Below are positions 1 through 46,588 of a stretch of DNA of 46,588 nucleotides, piece by piece. The first letter of the stretch is position 1. The number at the start of each line of letters is the position of its first letter. The notes beneath the pieces are model-generated. The model ran no database searches. It saw nothing but the letters and a program-made list of their open reading frames with translations, and was not told the origin of the DNA. The position numbers and the translations under genes were made by a program. The stretch is taken from NCBI GenBank assembly GCA_026398135.1, contig JAPLTN010000070.1, positions 1 to 46,588 on the forward strand, in the 5' to 3' direction. Source of the DNA: Verrucomicrobiota bacterium. Its GTDB lineage: Bacteria > Verrucomicrobiota > Verrucomicrobiia > Opitutales > Opitutaceae.

Positions 1-1
1 G

Positions 2-140
2 TTGAAGCGGCATATTGATTTCGAGTTGTTCCGTCCTCAGTTGTCGGAGGTGTTTGTAAAAGAGAGAAAGTCGGCGGCGGGGCGAAAAGCGTATGACGTG
101 GTGTTTATGTTCAAGATTTTGATTTTACAGCGCCTTTACA
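2..140 (+). mobile_element. IS5-family transposase, N-terminal fragment
   Basis: The reading frame from TTG at 2 encodes about 46 residues typical of the N-terminus of IS5-group transposases: an IDFELFRPQL start, an [12 protein letters not shown] segment and [11 protein letters not shown]. Homology stops at about 140, after which the DNA is leuC in another frame. No catalytic DDE segment and no insertion-sequence end is present. The true start may lie left of the window. The fragment is therefore an IS relic or the edge of an assembly break in a repeat. Confidence 0.7.
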
Positions 141-486
141 GGAAGTGGCGAAGTATATCCAAGGCAAAAAAGTCGCTCCCGGCGTGCGCGCGATCGCTGT
201 GCCCGGCTCCCAGATCGTCGCGCTTCAGTGTGAGAAACTCGGCCTCGACAAGATCCTCGCCGAAGCGGGTTTCGAGTGGCGCGCCGCCGGTTGTTCCATG
301 TGCCTCGCGATGAATCCCGACAAGCTCATCGGCGACGAACTCTGCGCGTCCTCCTCGAACCGCAACTTCAAGGGCCGCCAAGGCTCCGTTACCGGCCGCA
401 CCGTGCTCATGAGCCCGCTCATGGTCGCCGCCGCCGCCGTCACCGGCCACGTGGCCGACGCCCGCGAAGTCTTCGCGGTGAACTGA
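115..486 (+). pseudogene. leuC: leuC 3' fragment (3-isopropylmalate dehydratase large subunit, C-terminus)
   Basis: The frame ending at 486 encodes the last ~120 residues of the large subunit of 3-isopropylmalate dehydratase, which isomerises 2-isopropylmalate to 3-isopropylmalate in leucine synthesis. Visible family blocks are [30 protein letters not shown] (with a cluster-binding cysteine) and the C-terminal [12 protein letters not shown] segment. A full LeuC has about 470 residues, so some three quarters are missing. Upstream in this frame there are stops at 16 and 94, and DNA before ~115 belongs to an IS5-type transposase. The only nearby start is GTG at 145. leuD follows 108 bp downstream and is intact. 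Either the gene was broken by an IS-mediated deletion or the contig start is chimeric. Confidence 0.85.
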
Positions 487-497
487 AAAAAGCTAAA

Positions 498-573
498 TTA
501 ACCACGGAGGACACGGAGAGCACAGAGAGGTCGATCCTTTCTACTCCGTGTCCTCCGTGATCTCCGTGGTTAA
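498..573. repeat. Inverted repeat, family A (CACGGAGG type)
   Basis: Arms at 498-530 and 544-573 are near-complementary (TTAACCACGGAGGACACGGA versus TCCGTGTCCTCCGTG and CTCCGTGGTTAA) and can fold into a long hairpin, followed by an A-run. It lies between the leuC fragment and leuD. Similar hairpins built from CACGGAGG/CACAGAGG words occur at 5066-5165 and 27012-27086, so this is a dispersed repeat rather than a gene-specific signal. It could also act as a terminator. Confidence 0.75.
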
Positions 574-594
574 AAAATCCGAAACTTAAAATTT

Positions 595-1200
595 ATGGCT
601 CTCGAAAAAATCACCTCCGTTTCCGGTCGCGGCGTTTACGTCCCCGGCAACGACATCGACACCGACCGCATCATCCCCGCCCGCTTCATGAAGTGCGTGG
701 TATTCGACGGTCTGGGCGAATTTCTCTTCTACGACGTCCGCCACACCCCCGAGGGCGTGCCCACCGGCCACCCCATCGACAAACCCGAGCACAAGGGGGC
801 CAAGATCCTTCTTTCCGGGGCCAACTTCGGCTGCGGTTCCTCCCGCGAGCACGCGCCCCAGGCCATCCACAAGGCCGGCTTCCGCGCGGTCATCGCGGAG
901 AATTTCGCCGAGATCTTCTTTGGCAACAGCACCACGCTCGGCATCCCCTGCGTGAACGCCGCCCGCGAAGACATCGCCAAGGTCGCCGCCGCGATTGAGC
1001 AGAATCCCGCGCTCGAAATCGTGGTCGATGTGGCCGCGCTCGAAGTGCGCTACGGTTCCGACAAGATCCCCGTTACCCAACGCGAGTCCGCCCGCGACGG
1101 TTTGGTCAACGGCCGCTGGGACGCCATCGGCGACCTGATCGACGGCATCCCGTCGGTGCAGGCCACCGCCGCCAAGCTCCCATACATGGCCGCCGCGTAA
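595..1200 (+). CDS. leuD: 3-isopropylmalate dehydratase small subunit LeuD
   Basis: 201 residues, the usual LeuD length. It is the swivelling small subunit that pairs with LeuC to convert 2- to 3-isopropylmalate in the cytoplasm. Diagnostic segments are GNDIDTDRIIPARF near residues 18-31, GANFGCGSSREHAPQAI around residues 75-91, and NSTTLGIPC further on. The ATG at 595 begins a complete domain; the upstream sequence shows no convincing ribosome-binding site. Its partner gene is only a 3' fragment here, so as drawn the enzyme would lack its catalytic subunit unless another leuC exists or the left edge is misassembled. Confidence 0.96.
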   Translation: MALEKITSVSGRGVYVPGNDIDTDRIIPARFMKCVVFDGLGEFLFYDVRHTPEGVPTGHPIDKPEHKGAKILLSGANFGCGSSREHAPQAIHKAGFRAVIAENFAEIFFGNSTTLGIPCVNAAREDIAKVAAAIEQNPALEIVVDVAALEVRYGSDKIPVTQRESARDGLVNGRWDAIGDLIDGIPSVQATAAKLPYMAAA

Positions 1201-1225
1201 TCATTGCAGGCTTTTAAATCATTAC

Positions 1226-1263
1226 TTTCTGCGCTTAACGCTGGATTTAGCGAAGCGCAGAAA
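1226..1263 (+). terminator. Hairpin downstream of leuD
   Basis: Perfect 11-bp arms TTTCTGCGCTT (1226-1236) and AAGCGCAGAAA (1253-1263), with a further inner pairing of ACGCT with AGCG. It sits 26 bp after the leuD stop. No strong T-run follows, so the terminator call rests on position and stem strength. Confidence 0.5.
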
Positions 1264-1327
1264 ATTCCCTGCAGGCGGAAAGTTATTACTCGAACGGCAC
1301 CTCCGTTCATGCTTAAGAAGCGCTGTT

Positions 1328-1987
1328 ATGAAAAATATTTTATTTCTGATACTTACGGCATTTTCCACCGTTTCGGCAACTGCGATACTGGTGCCAACTC
1401 CAGATGTGATTTATCAGGGCATTGGACAGACGTACAATGGCTTACGTCTCTTTATTGATGGTAACGACCTCGCCGGCATTCGCATAAACACGGGGTCGAA
1501 CGGATACCTCTTATCTTCCGTGCAACTTGTATTATCGGACGATCAAGGGGGCCCGGCTGATCCGAACGGCACGCCGCAAATCACCGTTTATGGTGTTTCT
1601 GCGACGCCCTTTTTACCGCCCAATTCTTCCGATTTCATCGGTTCATTTGGTTATTCAAGCACCCTTCAACCGTGGGCCTCGCTTACCAAGGTGGTGGAGC
1701 TTCAGCCTGTTTCGTCCATTATTCTTCAAGCAAACACCGATTACTGGTTCCTCGTTTCCCTCGTGTCCGGCTCGAAGCTGGTGATGAAATCCACTTCAAA
1801 TCCCTTGGGCGTGGTTAACCAAAACATCATTGGCAATTCCGACAACGGCTTCGGTTCCTTCAATGTGTCCAGCAGCGGGTACCAGATGAACATTCTCGCC
1901 ACTCCGATTCCTGAACCTGCTACCGCTTCTTTACTGCTGGGATGCTTTGCGTTTTTGACGGTTTTAAGGCGGCGCAGAAAACTGTGA
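1328..1987 (+). CDS. PEP-CTERM sorting domain protein, secreted
   Basis: 219 residues. An N-terminal signal peptide (MKNILFLILTAFSTVSATA) is followed by a beta-rich, Gly/Ser/Asn-rich exported region and a classic C-terminal sorting signal: PIPEPATASLLLG, a hydrophobic stretch, then RRRRKL. PEP-CTERM proteins are recognised and processed by exosortase (EpsH/XrtA type) and end up at the cell surface or in the extracellular matrix; no exosortase gene is in this window. The middle part resembles the choice-of-anchor domains common in such proteins, but its function is not recognisable. It is a single gene with a hairpin after it, and its base composition is more A/T-rich than leuD. Confidence 0.85.
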   Translation: MKNILFLILTAFSTVSATAILVPTPDVIYQGIGQTYNGLRLFIDGNDLAGIRINTGSNGYLLSSVQLVLSDDQGGPADPNGTPQITVYGVSATPFLPPNSSDFIGSFGYSSTLQPWASLTKVVELQPVSSIILQANTDYWFLVSLVSGSKLVMKSTSNPLGVVNQNIIGNSDNGFGSFNVSSSGYQMNILATPIPEPATASLLLGCFAFLTVLRRRRKL

Positions 1988-2002
1988 TCGAGGCTTTATA
2001 AG

Positions 2003-2032
2003 GTGTTCGAGTGTTGCGGTTAACTCGAGCAC
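2003..2032 (+). terminator. Hairpin after the PEP-CTERM gene
   Basis: Ten-bp arms GTGTTCGAGT (2003-2012) and ACTCGAGCAC (2023-2032) with one G-T wobble, 15 bp after the stop of the PEP-CTERM gene. The T-rich stretch after it is short. Confidence 0.45.
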
Positions 2033-2066
2033 TGTGTCTTTGGGTCGGCCATAGATTCGTTCTTTA

Positions 2067-2208
2067 ATTCTACTTTGCTAAAACAAAAATTGGCCGAAAA
2101 AAGTGCAGAAGTCACAAAAATGAAGGCTTGGTTTTGCGCGTTTTGAGCCTTTTTGCGGACATTTTCAGGTATTTCCGCCGTAATTTTTCTGTGTTAACAA
2201 AGTCGAAT
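2067..2208. mobile_element. MITE-like element, family D copy 1 (TA-flanked)
   Basis: About 142 bp bounded by imperfect terminal inverted repeats: left ATTCTACTTTGCTAAAAC from 2067 and right GTGTTAACAAAGTCGAAT ending at 2208. It is flanked by TA on both sides (2065-2066 and 2209-2210). The right-hand TA plus the element's terminal base form the TAA stop codon of the glycosyltransferase gene. A second, longer element with the same terminal sequence lies at 28654-28830. No ORF is inside. Mobility is inferred from the terminal repeats and TA flanks only. Confidence 0.55.
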
Positions 2209-2966
2209 TAGAAGGCGGTACGGATTCGCGTCCTGCCGATTCGGCGGACCGCGCATAGCATACTAAAGCCATCGCGGGCCAGTTTGATTCGACTGCCCGG
2301 CTGCCAACTCCAGCGCACGGGAATCTCTTGAATCGCTACACCCGCCCGAAAACAGGCCAGCATGAGCTCAACATCAAACGCGTAGCGTTTTTCGGATAAC
2401 CGGCCCTTGGCCCCTCGGTAAATTGCCCTCGGGATGACTTTGGCCCCGCACTGGCTGTCCCGGAGCGGGAGTCGGGTATGCCACCGCACCCAGGCGGCGA
2501 AGAGGTGGCTCAAGACTTGGCGCAGGATCGAGCCCCAGTGCGTCTGCGCACCTTGAATGTGTCGGCTCGCACAATAGCAAACGGGGTCGGGTGAGGTAAG
2601 CGCCGTATTTAATATACGCACCACTTCGTCGGCATCGACGCTTCCGTCCGCATCGCAAAACGCCAGCCACGCCGCCTCACCCGCTAAATCCCAACCCGCG
2701 TATATTGCGCCGCCTTTGCCGATGTTGGCAGGCAAGCGGTGCAGGGGCTGCACAAAGGGGAACTGGGCTCGCCAAGCCGAGCAGCGCTCCGCCAAAGCCT
2801 CCGCCAAGTGCGCCGGTGAACCGTCATCCACGATCTGCACAGTCACGGGTAATCCGGAAGCGGCCAGGGCCGGAAACAAGCGGGACGCAAAGGCGTTGAG
2901 CCGCACGGTTTCGCACCAGGCGGGAATAACCAAGAGGATGCCGCCCGGCTGTGAGGTGGCGCTCAT
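2208..2966 (-). CDS. Family 2 glycosyltransferase, polyprenyl-phosphate glycosyltransferase-like (Alg5/DPG synthase type)
   Basis: 252 residues, GT-A fold. Visible motifs are VIPAWCE (13-19), IVDDGS (45-50), NIGKGGAIYAG (81-91), the metal-binding FCDADGS (103-109), DSQCGAKV (170-177), YAFDVEL (195-201) and EIPVRW (214-219). This pattern is that of enzymes that move a sugar from a nucleotide donor to dolichyl- or undecaprenyl-phosphate on the cytoplasmic membrane face. No transmembrane segments are obvious, unlike longer DPM1 fusions. The start ATG at 2966 overlaps the apbE stop by four bases, so the two are translationally coupled; a longer upstream frame is rejected because it lies inside apbE. 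The TAA stop is formed within the end of the MITE-like element at 2067-2208. Confidence 0.85.
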   Translation of the reverse strand: MSATSQPGGILLVIPAWCETVRLNAFASRLFPALAASGLPVTVQIVDDGSPAHLAEALAERCSAWRAQFPFVQPLHRLPANIGKGGAIYAGWDLAGEAAWLAFCDADGSVDADEVVRILNTALTSPDPVCYCASRHIQGAQTHWGSILRQVLSHLFAAWVRWHTRLPLRDSQCGAKVIPRAIYRGAKGRLSEKRYAFDVELMLACFRAGVAIQEIPVRWSWQPGSRIKLARDGFSMLCAVRRIGRTRIRTAF

Positions 2967-3862
2967 ACCGTGCGCAAGGAGCTCGTAGCGGGACCGAGCA
3001 GCGGAAATAGTCCAAAGGACTCCAGCGCTTCGGGGCGATCTTCGCTGGCGAGCAGGGCAAAGCCGGTATCGGTCAGGGCTGCGCTTAACTGTTCCAACTC
3101 GAAGCACTCCAAGAGCATGGCGGCGGTGGAAAACGCGTCGGCGGCGGCGGCGGTGCCCGCGCTGGCCCAGGTGCGGAAATAGCGGTGGGAGGGCGTGCCG
3201 TCACGCGGGTCAAAAATATGGGTGCCGTTGAAGGTTGAGCCAGAAGCGCCCAGAGCGGTATCGGCCAGCCAGATACTTTGGCGGGCGGTCAGGCCGATTT
3301 CCCAGCCCTGCGTGCCGGGAGGGGCAGCCAAGGCGAGCAAGCTGCTGCCGCCGGAAAGCAGCAGCGCGTGGGGCAGTTCCCATTCGCGCAAAATCTCGGC
3401 GGCGCAGTCGAGGGCGTAGCCTTTCCCGATCGCTCCGAGGTCGAGGTGAACGGCGCCCGCTTCGCACGTCACCAAGCCCGCTTCAGGGTCGAGTAGGAGG
3501 CGTCCGCGCGGGGTGGCGGCATCCGCCAGCACGCATTTGGCGGGGCGCAGGTGGCCGAGCGCGGGGTCGAAAGCGCCGCCGGTCGCAGTCGCCAGGTCGA
3601 GGGCTTGGCGCAGACAGGCGAAGGTGTCGGGGTGGAGGCGCATCGCCTCACCGGGGGCGAGGCGTCCGAGTTGGCTCACCTCGCTGTCCTCGCGGTAACG
3701 GCTGAGCAGGCCCTCCAACCGATCAATACGACTGAAGGCCTCCTGGGCAGCCTGCGCCGCGTAGTCGGCATCCGTTGTGTCGATCCACAGCTCGAACCAA
3801 GTGGCCATCGCCTCGTGCCGGTAGCGGTGGCGGGGCAACGAGGCGGAGAGGCCGGATGACAT
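2963..3862 (-). CDS. ApbE-like FAD:protein FMN transferase
   Basis: 299 residues. ApbE enzymes use FAD to attach FMN covalently to a Thr/Ser of target proteins such as Nqr/Rnf subunits and FMN-binding domain reductases. Family segments are the HEAMATWFEL start (17-26), DLGAIGKGYALD (141-152, flavin site), GGSSLLAL (171-178), HIFDPRDG (215-222, Mg-binding region) and ADAFSTAAML (241-250). There is no signal peptide or lipobox, although many ApbE proteins are periplasmic, so a cytoplasmic or degenerate role is possible. It follows a Gfo/Idh gene by 21 bp and overlaps the glycosyltransferase gene by 4 bp. No flavinylation target (FMN_bind) gene is in the window. Confidence 0.88.
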   Translation of the reverse strand: MSSGLSASLPRHRYRHEAMATWFELWIDTTDADYAAQAAQEAFSRIDRLEGLLSRYREDSEVSQLGRLAPGEAMRLHPDTFACLRQALDLATATGGAFDPALGHLRPAKCVLADAATPRGRLLLDPEAGLVTCEAGAVHLDLGAIGKGYALDCAAEILREWELPHALLLSGGSSLLALAAPPGTQGWEIGLTARQSIWLADTALGASGSTFNGTHIFDPRDGTPSHRYFRTWASAGTAAAADAFSTAAMLLECFELEQLSAALTDTGFALLASEDRPEALESFGLFPLLGPATSSLRTV

Positions 3863-3883
3863 GGGGGTGACGGGGTGGGCGGC

Positions 3884-5047
3884 TCAGAGCTGGGGAAACT
3901 TTACCCAAACCGCGCCGGCACGCGAGCTGGCCACGGCGGTTTCGATAAAGGCCATGCCTTCGACGCCGTCCTCGATGGTCGGGAAATCGAGATCGGCCGG
4001 CAGCGGCTGGCCAGCCAGGCTGGCGAGGACGGCGCGGAACACCTCGCGGTAGATGTTACCAAAGGCTTCCAGGTAGCCCTCGGGATGGCCGGCGGGGATG
4101 CGGGTGACGGCGGCGGCGGCGGGGCCGACGTAGCCGTTGCCGCGACGCCAGATTTGCGTGGGCTGGTCGGGGAATTTTAAGAGCAACTCGTTCGGGTGCT
4201 CCTGACGCCACTCCAGGCCGGCCTTTTCTCCGTAAACGCGGATGTTGAGCGCGTTTTCCTCGCCGACCGAGATTTGCGAGCTGTGCAGCACGCCCTTCGC
4301 GCCGCCTTCGTAGCGCACGAGGATGTTGCCATCGTCGTCCAGGGCGCGGCCTTCGACAAAGGTGGTGAGGTCGGCGCAGAGTTCAGTGATGCGCAGGCCG
4401 GTGATGTAGCGGGCGAGGTTTTCGGCGTGGGTGCCAATATCACCGATGCAGCCGGCCGCGCCCGAGCGGGCGGGGTCGGTGCGCCAGCCGGCTTGTTTCT
4501 GCCCGGTGGCTTCGAGGCGGGTGGAGAGCCAGCCTTGCGGGTACTCGACCACGACTTTGCGCAGGGTGCCGAGACGGCCTTCGCGCACAAAGGCGCGGGC
4601 CTGTTTCACCATGGCGTTGCCGGTGTAATTGTGGGTGAGGGCAAAGATCTTGCCGCTGCGGTGCACAATGTCTCGCAAGGTGCGGGCTTGGGCGAGGTCG
4701 AGGGTGACGGGTTTGTCGCAGACGACGTGAAACCCGGCTTCGAGAAACGCTTGGGCCGGGCCGAAGTGCTGGTGGTTCGGGGTGACGATCACGACGAAGT
4801 CGAGCCGGTCGGCGGAGGGACGGGCAGCCTCGGCGCGGGCCATTTCGGCGTAGGTGCCGTAAACGCGGGCCGGGTCGAGAAACAGGTCCGCGCCCGAGGC
4901 GGCGGATTTTTCCGGATCGGCCGAGAAGGCACCGGCGACGAGTTCGGCCTGGCCGTCCATTTGCGAAGCGATGCGGTGGACGGCGCCGATAAAGGCGCCG
5001 CGGCCGCCACCGATCATGCCGTAGCGAAGTTTGCGTGTGGGAGACAT
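3884..5047 (-). CDS. Gfo/Idh/MocA family oxidoreductase (cytoplasmic)
   Basis: 387 residues without a signal peptide. The N-terminal Rossmann domain has MIGGGRGAFIGAVHR (11-25), VTPNHQHF (88-95) and CDKPVT (110-115, in place of the usual EKP). The C-terminal domain has GDIGTHAEN (202-210), whose His is the expected catalytic residue. The family uses NAD(P) to oxidise or reduce sugars, inositols and 3-keto-sugars. Its upstream neighbours are a TIM-barrel isomerase/epimerase and an MFS permease, an arrangement typical of inositol- or keto-sugar-handling operons. The exact substrate cannot be read from sequence. The ATG at 5047 is 125 bp after the preceding gene, with a family A hairpin in between. 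Confidence 0.9.
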   Translation of the reverse strand: MSPTRKLRYGMIGGGRGAFIGAVHRIASQMDGQAELVAGAFSADPEKSAASGADLFLDPARVYGTYAEMARAEAARPSADRLDFVVIVTPNHQHFGPAQAFLEAGFHVVCDKPVTLDLAQARTLRDIVHRSGKIFALTHNYTGNAMVKQARAFVREGRLGTLRKVVVEYPQGWLSTRLEATGQKQAGWRTDPARSGAAGCIGDIGTHAENLARYITGLRITELCADLTTFVEGRALDDDGNILVRYEGGAKGVLHSSQISVGEENALNIRVYGEKAGLEWRQEHPNELLLKFPDQPTQIWRRGNGYVGPAAAAVTRIPAGHPEGYLEAFGNIYREVFRAVLASLAGQPLPADLDFPTIEDGVEGMAFIETAVASSRAGAVWVKFPQL

Positions 5048-5065
5048 GAGGGGGAAATCGGCGAG

Positions 5066-5165
5066 GTTACACAGAGGGCACGAGCGGATTCACAGAGAGC
5101 ACGGAGGAGACATTGTGGGTTTGGCTCTGTGGCCTCTGGGTCATCTCTCGTGCCCTCTGTGTAAC
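5066..5165. repeat. Inverted repeat, family A
   Basis: Perfect 19-bp arms GTTACACAGAGGGCACGAG (5066-5084) and its complement at 5147-5165. The loop itself contains CACAGAGAGCACGGAGG and CTGTGGCCTCTGGG words, which are further family A half-sites. It fills most of the gap between the Gfo/Idh and the TIM-barrel genes. Confidence 0.8.
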
Positions 5166-5172
5166 TGATTGG

Positions 5173-6219
5173 TTATTGGGTTTTCTTGTCGAAGGCGGCG
5201 TCGAAGGCCACGGCGCTGGGGGAGAAATCGAGGCGGCGCACGAAGGCGGCTGATTCGGTGGCGCCGTGCACGCGATCCATGCGGATGTCTTCCCACTCGA
5301 CCGAGAGCGGACCTTGGTAGCCGATGTCGTTGAGCGCCACGATCACGTCCTCGAAGCGGATGTCGCCCCGACCCACCGAGCGGAAATCCCACTGGCGGCG
5401 GGCGTCGCCGAAGGAGGTGTGGCCGCCGAACACGCCGACGGTGCCGTCGCCGTGGCCCCACCACACGTCCTTCATGTGGGCGTGGAAAATGCGATCGGGG
5501 AAGCTGCGGATAAACTTCACGTAATCGACGCCCTGATACCCAAGGTGCGACGGGTCGTAGTTGAAGCCGAAGCGGCGGTGATTGTTAACGGCGGCCAGGG
5601 CGCGCCGGGATGTGGCGATGTCGAAGGCGATTTCGGTGGGGTGAACTTCGAGGGCGAAGTTCACGTTGACCGCGTCAAAGGCGTTGAGGATGGGCGTCCA
5701 GCGCTTGGCGAAGTCGGCAAACCCGGCGTCGTAGTAGGCCTGCAAGGTGGGCGGGAAGGCGTAGAGGGCGTGCCAGATCGAGGAGCCGGTGAAGCCGTTG
5801 ACCACCGGAGCGTGCGGCACGGCCGGGGCGAGCGAGGCGGGACGGGCGTCGAAAAACGCGCGGGCGGCCTGACCGGTGGCGATCATGGTGGCGGCGGCGC
5901 GGCGGCGCACGCCCTCGGGGTCGCCATCGCCCCAAACGGAGGGCGGGAGAATGGCTTGGTGGCGGGCATCGATGGGATCGCACACCGCTTGACCGACCAG
6001 GTGGCTGGAGAGGGCCACGCAGGTGAGGCCGTGGTCGGCGAGCAACTCCCAGCGCTGGCGGGCGTAGGCGGGCGAGGCGGTGGCGGCCTCGACGTCGAAG
6101 TGATCGCCCCAGCAGGCGAGCTCGAGGCCGTCGTAGCCCATCTTTTTGGCGAGGGGAGCCAGTTCGGCCAAAGGGAGATCGGCCCATTGGCCGGTGAACA
6201 AGGTGACGGAGCGTTTCAT
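5173..6219 (-). CDS. Sugar phosphate isomerase/epimerase-type TIM-barrel protein
   Basis: 348 residues from ATG 6219 (an in-frame TTG at 6234 would add MNFLP). This AP-endonuclease-2-fold family binds a divalent metal at the barrel mouth; candidate ligands are the Glu of [13 protein letters not shown], the Asp/His of [11 protein letters not shown], the His of [10 protein letters not shown] and the Glu of LSVEWED. Members act as isomerases, epimerases or, in 3-keto-glycoside routes, hydratases. It is 33 bp after the MFS permease and upstream of a Gfo/Idh enzyme, so import, oxidation and isomerisation are probably coexpressed. The precise reaction is not determinable here. Confidence 0.88.
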
Positions 6220-6252
6220 GGGGAGGAAATTCAAGTGTCGGTGATGGCTCGT

Positions 6253-7839
6253 TCAGGAGTGAGTGGAATGGGCGTCGAGTTGCACCGGACGGTAGCCTCC
6301 CTTGGCGCGGAAAAACAGGAACAGGCCGATGTAGCCGACCAGCATCAGAGCGGGGAAAATCGCCATATGGCCGAGGGCATCGAATTGCCCGGCGAGCTGG
6401 GCGGCGGCCAGTTTGGCCTGCGCGGCGGGTTCGACCAGGGCGGCGGCTTTGTCTGGCTGAATCGCCTGATAGCCGCCGAGCAGGTAGGTTTTTTCGACCA
6501 ACACGCTTTGGGCGATCGCGGGCGACTCGGCGACGAGGTGAGCGCTGGCGGTTTTTTCCTGAATGGCGCCAATGTAGGGGAAGCCGAGCACGCCGACGGC
6601 GATCATGCCAACGCCGCCCATGGCGTTCAAGGTAAGGGCGCCGCCGCGAGGGGATTGTTCGGACGCGACGCCGAGCATGGTGGGCCAGAAGAAGGTTTTA
6701 CCCACGGCATAGAGCGTGGCCGCACCGAAGATGGCGATGAGCGGGGCCTCGGCACAGTGCGAGAGCAGGGTAAGGCCGATAATGGCCAGAACGGAGCTAC
6801 CCATCAGCAAACCGATCGGCGAGAAGCGGTGGATGATCGCGCCGGCGCAAAAACGCAGGGCCATCATGATCGCCGAGGTGTAAACCAGGACCCAGCCCGG
6901 ATTGTGGCCGGAGGCGGCGAGCGGGTGCTCCATCAAACTGCTGATCCAGCCGTCGGTGCCGATTTCGGCGGTGGCGAGCGGCATCATGAGGAGAATGAGA
7001 AACGCGAGCAGGGCGTTGCCCAGACGTCGGGTGTAGGCTCCAAAGCCAAGCACGACGGCAGCGGTCAGTCCAATGGTCACGCCCATACCCCAACCAAACA
7101 CCTGGCCCAGTTGCGCGAAAATCAGGCCGAAGGCGACCAGCGCGCCAAACATGCCGAATTCGCCCAGCATTTCACGGTAGGAAACGCCGGCCTGCTCGCG
7201 TTCACTTTGGGGATATTTGGCACCGATGAGCAGCGCGAAGAAAACAACCGAGGGCAGCGCGATCAGACCGAGCACCAAACGCCAGTCGCCGTGGCTGGCG
7301 GTGGAGCTCAGGCCGATGGTGATGAGGCCGCCGAGCACCAGCCCGGCGGGCCAGCCGGCGTGGAGTTTATTCAGCCACTTGGTTTTGTCGGTTTTGAATA
7401 GCGTGGCGACCAGCGGATTCACAAAGGCTTCCACCGTGCCGTTGCCCAGACCGAGGATGATGCTGCCCCAGTAGAGCAGGCTGTAACCGCGGGCTTGGGC
7501 GGCTTGCAGCGCGGCCCCTTCCACGCCTTGGATCGAAAGATACGCGAAAGACGCCATGCCGAGGTAGGCGGCGTAACAGACGAAGGAGAAAATCATCGCG
7601 AGGCGATAACCCACCCGGTCGATGATCAGGCTGAACAGGATGATCGAAATGGCGAAGGGCCAGATGCCCGCGCCCTGAAGTTCGCCAAGCTGGACTTTAT
7701 CCAGGCCAAAATCGGTCTGGAAACGGCCGAGCAACATCATGCGCGTTATGAAGCCAAACGAGGTGGCGATGAGCGCGACGAAACAACCCCAGAAGACGAG
7801 CTGGCTGGGATTGGTTTTAGGTGAGACGGGTTGGGTCAT
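6253..7839 (-). CDS. MFS transporter, probable sugar permease
   Basis: 528 residues with about twelve hydrophobic segments and no signal peptide. The first helices (VFWGCFVALIATSFGFITR) and the loop motif IIDRVGYRLAM fit major facilitator permeases. A hydrophilic Ala/Gln-rich insert of about 60 residues precedes the last membrane segment (LMLVGYIGLFLFF), which makes the protein longer than the usual 400-450. The gene is 33 bp upstream of a sugar isomerase/epimerase and near a Gfo/Idh gene, so a sugar or sugar acid is the probable substrate (inference). A family B hairpin lies upstream of its start. Confidence 0.88.
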   Translation of the reverse strand: MTQPVSPKTNPSQLVFWGCFVALIATSFGFITRMMLLGRFQTDFGLDKVQLGELQGAGIWPFAISIILFSLIIDRVGYRLAMIFSFVCYAAYLGMASFAYLSIQGVEGAALQAAQARGYSLLYWGSIILGLGNGTVEAFVNPLVATLFKTDKTKWLNKLHAGWPAGLVLGGLITIGLSSTASHGDWRLVLGLIALPSVVFFALLIGAKYPQSEREQAGVSYREMLGEFGMFGALVAFGLIFAQLGQVFGWGMGVTIGLTAAVVLGFGAYTRRLGNALLAFLILLMMPLATAEIGTDGWISSLMEHPLAASGHNPGWVLVYTSAIMMALRFCAGAIIHRFSPIGLLMGSSVLAIIGLTLLSHCAEAPLIAIFGAATLYAVGKTFFWPTMLGVASEQSPRGGALTLNAMGGVGMIAVGVLGFPYIGAIQEKTASAHLVAESPAIAQSVLVEKTYLLGGYQAIQPDKAAALVEPAAQAKLAAAQLAGQFDALGHMAIFPALMLVGYIGLFLFFRAKGGYRPVQLDAHSTHS

Positions 7840-7867
7840 GTGATGAGAAGGAGGGAAAGGGGGCTGA

Positions 7868-7930
7868 ATTGGCCGGGACGGCCAACGCTACATCTGTCGA
7901 TTCGGTGTAGGGTTGGCCGTCCCGGCCAAT
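7868..7930. repeat. Inverted repeat, family B (GGCCGTCCCGGCC type)
   Basis: Arms ATTGGCCGGGACGGCCAACG... (7868-7892) and ...CGTTGGCC-like complement ending CGTCCCGGCCAAT (7906-7930) pair over about 25 bp. Each arm is itself nearly palindromic. It lies between the Agl23-like gene and the MFS gene. A closely similar hairpin occurs at 28693-28774 and a single arm at 27160-27178. Confidence 0.8.
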
Positions 7931-7957
7931 TTGCATCATATTGATTAATAATTGGTA

Positions 7958-9400
7958 TCAGCGAATACGGGAGAGAAAGAGGGTGAGGCCCGGGCGCACT
8001 TCGTAGGGCGTGAACGTCATGTCCGGCTCCGCGAACTCGGCTAGGTAGGCGGCTTCGATCAGCAGCATACCGGCTTGCAGCTTGGCGGGCGGCTCCGGCC
8101 AGTAACCGGCTTCGTAGCGCCGCAGCGTCCACGGCAAGGGCCAGTAGTCGCGAGCGACGACTTGGACCAGGAGCGGTCGTCCCGGAGTTGCTGCGACGCG
8201 GGCCGCGAGGTCGGTTTCCAGGCGGGCGAGATCGGGGCTGCCGGGCGAGTAAGCGAGCGGATTGGCCGGATCCACCGCGTGGCCTTGGCAACGGGCGTAG
8301 GTCTCGGTCGCCAGCAGTCCGGCGACGAGAAACCCGGCGGCCACCGCCAGCCCGACGAGCCGCCGTTCGCGCATGCGGGCGACGAAAGCCGCCGCGCCTA
8401 GACCGGCCAGCAGCGCCAGAGGTAAGAGGGGCGCGAGGACCAGCCAGGGGGTTTTATAAGGGAGGATAGTAAAGAACAGGGTCATTAGCGCGAAACCCAG
8501 GGCAAGTGCCCGGGCCAGCGGCAGGCGGCGGTGTATCCAGAAGCCGAAACCTCCGAAACCGAGTAACGCCCACGTGCTCCACGGCCAGCCGACCGGCGAC
8601 GGGGCGAGGAACCACTGGGCGTAGGTGAACCACGGGTGGGCGTGTTCGGAGCCGTGGCTGCGGCCGACTTGTTGGCCGATTGCGCGGAACAGGTCGAAGG
8701 CTCGTTCCGGGTGGCGGCCGAAGTCGCTGTAAAAAAACAGCACCACGGCCAAGCAAAGCGCGCCGGCTTGGCCGCTGACCACGAGCACCCGGCGCCAAGG
8801 CGGACGCGCGCTGACGAGAATCGCAAGTCCCAGCAGTCCCATGAGCGGGGCACCGGTTTCCTTGGTTGCGAGGAGCAAGCCTGCGCAAAGACCGGTGAGC
8901 AGCGTGGTGCGGGTGCCGGCTCCATTGTAGGCGTGCCAAGCAGCGATAAACCAGCCGAGCAGTAGCAGCAGCACGAAGGATTCGTGGATGAACGTGCCGC
9001 TGTAGTAAACAAACGGGGCGGACAAGCTGAGAAAGAACGCCGCACCCAAGGCGGGCGCTAAACCGAAAAGCGGGAGGAACCAGGCGGCGGCTGCGGCCGC
9101 GAGGGCGGCTCCGGCGACCGCTGGGAAAATCCGGAGCATCCAGATATCCCAGTCGGCCGCCTGGCCTGCGCCGGTCGCGCGCAGGACGGCGGCGCTGAGG
9201 TGATACAAGGTGGGACCGTGGTGATCGTGCAGAAGGTAACGGTAGCCGTCGCCGGAAACGAGGCCGTCGAGCTGGTGGGCGTTACCCGCTTCGTCGGGGT
9301 GAACCGGGCGCGACTCCAAACCGGGCAACCGCAGCAGCAGAGCGACCACGAAGACGAGGAGCGGCGCTAGCCAGTGAAGGAAGGGCCGCGTGTCGCTCAC
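7958..9400 (-). CDS. Agl23-like membrane protein (TIGR03663 family, GT-C fold)
   Basis: 480 residues with roughly ten or more transmembrane helices. The first extracytoplasmic loop carries PVHPDEAGNAHQ, an acidic motif as in GT-C (GT39/GT83) glycosyltransferases that use polyprenyl-phosphate sugars, followed by LLHDHHGPTLYHL. The pattern matches TIGR03663, named for the archaeal flippase-associated protein Agl23. The C-terminal ~100 residues form a soluble domain. It starts with GTG at 9400, overlapping the stop of the discoidin-like gene (GTGA). A polyprenyl-phosphate glycosyltransferase is encoded at 2208-2966 on the same strand, which could supply its lipid-linked sugar (inference). Confidence 0.8.
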   Translation of the reverse strand: MSDTRPFLHWLAPLLVFVVALLLRLPGLESRPVHPDEAGNAHQLDGLVSGDGYRYLLHDHHGPTLYHLSAAVLRATGAGQAADWDIWMLRIFPAVAGAALAAAAAAWFLPLFGLAPALGAAFFLSLSAPFVYYSGTFIHESFVLLLLLGWFIAAWHAYNGAGTRTTLLTGLCAGLLLATKETGAPLMGLLGLAILVSARPPWRRVLVVSGQAGALCLAVVLFFYSDFGRHPERAFDLFRAIGQQVGRSHGSEHAHPWFTYAQWFLAPSPVGWPWSTWALLGFGGFGFWIHRRLPLARALALGFALMTLFFTILPYKTPWLVLAPLLPLALLAGLGAAAFVARMRERRLVGLAVAAGFLVAGLLATETYARCQGHAVDPANPLAYSPGSPDLARLETDLAARVAATPGRPLLVQVVARDYWPLPWTLRRYEAGYWPEPPAKLQAGMLLIEAAYLAEFAEPDMTFTPYEVRPGLTLFLSRIR

Positions 9401-10053
9401 TTCACCGGTGTGCCCCAGACCTCAACCTCGATGTAGTGGTTGGCCGAGTTAGCCGAGTTGCCGTTGCTATAAAGCCTCACGTAGCGACCTTTCGCGCCTT
9501 TGGCATCGAGCAGGCGTCCCCGATTGGTTTCGATGTAGGACTTGTCTTTGCCGGCGCCGCGTCCACTGAGGTTTTTGGCGTCGTTATTGTAGATCACCGT
9601 GACCCCGGAAATGAAGTCGGGATCGTCGGATATCTGCACCACAACACCCAGGTAAACACGCTGCTGGGAGTGGTAATGCCAGAGGTAAACCGCATTAAGC
9701 TCGGCGGTCTGGCCGAGGTCGATCTGCACCCATTGCGTGCCCTTGGCCATTTCGACGTAACTGCCCTCGGCACTGTCCTTGTCGCCGTCGGTGATAAGGT
9801 CGTAGTCACCGAGCAGTGGAGCGGGATCACTGCTGGTAACAGGGCGATTCAATGCCAGGTTTTTGGCCGTTTTTGGCACCATAAACGGAGCGTCTGGCGC
9901 GGGAGCCGTTTCGAGATTATCAACCTTTATCGCCACGGGCGTGCCGATGATCATCGGCTTGGGCAATTCCGTGATCAAGGGCACCAGATCGTCGGCGCGG
10001 GCGCCACCGGTTAAAGCCAGGGCGGAGAGCAGGAGAGTGAGGACGGATTTCAT
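9397..10053 (-). CDS. Secreted discoidin (F5/8 type C)-like protein
   Basis: 218 residues from ATG 10053, chosen because it begins a clean signal peptide (MKSVLTLLLSALALTGGARA); the long upstream frame is read-through of the preceding Gfo/Idh gene. After a linker, NLALNRPVTSSDPAPLLGDY begins a galactose-binding-like beta-sandwich with WVQIDLGQTAELNAVYLWHY and a final YVRLYSNGNSANSANHYIEV. Such domains bind carbohydrate or decorate exported enzymes; here the domain is nearly the whole protein. It starts 11 bp after a Tat-exported Gfo/Idh gene and overlaps the Agl23-like gene, so it is probably part of that operon. Confidence 0.8.
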   Translation of the reverse strand: MKSVLTLLLSALALTGGARADDLVPLITELPKPMIIGTPVAIKVDNLETAPAPDAPFMVPKTAKNLALNRPVTSSDPAPLLGDYDLITDGDKDSAEGSYVEMAKGTQWVQIDLGQTAELNAVYLWHYHSQQRVYLGVVVQISDDPDFISGVTVIYNNDAKNLSGRGAGKDKSYIETNRGRLLDAKGAKGRYVRLYSNGNSANSANHYIEVEVWGTPVK

Positions 10054-10064
10054 CGTATGAGGGG

Positions 10065-11429
10065 TTAAACTGCGGGTTCCGTGATGGTGATGAGTTGGCG
10101 TTTTTCGATGGCTTCGATGGCCTTGAAAATCGGGTATTCGCTGCGGAAGGCTTCGTCGGCCGGGCAGTTGAGTTTGGCTTTGCCGCGGATCGCTTGGAAA
10201 AAGTTTTCCAGGTGATATTGGTGGATGGCCTTGTTCAAGGTGACCGGTAATCCGTAGGTAGCCAAGGGCGCGGTCTCGCGGGCGTCCACTTTGGCGTCGG
10301 CGGCGGGCGCGGCGGCAGCGGCGGCAAGGTCGGCACGCAGGTAGTTTTTGCGCACCCACTCTTCCCAGGAAGGAGCGGCCGCTTCGCGGTAGATCTTGGT
10401 CTGGCTGGGATTTTCGGAAATACGAATGGTGCCCTCGCTGCCCATGAACTGTTCCCAGTAGCCGCCGCCGGAACTGGTGGTGGTTTGCACCTGGTAAAAG
10501 GCGCGCGCCACGTTGCCGTCGAGCTGCGGGAATTCGTAAATCACCATGGCGTTGTCGAACCACTCGTGGTTCTTGTAAAAATCGACTCCGCCGCTGGCGA
10601 TCACGGTGCTGGGCAAGCGACCAAAGAACCAACTGAAGATATCGATCTGGTGCGCGCCCAAGTCGGAGAGCGGGCCGCCGCCGAACTTCTTGTACCAGCG
10701 CCAGTTTCTAAACGTGGCCATGTCGGGGTAGCCGTAGTGGGCCAAGGTCTCCGCCGGGATGTCGGACTTTTTTGGCCAGCCGAGGTCCTTGGTGACGGCG
10801 CGATTCCACTGGGCCTGGGCACCGGTGAGTTGCCCGACCAGCTTGGCCTCACCCAGCAGGCGCTCACGGGTAAAGCGGTAGCGAGGGTTACTGTGGCGCT
10901 GGTGGCCAATCTGGAGCAGGCGGCCAGTCTCTTTCATCGTCTGCACCATGGAGCGGGCGCCCTCCACGGTGTTGGACATCATTTTCTCACAGTAAACGTG
11001 CAAGCCGGCCTTGAGGCAGGCGTTGGTGTGGGGCGCGTGGAAGACGTCCGGCGTGGCGATGACGACCGCGTCGAGGCCCTTTTCCTTGGCGAGCATCTCG
11101 TCGAGGTCGCTGTAGCCGGTCAGGTCGATGCCGGCCGCTTTGAAATAACGTTCTCCGTAGGTGCGGGCGTAGTCCCACATGTCGCACAGGGCGACGAGTT
11201 TGATGTCGCCGATTTTGAGCAGGCTTTCGGCCAAGATGCGACCTTGGGCGCCGTAGCCGACCAGGGCCACGCGCAGCGGCTTTTCCGCCGATCCGGCGGC
11301 GCTGGTGACCTGGCCGAAAAGCCGGGGCGTGCTGGCGAGGGCCAGGGCTCCGGCGGAAAGGCCAAGAAAGTTCCGTCGGGAAAAACCGGTGGAGGGGGAT
11401 GGGGAGGGGGTGGCAGGGGAAGCGTTCAT
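10065..11429 (-). CDS. Tat-exported Gfo/Idh/MocA family oxidoreductase
   Basis: 454 residues. The N-terminus holds a twin-arginine signal (FSRRNFLGLSAGALALAS), so the enzyme is folded with its cofactor before export. The Rossmann segment is VALVGYGAQGRI, followed by VIATPDVFHAPH and CEKMMS (the family's EKP position reads EKM). The C-terminal domain carries SDLGAHQIDIFSW with the expected catalytic His. An Ala-rich insert (ADLAAAAAAPAADAK) lies near residue 385. The family oxidises or reduces sugars with bound NAD(P). It follows the DoxX-like gene by 11 bp and precedes the discoidin-like gene by 11 bp. Confidence 0.92.
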   Translation of the reverse strand: MNASPATPSPSPSTGFSRRNFLGLSAGALALASTPRLFGQVTSAAGSAEKPLRVALVGYGAQGRILAESLLKIGDIKLVALCDMWDYARTYGERYFKAAGIDLTGYSDLDEMLAKEKGLDAVVIATPDVFHAPHTNACLKAGLHVYCEKMMSNTVEGARSMVQTMKETGRLLQIGHQRHSNPRYRFTRERLLGEAKLVGQLTGAQAQWNRAVTKDLGWPKKSDIPAETLAHYGYPDMATFRNWRWYKKFGGGPLSDLGAHQIDIFSWFFGRLPSTVIASGGVDFYKNHEWFDNAMVIYEFPQLDGNVARAFYQVQTTTSSGGGYWEQFMGSEGTIRISENPSQTKIYREAAAPSWEEWVRKNYLRADLAAAAAAPAADAKVDARETAPLATYGLPVTLNKAIHQYHLENFFQAIRGKAKLNCPADEAFRSEYPIFKAIEAIEKRQLITITEPAV

Positions 11430-11440
11430 GGGGTAGAGTT

Positions 11441-11965
11441 TTAGGCGCGGGTAATGGCGAAGCGGTTGTGGTCAACCAAGGTGAGCGCGAGGGCGACCAA
11501 GCCCACGTGGATGGCCAGCCAGGATACGCCGGCATCCTGACCGATGAGCATGAGGCCGAAGGTGAGCGCGGCGTAGAGCCCTGCCATGGCGAAGAGGGTC
11601 AAACGACTGGCCACACCCGCCAGCAGCAGGAGACCGAGGATAATCAAGGCCGGGCCGAGCAGGGCGTAAAAGGGCGTGCAGAGAAAACCGGGCAAGAGAG
11701 GCTCGCCGGCAAACTTGGTCTGCAAGGAATCGGGGAGGGCGTGGTAGTATTTAAGCCCGTACACCTTTTGCTCCACGTCCATCATCGCCCCGCTCATGTC
11801 GGGCTGCCCTTTGGCATCCAGCATCGGTTCCTGGACGGTGATTTTTGCGGAGTATTTTTCCAGTCCGGTGACCAGGGCGCGCGAGCCCAGCCACAGGCGC
11901 AGGGAGAGAAAGGCCAGGGAGTGGCCGGTGAGTCCAAAGACGGTGGTCGGGGTGGGAGTACTCAT
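11441..11965 (-). CDS. DoxX-like integral membrane protein
   Basis: 174 residues from ATG 11965 (MSTPTPTTVFGL). Four hydrophobic segments are visible: around LAFLSLRLWLGSRALV, FYALLGPALIILGLLLLAG, LTLFAMAGLYAALTFGLML and WLAIHVGLVALALTL, in the DoxX/SURF4-like pattern. A longer frame to 12181 is rejected because its N-terminus is encoded by repeat C and by the tail of another gene. DoxX-like proteins are inner-membrane proteins sometimes tied to quinone-linked oxidoreductases. Its position directly before a Tat-exported Gfo/Idh suggests it may serve that enzyme (inference). No clear ribosome-binding site. Confidence 0.72.
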   Translation of the reverse strand: MSTPTPTTVFGLTGHSLAFLSLRLWLGSRALVTGLEKYSAKITVQEPMLDAKGQPDMSGAMMDVEQKVYGLKYYHALPDSLQTKFAGEPLLPGFLCTPFYALLGPALIILGLLLLAGVASRLTLFAMAGLYAALTFGLMLIGQDAGVSWLAIHVGLVALALTLVDHNRFAITRA

Positions 11966-12035
11966 TTTTTTAAACAGGGGATGGTGGATGAGGGAAACTA
12001 GGAACCAGCCAGTAGCGTGGATTGCTTGCGCATAG

Positions 12036-12085
12036 GAACCTTGTTGCGTCCGGGCTGGGCGGATGCAGGCGGCGAATCCAAAAGC
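12036..12085. repeat. Repeat C, partial copy
   Basis: About 45 bp containing TTGCGTCCGGGCTGGGCGG and ATGCAGGCGGCGAA, almost identical to 13908-13952 at the 3' end of the GH97 gene. On the minus strand both encode GFAACIRP-x-RTQ, but here the reading is not part of a real gene. It appears to be a transplanted GH97 3' end or a mobile repeat, upstream of the DoxX-like gene. Confidence 0.65.
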
Positions 12086-12146
12086 CCAACCGACGACAAG
12101 GATGGCGAGAACGTGACGGACTTGTTTCGTGATGTGTTCCTGTGGT

Positions 12147-12452
12147 TCATTGGGGTTGTTTGGGGTGATAAGGATAATCAAACGGCGCGGTGCGGAGCAC
12201 CTTTACCTTCCGCCCGTCAATCTGTTGTACTTGATTGGGGGCCTTCGTAAATTCATGGCGGTTGCTGCCGTCGCGAAGTGTGACGGACTGCGGCGCAGAA
12301 TCAATGTCCACAACTTCGCACACTTTACCTTCAAGATCGGTCACGACGCGTACGCCCGGCGTGCAGGAGAAAACCTCCTGTCCATTGACGCGTGCCGTGC
12401 ACTGCCCTTGTTTCGCAGAACATTGCTCAGCAATGTGATAGCCATTATCATA
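12147..12452 (-). pseudogene. Orphan C-terminal fragment of an unrecognised protein
   Basis: A single open minus-strand frame can be read from about 12452 to the TGA at 12147. It passes through AKQGQCTARVNGQEVFSC, TPGVRVVTDLEGKVCEVVD and VKVLRTAPFDYPYHP. It has protein-like composition, but its only ATG (12344) is far inside. At its 5' side the sequence runs into the 144-bp repeat in another frame, so upstream coding sequence has been lost. I do not recognise the family. It is probably the tail of a secreted or carbohydrate-related protein cut by the rearrangement that produced the flanking repeats. No other gene is seen between 11966 and 12534. Confidence 0.5.
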
Positions 12453-12580
12453 TTTTTAATTAACATAAGATTCGTTGAGGTTTTTAATTTTTTATGGGGT
12501 GAGTATTTCTGAGAAGTATTAGTCTATACGTGTATCACTGGGGTTCCTTGACCAGCTTCAGTTTTATCATGCTTACCGGC
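12437..12580. repeat. 144-bp direct repeat, copy 1
   Basis: About 144 bp nearly identical to 13585-13729. It contains, on the minus strand, the last ~15 codons of the GH43-like gene (ending KLVKEPQ at 12535), the ~70-bp spacer, and then a second start, ATG at 12466, encoding MLIKNMIMAI, which closely matches the N-terminus of the same gene before the sequence diverges into unrelated DNA. The unit is therefore a gene-end/spacer/gene-start junction left by a tandem array. Confidence 0.85.
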
Positions 12581-13614
12581 CAATACCGTTTCTTGTTCTC
12601 GGCGGTATAAAACAGGGTAAAGGTATCATTGCCTTCATCGATCAGTCCCAAGGGTGTACGGATATCGACGGACCAATTCGCGGAACCCGGCGGTTGAACC
12701 ACGATTCTGCCGCCCGCCGCCCAGTTAATGCCATCGGTGGATGTGGTATATCCGACCGAAGTCTTTTCCCGATAATATTTTGGGGCAGGAGCATTAACAA
12801 TGCCAGAGTCGTAAACCGCGACATACAAATCGCCGATACGTGTGACAATCGGATTCTCATTAAAAACAGGTTCAATGGGCAGCGGATTTCCTTCTACACG
12901 CCGCTTCCAAGGCCCCGTCAAGGCGGGGGCTTCCGCAAGGCCTACTAGCCAACCAGGCGCTCCGCCTTGACTACAATAAAAGGCTAACCAGCGATCCTTA
13001 ATCCGATAGGGAAAGAATGAGGGAGTGCCTTGCCAACCTTCCCACTTCTGCGAATCAGCATCCGGCTGCAGAACTATCCCCACATCCTTGTAGGGGCCGA
13101 CGATGCCGGCGCGGCCTTGTACCGTTGACGTGGCGCGCCAGCTGCGTCCGCCGGTGGCCCCTCCCTTATCGTAGGCAGTATAAAACAATTCCCATACCTT
13201 GTCAGCGTCGTTGTAGATAGGCATGGGTGCCCAGACAGACTCATAGGGCAGCCCCGTTTCGGCGCGTGGTTTGCCGGATGTTTCCTTGATGGTTGATACC
13301 CGCTTCCATTCAATTCCATTCGGACTGGTCCAGATCGCCAGACGCATCTTCACCCAGAAGGGGTCTCCAGCCATTTCGGCCGTGAACAGGTAGTATACGC
13401 CATCTAGCTTCACCACCGAACCTCCTTCAAACCCGTATTTGTTATCCTTGGAATCCGGATGGTCCGAATCAATCACGGGTATTTCCCGCAACTCCAGTAT
13501 TTCAAAACGAATAGGATTTTTCAATTCAGGATTGGGCGTGCTCTCCGCGCAAACAATTCCGCGGGCCACAGTGCCCAGGACTGCGATAGCCATTATCATA
13601 TTTTTAAGTAACAT
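12535..13614 (-). CDS. Secreted five-bladed beta-propeller protein, GH43/GH117/GH130-like
   Basis: 359 residues with a signal peptide (MLLKNMIMAIAVLGTVARGIVCAE). The body shows repeated propeller-blade motifs: GGSVVKLDGVYYLFTAEM, AIWTSPNGIEWKRVS, ESVWAPMPIYNDADKVWELF, GPYKDVG, GTPSFFPYRIKDRWLAFY, NPIVTRIGDLYVAVYD and YTTSTDGINW. This is the layout of glycosidases and phosphorylases of the GH43, GH117 and GH130 type, which often release arabinose, xylose or anhydro-galactose units. The catalytic acids cannot be assigned with confidence, so family and substrate stay open. It is flanked by a 144-bp direct repeat and by a 298-bp gap from GH97. Confidence 0.65.
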   Translation of the reverse strand: MLLKNMIMAIAVLGTVARGIVCAESTPNPELKNPIRFEILELREIPVIDSDHPDSKDNKYGFEGGSVVKLDGVYYLFTAEMAGDPFWVKMRLAIWTSPNGIEWKRVSTIKETSGKPRAETGLPYESVWAPMPIYNDADKVWELFYTAYDKGGATGGRSWRATSTVQGRAGIVGPYKDVGIVLQPDADSQKWEGWQGTPSFFPYRIKDRWLAFYCSQGGAPGWLVGLAEAPALTGPWKRRVEGNPLPIEPVFNENPIVTRIGDLYVAVYDSGIVNAPAPKYYREKTSVGYTTSTDGINWAAGGRIVVQPPGSANWSVDIRTPLGLIDEGNDTFTLFYTAENKKRYWPVSMIKLKLVKEPQ

Positions 13615-13729
13615 AAGATTCCTTGAGGTTTTTAACTTTTTATGGGGTGAGTATTGCTGAGAAGTATTAGTCTATACGCGTATCACTGGGGGTTCCTTGA
13701 CCAGCTTCAGTTTTATCATGCGTACCGGC
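13585..13729. repeat. 144-bp direct repeat, copy 2
   Basis: Matches 12437-12580. On the minus strand it begins with the tail of a lost paralogue (RMIKLKLVKEP, then a one-base shift to PVIRV and a TAG stop), continues through the shared spacer and ends in the true start of the GH43-like gene at 13614. It shows that another copy once lay upstream. Confidence 0.85.
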
Positions 13730-13851
13730 AACGGGAGGCTTGCCCCCTTGCTGGAGTTTAATTCAAGAAAAGTCCGGATCATATAATTCATAAGTTAAGG
13801 ATTTCTAGTTACTTGATATTTCAAGGGTCGTTACTGGGGTCGTTTTGTGTC

Positions 13852-13952
13852 CATGGGGTTCTTTTTTATGACCTGCGATTTTAATGTTACTCAGCGAAAA
13901 CGTTCAGGAACCTTATTGCGTCCGGGATGGGCGGATGCAGGCGGCGAAACCT
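13852..13952. repeat. Repeat C, full copy at the GH97 3' end
   Basis: About 80 bp aligns with 19377-19460. Shared blocks, read on the minus strand, are CCCGGACGCAAT, AGGTT-CCT/TCT, AACGTTTT, GTAACA and CATAAAAAAG. In this copy the element overlaps the last codons and TAA of the GH97 gene and lies about 240 bp upstream of the GH43-like gene. Its 3' half also recurs at 12036-12085. It may be a regulatory or processing site common to these genes, or a small mobile repeat. Confidence 0.65.
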
Positions 13953-16360
13953 CCATCGCCCACCATCGGTATTTCGAGCGAATCTTTGGCCGTGATCGGG
14001 CGGGTGGTGTCGGTGATTTCGGTCGCGGTGGTGGCGGATTCCGGTTTGTCGGCAAAGATCCGGATGGTGTGCGCGCCTTTGCCGAGGAAATCCAGCGGCA
14101 CGCGCAGGGTGAGCGGCTTGTCGTGGTTCATGGCCGCGATATACCAGATGTCGCCTTTGCGTCGTGCTTCGACCAGGTGCTCGGCGAGATCGGCGGAGAG
14201 CACGCGGGTTTCATCCCACACGGTGGGCAGGCCGCGAAAGTATTCGAGACCGGTCTGGCCGCGGTAGTTGGCAGGCGAGTCCGCCATGCAGAGCAGCGGT
14301 GAATCGAGCACAGTGGCCAGCGCGAGTTGCCGGGCGCGGGTGCCCATCACCTGGGTGGGGGAAGTTTTACGCCACTGCGAAACGCTGCGGTTGAGAAAGC
14401 CACCGGGGGTGAAATCCCCAGGTCCTAGCAAATTGCGGGTGAAGGGCAGGGTGATGTGGTGCTTGGGATCGCAGTATCCGCCCATCTTGTTGTATTCGTT
14501 GCCCAAGATAGCTTCCTGCGTGATGTAGTTCGGCCAGGTTCGGGCCAGGCCGGTGGGTGTATAGGCACCGTGGAAATTTACCAGCAGTTGATGTTTCGCC
14601 GCACTGGCGAGAACCTCCTCGTACCACTTGACGATATCTTGATCACTACGGTCCATGAAGTCGATCTTGACACCGGCGGCGCCCCATTTTTTCACGGTCG
14701 CCAAGGTTTTGTCGATGCCGATGCGGTTTACATTGTTGTAATGCAGCCACAACATTAGTTTGACATTCTTCTGTCCGGCATAGGCAAACAGAGCCGGTAA
14801 ATCGATGGTGCCGTTCACTTTGAGTTCGGCGTTAGGGTCATGCGGGACCACGTCCGGCATGACGGGGTCGCACCATCCCCAATCGACCTGCATGTAGGGC
14901 CAGCCCATTTCGGAAGCGAGATCGATGTATTCCTTGTTGGATGCCATGTTACCATAGCCGTTAATGCTCCACCATTTATCCCATGCCATGATGCCGGGAC
15001 GGATCCACGAGGTGTCCGCAATCTGGCTGGGCGTTGCGAGATTCACCATAATGTTAGACTCAATCAGGGTGCCGGGATTCCGACCGACCAGCAACACTCG
15101 CCATGGCGACTGGCGCGGCGTGGCGGAGACCACATTGGACGCCAGTTCGGCTCCCAAAGTGACCGGCCCGGAATGGACCGTATTGGCCACGCGGAAAACC
15201 GCGCTACCCTTGCCCGATGTCGCGTCGTCGATTCCGACCACGGCTTTGAAACGCACGAAAGGGCTGCCCTCCGTCTTGAGCGCATATTTGATCCGGCTGG
15301 CAGAATGGGTGCCCAGACCCTGCGCGTAAATCTTGCCGCGAAGCGTTATAGGCTTACCGTTAACAGTTAGATTTTTTTGCAGTTTACCGTAGCCCTGAGT
15401 GGCAGCCACGGGTGTAAGCGAGGAAAGCGAGACCTCGGAACCATCGGCCCGGACGAGGCTGGCATCCGCCCATACGGTATGGTCGTTGGTGTATCCGTCG
15501 TCGGCCTCGGTGGTTTCCAACACCAGGTCCGGCAGTTTGGAAACATCCACATCGATCACCAGCGGTGGCGATTGACCGGTCAGTGTGGCGGAGGAAAACA
15601 GCGGAGCATTCTGTTGTTTATGCCCTTTTATAAACATCCCGGCCCAATCCCTCACATCGGCTTCGGCGATGGCGACGGTGGCATGGTCGGTTTGCGCCAC
15701 CACCGGGAGGCACATCTTGGAGTCTGGCAGCGCGGCCAGGCGGGTCTCCGGGTATTGCACCTCGCCGAAATACTTTGCCCAGCGGCCGCCTAGCGCTCGT
15801 GCGTCCTGGGGAAAGGTGAAGGCGGTCTGGTCGGACGTGAGGGTGAACGCCGCCAGATCCTTTTGCGCCGGCAGATCGTAGCGCAGCGCCACGCCATCGT
15901 CGTAGGCGCGCACCACCACATCGAACAAAACGGGGGATGCCGGTGCCGGGCGGATTTCCTTAAAATGAATGCGGGTTTCGTTAAAATGATCGCGCACCTT
16001 GGAGCTCTTGCCGAAATCATTCCGCCACCAGGTGTCGCTGGTGCGCTGCTCGAAGCCCAGCAATTGCACTTGTTCACCCAGCTTCAGGCCATCGCCAAAT
16101 GCCAAACCAAGCCGGGATGGTGCCAGCAGGGGTTTGCCGTCCAGTTGGACCTGATACGTTAGCGGTCCTTGGACATCCACCGTGACCGCCAATGAGCCGT
16201 CAGGAGAAATGACCCCTGCTGTCGGATATGCCGACACCGAGACAGTCCATGAAGCGATGCCCGCCAGACACGCGAGGATGCGCGGACTGAGGATCGTCAA
16301 AGTGCGCGGCAAGCGCAGGGAATTGCGCCCTTTTTGGCTAAGGATATTGAGTGTAATCAT
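13913..16360 (-). CDS. Glycoside hydrolase family 97 with a nested NPCBM domain
   Basis: 815 residues, exported (long n-region, hydrophobic core near 26-44). The N-terminal GH97 super-sandwich starts at AYPTAGVISPDGSLAV. An insertion at about 278-395 (VLETTEADDGYTNDHTVWAD to GKGSAVFRVANT, with QGLGTHSASRIKYAL) has NPCBM/NEW2 character, a galactose-binding-like fold. The GH97 scaffold then resumes at SPWRVLLVGRNPGTLIESN, with MAWDKWWSINGYG, MQVDWGW and the TIM barrel. KIDFMD (565-570) and ITQEAILG (Glu616) correspond to the nucleophile and acid regions of retaining GH97 alpha-galactosidases; inverting members differ there (inference from memory). The final residues and stop lie inside repeat C. 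It is 61 bp downstream of the GH-D-like gene. Confidence 0.9.
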   Translation of the reverse strand: MITLNILSQKGRNSLRLPRTLTILSPRILACLAGIASWTVSVSAYPTAGVISPDGSLAVTVDVQGPLTYQVQLDGKPLLAPSRLGLAFGDGLKLGEQVQLLGFEQRTSDTWWRNDFGKSSKVRDHFNETRIHFKEIRPAPASPVLFDVVVRAYDDGVALRYDLPAQKDLAAFTLTSDQTAFTFPQDARALGGRWAKYFGEVQYPETRLAALPDSKMCLPVVAQTDHATVAIAEADVRDWAGMFIKGHKQQNAPLFSSATLTGQSPPLVIDVDVSKLPDLVLETTEADDGYTNDHTVWADASLVRADGSEVSLSSLTPVAATQGYGKLQKNLTVNGKPITLRGKIYAQGLGTHSASRIKYALKTEGSPFVRFKAVVGIDDATSGKGSAVFRVANTVHSGPVTLGAELASNVVSATPRQSPWRVLLVGRNPGTLIESNIMVNLATPSQIADTSWIRPGIMAWDKWWSINGYGNMASNKEYIDLASEMGWPYMQVDWGWCDPVMPDVVPHDPNAELKVNGTIDLPALFAYAGQKNVKLMLWLHYNNVNRIGIDKTLATVKKWGAAGVKIDFMDRSDQDIVKWYEEVLASAAKHQLLVNFHGAYTPTGLARTWPNYITQEAILGNEYNKMGGYCDPKHHITLPFTRNLLGPGDFTPGGFLNRSVSQWRKTSPTQVMGTRARQLALATVLDSPLLCMADSPANYRGQTGLEYFRGLPTVWDETRVLSADLAEHLVEARRKGDIWYIAAMNHDKPLTLRVPLDFLGKGAHTIRIFADKPESATTATEITDTTRPITAKDSLEIPMVGDGGFAACIRPSRTQ

Positions 16361-16421
16361 GACGCGGGAATAACGTGCAGGTGCGGTCGGATATTTAATT
16401 TTTCATTTTCGTGTATTCTTT

Positions 16422-19313
16422 CTATTCGCGTTGTCCCTTATCCATGAAAACGCCGGATACCACCGCGTTGAATCCCTCCTTCTTCCGCGCGTGAATCGTA
16501 ACCGGGCCGCTGACGACCCAAGTGAGATAAATTCCCGCGCCGGTCTCCGCTGGCGTGGCCGCTTGCGTGTCGAGAACCTTGCCGTCGCGCGTGCGGATGG
16601 AAATTTCGAGGGCGCGGGCGGGATTTCGGATGTTGTCATAGTCCATGACATACACGGTGAGCTGCCAGGGGCCGGGGGCTTTCGGAGGCGTCATCTGCAA
16701 ATCGAAGTCCGTGGCCGCCGTCCAGCAGGCAGCCAGCTTGGAACCGGTCGCTCCAGCGGGCAGCTCCGGCACGCGCGGGGTGTGATCGTCCTTGCCCCAG
16801 ACGTAGGTGGCCGCGTCTTTCGGACGCAATGCATATCCGTTTTGGGTGGCGATGGGCTGCCCGGCGAGCCACGCGGCGAGGCTGCCATATTTGCCGCGCC
16901 ATTGACCGGCCGTGCTGACATCTCGCCTAACAAACTTGGCGGTCACTGGCGCGGCGTCGGTGAAGGCAAGAGGTCGGGCCTCATCGGTGACGGTGGCGGC
17001 ATCGAATACTGCGGTGGCCTTGCCGGTTGGGCCGATTTTCACGACCTGCTTTTCGACGGCATTCGCTGTCGGTTTGAAGACAATGAGGTTAGCGGTGGAG
17101 TTGGGAGCCCCTTCGATTTCCACGGCGAGTTTGGTTAGAGATGATCTTTCGGTGTAGCGGAAGATGGGCGCGTCGGCGTAGAGCACCTGCGGACCCGATC
17201 GGGTTTTTTCCTGAATCCAGAATGCGGCGCAAGGCTCGACTCCGTCATCGAGATCAATAGGCAATCCTTCCTTCACCAGTCGCTTGCCAGCGTATTCGCC
17301 GCGGAACACATAATTGAAGCCGCCATCCGGCGTTTGCGTGATTTCCTCGACGACGTAGGTCTTGTCCGGATCGAGCCAGCGCAGCTTGGCGGCGAAAGCG
17401 TTGTTCTTGGTTAGATTAAGGTGGTTGAGGGCAAAGAGCAGCGCCTGGCTTTTCGATTCATTAGTGAACATCCACGCCCATGGGCCTTCGTTCTTCAACC
17501 GGTCCGCGCCGTTATAGACCGGGAGCATCCCTTCATTGAGAATGGATTGAATGCGTGGATTTTTTCGCCAGTCATTGAAGAAGCGCAGGTGGGCGACAGA
17601 AGTTTCGGACCAGTCGCCCGGCCATGAATAGATCATCGTATGCCTGGCTAAGAGGAACTGGTAATACCACAGCGGCGAATCCTGCCACGCGGTGGCATAG
17701 TCCTTGCCTTCGCCGTGAGTCGAGAGCATCCCCTCCAATGGGAAGAGACCGAACGCGGCAAAGAGGTCGCGCACGTCGTCGGCATATTCGGAACGGCGGA
17801 ACATGCCCATGATGCCGTTGTCGGCCAGTTGGATGAGGCCGACATTCTGATTGCCCACGCCGTGGGTGCCGACGCCCAGCCCTTCTTCGCCGGGACCGCC
17901 GGGATTATCCACCTCGCAGGTGGTCTGCATGATGAAGTCGGGATGCTGGTGCGCGATCGTGTTCATGTAGCGTTTCATGCCCAGAATCTTCCGATAGACG
18001 GAATCGGCGGGATGGGAATAGGCGGTCTCCGTATCAGTCTTCCAGAGCAAGCCGGCATCCACCTGATCCCAGGAACTGTGGTATTTTCCGATCAAGTCTT
18101 CCTGCATCTGCTTCAATTTGAAATCAATGTTCGCCGGGTCGGCGGAATCGCGGCCCTCTCCCCAGCCGCGCGTGCAGAAGCGGCCTTGCAGGCTGAACCA
18201 GTGGCCGGGCTTGAGGCCGTGGTCGTTGATATATTGCCCGAGCGCGGCCATGTCCGTCCAGTTTCGCGCGGGCGTGGTGCTGTCATCCGGCGCATACCAA
18301 CCGTCGTCAATGAGCACGCGGTCGAAACCGGCGGCCTGCGCCTTGGGCACGACGATGTCGCGGTAGTTCATGTCGGTGCGACGGCGCTTATGATAGCCCC
18401 ATTGCCAGTCGTTGGTGGAAAGAATGTGAGCCGGGTTGTGATACTTGAAACGCTGGCGAAGATGTTCGGCCACCGCCATTCGGCCGTCCATGTCGTCACC
18501 CTTGAACACACCAAAGTTGACCGAGAAATATTCCAGCTCCTCGCGGGGAAATAGCGTCAGTTGAACGGCGTTCGGGTTGGATGCAACGCGGACCTTCGGT
18601 TCGTTGTCCCATGCATGAATATAAAGCAGTTTTTCCTGGGCGCTGGCCTTGGCGGGCCCGGGCACCAAGCTGGTAGCCCAATTGTTCTCGGGCACGACGA
18701 ACCACCCATCGCCCGTGTCGTAGGAGGTAATGACATTACGTCCTACGCGATGCACGCCTGCCTTGGTGGCATTCCACATCAAGTTGCCGGTGACATAGTG
18801 CAGCGTGTGCGGCCGATCCGGCAGGTTGAGCGCGAAGACGTCGGAAGCGCTGATGGTGACCGGTTGGTCTGTGCCGTTTTTCAGGAACGAAAGCACGCGC
18901 AGCCCCGCGCGACCATTGTAGATTTCAAAGACCTGGCGGACGGAAAACGCCACCGGCTGCGTCCGTGTTAAGGAAAGCTCCAATCGCTTGCCCCATGTTT
19001 TGCCGTAAAACTTGATGTCACTAAGGTCGGCCTTGGCGAGTGTCCAGCCACCGTCGCTGGCAGTGACGGTCTGACCGTTGATGACTAACGAAAACAAGGA
19101 TTCCGGTGCCTGATCTTTCAGATAATCCTTTTCCGCCATCTGGTTGGACAAGCGGGTCAGCGACAAGTGTCCTTGGGCGCACGAGACGACGACTTGGATT
19201 GCTTCATTTTGCAACGTCCAGGTGTTTCCGCTCACTGTGATTGCGGCCGGCTCCGCCGCGCGCGCGAACAGCGCGGCCAGCGCGAGCGCCATGATGGCAA
19301 GGCGCTGTTTCAT
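16422..19313 (-). CDS. Secreted clan GH-D-like glycosidase (GH36/alpha-galactosidase-like)
   Basis: 963 residues from ATG 19313, chosen because MKQRLAIMALALAALFARAAE is a clean signal peptide; starts at 19355 or TTG 19379 would add a charged leader. An N-terminal beta-sandwich domain (to about residue 290) is followed by a TIM barrel with NDWQWGYHKRR, FDRVLIDDGWYAP (about 330-342), LKPGHWFSLQG, SSWDQVDAG (about 413-421) and FIMQTTCEVDNPGG. The order and the IDDGW motif resemble GH36 and related GH-D enzymes that cleave alpha-galactosides, but similarity is distant. A last beta-sandwich domain (about 860-963) may bind carbohydrate. It sits between the ThuA-HEAT and GH97 genes, and a repeat C copy lies upstream of it. 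Confidence 0.6.
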   Translation of the reverse strand: MKQRLAIMALALAALFARAAEPAAITVSGNTWTLQNEAIQVVVSCAQGHLSLTRLSNQMAEKDYLKDQAPESLFSLVINGQTVTASDGGWTLAKADLSDIKFYGKTWGKRLELSLTRTQPVAFSVRQVFEIYNGRAGLRVLSFLKNGTDQPVTISASDVFALNLPDRPHTLHYVTGNLMWNATKAGVHRVGRNVITSYDTGDGWFVVPENNWATSLVPGPAKASAQEKLLYIHAWDNEPKVRVASNPNAVQLTLFPREELEYFSVNFGVFKGDDMDGRMAVAEHLRQRFKYHNPAHILSTNDWQWGYHKRRRTDMNYRDIVVPKAQAAGFDRVLIDDGWYAPDDSTTPARNWTDMAALGQYINDHGLKPGHWFSLQGRFCTRGWGEGRDSADPANIDFKLKQMQEDLIGKYHSSWDQVDAGLLWKTDTETAYSHPADSVYRKILGMKRYMNTIAHQHPDFIMQTTCEVDNPGGPGEEGLGVGTHGVGNQNVGLIQLADNGIMGMFRRSEYADDVRDLFAAFGLFPLEGMLSTHGEGKDYATAWQDSPLWYYQFLLARHTMIYSWPGDWSETSVAHLRFFNDWRKNPRIQSILNEGMLPVYNGADRLKNEGPWAWMFTNESKSQALLFALNHLNLTKNNAFAAKLRWLDPDKTYVVEEITQTPDGGFNYVFRGEYAGKRLVKEGLPIDLDDGVEPCAAFWIQEKTRSGPQVLYADAPIFRYTERSSLTKLAVEIEGAPNSTANLIVFKPTANAVEKQVVKIGPTGKATAVFDAATVTDEARPLAFTDAAPVTAKFVRRDVSTAGQWRGKYGSLAAWLAGQPIATQNGYALRPKDAATYVWGKDDHTPRVPELPAGATGSKLAACWTAATDFDLQMTPPKAPGPWQLTVYVMDYDNIRNPARALEISIRTRDGKVLDTQAATPAETGAGIYLTWVVSGPVTIHARKKEGFNAVVSGVFMDKGQRE

Positions 19314-19376
19314 GCGGGTTACCAGGAAATTGCTTTTAGGGGGTTGGATAGGCATTTGTATAAATTTGATTTGTCT

Positions 19377-19460
19377 CAATGAGGTGCTTTTTTATGCCAA
19401 CGATTCCTTGTTACCCTCCGAAAAACGTTGAGAAACCTCATTGCGTCCGGGAGGGGCAGA
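19377..19460. repeat. Repeat C, full copy upstream of the GH-D-like gene
   Basis: Aligns over about 80 bp with 13852-13935: on the minus strand CCCGGACGCAAT, AACGTTTTTCGG, GGGTAACA and GGCATAAAAAAGCACC. It lies just after the ThuA-HEAT stop and ends about 65 bp before the chosen start of the glycosidase gene, a position suited to a leader or operator. An AACGTT core is visible, but no regulator can be assigned. Confidence 0.6.
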
Positions 19461-19473
19461 TAACCGTCGCGAG

Positions 19474-22209
19474 TTACTTTGCGGGTTCTTCGGCTTTGAA
19501 TTCCTTCAGAAATTCCTGCGCTTCATTGGTCTTGAGTTCGCGAACTGCCGCCAGAATAGCGTTTTTCTCCTCACTGCGGATGGCCAGCGGCCAAAGAGAA
19601 CGGTAGGCGGCGATTTGCCCGATTTTATTCAGGTTTTCGATCGCTGGAATGGTTTCGATACAGCCACGGAAAGCCAGAATGCGCTCATCTTCGTTGGTAG
19701 CCTTCTTAGCGGTGGCTTGCAGAAGTTTAAGCGAGCCTTCGATGCGGGCGGCGGAGAGGGCGCGAATCACGTCCTTGCGGTCAGCGGCGTCGGGGGCGTT
19801 GAGCAAACGGGCCAGCAGGGTGTCCGCCTCCGGTCCCTTTACCAGGGTTAGCGCCCCGATAAAGGTTGAGCGGCCGCCCGGTTGCGCGGGATCGGCTATG
19901 GCCCCGCCCAAAAGCTCGGCGGCCTTGGCGGCATCGTCCACAAAACCGACCGAGGTGAAGAGCGCCTTGCGAAATCCGCGCTGGTCGGCGCTTTTTTTGG
20001 CGTTTTCCGACAGTTTGATAATGCTGGCCATGGGCACGGAGTGCGCGATGTCGCCCAGGGCCGTGAAGGCCGCAGCGCGCAACCCGGCTTCGGGCGATGC
20101 GCACAATTCCATGATCAGTGCCTGAGCGGAAATCACCTGGCGGTCTCCCAGCAGGGAAAGAAGGGCGGCGCGCACCGCCGGGCTTGAGTCCGATTTGCCT
20201 GCGGCCTCGGTCAAGCGCGTCGATAAATCCCTGGCCTGCGAAGCCGAAAGCGCGCGGTAGGCGGCGTCGCGCACCGGGCCGCCCCCAACCAGTCGCGGAG
20301 CAAGCGCCAGCAGTGCTTCGGTATTTTCGACGCGGGCGAGCGCGGCAATACCGACGGTGATCACAGCGGTGTCCGTCGAGTCCAGACTCAGTCGGGCCAA
20401 ACCAAGCCCCGAGTCGTCAGCCACCGCAGAAAGGGCGGCGATTTGCGTGTCGTTGCCAAGCTTGGGCCAGGCCGCCGCGAGCTCGGCGATGGGTGCGGCC
20501 TGGCGACTGCGCACTATGGCGGCGGCGGCGGCCTGGCGAACGCGGGGCTCCGGGTCGCCCAGCCATTTAACCAACCGTTTGGATTTCTCGGGTGTCAGCG
20601 ACTTGGCCAGGAGGACGATGGCTTCAGCCCGGTCGGAGGGTGCCGTGGCTTTGGCGAGGAGTTTTTCGGCCAGGGTCGCCACGGCAGGGGCGGCTTTGGC
20701 GTCGCGGTCCAGCCACGCGTAGGCCGCAGCGAGGGCGAGGGGCGTCGCATCGGGACCGGCCGGCAACGAGAGCAAGAAATCGACCGAGCTTTTGACACCA
20801 TACGAAGCAATGGCGGCACGCGCCGCGCGGGCGTCGCTGGCATCGGCGTTTTTTGCCACTGCGGACAGCACGCCAAAAGTCGCAGGTGTGCGGTAAGAAC
20901 GCAGTGCGTCGATAAAGGGCGTGCGAGTGCCTGCGGCGCGTTTCTCCACGATTTTTATCAGCGCGCTTTCTGCTTCGGGCAAACGAAGCTGCCCCAGTAC
21001 TAGCGCGCTTCGCTCGGCCAGTCCGGGTTCGTCGGAAACGGCGGTGGCGGCGAGCGCGGGCACCGAGGCCGCGGTGCCCTTCAAGGTGAGCCGGTCCAAA
21101 GCCGCGAACTTGCTGGAAAGCGGCGCGGCGGGATCCAAAAGGATGGCAATCAAGGCCGGTTCTGCGAGCGCGGTCGGCGTTTCTGTGCCGGGCGTGGCGG
21201 CGGGTGCGCTCACTTTGGCGTCGGTCGCGGCAGCCGCCTTGGGTTTGGCGGCGGGTTTGAGCCAGATGTCCTGGATCGTCGTCGTCTCGTTCGGAGCGAG
21301 CGCGGGAGTAAACTTGCCGGCTTGGGCGGAAGGCCTGGCGTCGGCCGCCAGATCGCCTAGCGCGTAGCGGATGCCTTCGAGCAGGTGACTCAGGACCGGC
21401 CGCACATAAAAAATATCCTCGTTGTGGCCGAGCGAAGTGTAAAAGACCCGGCCCTTGCCTTCGGTGTGAATCCAACTGACCGGGAAGTCGTTGTCGGTTC
21501 GTTTGATTTTATCCGCCGGGCGGGCGTTTTGCGTTTTACTCATATCCAGGCTGAGCAACACGCGCTGTTTCTCACGGCTGTAAGGGCCGCTGATTTGGTA
21601 AAGTTCCTCGCGTATCCAAAAACCCGTTTCTCCGAAGGGCAGGTTGAGCACATGCTTCGGTTCGTCGAGTTTGACCGCACTGACTTCACCCGCATTCCAA
21701 GGATGGCTGTGGAACACACCGCCGATAAGCGCCTGGCCCTCGGGCCAGTCCGGAAAGTTGTCCGTCGCGGCATGCAGGCCAATCACGCCTTTGCCGCCGC
21801 GCACGAACTCCAAAAGCGCCTGGCGGTGCAGCGGATCGGTGAACTTGAGGCCGGTGCTGTTCAAGAAAACCACCGCGTCAAAACGCGCCAGGTTCTCCGG
21901 CGTGAACTGCGCCATGTCTTCGCTGGCTGCGGTGGTGAAGGCCTTGGTTTTTTCGCCGAGCCGCTGCAAAGCCAGAATGCCGACGGGGATGGACTTATGG
22001 ACGAAGCCCTCGGTGCGGAAAAAAACCAGCACGCGGCGGGCTTGGGCGGGGGCAAACGTGTCTGGCGGCAGACCGGCCTCGATCAAGGCGGTTTGTTCGG
22101 CCGTAACCGGCTTGAACGGGTGGCCGGGCTCGGCGCGGAGGCTGGTGGCGAGGGTGGTGCAAAAGCTCAAAAAGAGCAGGGAAACCAGGGGGCGTTGGGG
22201 AAAATGCAT
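19474..22209 (-). CDS. Secreted ThuA domain protein with C-terminal HEAT repeats
   Basis: 911 residues with a signal peptide (SLLFLSFCTTLATSLRAE). The ThuA/trehalose-utilisation domain covers about 57-290, with RVLVFFRTEGFVHKSIP, FDAVVFLNSTG, GKGVIGLHAATDNF, IGGVFHSHPW, PVSWIHTEGKGRVFYTSLGH and LLEGIRYALGD: a class I glutamine-amidotransferase-like fold. A Pro/Ala-rich linker (about 295-345) leads to a long alpha-helical region of Ala/Leu-rich HEAT repeats (about 350-900) such as GDPEPRVRQAAAAAIVRS. ThuA proteins are linked to keto-disaccharide metabolism. The HEAT array suggests a binding platform (inference). It follows the DUF1080 gene by 39 bp. Confidence 0.9.
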   Translation of the reverse strand: MHFPQRPLVSLLFLSFCTTLATSLRAEPGHPFKPVTAEQTALIEAGLPPDTFAPAQARRVLVFFRTEGFVHKSIPVGILALQRLGEKTKAFTTAASEDMAQFTPENLARFDAVVFLNSTGLKFTDPLHRQALLEFVRGGKGVIGLHAATDNFPDWPEGQALIGGVFHSHPWNAGEVSAVKLDEPKHVLNLPFGETGFWIREELYQISGPYSREKQRVLLSLDMSKTQNARPADKIKRTDNDFPVSWIHTEGKGRVFYTSLGHNEDIFYVRPVLSHLLEGIRYALGDLAADARPSAQAGKFTPALAPNETTTIQDIWLKPAAKPKAAAATDAKVSAPAATPGTETPTALAEPALIAILLDPAAPLSSKFAALDRLTLKGTAASVPALAATAVSDEPGLAERSALVLGQLRLPEAESALIKIVEKRAAGTRTPFIDALRSYRTPATFGVLSAVAKNADASDARAARAAIASYGVKSSVDFLLSLPAGPDATPLALAAAYAWLDRDAKAAPAVATLAEKLLAKATAPSDRAEAIVLLAKSLTPEKSKRLVKWLGDPEPRVRQAAAAAIVRSRQAAPIAELAAAWPKLGNDTQIAALSAVADDSGLGLARLSLDSTDTAVITVGIAALARVENTEALLALAPRLVGGGPVRDAAYRALSASQARDLSTRLTEAAGKSDSSPAVRAALLSLLGDRQVISAQALIMELCASPEAGLRAAAFTALGDIAHSVPMASIIKLSENAKKSADQRGFRKALFTSVGFVDDAAKAAELLGGAIADPAQPGGRSTFIGALTLVKGPEADTLLARLLNAPDAADRKDVIRALSAARIEGSLKLLQATAKKATNEDERILAFRGCIETIPAIENLNKIGQIAAYRSLWPLAIRSEEKNAILAAVRELKTNEAQEFLKEFKAEEPAK

Positions 22210-22248
22210 GACGATGAGGTTTAAGGGGAGGAAAGTTAAGCGGACGGG

Positions 22249-23037
22249 TTAATCGGCGATGGGAACGAGCCAGATGTTGCGGTAGCGGAGCACATCTCCG
22301 TGATCTTGCAGGGAGAGGGGGAGCCGGTCGGCGTGGGCCGCGTAGGGCGGGCGTTTTTTCCAGCCGGTGGGGCCGGTCAACTGCACGTTATTTTGCACGC
22401 GAACGCCGTTTACCTCGACGGTCAGACGAGCCGGGCGAACCAGGTTTCCCTGGGCGTCAAAGATCGGACGGCGAAACTCGATATCGTAGTATTGCCATTC
22501 CCCGGCCGGCCGGAGGGCGTTGGCCGAGGGTGGAAACTGGCCGTAAACCGCCCCCGCATGGCCGTCGGCATAGGTGGCGCCGTCGAGGGAATCGAGCACC
22601 TGAACCTCGTAACGTCCCATGAGAAACACCCCGCTGTTGCTACGGCTCTGGCCGCTTTTTCCGGGCGGCAGGCCGGGTGGACTCCACCATTCGAGATGCA
22701 GGCGACAGGAGCCAAAACCGGCGCGCGTAATCAGGCTGGGTCTCCCCTTGGTGGTAACAATTTCGAGGTAATCGTCGGTGGCCTTCCAGGTGGAGTCGCC
22801 CCAGGCATCGAGCCCCCGCCCGTTAAAGAGGATAATTGCCCCGGCGGGTGGCTGGGCGCGTTCCGCCAAAGCGGCGGCGGGCAAGGGCTCGACCCGAGAC
22901 GGCCGGGGCCGGGCCGGGTCGTGCGGGGCAAAACTCAGATCCGCCGTTGTCACCGGCTCTGCTGCCTCGACGGCGGCCATGAACCCGCTCAGGGGCAACA
23001 CGGCGGCCAGCGTTAAAGAGGTAAGATGGGAGGCCAT
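22249..23037 (-). CDS. DUF1080 (3-keto-disaccharide hydrolase family) secreted protein
   Basis: 262 residues, signal peptide MASHLTSLTLAAVLPLSGFMAAVEA. The concanavalin-like jelly-roll of PF06439 is clear: IILFNGRGLDAWGDSTWKA, HLEWWSPPG, SNSGVFLMGRYEVQVLDS, GEWQYYDIEFRRP, ARLTVEVNGVRVQNNV and LSLQDHGDVLRYRNIWLVP. Family members cleave glycosides whose sugar has been oxidised at C3, by lyase or hydrolase chemistry. It lies between a Tat-exported Gfo/Idh enzyme (12 bp upstream), the likely C3-oxidising partner, and ThuA-HEAT (39 bp downstream). The three are probably one transcription unit acting in the periplasm. Confidence 0.92.
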   Translation of the reverse strand: MASHLTSLTLAAVLPLSGFMAAVEAAEPVTTADLSFAPHDPARPRPSRVEPLPAAALAERAQPPAGAIILFNGRGLDAWGDSTWKATDDYLEIVTTKGRPSLITRAGFGSCRLHLEWWSPPGLPPGKSGQSRSNSGVFLMGRYEVQVLDSLDGATYADGHAGAVYGQFPPSANALRPAGEWQYYDIEFRRPIFDAQGNLVRPARLTVEVNGVRVQNNVQLTGPTGWKKRPPYAAHADRLPLSLQDHGDVLRYRNIWLVPIAD

Positions 23038-23049
23038 AAGATGTCCTCT

Positions 23050-24384
23050 TTAACTCTGCAGAACGTAAGGGGCGCGGTAGGTGCGAGTCAGGAAGCGCTG
23101 CGCTTCGGGCGCGCCGACGATTTCGCCGGCGGCGGCATTCCACACGACCGTTTCGCGCCCGCTGCGAATGGCCGCGTTGGCCAGATGGGCGACGGTGGTG
23201 ACTCGGCTCACCTCGTCGATGGGTGAACGGGGGCGGGCACCCGTGCGGATGCACTCGATCATGTTCTCGTAGTGGCCCACCGTGCTCGGGCCGAAAATCT
23301 GTTGCGTGGAGGGTATGACCAGACGCTTGAGACGGTCGTTGGAATAACTAATCCGACCCCGATCCACGGCTATCCAGCCTTCCGTGCCTTCGTAACGCAC
23401 GCCGCCTCCAAACGAGGATGACACCGAAATAACGGTTCCATTGGCGTAAACCGCCTCAAAACTATACTTGGTGGCCGTGGCCCGCAGCTCGACCGGTAAA
23501 TCCGGAAAAGTACCTTTCGCTTCGCGAATTTCGCTCACTTCCACGCCTTCCAAGCCCAGCCCCAAGACCGCAATATCGTGATGATGGCAAATCCAGTCGG
23601 ATAGCTGACCGCCGCCGAAGTCGTAGCACCAGCGCCAGTTGTAATGCATTTTGGCATTTTCCTTCAAAGCACAGTAGGGCCGGTAAGGAGCGGGACCCAG
23701 CCAACGCCCGTAATCAAAGTCGGAGGCGGCGGGGACCGGGCTGGGTTTCAGATTCTGATAAAGCCCACCCCCGGGCAGGCCCACTTGCACACGGGTGATT
23801 TTTCCTAAATAGCCACCGCGCACCAAGCTCATCGCCCGGCGGAATTCACCACTGGAGCGTTGCATGTTACCCAGCTGACAGACCACTCCCGCGCGCTCCA
23901 CAGCCGCTACCATCGCCCGGCACTCTATGATCGAATTGGCGACCGGTTTTTCACAATAAATGTGTTTGCCGGCGCGAGCCGCGTCAACAACCGGGAGGGC
24001 ATGCCAGTGGTCCGGCGTGGCCACCAGCACCGCATCAATATCGGGTCGGGCCAATAACTCGCCATAATCCAGGTAACTCTCGCAGCCCAGGTATTTATCT
24101 TGTCCACTCCGGCTGGCATAAAACCCCTCCAACGAGGCTTTTGTAGTATCACGACGTCCGCGATCCACGTCGCATATGGCAACGAATTGCACGCCATTTA
24201 TATAACGAAACCCGTACATCACATGATTGCCCTGGTTCCCGGCACCGATCAACCCGAAGTTGATCCGGTTGGACGGAGCGATGCCGCCACCGAGCCCGAG
24301 GGTCGAGGCTTTGACGATTTGGGGAAACATCACCGCCGCCGGGGCGGCGGTGGAAATAAGTTTGAAGAACGAGCGTCGATTCAT
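23050..24384 (-). CDS. Gfo/Idh/MocA family oxidoreductase with export signal
   Basis: 444 residues. The start MNRRSFFKLISTAAPAAVMF is a short twin-arginine-type leader. The Rossmann segment is FGLIGAGNQGNHVM, then LVATPDHWHALP and CEKPVAN (EKP present). The C-terminal half has YNWRWCYDFGGGQLSDW and CHHHDIAV; the usual G-x-H motif reads WICHHHD. The WDY/RPY segments (GRWLGPAPYRPY) are typical of the planctomycete/verrucomicrobial exported subgroup. Best candidate for the C3 oxidation feeding the adjacent DUF1080 protein (inference). It is 61 bp downstream of the AraC regulator gene. Confidence 0.92.
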   Translation of the reverse strand: MNRRSFFKLISTAAPAAVMFPQIVKASTLGLGGGIAPSNRINFGLIGAGNQGNHVMYGFRYINGVQFVAICDVDRGRRDTTKASLEGFYASRSGQDKYLGCESYLDYGELLARPDIDAVLVATPDHWHALPVVDAARAGKHIYCEKPVANSIIECRAMVAAVERAGVVCQLGNMQRSSGEFRRAMSLVRGGYLGKITRVQVGLPGGGLYQNLKPSPVPAASDFDYGRWLGPAPYRPYCALKENAKMHYNWRWCYDFGGGQLSDWICHHHDIAVLGLGLEGVEVSEIREAKGTFPDLPVELRATATKYSFEAVYANGTVISVSSSFGGGVRYEGTEGWIAVDRGRISYSNDRLKRLVIPSTQQIFGPSTVGHYENMIECIRTGARPRSPIDEVSRVTTVAHLANAAIRSGRETVVWNAAAGEIVGAPEAQRFLTRTYRAPYVLQS

Positions 24385-24445
24385 GGGGGTGTTAATTTAT
24401 CGGTTGAGAAGGCAGTAACTTGAACGAAGAAAAATGCTTGTGCCT

Positions 24446-25216
24446 TTATCCGCGCTTGTGCGCGGCACGGTAACGGCGAGGGGTGGTGCCAAAGTTTTGG
24501 GTGAACAGCGCCGTCATGTGGCTCTGATCGCAAAAACCGCAGGTAGCCGCGATCGCCCCCACACTGTCATCGTGGGTGAGCAACAGGTGGCGGGCGGCGC
24601 GCAGACGCACCGCATTCAAATAGCGCAGCGGAGAGGTTTTAAAAATCTGCGCGAAACGCCGCTCCAGCGTGCTCGCCGACAACCCGGATAGCCGCACAAA
24701 ATCATGTATGGTAAGATTTTGCCCATAGTGCTGCCCGATATGCTCCAACACCGAAAAAATGCCGGGCGGACACGCGGTATTCGCGCCGTCAATCAGACAG
24801 GTGACGCCGGCCACACCGATTACCGTGCCCTCTGCGTCGCGCATGGCGACCTTGGTAACGGTACGCCACTCAAAGGTGCGGTCCAAGCGGGGCACCGGTT
24901 CGATTTGTTGCAAGATGGGTTCGCCAGTCGTCAACACGGCACGGTCGTCTTCGATAAAGTGAGCGGCGATCTCGGGTGGGAAAAAATCCGCGTCCGTGCG
25001 ACCCAAAATATCTTCCAGACAGCGCGCCCCCAACATCGCCACAAAACCAGGATTGGCCTGCACAAAGCGTCCGTGCTCATCCTTCGCAAAATAATTCACC
25101 CCCGGAATATGCCCAAGCAGCAGCTCGATGTGGCGACTGCTGTTCATGCGACGATAGAACGCATCAAGGTCAAAGGCAGCCAGCTGCGGGGCGGCAGAGG
25201 ACTCGGTCAGGGGCAT
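24446..25216 (-). CDS. AraC-family transcriptional regulator with PAS sensor domain
   Basis: 256 residues. An N-terminal PAS domain (about 28-140) has IPGVNYFAKDEHGRFVQANPGF, LGRTDADFFPPEIA and EWRTVTKVAMRDAEGTVIGVAGV. The C-terminal two-helix-turn-helix DNA-binding domain (about 155-254) has LSASTLERRFAQIFKTSPLRYLN, RHLLLTHDDSVGAIAATCGF and SHMTALFTQNFGTTPRRYR. No transmembrane segment, so a cytoplasmic ligand is expected. It heads the co-directional glycan gene run, 61 bp before the Gfo/Idh gene, and is its likely regulator. Confidence 0.92.
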   Translation of the reverse strand: MPLTESSAAPQLAAFDLDAFYRRMNSSRHIELLLGHIPGVNYFAKDEHGRFVQANPGFVAMLGARCLEDILGRTDADFFPPEIAAHFIEDDRAVLTTGEPILQQIEPVPRLDRTFEWRTVTKVAMRDAEGTVIGVAGVTCLIDGANTACPPGIFSVLEHIGQHYGQNLTIHDFVRLSGLSASTLERRFAQIFKTSPLRYLNAVRLRAARHLLLTHDDSVGAIAATCGFCDQSHMTALFTQNFGTTPRRYRAAHKRG

Positions 25217-25455
25217 GCGATGAGCAAGTCTTAGCCCCGAACCCCAGTCAAGATTTTTTATGATAAAAACGTCTAACTGGATAAACCCGGATCTCTTCCC
25301 CTATGTGCGTTCACTCCATCCGACATTGTTGAATATCCATCAGGTCGGGGTGTGACCATTCCCGGGCAGTGATCCCAATGCGAAAATCCAGGGGTGTCCG
25401 TTGACGTTAATATCTATTAATTTATTGGTATATATTTATTTACGAATAAGATAAA

Positions 25456-25759
25456 GGTTCTTTGCTGTTTCGAGTGGGTGCAAAGACCGGGAAAGAACCG
25501 CTAATGCGGCGAGCCAAAGTCCGCCGCCGAGATTTCACCTGCCGACCAAGTCGGTCGACGCAGTCGATTCCTCGGCCAATGGCCTCGCTGGGAAAATGGC
25601 TAATTGCTTATTCAGGAAATCTTTACTTTATGTCGAGGCCATTGGCCGTAACGTCTAACACGGCCGTTTCGCAACGCGAAGCCACTCGCTCTGCCGCGCT
25701 CATTGAGCCGCGGCATTAGCGGTTAAACCAAAGCTACCCACTGAAAACAGCGAGGAACC
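25456..25759. mobile_element. MITE-like element, 304 bp, 8-bp target duplication
   Basis: The element begins GGTTCTTTGCTGTTTCGAGT and ends with the near-complement ACTGAAAACAGCGAGGAACC. Pairing continues inward (AACCGCTAATGC at 25496-25507 with GCATTAGCGGTT at 25713-25724), giving terminal inverted repeats of about 50 bp. An inner 15-bp perfect palindrome pair (CGGCCAATGGCCTCG, 25573-25587, and its complement, 25634-25648) is also present. The element is bounded by a perfect direct repeat AAGATAAA at 25448-25455 and 25760-25767. There is no transposase; an 85-codon plus-strand ORF inside is not protein-like. The rest of the 25217-25984 gap is A/T-rich sequence with no gene, presumably including the araC promoter. 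Confidence 0.8.
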
Positions 25760-25984
25760 AAGATAAACAAAGGAAACTCCATGCAGGCGATCATTTTGGG
25801 TAATCACCTTGATCCCGGGCCACCATCTCCGATGACGATTCGTTATGACTACCCACCCATCGTTTTAATCAAGGAGTCAATTTTGTATTTAATCGTCAAA
25901 ACGTCGATAAGAGCACCGGGCTATTTCGGCTAAACCGAACGACGATCCCCCCTATTCTCCCCATGAATCCAACCTGCCAATCGC

Positions 25985-26824
25985 CTAAGCCCCGGCCAGC
26001 CGAATGCCGTATTGCTCGATTACGAGCTGGCGCGATTTGTAGAGGACGCCGATGGCTTGCTTGAAGGCTTTTTTGCTCATGCCGAGCGCGGCGCGGATTT
26101 CCTCGGGCGAGCTGCCGTCGTGCAGCGGCAGGCGACCGCCCGAGGCGCGGAGTTTCTCCAAAATCGTATCAGTGAGCGATACCACGCGGTGGTGGCCGGC
26201 TTGATCCAGGGCGACGTCGATTTTGCCGTCGTCGCGTACCCGTCGGATGTAGCCTTGAAAGGTCGCGCCGGGGAAGAGCGGTTGCCCCAGATCCGACTTG
26301 TAGAGGAGGGCGGGGTGGGCGTTTTCCACGATCACGTTGTAGCCCAGCGGAGTCTCGCCCGTGACCAGCAGATGCACGGCCTGGCCTTCGGCGTAGGCGG
26401 GCGGGGTGAGGTTGAGGTGTCGGTTTAAGCGGGCGCTGGCCACGATGCGCTGGCTGCGTTCGTCCACCATGACGTGCACGATCACCCGTTCGCCGGTGCG
26501 GAGCGGGCCGGTTTGTTCGCGCAGGGGCAGGAGCAGGTCTTTGTCGAGGCCCCAGTCGAGGAAGACGCCTATGCGCGGGTTGACTGCCACCACGCGCAGG
26601 GCGGCGAATTCGCCGACTTGGGCGAGGGGTTTTTGCGGCGTGGCCACGAGGCGGTCTTCCGAGTCGCGGTAGAGGAAGACCTCGACGTCGCCGCCTATTT
26701 TGGCCCCGGCGGGGATGAGGCTGCCGGGCAGCAAGATTTCGCCGTGCGGGCCGCCATCCAAATAAAAGCCCGGGGGAGCGCCGCGCACTACGCGGAGCCG
26801 ATTGAGTTTACCAAGAATGGCCAT
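25985..26824 (-). CDS. CvfB-like S1-domain RNA-binding protein
   Basis: 279 residues from ATG 26824 (MAILGKLNRLRVVRG); a 42-residue upstream extension is rejected as it comes from intergenic repeat sequence. The protein has the order seen in CvfB/YitL: OB/S1-like beta domains (GPHGEILLPGSLIP; VVAVNPRIGVFLDWGLDKDL, RLNRHLNLTPPAYAEGQ) and a C-terminal winged helix (ALGMSKKAFKQAIGVLYKSR). Family members bind RNA and affect virulence-factor or translation-related expression. It is a single gene, with a mobile-like repeat immediately upstream. Confidence 0.88.
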   Translation of the reverse strand: MAILGKLNRLRVVRGAPPGFYLDGGPHGEILLPGSLIPAGAKIGGDVEVFLYRDSEDRLVATPQKPLAQVGEFAALRVVAVNPRIGVFLDWGLDKDLLLPLREQTGPLRTGERVIVHVMVDERSQRIVASARLNRHLNLTPPAYAEGQAVHLLVTGETPLGYNVIVENAHPALLYKSDLGQPLFPGATFQGYIRRVRDDGKIDVALDQAGHHRVVSLTDTILEKLRASGGRLPLHDGSSPEEIRAALGMSKKAFKQAIGVLYKSRQLVIEQYGIRLAGA

Positions 26825-26890
26825 GTGCGAGTCAGGGTGCGGGCTCTTGGCCCCGGGGAGGAAGCTCAATCTGGAGTATGAGGGGTGGGC

Positions 26891-27203
26891 GGGTGTAACA
26901 CATAGTGATGTCAGCTTTTGCATCCGTGGGTGGGGATATGCTGAAGCCATGTAGGGCGGGGTCGCCGTACCCCGCCGCTCCGATCCTCACTGGGCTCTAA
27001 CTTCTTGGTTCCTTTGTGTCTCTGTGCCTTCGTGGTAAGCTTATGAATATCATTGTTTTTCACCACAAAGACACGGAGGCACAAAGAAAACGAGGACGAG
27101 CCCACCGCACGAAAGCGCATCCACGCTTCTTGCTGGTTAGTTCGGACTGAGATGATGAATTGGTCGGGGACGGCCACGCTGACATCACTTTGTGTTACAC
27201 CCG
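26891..27203. mobile_element. MITE-like element, ~313 bp, 9-bp target duplication
   Basis: Terminal arms GGGTGTAACACATAGTGATG (26891-26910, continuing TCAGC to 26915) and their complement (27178-27202) pair over 25 bp with one mismatch. Directly outside are two copies of GGGGTGGGC, at 26882-26890 and 27204-27212, consistent with a 9-bp target-site duplication. Inside lie a family A hairpin (27012-27086) and a single family B-like arm (27160-27178). No transposase ORF. It sits about 65 bp upstream of the CvfB-like gene. Confidence 0.72.
27012..27086. repeat. Inverted repeat, family A
   Basis: Arms CTTTGTGTCTCTGTGCCTTC (from 27012, to 27036) and GAGGCACAAAG-ending complement (27062-27086) pair over 25 bp with two mismatches, with a 25-bp A/T-rich loop. 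It is nested in the element at 26891-27203. Confidence 0.75.
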
Positions 27204-27231
27204 GGGGTGGGCAGCGCTTAGGTCGTCAGGC

Positions 27232-27344
27232 TTTGGCCACGAAAAACACAAAAAATCTTTTGCGCGGATGCGGCTCTCCCGCGCGCCCATAGGCGCCTGC
27301 AACGTTTACTTTGGACCCGGTTTTTTGGGTTTTTCGTGGCTAAA
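27232..27344. repeat. Inverted repeat, CACGAAAAACAC type
   Basis: Arms TTGGCCACGAAAAACACAAA (27233 onward) and TTTGGGTTTTTCGTGGCTAA (ending 27343) are near-complementary, with a G/C-rich loop. It lies 35 bp after the lpxI stop and may work as its terminator. It is a variant of the family A type of intergenic hairpin. Confidence 0.6.
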
Positions 27345-27378
27345 TAACCAAGCGTGCGGGCTGCGGCTTTTGGCGCGT

Positions 27379-28218
27379 TTACGGTGCGCCGTGGAGGGCG
27401 ATGCCGAGTTGGTCGGCGCGGGCGAGGACGGCGGGTTTGTCGATCAGGATGACGCGGCCCGCCTCCAGCACGGCGGCGCGGACTTGGGCCGCGTCGAGCA
27501 CGTCGAGGGTTTTGAGGCCGAAGCAGGGGACGTCGAAGCGGTAGTCCTGGCGGGCTTTGACGGTTTTAACGTAGAGGGCTTCGTCGGTTTTCAGGGTGCC
27601 GGCGCGGCGGATCATCTCGTCGGTGCCTTCGTAGGCTTCAACGGCAAGGACGGTGCCCTTGCGCACGACGCAGCCCTGGCCGATGTCGAGGCGGGCGCAT
27701 TCGCGGGCGATGTGCAGGCCGTGGTCAACGTAGTCGCGGTCAATGGGGAGTTTTTTGCGGGTCATCGCGCCGGGGGTGGCGAGGTGGGCGTCGATGAAGG
27801 CGCGGGCGTCGAGCAGGTGGACGCCGATGGCTTCGATTTCTTTGGCGATGGCGCCGAAGATGGTCTCGGCGTTGCGGCGTTTGAGAGTGGCGAGAATTGC
27901 CAGGGCCTTGAGGTCGGGGTGGAGACCGGAGAAGAGGCGGCGGGGCGAGACCTGGCCGGCCATGTAGGCGTAGCCGGCGTCGAAGCGTTTGAGGGCTTTG
28001 AGCAGGGCGCCGACCTGGCCGACTTTGATCAGGGCGCGGTCGGACTCGGCGAAGGTGGCCTGGAGTTCGGGCGAGGTTTCTTCGTCCATGGCGACGAGGC
28101 GGAGGGGCACGCCGGCGGCGCGGATGCTTTCGGCGACGAGCGCGGGGTAACGGCCCTGGCCGGCGATGAGGGCGACGGGGCGGCGGGGATCGAAACCGGG
28201 CGGGAGGAAGGCGGACAT
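27379..28218 (-). CDS. lpxI: UDP-2,3-diacylglucosamine pyrophosphatase LpxI
   Basis: 279 residues, normal for LpxI (DUF1009). It hydrolyses UDP-2,3-diacylglucosamine to 2,3-diacylglucosamine 1-phosphate (lipid X) and UMP in lipid A synthesis, replacing LpxH. Diagnostic features are PVALIAGQGRYPALV (14-28), GQVSPRRLF, the GCVVRKGTVLAVEAYEGTDE block (about 190-209) containing the expected acidic catalytic residues, and RFDVPCFGLKTLDVL. It indicates a Gram-negative outer membrane with lipid A. No other lpx genes are adjacent. Confidence 0.93.
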   Translation of the reverse strand: MSAFLPPGFDPRRPVALIAGQGRYPALVAESIRAAGVPLRLVAMDEETSPELQATFAESDRALIKVGQVGALLKALKRFDAGYAYMAGQVSPRRLFSGLHPDLKALAILATLKRRNAETIFGAIAKEIEAIGVHLLDARAFIDAHLATPGAMTRKKLPIDRDYVDHGLHIARECARLDIGQGCVVRKGTVLAVEAYEGTDEMIRRAGTLKTDEALYVKTVKARQDYRFDVPCFGLKTLDVLDAAQVRAAVLEAGRVILIDKPAVLARADQLGIALHGAP

Positions 28219-28278
28219 GGGAGCGTGGGCGGAAAAGCGGAAATTCGGAAAAGCTGAAACGCGGAAAGTGGGAGGGGG

Positions 28279-28305
28279 CGGGGAGCAGGGAGCGGGGAGC
28301 AGGGA
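28279..28305. repeat. Short tandem repeat upstream of lpxI
   Basis: Two adjacent 13-14-bp units, GCGGGAGCAGGGA and GCGGGGAGCAGGGA, in a purine-rich stretch that also contains several GGAAA words from 28228. It is followed by an AATGACGAATGACCAATGG word related to ATGACCAATAACCAATG at the break of the gene at 28445. Confidence 0.55.
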
Positions 28306-28444
28306 AATGACGAATGACCAATGGCTGCATGGATGCGGCTTAGGTTCAAGGTCGGAGGGTCATAACCGTTTATCCCTTTTGGTTTCAGGAAAACCGACGC
28401 TGCGCCGATTAGCGGATGAAATGAATTTCCCGGAACGTTGACCC

Positions 28445-28636
28445 ATGAAAAAATTCTTCAGCGCAGTTGTTTTGTTTATCGTCAGCGCGTTTGCGGCGGT
28501 GGCCGAAACACCTGCGACCGGCGCCGCGGCCGCTCCAACCAAAGTCACGCTCGGCGCCTATGTCGTGGCGCTCTACGATCTAAATCCCAACAACAACACG
28601 TTTGCCGCCGATCTGTTGAGGGGGTATGACCAATAA
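28445..28636 (+). pseudogene. Truncated gene, N-terminus resembling a prokaryotic Cys-loop (pentameric) ligand-gated channel
   Basis: 63 codons. A signal peptide (MKKFFSAVVLFIVSAFAAVAE) is followed by TKVTLGAYVVALYDLNPNNN and TFAADL, which fits the first beta-strands of the extracellular domain of GLIC/ELIC-type channels (a V-x-V-G-x-Y-V ... D-x-x ... F-x-A-D pattern). Full proteins have more than 300 residues. Here the frame runs into LLRGYDQ and stops where the DNA changes to ATGACCAATAACCAATG-type repeat sequence. It is the only plus-strand gene between 2.2 and 36.8 kb. Family assignment from so short a piece is tentative; it could be a small periplasmic protein. Confidence 0.4.
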
Positions 28637-28653
28637 CCAATGCCCGATGACTC

Positions 28654-28830
28654 ATTCTACTTTGTTAAAGTGAGCCAAATGCCCCTCTAAAAATTGGCCG
28701 GGGACGGCCCACGCTTCAGATTCCTGCCAGCAAAATGACCTGCTTCTTCTGTAGTGTTGGCCGTCCCCGGCCAAAAAAGCAAAGCGCACATGAGCGGGAA
28801 CTCCACCCCCGGGATTTAACCAAGTAGAAT
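28654..28830. mobile_element. MITE-like element, family D copy 2, containing a family B hairpin
   Basis: About 177 bp with terminal arms ATTCTACTTTGTTAAA (28654-28669) and TTTAACCAAGTAGAAT (28815-28830), one mismatch, the same terminal sequence as 2067-2208. The centre is a strong family B hairpin (28693-28774; TTGGCCGGGGACGGCC and its complement). No TA flank is visible here, unlike copy 1. It fills most of the gap between the truncated gene and the BY-kinase gene. Confidence 0.55.
28693..28774. repeat. Inverted repeat, family B
   Basis: Arms TTGGCCGGGGACGGCC (from 28693) and GGCCGTCCCCGGCCAA (ending 28774), separated by a 40-bp spacer. Very similar to 7868-7930, including the flanking ACGCT/GTAG words. 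Confidence 0.78.
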
Positions 28831-28883
28831 TTAGGACCTCCCTCAGGGAGCGGGGGCGGAGCTTGTGGCTATTATGGGGCGGG

Positions 28884-31052
28884 TCAGGTGGAGGTGCCGT
28901 AGTATTTCTTGTAGCTGCGGTAGTAGCGGTAGTTGGAGTAGTATTCGATGCGGCGGGTGCTGAGGCCGTTGAGCACGATGCCGAGGATCTCGTTTTTGCC
29001 CTGGCGGAGGGCTTTGATGTAGAGGCGGATGTGTTTGCGGAGGGCGCGGTTGAAGCGGCAGACGTAAACGACTTCGTCGGTGGTCTCGGCGATGAGGAGG
29101 GAATCGGTGACGGCTCCGAGGGGCGGGGAATCCACGATGACGAGATCGAATTCGCGTTTGAAGCGTTCGATGAGCTGGCCGAAGGCGGGGCTTTCGAGGA
29201 ATTCGGTGGGGCTCTTGGAGCGGCCGCCGGAGCGGAGCAGGCTGAGGTTTTCGCCGAGTTTGATGAGGCCGAGGTCGGGGTCTTCGGACAGGGGCGCGGC
29301 GTCGATTTTGGCCCCTTGGGCGAACCAGCGGAGCAGGCCGAAGTCATTGGCTAGTTCGAAATTTCGGTGGAGCATGGGGCGGCGCAGATCGCAGTCGATC
29401 AGGAGGGTGCGTTTGCCGTGGCGGGAGAAGGCGGCGGCGATGTTGGCGGAGACGAGGGTCTTGCCCTCGCCGGGGATGGTGGAGGTGACGAGGATGGCTT
29501 TGGGGAAATCGAGGCGGGAGTGGATTTTGATCGCGCTGTAGGTGCCGAGGAAGGCTTCGGTGCCGCGTTCGTTGTTTTGGTCGAGAATGAGGCGGTATTT
29601 TTCCCGGTCTTTGAGGGCGGTGAGGTCGGGGATGATGCCGAGGAGGTTAACGCCGATGAAGTTTTCCACGTCCCAGGTGGACTTGATGCGGTCGTCGATC
29701 AAGGAGAGGCCGAAGGCGACACCGAAAAAGATACCGAGGCCGAGGATGATGGCGGTGCGGGTGATGGAAGGGATATCGGGCGCGAAGGGTGCGCCGGCGG
29801 GGAGCGCCTGGTCGAGGGGGCGGACGGGGACTTTTTCGAGGTTTCGCGAGGTGCTGGCCTGGGTGAGGCGGTTGAGGATTTCAGCGTATTGGGTTTTGGC
29901 GTTGTTGGCGGTGGCTTCGAGGGACTTGAACTCGACGGCCATGTCGCGGAGGCGGAATTGTTCCTTCTCCTGATCCTTGTATTCGCGTTCGAGGGAGATT
30001 TCGCGTTCGCGGGCTTTGGCGAGGGTGGCTTCGAGGTCGGCGATGGAGAGTTCAACCGCTTTCTGGAGCTGGGCTTGGGAGGTGGCTAGGGAGTTGGCGA
30101 GGTCCACCATGCGGGGGTGGCGTTCGAGGTAGCGTTCGTTGAGAATGGATTGGGTGCGGGCGAGTTCGGAGAGCTGGTCGCGCAAGCCGGGGACGGTGCC
30201 GTGAGTGGCGATGTAGGAGAGTTCGAGCAGGTTTCGGCCTTGTTTGCGGAAGGCGTCCACCTGGCGGTAAAGATCGTCGATGGCGAGGCGGGAGAGGCGG
30301 GCTTCCTGGAGGGCTCCGTTCACGCTTTTTAGCCGGTCAGTGATGATGTCCACGCTTTTGTCCAGCGAGACCAAGTTGTTCTTGGTCATGTAGGAGAGGA
30401 GGGCTTGTTCGGCGGCGTTGGCCTCGGCGCGCAGTTCTTTGGCGCGGGTCTGGAGGTAATCGACGGCGTAGGTGTTTTTGCCGGCGATGTTGTCGAACAG
30501 GTAGGCCATGAACTGCTCGACGTAGCGGTTGGCGATGAGGGCGGCGGCCTGGGGGTCGCGGTGAGTGGCGCTGACGTTGACGAGGAAGCTGTTGCGCACG
30601 GCCTGTACGGTGATGCCGCCGACGACGGCTCCGACGGAGGGAGGGGTTTCGCCGGGTTTGAGTTCGGCGAGGTAGGGGCGCTGGAGGACTTTGATTTCCT
30701 CGGGGCTGAAGGAGCCGATTACGCGGTTGCGCAGGGTGGCGGAGCTCATGACCTGGAGGTAGGTGTTGAGCTCGATGTCGCTGTTGATGGAGGTATCGAC
30801 GACTTGCTGGCTGGTGACGACGGTCTCGGGTTTTTCGATGCGCATCGACGCGGTGCTCATGTAGATGGGCAGGGTGCGCGACTTGGTGTAGGCGAAGCCG
30901 ATGGCGACGATGAGAGCGAGGGGCAGGGCGATCCAGAAGCGCTCGCGCAGGATGATATAGTAGTCGCGCAGGGTGCGGCGTTCGACGACATCCTCCTCTT
31001 CGATTTTGGGGCGAGGGGCTGAAGGCGGGGAGTGGGATTGGGCGGCGGCCAT
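28884..31052 (-). CDS. Polysaccharide biosynthesis BY-kinase (Wzz plus Wzc-type tyrosine autokinase)
   Basis: 722 residues from ATG 31052; upstream codons to 31178 belong to the inserted MITE-like element. The N-terminal Wzz domain has a first membrane helix (FWIALPLALIVAIGFAY), then a long coiled-coil periplasmic region (about 190-420) and a second helix (TAIILGLGIFFGVAFGLSLI). The cytoplasmic kinase has Walker A STIPGEGKT (about residue 520), Walker A' LLIDCDLRRP, Walker B FDLVIVDSPP and a C-terminal tyrosine cluster (YYSNYRYYRSYKKYYG) for autophosphorylation. It controls chain length and export of an exopolysaccharide with the Wza-like protein encoded just upstream. Confidence 0.95.
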   Translation of the reverse strand: MAAAQSHSPPSAPRPKIEEEDVVERRTLRDYYIILRERFWIALPLALIVAIGFAYTKSRTLPIYMSTASMRIEKPETVVTSQQVVDTSINSDIELNTYLQVMSSATLRNRVIGSFSPEEIKVLQRPYLAELKPGETPPSVGAVVGGITVQAVRNSFLVNVSATHRDPQAAALIANRYVEQFMAYLFDNIAGKNTYAVDYLQTRAKELRAEANAAEQALLSYMTKNNLVSLDKSVDIITDRLKSVNGALQEARLSRLAIDDLYRQVDAFRKQGRNLLELSYIATHGTVPGLRDQLSELARTQSILNERYLERHPRMVDLANSLATSQAQLQKAVELSIADLEATLAKAREREISLEREYKDQEKEQFRLRDMAVEFKSLEATANNAKTQYAEILNRLTQASTSRNLEKVPVRPLDQALPAGAPFAPDIPSITRTAIILGLGIFFGVAFGLSLIDDRIKSTWDVENFIGVNLLGIIPDLTALKDREKYRLILDQNNERGTEAFLGTYSAIKIHSRLDFPKAILVTSTIPGEGKTLVSANIAAAFSRHGKRTLLIDCDLRRPMLHRNFELANDFGLLRWFAQGAKIDAAPLSEDPDLGLIKLGENLSLLRSGGRSKSPTEFLESPAFGQLIERFKREFDLVIVDSPPLGAVTDSLLIAETTDEVVYVCRFNRALRKHIRLYIKALRQGKNEILGIVLNGLSTRRIEYYSNYRYYRSYKKYYGTST

Positions 31053-31089
31053 CGGAAGGTGAAAGACGGAAAAGAGGGGGCGAAAATTA

Positions 31090-31256
31090 GGGTGTGTCTG
31101 GGAAATAAACTCGTCGTGCGCCAGAGGAGAAACTCGCTCGGCCAAGGCGGCTGAGGCGGAGGTGGACCAGCGGTCCATGCCGCCGAGGGCAACGCTGGCC
31201 CAGCGAGTTTCTTCTTTGGTTTGCGCGCATGATGAGTTTATTTACCAGACACACCC
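31090..31256. mobile_element. MITE-like element, 167 bp, TA target duplication
   Basis: Terminal inverted repeats GGGTGTGTCTGGGAAATAAA (from 31090, continuing ~11 more bases) and the complement ending CCAGACACACCC at 31256 match over about 31 bp with three mismatches. A second inner pair (GAAACTCGCT with AGCGAGTTTC) extends the fold. TA flanks at 31088-31089 and 31257-31258 fit IS630/Tc1-type TA targeting. There is no transposase. The right TA plus the element's end base form the TAG stop of the Wza-like gene. It separates the Wza- and Wzc-like genes. Confidence 0.78.
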
Positions 31257-31909
31257 TAGATCAGGCGCTCGGGGACGAAGATGATGTCGCCGGGTTCGAG
31301 CACGAGGGAGTTGTCGGAGACGTTGGCACCGCGTTTGCCTTTGATCAGGCTTTCGACGTCCACCTCGAAGTTTTTCTTGGTGCCGTCGTGGTGGATGCGG
31401 GTGACGCGCACGGAGGTGCCTTTGGCGGTGTCGGTGAAGCCGCCGGAGCGGGTGACGAGTTCGAGGATGGTCATGCTGGACTCGATGGGCAGCGGGTAGC
31501 GGCCGGGGGAGCGGATTTGCCCTTGGATCGAGACTTCGCGGGCGGCGTATTCCTCGACGCTGATGGTTACGCGGGGGTTGCGCAGGAAGCGGCCCTCCTT
31601 GTAGGCGCGTTCGATGGCTTGCTGAGCTTCCACGACTTTGAGGCCGGAGATGGCGACTTCGCCGACGAGGGGGAGATTCAGCCGCCCCTGGGAGTCGATG
31701 CGGGCGATGAGGGAAAGGTCTTCTTCCTGGTAAACGGCGACGCGGATGCGGTCGGTGTTGGTGAGGACGTAGGCGGGGGAGGTGGTGGTGCCGGAGGCCG
31801 GGGTGGAGACGGATTCAGCCGGGGTTTGGGCATGGGCCAGATCAAGGCTGGCCAGCCCAAGGAGGAGGGTCAGCCAGAGACGAAGGTGGCTTGGGAGGAG
31901 GGCGGGCAT
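31256..31909 (-). CDS. Wza-like polysaccharide export protein
   Basis: 217 residues, exported (signal LWLTLLLGLASLDLAHA). A Poly_export domain (about 46-125: YVLTNTDRIRVAVYQEEDLS, GRLNLPLVGEVAISGLKVVEAQQAI, FLRNPRVTISV) is followed by one SLBB domain (about 126-215: REVSIQGQIRSPGRYPLP, TILELVTRSGGFTDTAKG, LEPGDIIFVPERLI). No lipobox is obvious. Such proteins form the outer-membrane export channel or its periplasmic part. The TAG stop is created by the MITE-like insertion; before insertion the gene would have ended TAA at the same codon. Confidence 0.92.
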   Translation of the reverse strand: MPALLPSHLRLWLTLLLGLASLDLAHAQTPAESVSTPASGTTTSPAYVLTNTDRIRVAVYQEEDLSLIARIDSQGRLNLPLVGEVAISGLKVVEAQQAIERAYKEGRFLRNPRVTISVEEYAAREVSIQGQIRSPGRYPLPIESSMTILELVTRSGGFTDTAKGTSVRVTRIHHDGTKKNFEVDVESLIKGKRGANVSDNSLVLEPGDIIFVPERLI

Positions 31910-31937
31910 GAGTAAGGAGGCGTGCTAGTCCGGCGGG

Positions 31938-33164
31938 TTACCAGCGAGTGGAAAGGGTCAGGCTAATTGAATGACGCTGAAAAACAAACGCGGAGAGGTT
32001 GGACCAGTTTTGGTAGTAGGTGTAAGAGGTGGATACGGTAAAGTGGCTTTTAAAGGTGTAGTCTGCGCCGACGCCGGCGGTGAGGTAGTTGTCGAGGCGG
32101 TCTTGGCCGTTAAATCCGGTGCTGACGGCGGGGGCATCGCTGGCGTAGCCGCTGATAAACTCGGTCTGACCGACACCGATGGTGGCGTTGGTGTTGAATT
32201 TAACGCTGTGGGAAAACTTTCCGGTCAGGTCGAGACTGGTGGTCTGGGTCTGGAAGTTGGTCGAGGTGGTGTTGAAGTCTTGGGTGGCGGACACGGAATA
32301 AGTGGCTTTGCGGGTGGCGGGCCAGGTGCCGGCCAGGGAAAAATACACGCCGTTGCTGCCGGCGTCGGTTACGCCGTTGGGGTATTCGTTGGTGCGTAAG
32401 GTCCAGCCGACGCGGGCCGAGCCGCTGAGTTTGGCGAGGATGCGTCCGCTGAGGCCGGCGTAGATGCTATGGTCTTGGCTGGTGGAGAGGAATTCGGCGA
32501 TGCTGGTGCGGTAGCGGTAACCGGCGAGCAGGTCGCGATCACTGCGCCAGTTATAGAAGAGGTCGGTGCTGATGTTGTAGGTGTTGAGATTGGAAAAAGT
32601 CGGGCCGGGGTCGGAGTAGGAGACGGTATCCCAGCCGAGGCTGCCGGCGAAGGAGTAGCGTTCGATAACGGGGTAACGGTAGTTGAGGTTGACGCCGTAG
32701 TTCCAGGTGTCGGTGCGGAGGCCGACGGTGGGGTCGGCACGGGTTTCTTTGCGGACGTTGAATTGGATGGCACCGGTGGTGCGGCCGGTGCCTTTGGAAA
32801 ACTCCAGCGAGGCCGAGGGGTTGAGGAAGTTTTCCGACGTGAAAGTGGTGAAGTTGCCCAGATCCCAGCCTAGGGAGGCGTTGACGCCGATGAGACCGGC
32901 TTTGCGGGCGTATTCCATGCCGGCCCCGGCGGAGATGAGCAGGTCGCCGCCGGGTGCGCCGCCGCCAGCCCCGGTGCCGCGGCTGAAGACGTTGGAGTCG
33001 TAGCCGGCACCGACATAGGCGGTCACGTAAACCTGTTCTTTGCTGTCGTTGAAACGAAGGAGGGCGCGGGCTTCGGAGCCGACCAGCAGCACGAGGGCCA
33101 AACTGGCGAGGGCGCGCAGGGGCCGCCGCAGGGCGGGGAGGGCGTGGATGGAGTGGTCGGCCAA
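31938..33164 (-). CDS. Outer-membrane beta-barrel protein of exopolysaccharide locus (EpsL-like)
   Basis: 408 residues. A signal peptide (LRALASLALVLLVGSEARA) is followed by many alternating amphipathic strands rich in Tyr, Thr, Ser and Gly (YVGAGYDSNVFSRG, WNYGVNLNYRYP, FTVSTSYTYYQNW). The C-terminus SLTLSTRW ends in Trp, as expected for Bam-assembled barrels. The DSNVFSR opening resembles the putative beta-barrel porin/EpsL proteins found beside Wza and Wzc homologues in exosortase-associated loci. It lies 28 bp upstream of the Wza-like gene in the same direction. A role in export of the polymer across the outer membrane is likely but unproven. Confidence 0.75.
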   Translation of the reverse strand: MADHSIHALPALRRPLRALASLALVLLVGSEARALLRFNDSKEQVYVTAYVGAGYDSNVFSRGTGAGGGAPGGDLLISAGAGMEYARKAGLIGVNASLGWDLGNFTTFTSENFLNPSASLEFSKGTGRTTGAIQFNVRKETRADPTVGLRTDTWNYGVNLNYRYPVIERYSFAGSLGWDTVSYSDPGPTFSNLNTYNISTDLFYNWRSDRDLLAGYRYRTSIAEFLSTSQDHSIYAGLSGRILAKLSGSARVGWTLRTNEYPNGVTDAGSNGVYFSLAGTWPATRKATYSVSATQDFNTTSTNFQTQTTSLDLTGKFSHSVKFNTNATIGVGQTEFISGYASDAPAVSTGFNGQDRLDNYLTAGVGADYTFKSHFTVSTSYTYYQNWSNLSAFVFQRHSISLTLSTRW

Positions 33165-33194
33165 GGGAACAACTAGGGTTGCCGGGCGCGAGGC

Positions 33195-34031
33195 TTAGGG
33201 TCGGGCGGGGCTGACGATGGGGCCGACCTCGGCGGGATTCACCGGGCTGACGGTGACGGGCGTGAGTTCGCTGGTGGTGCCTTCGACGGTGTTTTGGCGT
33301 TCGACGGTATCGAAATACACTTTGCGACGCGCCTGGCAGGCACCGTTCACCATGTCTTCAAGGCCTTCGCGCAGCTCGGGGGGAATGGGGCGGATGGTGA
33401 TCTGCGGTGGCTGCCCCACGCCGCGGGAGCGGACGAGGGCTTGCTGGCCGGGTTTGAGCGGCTGGCCGCCGGGTATTGTATCGCTGCTCAGGGTCACCGC
33501 GCCTTCAAAGAGGGTAATCGTGGTTTCATCGTCGTTGGCTTGGATGGCTACTTTTTGAGGGCTCTGGCTGAGGATATTAAGGCTCGTGTTACCGGTGTCG
33601 TAAACCATGGAGCTGCCAGCCACGAGTTTGCCGGTGCAGATGCCGACCGAGCCGCGGGCGAGGACGTTGCGGGTTTGGGAGATGGAGGGTTCGGAGTCGA
33701 GGTCGGTGCGGTTGGGCGAGAATGAATCCTGGGCGAAGCGTTTGACGGCCATGCGGGTATCGGGGGCGAGGAAAATGCCGGCCCCGTTGGACATCACGAC
33801 GGCGTTGGTGGAATCGTTTTTGGTTTCGATGACGGCACCTTCGGCGTCGAGCACGGATTTTTCGGTGAGGTCTTCGATCTTGGTGCCGTTGTTGACCTCG
33901 GAGAATCCCTTCACATCGGCGACGTAGAACTTGCTGGTGGGGGATTTTTTAGTGGCGGAATTTTGCGCAAAAGTCTGGGTGCTGGCAATGCCGAGCAGCA
34001 GGCAGAGTAGGGTAAGGGGTTTGGCTTGCAT
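33195..34031 (-). CDS. Secreted FecR-domain protein
   Basis: 278 residues, signal peptide MQAKPLTLLCLLLGIASTQTFA. The FecR-like region has KIEDLTEKSVLDAEGAVIET, NAVVMSNGAGIFLAPDTRMAV, VLARGSVGICTGKLVAGSSM and ETTITLFEGAVTLSSDTIPG, with a final low-complexity tail. It lacks the membrane helix of FecR anti-sigma regulators, so it is probably a periplasmic or matrix protein. FecR proteins of this kind are common beside exopolysaccharide genes in Verrucomicrobiota. It starts the run of FecR, barrel, Wza and Wzc genes, with 30 bp to the barrel gene. Confidence 0.8.
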   Translation of the reverse strand: MQAKPLTLLCLLLGIASTQTFAQNSATKKSPTSKFYVADVKGFSEVNNGTKIEDLTEKSVLDAEGAVIETKNDSTNAVVMSNGAGIFLAPDTRMAVKRFAQDSFSPNRTDLDSEPSISQTRNVLARGSVGICTGKLVAGSSMVYDTGNTSLNILSQSPQKVAIQANDDETTITLFEGAVTLSSDTIPGGQPLKPGQQALVRSRGVGQPPQITIRPIPPELREGLEDMVNGACQARRKVYFDTVERQNTVEGTTSELTPVTVSPVNPAEVGPIVSPARP

Positions 34032-34151
34032 GAATTTGAGGTAAACTACCTAGGCGCACAGACAAGCACGGCGGCGTGAGCGCGCAATCTTACGTATGTG
34101 ACCGGAGGCGGGGGACCTCCGGTCGCGGGTACGGCGTGGGCGTCAACCGGC

Positions 34152-36776
<2,625 letters not shown>

Positions 36777-36918
36777 GGCGAAGAGTGAAAAGGCAGAGCT
36801 AAGCGCGGGGGCGGCGGCGGGGTCAATGTCTCAGGCGGTGACGGCGCGGGGGTGAAGAGACGGGCGGCGAAGGTCGCGCTTGCCAGTGTGACCGCCGGGC
36901 AAGGACGATGGCGGCACT

Positions 36919-37566
36919 ATGTCAACTCCGCTTAAACTCATCATTTTCGACTGCGACAGCACACTCAGCGCCATCGAGGGTATCGACGAACTGGGGCGCG
37001 TGCGCGGTCCCGAGGTTTTTGCGCGGGTCGAGGCCATGACCCACGATGCGATGAACGGGAAACTGGCGGTCGAGGCGGTCTTCGGCGAGCGCCTGCGCAT
37101 CATCCAGCCTCGGTCTGTCGATGTGTCGGCGGTGGGCCGTCAGTATGTGGAGACGGTGGAGCCGATGGCGGTCGCCACGCTGGCGGTGCTGCGGGCGGCG
37201 GGTTGGACGCCGATGATTTTGAGCGGTGGCTTCCGCAATGCCATCCGTCCGCTGGCGGATTACCTCGGGATCTCGCGGGTCGAGGCGGTGGATTTGTATT
37301 TCGACGCGGAGGGCGACTACGCCGGTTTCGACGAGGCGTATCCGACCACGCGTTCAGGCGGGAAACCGGAAATTATACGCGCGTTGAAGGCTGAGATGAA
37401 ACCTGCGCGTGTGGTGATGGTCGGCGACGGCGCGAGCGATTTGGAGACGACTCCGGAGGTGGATTTGTTTATCGGTTTTGGTCGCTACGTGGCGCGGGAA
37501 AAAGTGCTGAAGCAGGCGGCGGCGTTTGTGTTTTCGCTCGATGAGATTCCCGCTCTGTTACCATGA
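36919..37566 (+). CDS. SerB-like HAD-family phosphatase
   Basis: 215 residues. HAD motifs are IIFDCDSTLSAIEG (I, nucleophile Asp11 and Asp13), MILSGGFRNAI (II), and GKPEIIRAL with MVGDGASDLETTPE (III/IV). The DxDST box and cap region match phosphoserine phosphatase (L-phosphoserine to L-serine), so serine synthesis is the likely role; other small phosphomonoesters cannot be excluded. The stop overlaps the start of the antiporter gene (ATGA), giving translational coupling. Confidence 0.85.
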   Translation: MSTPLKLIIFDCDSTLSAIEGIDELGRVRGPEVFARVEAMTHDAMNGKLAVEAVFGERLRIIQPRSVDVSAVGRQYVETVEPMAVATLAVLRAAGWTPMILSGGFRNAIRPLADYLGISRVEAVDLYFDAEGDYAGFDEAYPTTRSGGKPEIIRALKAEMKPARVVMVGDGASDLETTPEVDLFIGFGRYVAREKVLKQAAAFVFSLDEIPALLP

Positions 37567-38956
37567 GTCCTTGGTTTTTTGCCGTCAGCACCGCGCCGTT
37601 AACCCAAGCTTTTCCCAAGGCCTTGGATTCCTATGTCACCAAAGCGGGGGCGGGGCTTTGGGACGTGTTGGTTGCGCGGGCGCAGGCCGAGCCCTTTAAC
37701 TTGGTGGCGACCGGCATCTTTTTGTTGGCGATTGTGCACACGTTTTTAGCCGGGAAGCTGCGTCATTGGGGCCACGTGGTGGATGAAAGGCACGCGGCGA
37801 AACTCAAAACCCGCGTGCCTCGGGCCAGGCCAGCGGACGTCGATGGCGATGGCACGCCTGACGAAGTGAGCTTCCCCGGACAAGTGCTGCACTTTCTCGG
37901 GGAGATTGAAGTGGTTTTTGGACTTTGGGCGGTGGTGCTTGGCGTCGCCTTGGCGGTGCATGCGGGCGTGGAAACCGCGATTGGTTACGTCTCGAAAGTG
38001 AACTATACCGAGCCGCTGTTTGTTTTTGTGATCATGGCGATGGCGGCCACGCGGCCGGTCATCGTACTGGCCGAGGCGGGCCTGCGCCGCGTGGCGGCGT
38101 TGGGGGGCGGCACGCCGTTCGCTTGGTGGGTGGCTTTGCTGGTGGTTACGCCGGTGCTGGGCTCGTTTATCACCGAGCCGGCGGCGATGACGGTGGCGGC
38201 CTTGCTGCTGGCGCGGCAATTTTACGCCTACGAACCGAGTTCGAATCTTAAATACGCCACCATCGGTCTGCTGTTTGTGAATATCTCGGTAGGGGGCACT
38301 CTGACGCACTTCGCCGCGCCGCCGGTGTTGATGGTTGCCGGACCGCGTTGGTTTTTCGCCGGGAGCTGAGTGGGTTGGCGAAGGGCAAGGTGGCGGGTGT
38401 AACCGACCCAGTCTGGCAAAGCGCGCCCGTGCCGACCTGGGTGATTGCGACCCATCTGGGGTTTCTGGCCTGGACGGTGTGGGCGGCGCACTACCCGGTG
38501 CTGTTCATCGGAGGCTTCCTGTTCTTCGTGGCCTTCTTACAAGCCACGGCGCACCACCAGACCCGGTTGGATCTGCGCGGACCGGTGCTGGTGGGTTTTT
38601 TCCTCGCCGGGTTGGTCGTACACGGTGGGTTGCAGGGTTGGTGGATCGAGCCGGTTTTGTCGGGGCTCGCCCCTACGGCGCTCTTTTGGGGGGCGACGCT
38701 GCTGACGGCGTTTAACGACAACGCCGCCATTACCTACCTCGCCACCTTGGTGCCGGATTTCTCGGCGGCGGCGAAATACGCGGTCGTGGCCGGTGCGGTG
38801 GCGGGCGGCGGATTAACCGTGATCGCCAATGCCCCGAATCCGGCCGGGCTCTCGATTTTACAGCGCTTTTTCCCGGATGGGTTTTCGCCTTTGAAGCTGG
38901 CCGTGGCGGCTTTGACTCCGACTTTGGTGGTGGCGGCGTGTTTCTTACTGTTGTAA
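37563..38956 (+). pseudogene. Putative Na+/H+ antiporter (DUF1504 type), internal deletion and frameshift
   Basis: Two frames together make one transporter. Frame one (37563-38369) gives six or so membrane segments ending THFAAPPVLMVAGPRWFFAGS and a stop. Frame two (through TALVFRRELSGLAKG at about 38342 to the stop at 38956) supplies the rest, including FNDNAAITYLATLVPDF and the GLTVIANAPNPAG signature. In intact relatives a loop and helix of roughly 20-30 residues lie between VLMVAG and the FRREL segment (family memory). They are absent here, so a deletion that is not a multiple of three at about 38340 is inferred. It starts within the SerB-like stop codon. Either a recent pseudogene or an assembly or sequencing deletion. 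Confidence 0.75.
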
Positions 38957-39023
38957 CCGCAGGCACTTATTCAGCAAAGGCTTGCGTGGTGCGCGGCACA
39001 TTTTGTGCAGTTGTCTTCCACTC

Positions 39024-40361
39024 ATGTCCTTTTCCCTGATTATCGCCAACGCCGGTGGTGCCGGAGCCATTCCCGCCGCGTTGATTTTGCCCTTCGGTCT
39101 CCTGCTCCTGCTCATTGCGGTCATGCCGCTTTCGCCGCACGCGATTAAACATCTTTGGGAGAAATACTATGCCCACATCTCGGTGGCCTTGGGTGTGTTC
39201 GTGGCGGCGTGGTTTTTCCTGAAAATCCCCGGCGGCACGACCACGGTGCATCATACCGTGCTCGAATACGTTTCCTTCATTTCGCTGATCGGGTCGCTGT
39301 TCGTGGTTTCGGGCGGCATCCACCTGAGGGTGCGCGGTGAGGCGACCCCTTGGGAAAACGCCCGCTTCCTCCTGCTCGGCGCGGTGGTGGCTAATTTTAT
39401 CGGCACCACGGGGGCGTCGATGGTGCTCATCCGCCCGTGGATCCGCATGAACAAGATCCGCATTAGCTCCTTCCACGTGGTTTTCTTTATCTTCGTGGTC
39501 TCCAACTGCGGCGGTGCACTCACCCCGATCGGCGATCCGCCGCTGTTTATGGGCTACCTACGGGGCGTACCGTTTTTTTGGTTATTCGAGCATGTGTGGC
39601 TGCAGTGGACCGTCGTCATCCTCGCCTTGGTGGCGGTATTTTTGGCCTTTGATTTTAACAGCTACCGTAAGCTGCCTGCGCGGATCAAAGCCGACTCGGA
39701 AGCTCCCGATACTTTCCGTATCGAGGGTGGTTTGAATCTCGTGCTGCTCCCCGTGTTGATTGGAGCGGTGTTTATCCCCGGCACCATCCCGCTCCTGCGC
39801 GAGGCCGTGATGCTGGCGGCGGCGGCGATCAGCTACAAGTTCACCGCCAAACCAGTGCACGAGGCCAACGCCTTCTCCTTCGGGCCGATCAAGGAAGTCG
39901 CGTTCCTCTTTGTCGGCATCTTCCTGACCATGATGCCCGCGCTGGGCTACATCGCCGAGCACGGGCGCGAGTTCGGGGTTGAGAGCCCGCTCCAATACTA
40001 TGCCGCCGCCGGTTCCCTTTCAGCGGTGTTGGACAACGCGCCCACTTACGCGACTTTCTTTGAACTCGCGCTGGTCTCGGCCCGCGACGCCGCGCCGGAA
40101 AGCTTCCCCGCCGAGGGTGCCACTCTGTTCGAGACCACTGCCGCGTTGCTCAAGGTGGCTCCACAACTGATCGTCGCGGTCAGCCTCGGCGCGGTGTTTT
40201 TCGGCGCCATGACCTACATCGGCAACGGCCCCAATTTCATGGTGAAATCGATCGCCGATTCCGCCGGGGTAAAAACGCCCAGCTTCTTCGGTTACATCCT
40301 GAAATTTTCCCTTCCGGTCTTGCTGCCTATTCTGCTGATCTCCGGCTGGCTCTTTTTGTGA
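39024..40361 (+). CDS. NhaD-like sodium:proton antiporter / ArsB-NhaD superfamily permease
   Basis: 445 residues from ATG 39024; earlier GTG/TTG starts would add a non-membrane leader. About ten to twelve membrane segments. Key motifs are ANFIGTTGASMVLIRPWIRMN, SNCGGALTPIGDPPLFMGYLRGV and SLSAVLDNAPTYATF, near-exact NhaD/CitMHS-type signatures, with the polar ion-binding stretch GNGPNFMVKSIADSAG near the end. It exports Na+ or Li+ in exchange for protons at the inner membrane (family role). It lies 67 bp after the damaged DUF1504 antiporter and may cover its function. A hairpin follows the stop. Confidence 0.88.
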   Translation: MSFSLIIANAGGAGAIPAALILPFGLLLLLIAVMPLSPHAIKHLWEKYYAHISVALGVFVAAWFFLKIPGGTTTVHHTVLEYVSFISLIGSLFVVSGGIHLRVRGEATPWENARFLLLGAVVANFIGTTGASMVLIRPWIRMNKIRISSFHVVFFIFVVSNCGGALTPIGDPPLFMGYLRGVPFFWLFEHVWLQWTVVILALVAVFLAFDFNSYRKLPARIKADSEAPDTFRIEGGLNLVLLPVLIGAVFIPGTIPLLREAVMLAAAAISYKFTAKPVHEANAFSFGPIKEVAFLFVGIFLTMMPALGYIAEHGREFGVESPLQYYAAAGSLSAVLDNAPTYATFFELALVSARDAAPESFPAEGATLFETTAALLKVAPQLIVAVSLGAVFFGAMTYIGNGPNFMVKSIADSAGVKTPSFFGYILKFSLPVLLPILLISGWLFL

Positions 40362-40378
40362 GGGTATCGAGGTCTTAT

Positions 40379-40408
40379 GGGGAAATTCGCCCATTAACGA
40401 ATTTCCCC
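40379..40408 (+). terminator. Palindromic hairpin between the antiporter gene and uvrB
   Basis: Perfect 11-bp arms GGGGAAATTCG (40379-40389) and CGAATTTCCCC (40398-40408) around an 8-base loop, 17 bp after the antiporter stop and 35 bp before uvrB. No T-run follows. It could be a terminator, a binding site or both. Confidence 0.55.
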
Positions 40409-40443
40409 TAGCGCGCCGCCCAAACCCGCGCACTTTGGGCGGC

Positions 40444-42519
<2,076 letters not shown>

Positions 42520-42559
42520 ACCTTGAGCCGCCCAACGCGACTTGCCCACGTTTGAGCGA

Positions 42560-43090
42560 ATGTCTTCCCGTTTTCCTCCGTGCCCTTACTTGCCCGAGCC
42601 GCCTGAGACCATGGACGCTAGCGCGCTTTCCGCGCACGGCAGCGAGCGCGGCGGGGCGTTCTATCTCACCGCCCTGACTTACGGACATTATTTGTGGCAA
42701 CGCGGGTTTGCCGCCCGCGCGGTGCTTTCGCTGGATCGTGCCTTGGGCGCGGACCTGCGGGGCGATGAACCCGAGTTGCGTGCGTGGCCGTGGCCCTACG
42801 CGGCGCAGGCGTGGTTGCTGCGGGAGACGCCGTCCGACGTTTTTATCGGCAACCCCCGCGTGCATTTCCAGCACCTTGCCGACCGCATGAACGAACCGCG
42901 CCGCGAGCAACGTCGCTGGCGCATCTGGGCCTGCTGGGCGCTGTGCCGCGCGGTGCGTCCGGAGTTGTCCGCTGATCCCAAGCATATCGTTACGGAGCCG
43001 ACCCTCGAAGAAATCGGGCTCCGCTTAAAACTGCATGGGGTCGAAGGGGAGCAGGAGATCTGGGCAGCGGCGATGGAAGTGAGTCGATGA
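42560..43090 (+). CDS. Conserved hypothetical protein
   Basis: 176 residues from ATG 42560, 40 bp after uvrB and probably cotranscribed. Trp- and Arg-rich helical protein with PYLPEPPETMDASAL, GGAFYLTALTYGHYLWQRGF, AVLSLDRALGAD and a C-terminal TEPTLEEIGLRLKLHGVEGE. No signal peptide or membrane helix, so it is probably cytoplasmic. The composition and clean codon use support a real gene, and it seems to be of a type kept next to uvrB in related genomes, but I do not recognise a domain or function. Confidence 0.7.
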   Translation: MSSRFPPCPYLPEPPETMDASALSAHGSERGGAFYLTALTYGHYLWQRGFAARAVLSLDRALGADLRGDEPELRAWPWPYAAQAWLLRETPSDVFIGNPRVHFQHLADRMNEPRREQRRWRIWACWALCRAVRPELSADPKHIVTEPTLEEIGLRLKLHGVEGEQEIWAAAMEVSR

Positions 43091-43882
43091 TACCAAGCAC
43101 CCCTCTGATTCAGACTTTAACGCAAAGGCGCAAGGGCGCAGAGAAACGAGAATAATCCATTCATTTACAGGTCTTTACGCACTAAGCGGTTTGGCGGCTC
43201 TGCGTTACGATAAGCAAGTGGATCAAAGGAAAATCAAACCAATAAAACATTAACATAAAATAGCTTACGTCATTTAAGACGCATAATCATGCGGGAATGG
43301 AAAATCATTAACCGATGCGAGAAAGAGCGTCCCGCATGCCTTTGCGGTCACGCAAACAGGCTTTATACATCCGCCGACCGGCCCGCGCACCCTGAATAGC
43401 CGGATCGGAAAACGCCCGCGCCAGCCGGTGGTCTCGATTTTATCAATCGCGTCTTCAGCCTCGCTCCAGGCGCTTGCACGGCGTCACAAATCGCATCCCG
43501 CAGCTATATCAAATTAATGCGCCGGACACCGTTGGCCCCCCTGAGGCGACTTCAAGGAGCCGAACCGCAGGCCGAGCGAAGCGAAGCGGGCGCGCCGGGT
43601 TGAGGCGCGCCCGGCAGCCTGCCGGGCGGTCACCCAAGTCCGGGCACGACTCGGCAACCGGGAGCGGAGCTGACGGGGGCCGTGACGTGCCGGCGCAGAT
43701 CTTATCGGAGCGCTGCCTCTACGGCGCATTCTTGCGCCGTGGGCCGGGCCGGGCGGGGTTGCACTCCACCGGACGGAGCGCCGCTAGGCGCGGAGGAGGA
43801 AGCAGACGGCGTGACAGCTCGGAGTCTGCGCAGGGCTGGCGCGACGTGTGCCGTTTGGTTGATTTGGGACCTTGCGAAGGCG
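43091..43882. other. Gene-poor gap with hairpins and a possible coding relic
   Basis: Starts with a family A-like word (AACGCAAAGGCGCAAGGGCGC, 43119-43139). A minus-strand stretch at about 43310-43440 reads as LARAFSDPAIQGARAGRR and continues to a TAA near 43312; this may be the tail of a lost gene, but it has no start. From 43540 the DNA is very G/C-rich with two adjacent hairpins (CGGGCGCGCC/GGCGCGCCCG, 43587-43613, and CCCGGCA/TGCCGGG, 43610-43626). The plus-strand ORF 43474-43962 through it is Arg/Gly-rich and runs into the next gene antisense, so it is not called. No known RNA gene was recognised. Confidence 0.4.
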
Positions 43883-44893
43883 TTACGGCGCAGGCTTTAT
43901 CACCTTGGCGGGATCAAATTCCAAGTTCCGGCTATTGGGGTTCGGATTTAAGTAAGACGTGACGTAAACCCATGCCGCACCCTGCGTGTTACGCACCGTA
44001 ATGCGACCATAGCCTTGCGGAGTTTTCACAAAGAAGGCCGCGCCGTTGTCGCTCTGCCAGACGAGTGGCTTGGGCGTCTTGTCCGTCACCTCGATAAATG
44101 GAGCGTAGCCATTCTCAGGCGCTTCAAATGGAAATTCCTCGGTTGAGAGCACCAATCCGCCGCCCGGCACGCTCACGCGCGCGGCCCATCCGCGCCGTCC
44201 ATAGTCGGGTATGTCGGGCAGGCGTTCGATTACGACAGCTGCACCGCTTGAACCGATGCTAAACGAGCGTTTCTGCCCAACGGCGATTTCTGCCTCCTGA
44301 TTGTTTCGGAAGATGAGAGCCTCCGCCTCCCGGTTCTTCCTCAAACGGAAAATCACCGGATTGTTGCGGTCGGGCACATGGAAAGAATCTTCAAAATATG
44401 CTGCATATTCAAAACTGAACTGCGTGCCTATAAAATAGTGTTTATATCCTTCTTTACGAACTTGAACACCGAGGTTTTTGCCTGTTACCCCATCCAGTCT
44501 AAACAGGCCTTGGCTATCACTGATCGTATTGTATTCCGAAGTGCCTTCACGTGATAAATCCGTCCATTGGAATCTGATAGTGGTCTTTTCTATCGGCTGG
44601 TCTTTATCATCAACTACTTTGCCGTAAAATTCTATCGGCATCTTCCACTCGAAGTTTTTGTCGAGTTTATTCATTTTAACCCACCATTGATTTAGCTCCT
44701 CTTTGTCTGTTGTGCGTGGGGGTGGCACAACTTTAGAAGTAGTCGGTGTGACAGGAGCCAAAGGTGGTGTTTGGGCTTCCGCCACGACTGGCGGCGGTGG
44801 TGCCGGGGGCACTTTTTTAAGACTCCATAACCAAAATACTCCAGCAAGGAGCACCAAGATAATTACGATTAAACTAAATCTACGTTGGTTCAT
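43883..44893 (-). CDS. Membrane-anchored protein with carboxypeptidase-regulatory-like domain
   Basis: 336 residues. One N-terminal membrane helix (RFSLIVIILVLLAGVFWLWSL) is followed by a Pro-rich linker (PPAPPPPVVAEAQTPPLAPV) and an extracytoplasmic region. About 85-165 (MPIEFYGKVVDDKDQPIEKT, DSQGLFRLDGVTGKNLGVQV, KEGYKHYF) has the beta-sandwich pattern of carboxypeptidase-regulatory-like domains. The C-terminal half is beta-rich (RISV-like strands, AAFFVKTPQGYGRITVRNTQ) and unassigned. The start lies two bases after the stop of the hydrolase gene, so the two are coupled. Codon use is less G/C-biased than in uvrB. Function unknown; an accessory or partner of the hydrolase is the simplest reading. 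Confidence 0.72.
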   Translation of the reverse strand: MNQRRFSLIVIILVLLAGVFWLWSLKKVPPAPPPPVVAEAQTPPLAPVTPTTSKVVPPPRTTDKEELNQWWVKMNKLDKNFEWKMPIEFYGKVVDDKDQPIEKTTIRFQWTDLSREGTSEYNTISDSQGLFRLDGVTGKNLGVQVRKEGYKHYFIGTQFSFEYAAYFEDSFHVPDRNNPVIFRLRKNREAEALIFRNNQEAEIAVGQKRSFSIGSSGAAVVIERLPDIPDYGRRGWAARVSVPGGGLVLSTEEFPFEAPENGYAPFIEVTDKTPKPLVWQSDNGAAFFVKTPQGYGRITVRNTQGAAWVYVTSYLNPNPNSRNLEFDPAKVIKPAP

Positions 44894-44895
44894 GG

Positions 44896-46588
44896 CTATC
44901 GGGCTTTCTCAAACACGAAACGATAAAACGCATCCGTCTGCTGAACGTTGCGGTTAAATTCGGCGCTATGGTCGGAACGCGACCGATCAAAGTTATAAAT
45001 GGTTCCTTCGCCTATGTTTACTTCTTCTGAGACGACCCCACCCACGCCTGCCAACGCCCCCATGGTTCCGTTCAGAGTATAAGAGACGGTGCCTTGCGAA
45101 TAGGTGCCGTAATAGTATTGGCCAATTCCCGGTGGGTCGTCCGGCTTGTAGTCGATCTGATTCTTTTCCCAATTCGCCTCCAATCCAGCCACGGTTCCCG
45201 TGGCCAACGCAAAGTCCACCGGGTTGAACATATTTATAATATTGGCCTGCACGCCTTGCAGATACCCACCGTAACCACGATCTGCCGCAAGATCAGGCGT
45301 CGCTTTGAGCGACTCCGCCGCTTGAAAGCGCGGTAAAGTGGGCAGGCTGGCGTTGTAGCTCTTGGCCGAGAACGCCGCCTGCATCATAATATAATTATTA
45401 ACTGTCATTCCTGCCTTTAGCGCTGAACCTACAACGCCATTGCCCAGGCTGTGAGAGATAACATTTACAGTGTAGTTTGTTGGCAAAGTAGCCCGGTATT
45501 TCTTGAGCGCGGGGCCATACTTAAGAGCAACATACTCGTTCATGTTATATTGCCCGACTGGATATTCGCCGTCCATGTAGCCCACCAAGGTATCCCAATG
45601 AAAGAAGACAAGTCGTCCCTTATAGCCCTGATGCCATAGGCGTTTATACATGGTTTCAGCCCTGTTTCTTGATTCTGGTTCCTGCTCATTGGACCCATGC
45701 ACAAAAATCAGCACTTTCTTTTCTTCGTTAGAAGGTGCCGTAAATGCCTCCGCTTGATAGTTGCTTTGGTTTTCGTCGAACGTTGCCGCATTACGATAGG
45801 GAAGCGGTAGCGCCACCAATTCGTCCGCGTCTTCAGGCGTCACACGCACTCGGGCGTAGAGGTCGCGGATGTTTTTTATATCTAACCATACACCGGGGCC
45901 TTCGCCGATTTCGGTATAATTACCGTTTTCTTTTTTCAAAATAATTAGCTTAAGCTGACCTTTCCCAGTAATGCATCCTTCGAAAAGCAGATGCGTCGAA
46001 GGGGTGGCAGCAGTGAGATCGGAAAAAAGTGACGAAGGAAGCACATAGGCACCTCCACCTGTAACCACTCCGGTTTGATTGACGCTGCCAACTGGCAAGC
46101 TGGCGTCTAATATACAAGTCTGGTTTGATTGATTATTAGCAATATCAGTGTCCGTTAGGAACCCGGTTCTTCCGGTGGAGTCCAAATTTCTAAAAATACG
46201 AACTCCGGGGTTGGTTGAATTAGTATCTGTCCATTTTAGGCCAATATATAGGTTTCCGGCCTTAATAGCCTCATGAAGTCCACCGATATATAACTGTAAT
46301 CGGGTAAAGTCCTCTAAATCTCTTACCGTGTCTGGTTGCCGATTTTTCCAATCTGCAAATTGGACGGGCACGCGATCCTTGGTCTCGGTTCCAACTACAT
46401 AATCATCATCGTCATTGGACCAGAAGCGGAAGGGTTTTTCTGCGGTATTGGTCAGGATGTCGCTGGTTGTCATCCGGCCGTCCCGGTTTTGGTCCACTCG
46501 CAGCCAAGCCGAAATCACTGATTGGCTGGCTATAATACGAGCTTCAACACCTTGCGAATTAGACACTCCACTCAGCACCTGGCTGTTT
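44896..46588 (-). CDS. Alpha/beta hydrolase, C-terminal part, running off the window
   Basis: At least 560 residues; the frame is open to the right edge, so the 5' end is missing (GTG 46578 is not a convincing start). The visible N-terminal region is beta-rich and holds an EF-hand/dockerin-like DQNRDGRMTTSDI segment. The C-terminal half is an alpha/beta hydrolase: KKVLIFVHGSNEQEPES (oxyanion region), GRLVFFHWDT, the nucleophile elbow VISHSLGNGVVG and a late DHSAEF that could supply the His. It resembles DUF900-type esterases or lipases at the end of large secreted or surface proteins. Base composition is lower in G/C than the core genes, suggesting transfer. Confidence 0.75.
   Translation of the reverse strand, partial: NSQVLSGVSNSQGVEARIIASQSVISAWLRVDQNRDGRMTTSDILTNTAEKPFRFWSNDDDDYVVGTETKDRVPVQFADWKNRQPDTVRDLEDFTRLQLYIGGLHEAIKAGNLYIGLKWTDTNSTNPGVRIFRNLDSTGRTGFLTDTDIANNQSNQTCILDASLPVGSVNQTGVVTGGGAYVLPSSLFSDLTAATPSTHLLFEGCITGKGQLKLIILKKENGNYTEIGEGPGVWLDIKNIRDLYARVRVTPEDADELVALPLPYRNAATFDENQSNYQAEAFTAPSNEEKKVLIFVHGSNEQEPESRNRAETMYKRLWHQGYKGRLVFFHWDTLVGYMDGEYPVGQYNMNEYVALKYGPALKKYRATLPTNYTVNVISHSLGNGVVGSALKAGMTVNNYIMMQAAFSAKSYNASLPTLPRFQAAESLKATPDLAADRGYGGYLQGVQANIINMFNPVDFALATGTVAGLEANWEKNQIDYKPDDPPGIGQYYYGTYSQGTVSYTLNGTMGALAGVGGVVSEEVNIGEGTIYNFDRSRSDHSAEFNRNVQQTDAFYRFVFEKAR

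Follow-up and report, generated by a model that had tools for sequence, protein, structure and literature searches.

An operon predicted to oxidize sugars, with three apparently late-inserted glycosidase genes, in an Opitutaceae bacterium (Verrucomicrobiota)

Analysis of a 46,588-nucleotide stretch of an Opitutaceae genome (contig JAPLTN010000070.1, hereafter the window) identified a gene run that is best read as an oxidative sugar-catabolic operon with three exo-glycosidase genes inserted late, a reading given a probability of about 0.5. The older, conserved operon is predicted to break sugars down, probably by first oxidizing them, and a putative oxidative cleavage of glycosides by the locus is plausible. 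The gene content, the conservation of the core, the linkage of the DoxX-like and GfoB genes, and the lack of the glycosidases at this place in relatives were established by sequence comparison. The insertion would represent a snapshot, taken inside a single genus, of hydrolytic glycosidases joining an operon for oxidative sugar use.

All ten genes listed by the original prediction between positions 9397 and 25216 were found on the minus strand in the order it had given. The interval was too short for the gene run, and same-strand genes for TIGR03663-like, MFS, TIM barrel, Gfo/Idh, and ApbE proteins continued past 9397 to 2963. The features were, in the direction of transcription:

24446..25216, minus strand: PAS-AraC regulator (PF12833, PF08448)
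23050..24384, minus strand: GfoA, Gfo/Idh oxidoreductase (PF01408, PF19051; best PDB match 8tdf)
22249..23037, minus strand: DUF1080 (3-keto-disaccharide hydrolase family) protein (PF06439, 119.9 bits versus a cut-off of 26.8; hydrophobic N-terminus)
19474..22209, minus strand: protein with ThuA domain and HEAT repeats (PF06283, PF13646)
19370..19461, minus strand: repeat R1, directly 3' of the ThuA gene, 79% like R2
16422..19379, minus strand: GH-D-like (GH36-like) protein, inserted gene (PF16874; likelier start by eye at ~19313)
13913..16360, minus strand: GH97 with NPCBM inside its N-terminal domain, inserted gene (PF10566, 272.1 bits; motif KIDFMDR)
13844..13951, minus strand: repeat R2, at the GH97 3' end
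13675..13729, minus strand: scar, 3' end piece of a second GH43-like gene
12535..13614, minus strand: GH43/GH130-like protein with hydrophobic N-terminus, inserted gene (PF04616 below cut-off)
12420..12534, minus strand: scar, 5' piece of another GH43-like gene plus the stretch upstream of it
12150..12416, minus strand: scar, 89-codon open remnant of a gene
12034..12079, minus strand: repeat R3, before the DoxX-like gene, a 93% copy of the GH97 3' end
11441..11965, minus strand: DoxX/MauE-like small membrane protein (sub-threshold Pfam MauE)
10065..11429, minus strand: GfoB, second Gfo/Idh protein, Tat-exported (Tat motif SRRNFL)
9397..10053, minus strand: F5/8 type C (discoidin-like) protein, likely start ~10053 (PF22633; signal-peptide-like N-terminus by eye)
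7958..9400, minus strand: TIGR03663-like multi-pass membrane protein (114.8 bits versus a cut-off of 126.25)
6253..7839, minus strand: MFS transporter (PF07690)
5173..6234, minus strand: TIM barrel protein without export signal (PF01261; 2zds, E 9e-109; 8ro4, E 7e-36)
3884..5047, minus strand: GfoC, Gfo/Idh protein without export signal
2963..3862, minus strand: ApbE-family protein, no signal peptide seen (PF02424)

Wide gaps within the interval fell at the glycosidase genes (94 nt before the GH-D-like gene; 298 and 569 nt on the two sides of the GH43-like gene), the remaining gaps there measured -4 to 61 nt, and gaps of 118 and 125 nt occurred downstream beyond it. Terminator-like sites were near chance over the region (28 versus 21.8 expected) so that no clear break was seen in the run, and a promoter scan was also near chance (8 versus 6.5 expected).

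The three glycosidase genes appear to have entered an older conserved operon late, between the ThuA and DoxX-like genes, and none of them turned up in any of the stretches examined, 34 from the family and 20 from outside it. The L152 locus of another family carried araC-GfoA-DUF1080-ThuA-DoxX-GfoB-F5/8C-TIGR03663-ApbE-TIM-GfoC as a single run lacking the glycosidases and the MFS gene. In the same-genus genome G044, DoxX adjoined ThuA. A matching regulator preceded GfoA in L080, L081, and L152. In L078, L080, and L081, the slot occupied here by the glycosidases, between ThuA and DoxX, held a second Gfo/Idh gene and a TIM barrel-DUF1080 fusion in a single ORF, its domains assigned by Pfam on the L080 protein. 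Gene-order conservation, proposed by the original prediction as a check, was observed for the core and for the L152 run but not for the glycosidases.

The GH-D-like gene was detected in one of 150 family genomes (E ≤ 1e-20) and three of 308 phylum genomes; two of its relatives, checked by Pfam, lay in other gene contexts, and in genome G339 its C-terminal part recurred <19 kb from an opposite-strand DUF1080 gene. Relatives of the GH97 (59% over the catalytic part) occurred elsewhere in the family. The GH43-like gene was found in 4/308 phylum genomes, with copies 84-86% identical on contig C40 of the same genome and in genome G262, the G262 copy (85%) lying beside two transposase genes. Between G262 and the window, the DoxX-like, GfoB, and F5/8C proteins were 45-52% identical but the TIM barrel 79% and GfoC 64%.

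Decayed repeats (R1, R2, and R3) were carried at the joins of the glycosidase stretch. The remnant at 12150..12416 had no significant match in Pfam or, among the fetched loci, anywhere except its own place; its origin as a lost TIM::DUF1080 gene was rejected on the lack of a significant match in the fetched relatives. The GC3 of the GH-D-like and GH97 genes did not differ from that of the upstream half of the operon, so composition gave no proof of their arrival; the GH43-like gene alone differed, and composition as a marker of the insert was discarded except for this gene and the scars. Instead of a real insertion, the joins may reflect misassembly.

The closest solved structure to the GH97 was the alpha-galactosidase 3a24, with KIDFMDR aligned to KVDFMDR of 3a24, the Asp of which we take to be the nucleophile. 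The GH97 protein scored below the NCBIfam equivalog cut-off of NF053844 (386.3 versus 800 bits). The galactose specificity previously suggested is plausible for this enzyme, with its intact retaining alpha-galactosidase motif; the GH-D and GH43 family assignments, as judged from sequence matches, are weak. In the GH-D-like protein, only the GH36 C-terminal domain PF16874 exceeded the Pfam cut-off (36.3 versus 27 bits), the match to the GH36 structure 2xn0 was weak, and an AlphaFold model built from a four-row alignment was useless (mean pLDDT 37.3). The GH43-like protein missed the PF04616 cut-off (30.5 versus 32.2 bits), and the only solved chain found was 9fj8 (E 3e-5), a 1,2-beta-oligomannan phosphorylase presumably of GH130.

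In the proposed mechanism, the inserted and exported GH36-like, alpha-galactosidase-type GH97, and GH43/130-like enzymes would trim terminal sugars off an oligosaccharide in the periplasm, and the Tat-exported GfoA and GfoB, with bound NAD, would oxidize C3 of the remaining glycoside. The resulting 3-keto-glycoside would be cleaved by the exported DUF1080 protein, perhaps together with the ThuA-HEAT protein, and the 3-keto-sugar or 2-hydroxy-3-keto-glycal would be imported by the MFS protein. In the cytosol, the TIM barrel would hydrate the enone and GfoC would reduce the 3-keto-sugar to an ordinary hexose. The GfoB cofactor would need re-oxidation outside the cytosol, most likely via the inseparable DoxX/MauE-like protein and the F5/8C protein. 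We infer every reaction, bound cofactor, transport step, and electron route in this scheme; against it, none of the locus proteins is known to have any activity, and the NCBIfam scores of GfoA, GfoB, and GfoC were low.

The predicted 3-keto-sugar module is arranged around the core, with the AraC-PAS regulator, GfoA, DUF1080, and ThuA-HEAT genes upstream and the MFS, TIM barrel hydratase homologue, and cytosolic Gfo/Idh genes downstream. The oxidative module of the original prediction gained support from a genuine DUF1080 protein (4qhz, E 9e-38; at E ≤ 0.001, the genome's sole match to PF06439), from a TIM barrel whose best characterized relative was the 2-hydroxy-3-keto-glucal hydratase 8ro4, and from the TIM-DUF1080 ORF upstream of DoxX in some relatives. 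The NCBIfam evidence stood against it: GfoA (136.8 bits) and GfoB (83.5 bits) were no more than homologous to the glycoside 3-dehydrogenase family of BT_2158 (cut-off 750), and all three Gfo/Idh proteins scored far under the equivalog cut-offs. GfoA contained EKP and D..CH motifs, and its N-terminus (MNRRSFFK) showed a twin-arginine motif by eye that a narrower pattern scan left unflagged; the ThuA-HEAT N-terminus was signal-peptide-like by eye and also unflagged by the export-pattern scan.

Three proteins make up the core as delimited by sequence comparison, namely the DoxX/MauE-like protein, GfoB with its Tat export signal, and the F5/8C protein; TIGR03663-like and ApbE genes often come next. 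Among 85 family genomes, the DoxX-like and GfoB genes were both present in 38, both absent from 47, and never found one alone; they adjoined in 37 of the 38, the remaining pair lying at a contig end. The F5/8C ortholog family was detected in 77/387 phylum genomes (E ≤ 1e-10), with a single match in 66 of these 77. At 20 F5/8C loci outside the family, DoxX-GfoB occurred in 11, GfoB with no DoxX-like gene detected in the stretch in five, and neither in four. A DUF1080 gene lay ≤4 kb upstream of DoxX in 11/34 family core loci and 1/20 outside (downstream copies left out), and a ThuA gene within the same distance in 6/34 and 2/20; with so few such loci, the core has no fixed tie to the cleavage of glycosides.

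These counts leave room for a possible, if rather unlikely, reading of DoxX-like-GfoB-F5/8C(-TIGR03663-ApbE) as a non-catabolic module, serving the envelope or the handling of cofactors, which the 3-keto-sugar genes adjoin by chance in this clade. It would fit the 23/34 family loci with no DUF1080 gene ≤4 kb upstream and the 28/34 with no ThuA gene upstream, the mostly single-copy F5/8C protein, the flippase-associated annotation of TIGR03663, and an ApbE without a visible signal peptide. It is countered by the TIM and DUF1080 domains directly upstream of the core in 7/34 family loci, six of them as one ORF, and by the full catabolic run of L152. A role of ApbE in flavinylating an operon protein was rejected: the pattern [ST]GA[STV]x[ST], which we assume to mark ApbE targets, gave six matches in ORFs >120 codons across the window plus nine loci, none in an assigned operon gene and one (L081:4232) in an unassigned ORF just upstream of araC.

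Within the operon reading, the DoxX-like, GfoB, and F5/8C proteins could constitute a new periplasmic sugar-oxidizing respiratory unit in which electrons pass from GfoB-bound NAD through the membrane protein to the quinone pool, a suggestion considered unlikely. The original prediction had suggested that the DoxX-like protein might tie the exported oxidoreductase to quinones; its pairing with the second exported Gfo/Idh is supported at the level of gene linkage, which is also the only support for the putative quinone link. An exported Gfo/Idh with bound NAD has no obvious electron outlet outside the cytosol, and the DoxX-like protein, tracking GfoB in 85/85 family genomes and adjoining it in other families too, is a concrete and testable candidate partner. 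If such a respiratory unit exists, Gfo/Idh enzymes of the phylum would be respiration-linked true dehydrogenases rather than self-contained oxidoreductases, with the 3-keto-sugar operon and inserted glycosidases as feeders of the unit.

The window DoxX-like protein did not match PF07681 (DoxX) and matched MauE below threshold (E = 0.016); among 15 aligned proteins including it, nine matched MauE and three DoxX (E ≤ 0.1). Residues R23, R29, K37, Y69, Y74, R121, and H153 were invariant in 35 sequences and W25 and K67 in 34, and a thiol oxidase function was rejected on the lack of a conserved Cys among the 35 sequences or the 15. Its structure predicted from one sequence (pLDDT 55.5) was left out of fold searches. 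In GfoB, G58, G60, Q62, G63, E148, K149, D256, and H260 were invariant in 36 aligned sequences. No description of a joint role of DoxX-like and exported Gfo/Idh proteins, or of DoxX with Gfo/Idh and 3-keto sugars, was found among the open-licence papers listed, which is weak evidence of absence; a DoxX-containing paper among them concerned, by title and abstract, BLUF photoreceptors in Acinetobacter.

The original prediction had joined all these genes in one composite system in which oxidation would open recalcitrant linkages. Its genes were recovered and its oxidative module gained support, whereas the glycosidases showed no conserved link to the rest and stood together here in none of the other genomes examined. 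It is quite improbable that selection has shaped oxidation and exo-glycosidases into an integrated system that jointly dismantles one complex galactose-containing glycan; the shared strand, single upstream regulator, signal-like N-termini, GH97 motif, and near-chance terminators agree with such a system, but the lack of the combination in the other stretches examined, the other contexts of the GH-D-like relatives, and the decayed repeats at the joins do not. Also distinctly doubtful is a cytosolic part acting on a levoglucosan- or inositol-like compound (an anhydrosugar, a cyclitol, or a 3-keto-monosaccharide) with the exported part serving something else: GfoC scored best with levoglucosan dehydrogenase (101.3 bits, cut-off 650) and the TIM barrel weakly matched the inosose dehydratase IolE in NCBIfam, but the best characterized relative of the TIM barrel is the hydratase, whose substrate is described as also arising from eliminative glycoside cleavage (PMC10628242), and the same run encodes an exported DUF1080 protein.

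Under the preferred reading of an oxidative operon with late insertions, the locus resembles the BT2156-BT2160 pathway of Bacteroides thetaiotaomicron, which also has an AraC-type regulator and a TIM barrel, in its exported Gfo/Idh and DUF1080 proteins. In that pathway, BT2158 is described as a periplasmic glycoside 3-dehydrogenase (PMC11300592) and the DUF1080 protein BT2157 as a 3-ketotrehalose hydrolase (PMC9007349). The locus differs in Gfo/Idh scores far below the BT_2158/BT_2159 cut-offs and in its DoxX-like, F5/8C, TIGR03663-like, ApbE, ThuA-HEAT, and inserted glycosidase genes. LacA of Caulobacter crescentus is a GMC-type oxidoreductase, and no match to this Pfam family was detected among the 30 window ORFs scanned. 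The lactose route of C. crescentus, reported as periplasmic 3-oxidation by membrane-bound LacABC with an exported DUF1080 protein (PMC9007349), parallels the locus in its exported DUF1080 protein and in the periplasmic 3-oxidation proposed here. LacABC represents a different kind of dehydrogenase, made of three components, whereas the locus has an NAD-type Gfo/Idh beside a DoxX-like protein.

The Bacillus smithii levoglucosan pathway LgdA-LgdB1-LgdB2-LgdC, described as worked out enzymatically, starts with C3 oxidation and beta-elimination; a protein annotated as a sugar phosphate isomerase then hydrates 2-hydroxy-3-keto-glucal, and a Gfo/Idh carries out the final reduction (PMC7676230). The same logic, with Gfo/Idh reduction last, is proposed for the locus, which differs from that pathway in having oxidoreductases and a DUF1080 protein that are exported. 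The locus GH97 shares its alpha-galactosidase motif with 3a24, which we take to be BT1871 of PUL24 in B. thetaiotaomicron. As reported in PMC11501099, BT1871 belongs to a different locus from BT2156-BT2160, and deletion of BT2157 or BT2158 caused no growth defect on raffinose oligosaccharides.

All genes that the original prediction had named for a glycan locus joining 3-keto-glycoside oxidation with exo-glycosidases were found on the minus strand at 9397-25216 of the window, a complete contig (C54) of a 3.39 Mb genome with 117 contigs. The same-strand run extended past this interval to 2963 and included genes coding for a TIGR03663-like membrane protein, an MFS transporter, a TIM barrel protein, a third Gfo/Idh protein (GfoC), and an ApbE-family protein. 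The locus as a whole, with its predicted workings, may be explained as an oxidative operon with late-inserted glycosidases (probability about 0.5). The features referred to are:

23050-24384, minus strand, Gfo/Idh protein with a twin-arginine N-terminus (GfoA)
16422-19379, minus strand, GH-D-like protein (GHD)
13913-16360, minus strand, GH97 protein
10065-11429, minus strand, second Gfo/Idh protein with a twin-arginine N-terminus (GfoB)
9397-10053, minus strand, discoidin-like protein (F5/8C)
5173-6234, minus strand, TIM barrel protein (TIM), 2-hydroxy-3-keto-glucal hydratase homologue
3884-5047, minus strand, Gfo/Idh protein without an export signal (GfoC)

Gene order in relatives, proposed earlier as a check, was conserved for DoxX-GfoB(-F5/8C) and not for the three glycosidases (GHD, GH97, and GH43-like), which occurred in 0/34 family (Opitutaceae) and 0/20 outside loci. 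A locus from another family of the same class (L152) encoded araC-GfoA-DUF1080-ThuA-DoxX-GfoB-F5/8C-TIGR03663-ApbE-TIM-GfoC as a single run with no MFS match and no glycosidases. Within the genus, ThuA lay directly before DoxX in genome G044 (approximately 50 nt between matches), while the same place in G098 held a second Gfo/Idh gene and one ORF with TIM barrel and DUF1080 halves. The window, G044, and G098 therefore represent three states among the three genus genomes where this junction was read. A single ORF combining a TIM barrel (AP_endonuc_2) and a DUF1080 domain just upstream of DoxX was seen in six loci (L078, L080, L081, L082, L083, and L087); Pfam was run on the L080 protein, a homologue of the G098 ORF, and confirmed both halves. 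The two domains were also consecutive upstream of DoxX in L086, likely as one ORF. Such a fusion would perhaps allow a single chain to carry out two of the steps in 3-keto-glycoside cleavage.

The glycosidases were very likely inserted into an older operon. Decayed repeats lay at the joins: a 92-nt sequence after ThuA recurred, with 79% identity, where GH97 ends, and a 46-nt part recurred at 93% before the DoxX-like gene. The run's widest gaps, of 298 and 569 nt, were also found here, and the intact GH43-like gene was flanked by a GH43-like 3' end and 5' end. GC fell to 0.53 (GC3 0.57) in the GH43-like gene and to 0.42-0.49 in the scars, and was low nowhere else. The GC3 values of GHD (0.73) and GH97 (0.71) were like the araC-ThuA half (0.67-0.75), compared to 0.72-0.87 in the DoxX-to-ApbE genes. 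The joins may alternatively reflect misassembly. An 89-codon open gene remnant in the scar (12150-12416) gave no significant hit to any family, and the retrieved loci contained no relative of it.

Regarding the spread of the inserted genes, GHD was identified in one of 150 family genomes (E ≤ 1e-20), that of the window itself, and in 3/308 phylum genomes, including G339 with the C-terminal part only, <19 kb from a DUF1080 gene on the opposite strand. Named GHD relatives were from Verrucomicrobia MAGs, of lake origin judging by their names, and two GHD-relative neighborhoods (L034 and L191) contained other genes by Pfam, such as a SASA esterase, GH32/43-type, and WbsX-type proteins in L034. The GH43-like gene was present in 4/308 phylum genomes, and its 85% identical counterpart in G262 adjoined IS200-like and IS110-type transposases. 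Identities between G262 and the window were 45, 46, and 52% for DoxX, GfoB, and F5/8C, and closer for TIM (79%) and GfoC (64%). Two further GH43-like copies were located on contig C40 of the same genome, one broken (L189:2526-3484) and one intact (L188:10905-11981) with rhamnosidase, GH127, and WbsX-type neighbors. GH97 was commoner, occurring in 25/308 phylum genomes at E ≤ 1e-60 with its best match (59% across the catalytic part) in a member of the family, and thus need not be of foreign origin.

The conserved part of the operon was analyzed in 35 same-family stretches of ≤20 kb (15 + 20), most picked by a full-length DoxX match and two (L084 and L090) by ThuA; L090, without a DoxX or F5/8C anchor, was excluded (n = 34). 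Using score thresholds set by the analyst, DoxX-GfoB was adjacent in 34/34 and GfoB-F5/8C in 32/34, the exceptions being L081 (contig end) and L084 (no match). TIGR03663 was next in order in 26 stretches and ApbE lay ≤6 kb away in 26; upstream of DoxX, 11 stretches had DUF1080 within 4 kb and six had ThuA. Since most loci had been chosen by DoxX, two tests were made from other starting points. From F5/8C, all 17 carrying family genomes had a DoxX-like gene on that strand, upstream by the length of one Gfo gene. From GfoB (E ≤ 1e-100), carriers were 38 of 85 family genomes, the same 38 with a DoxX-like protein (E ≤ 1e-6), while the other 47 had neither (Fisher's p 5e-25, a yardstick that ignores kinship). 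The pair was adjacent in 37/38, and in the remaining genome (G057) GfoB starts at base 44 of its contig with the DoxX match on a different contig. Outside the family, 20 F5/8C-anchored loci maintained DoxX-GfoB in 11 and GfoB-F5/8C in 12. Because five of these (L155, L157, L159, L160, and L161) had GfoB and F5/8C with no DoxX-like gene detected and four (L142, L146, L156, and L158) had neither DoxX-like gene nor GfoB detected, the DoxX link is strong inside the family, found in part of the class, and not universal. A search of 12 outside loci for small membrane ORFs encoded on the same strand as F5/8C found no DoxX-like substitute adjoining GfoB. In L160, a 178-codon ORF with five hydrophobic segments (4380-4913, F5/8C strand) adjoins ApbE. 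Beyond ApbE, L095, L096, L097, and L099 carried another DoxX-like gene, oriented the opposite way. More than one F5/8C match occurred in 11/77 phylum genomes carrying it, and tandem copies in G226 (L156), G361, G391, and G414.

The DoxX-like protein and GfoB are probably functional partners, and the quinone link suggested earlier is unlikely. The DoxX-like label itself was weak, with MauE at E=0.016 and no Pfam match over cut-off; among 15 aligned proteins, weak Pfam matches were to MauE in nine and DoxX in three.

A putative oxidative 3-keto-sugar function of the surrounding operon is moderately favored. The DUF1080 protein has a certain family assignment and was the genome's only match to that family at E ≤ 0.001, and the TIM barrel, outside the interval first described, is the strongest independent sign of the predicted 3-keto-glycoside chemistry. 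The closest solved relatives were dehydrogenases 8tdf and 8tdh for GfoA and DgpA for GfoB. GfoA and GfoB scored 136.8 and 83.5 bits, respectively, vs a cut-off of 750 for the curated family of glycoside 3-dehydrogenases, and so neither belongs to it. Both retain the E-K motif lysine and the histidine typical of Gfo/Idh enzymes, in which these residues have a catalytic role. The order of reactions proposed here has the same logic as the levoglucosan enzyme series of oxidation, elimination, hydration, and reduction by Gfo/Idh (PMC7676230). The 3-keto chemistry is already known from Bacteroides thetaiotaomicron (PMC11300592), levoglucosan users (PMC7676230), and Caulobacter (PMC9007349); what appears new is the fixed DoxX-like-GfoB-F5/8C unit, of which searches in a collection of open-licence papers found no description.

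Joint action of the inserted glycosidases and the oxidative operon on one glycan is a tentative reading, less likely than not. GH97 contains an NPCBM/NEW2 module within its N-terminal domain and maintains the motif KIDFMDR (KVDFMDR in the retaining alpha-galactosidase 3a24), so that alpha-galactosides would be its likeliest substrate, with a score below the alpha-galactosidase equivalog cut-off (386 vs 800). GHD was recognized only through its C-terminal domain, which is of GH36 type, and a weak resemblance to GH36 enzymes. The protein labeled GH43-like was present and fell under the GH43 cut-off (30.5 vs 32.2 bits), its sole solved chain found being a 1,2-beta-oligomannan phosphorylase. Export of ThuA-HEAT, GH97, and F5/8C was called by eye on N-termini; only three proteins (DUF1080, GHD, and the GH43-like protein) passed a hydropathy threshold, and a Tat pattern scan picked out GfoB alone.

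Elsewhere in the window, a 713-codon minus-strand ORF (40408-42549) had no Pfam/NCBIfam match at the thresholds used, and 28884-34031 contained exopolysaccharide export-type genes (CbiA/ParA-type ATPase, Poly_export, and a weak outer-membrane barrel match). A putative Na+/H+ antiporter (37563-38369) aligns with PF07399 over positions 2-189 of 419, its first half only, and is followed by an ORF in another frame (38348-38956), a possible frameshift or split gene.
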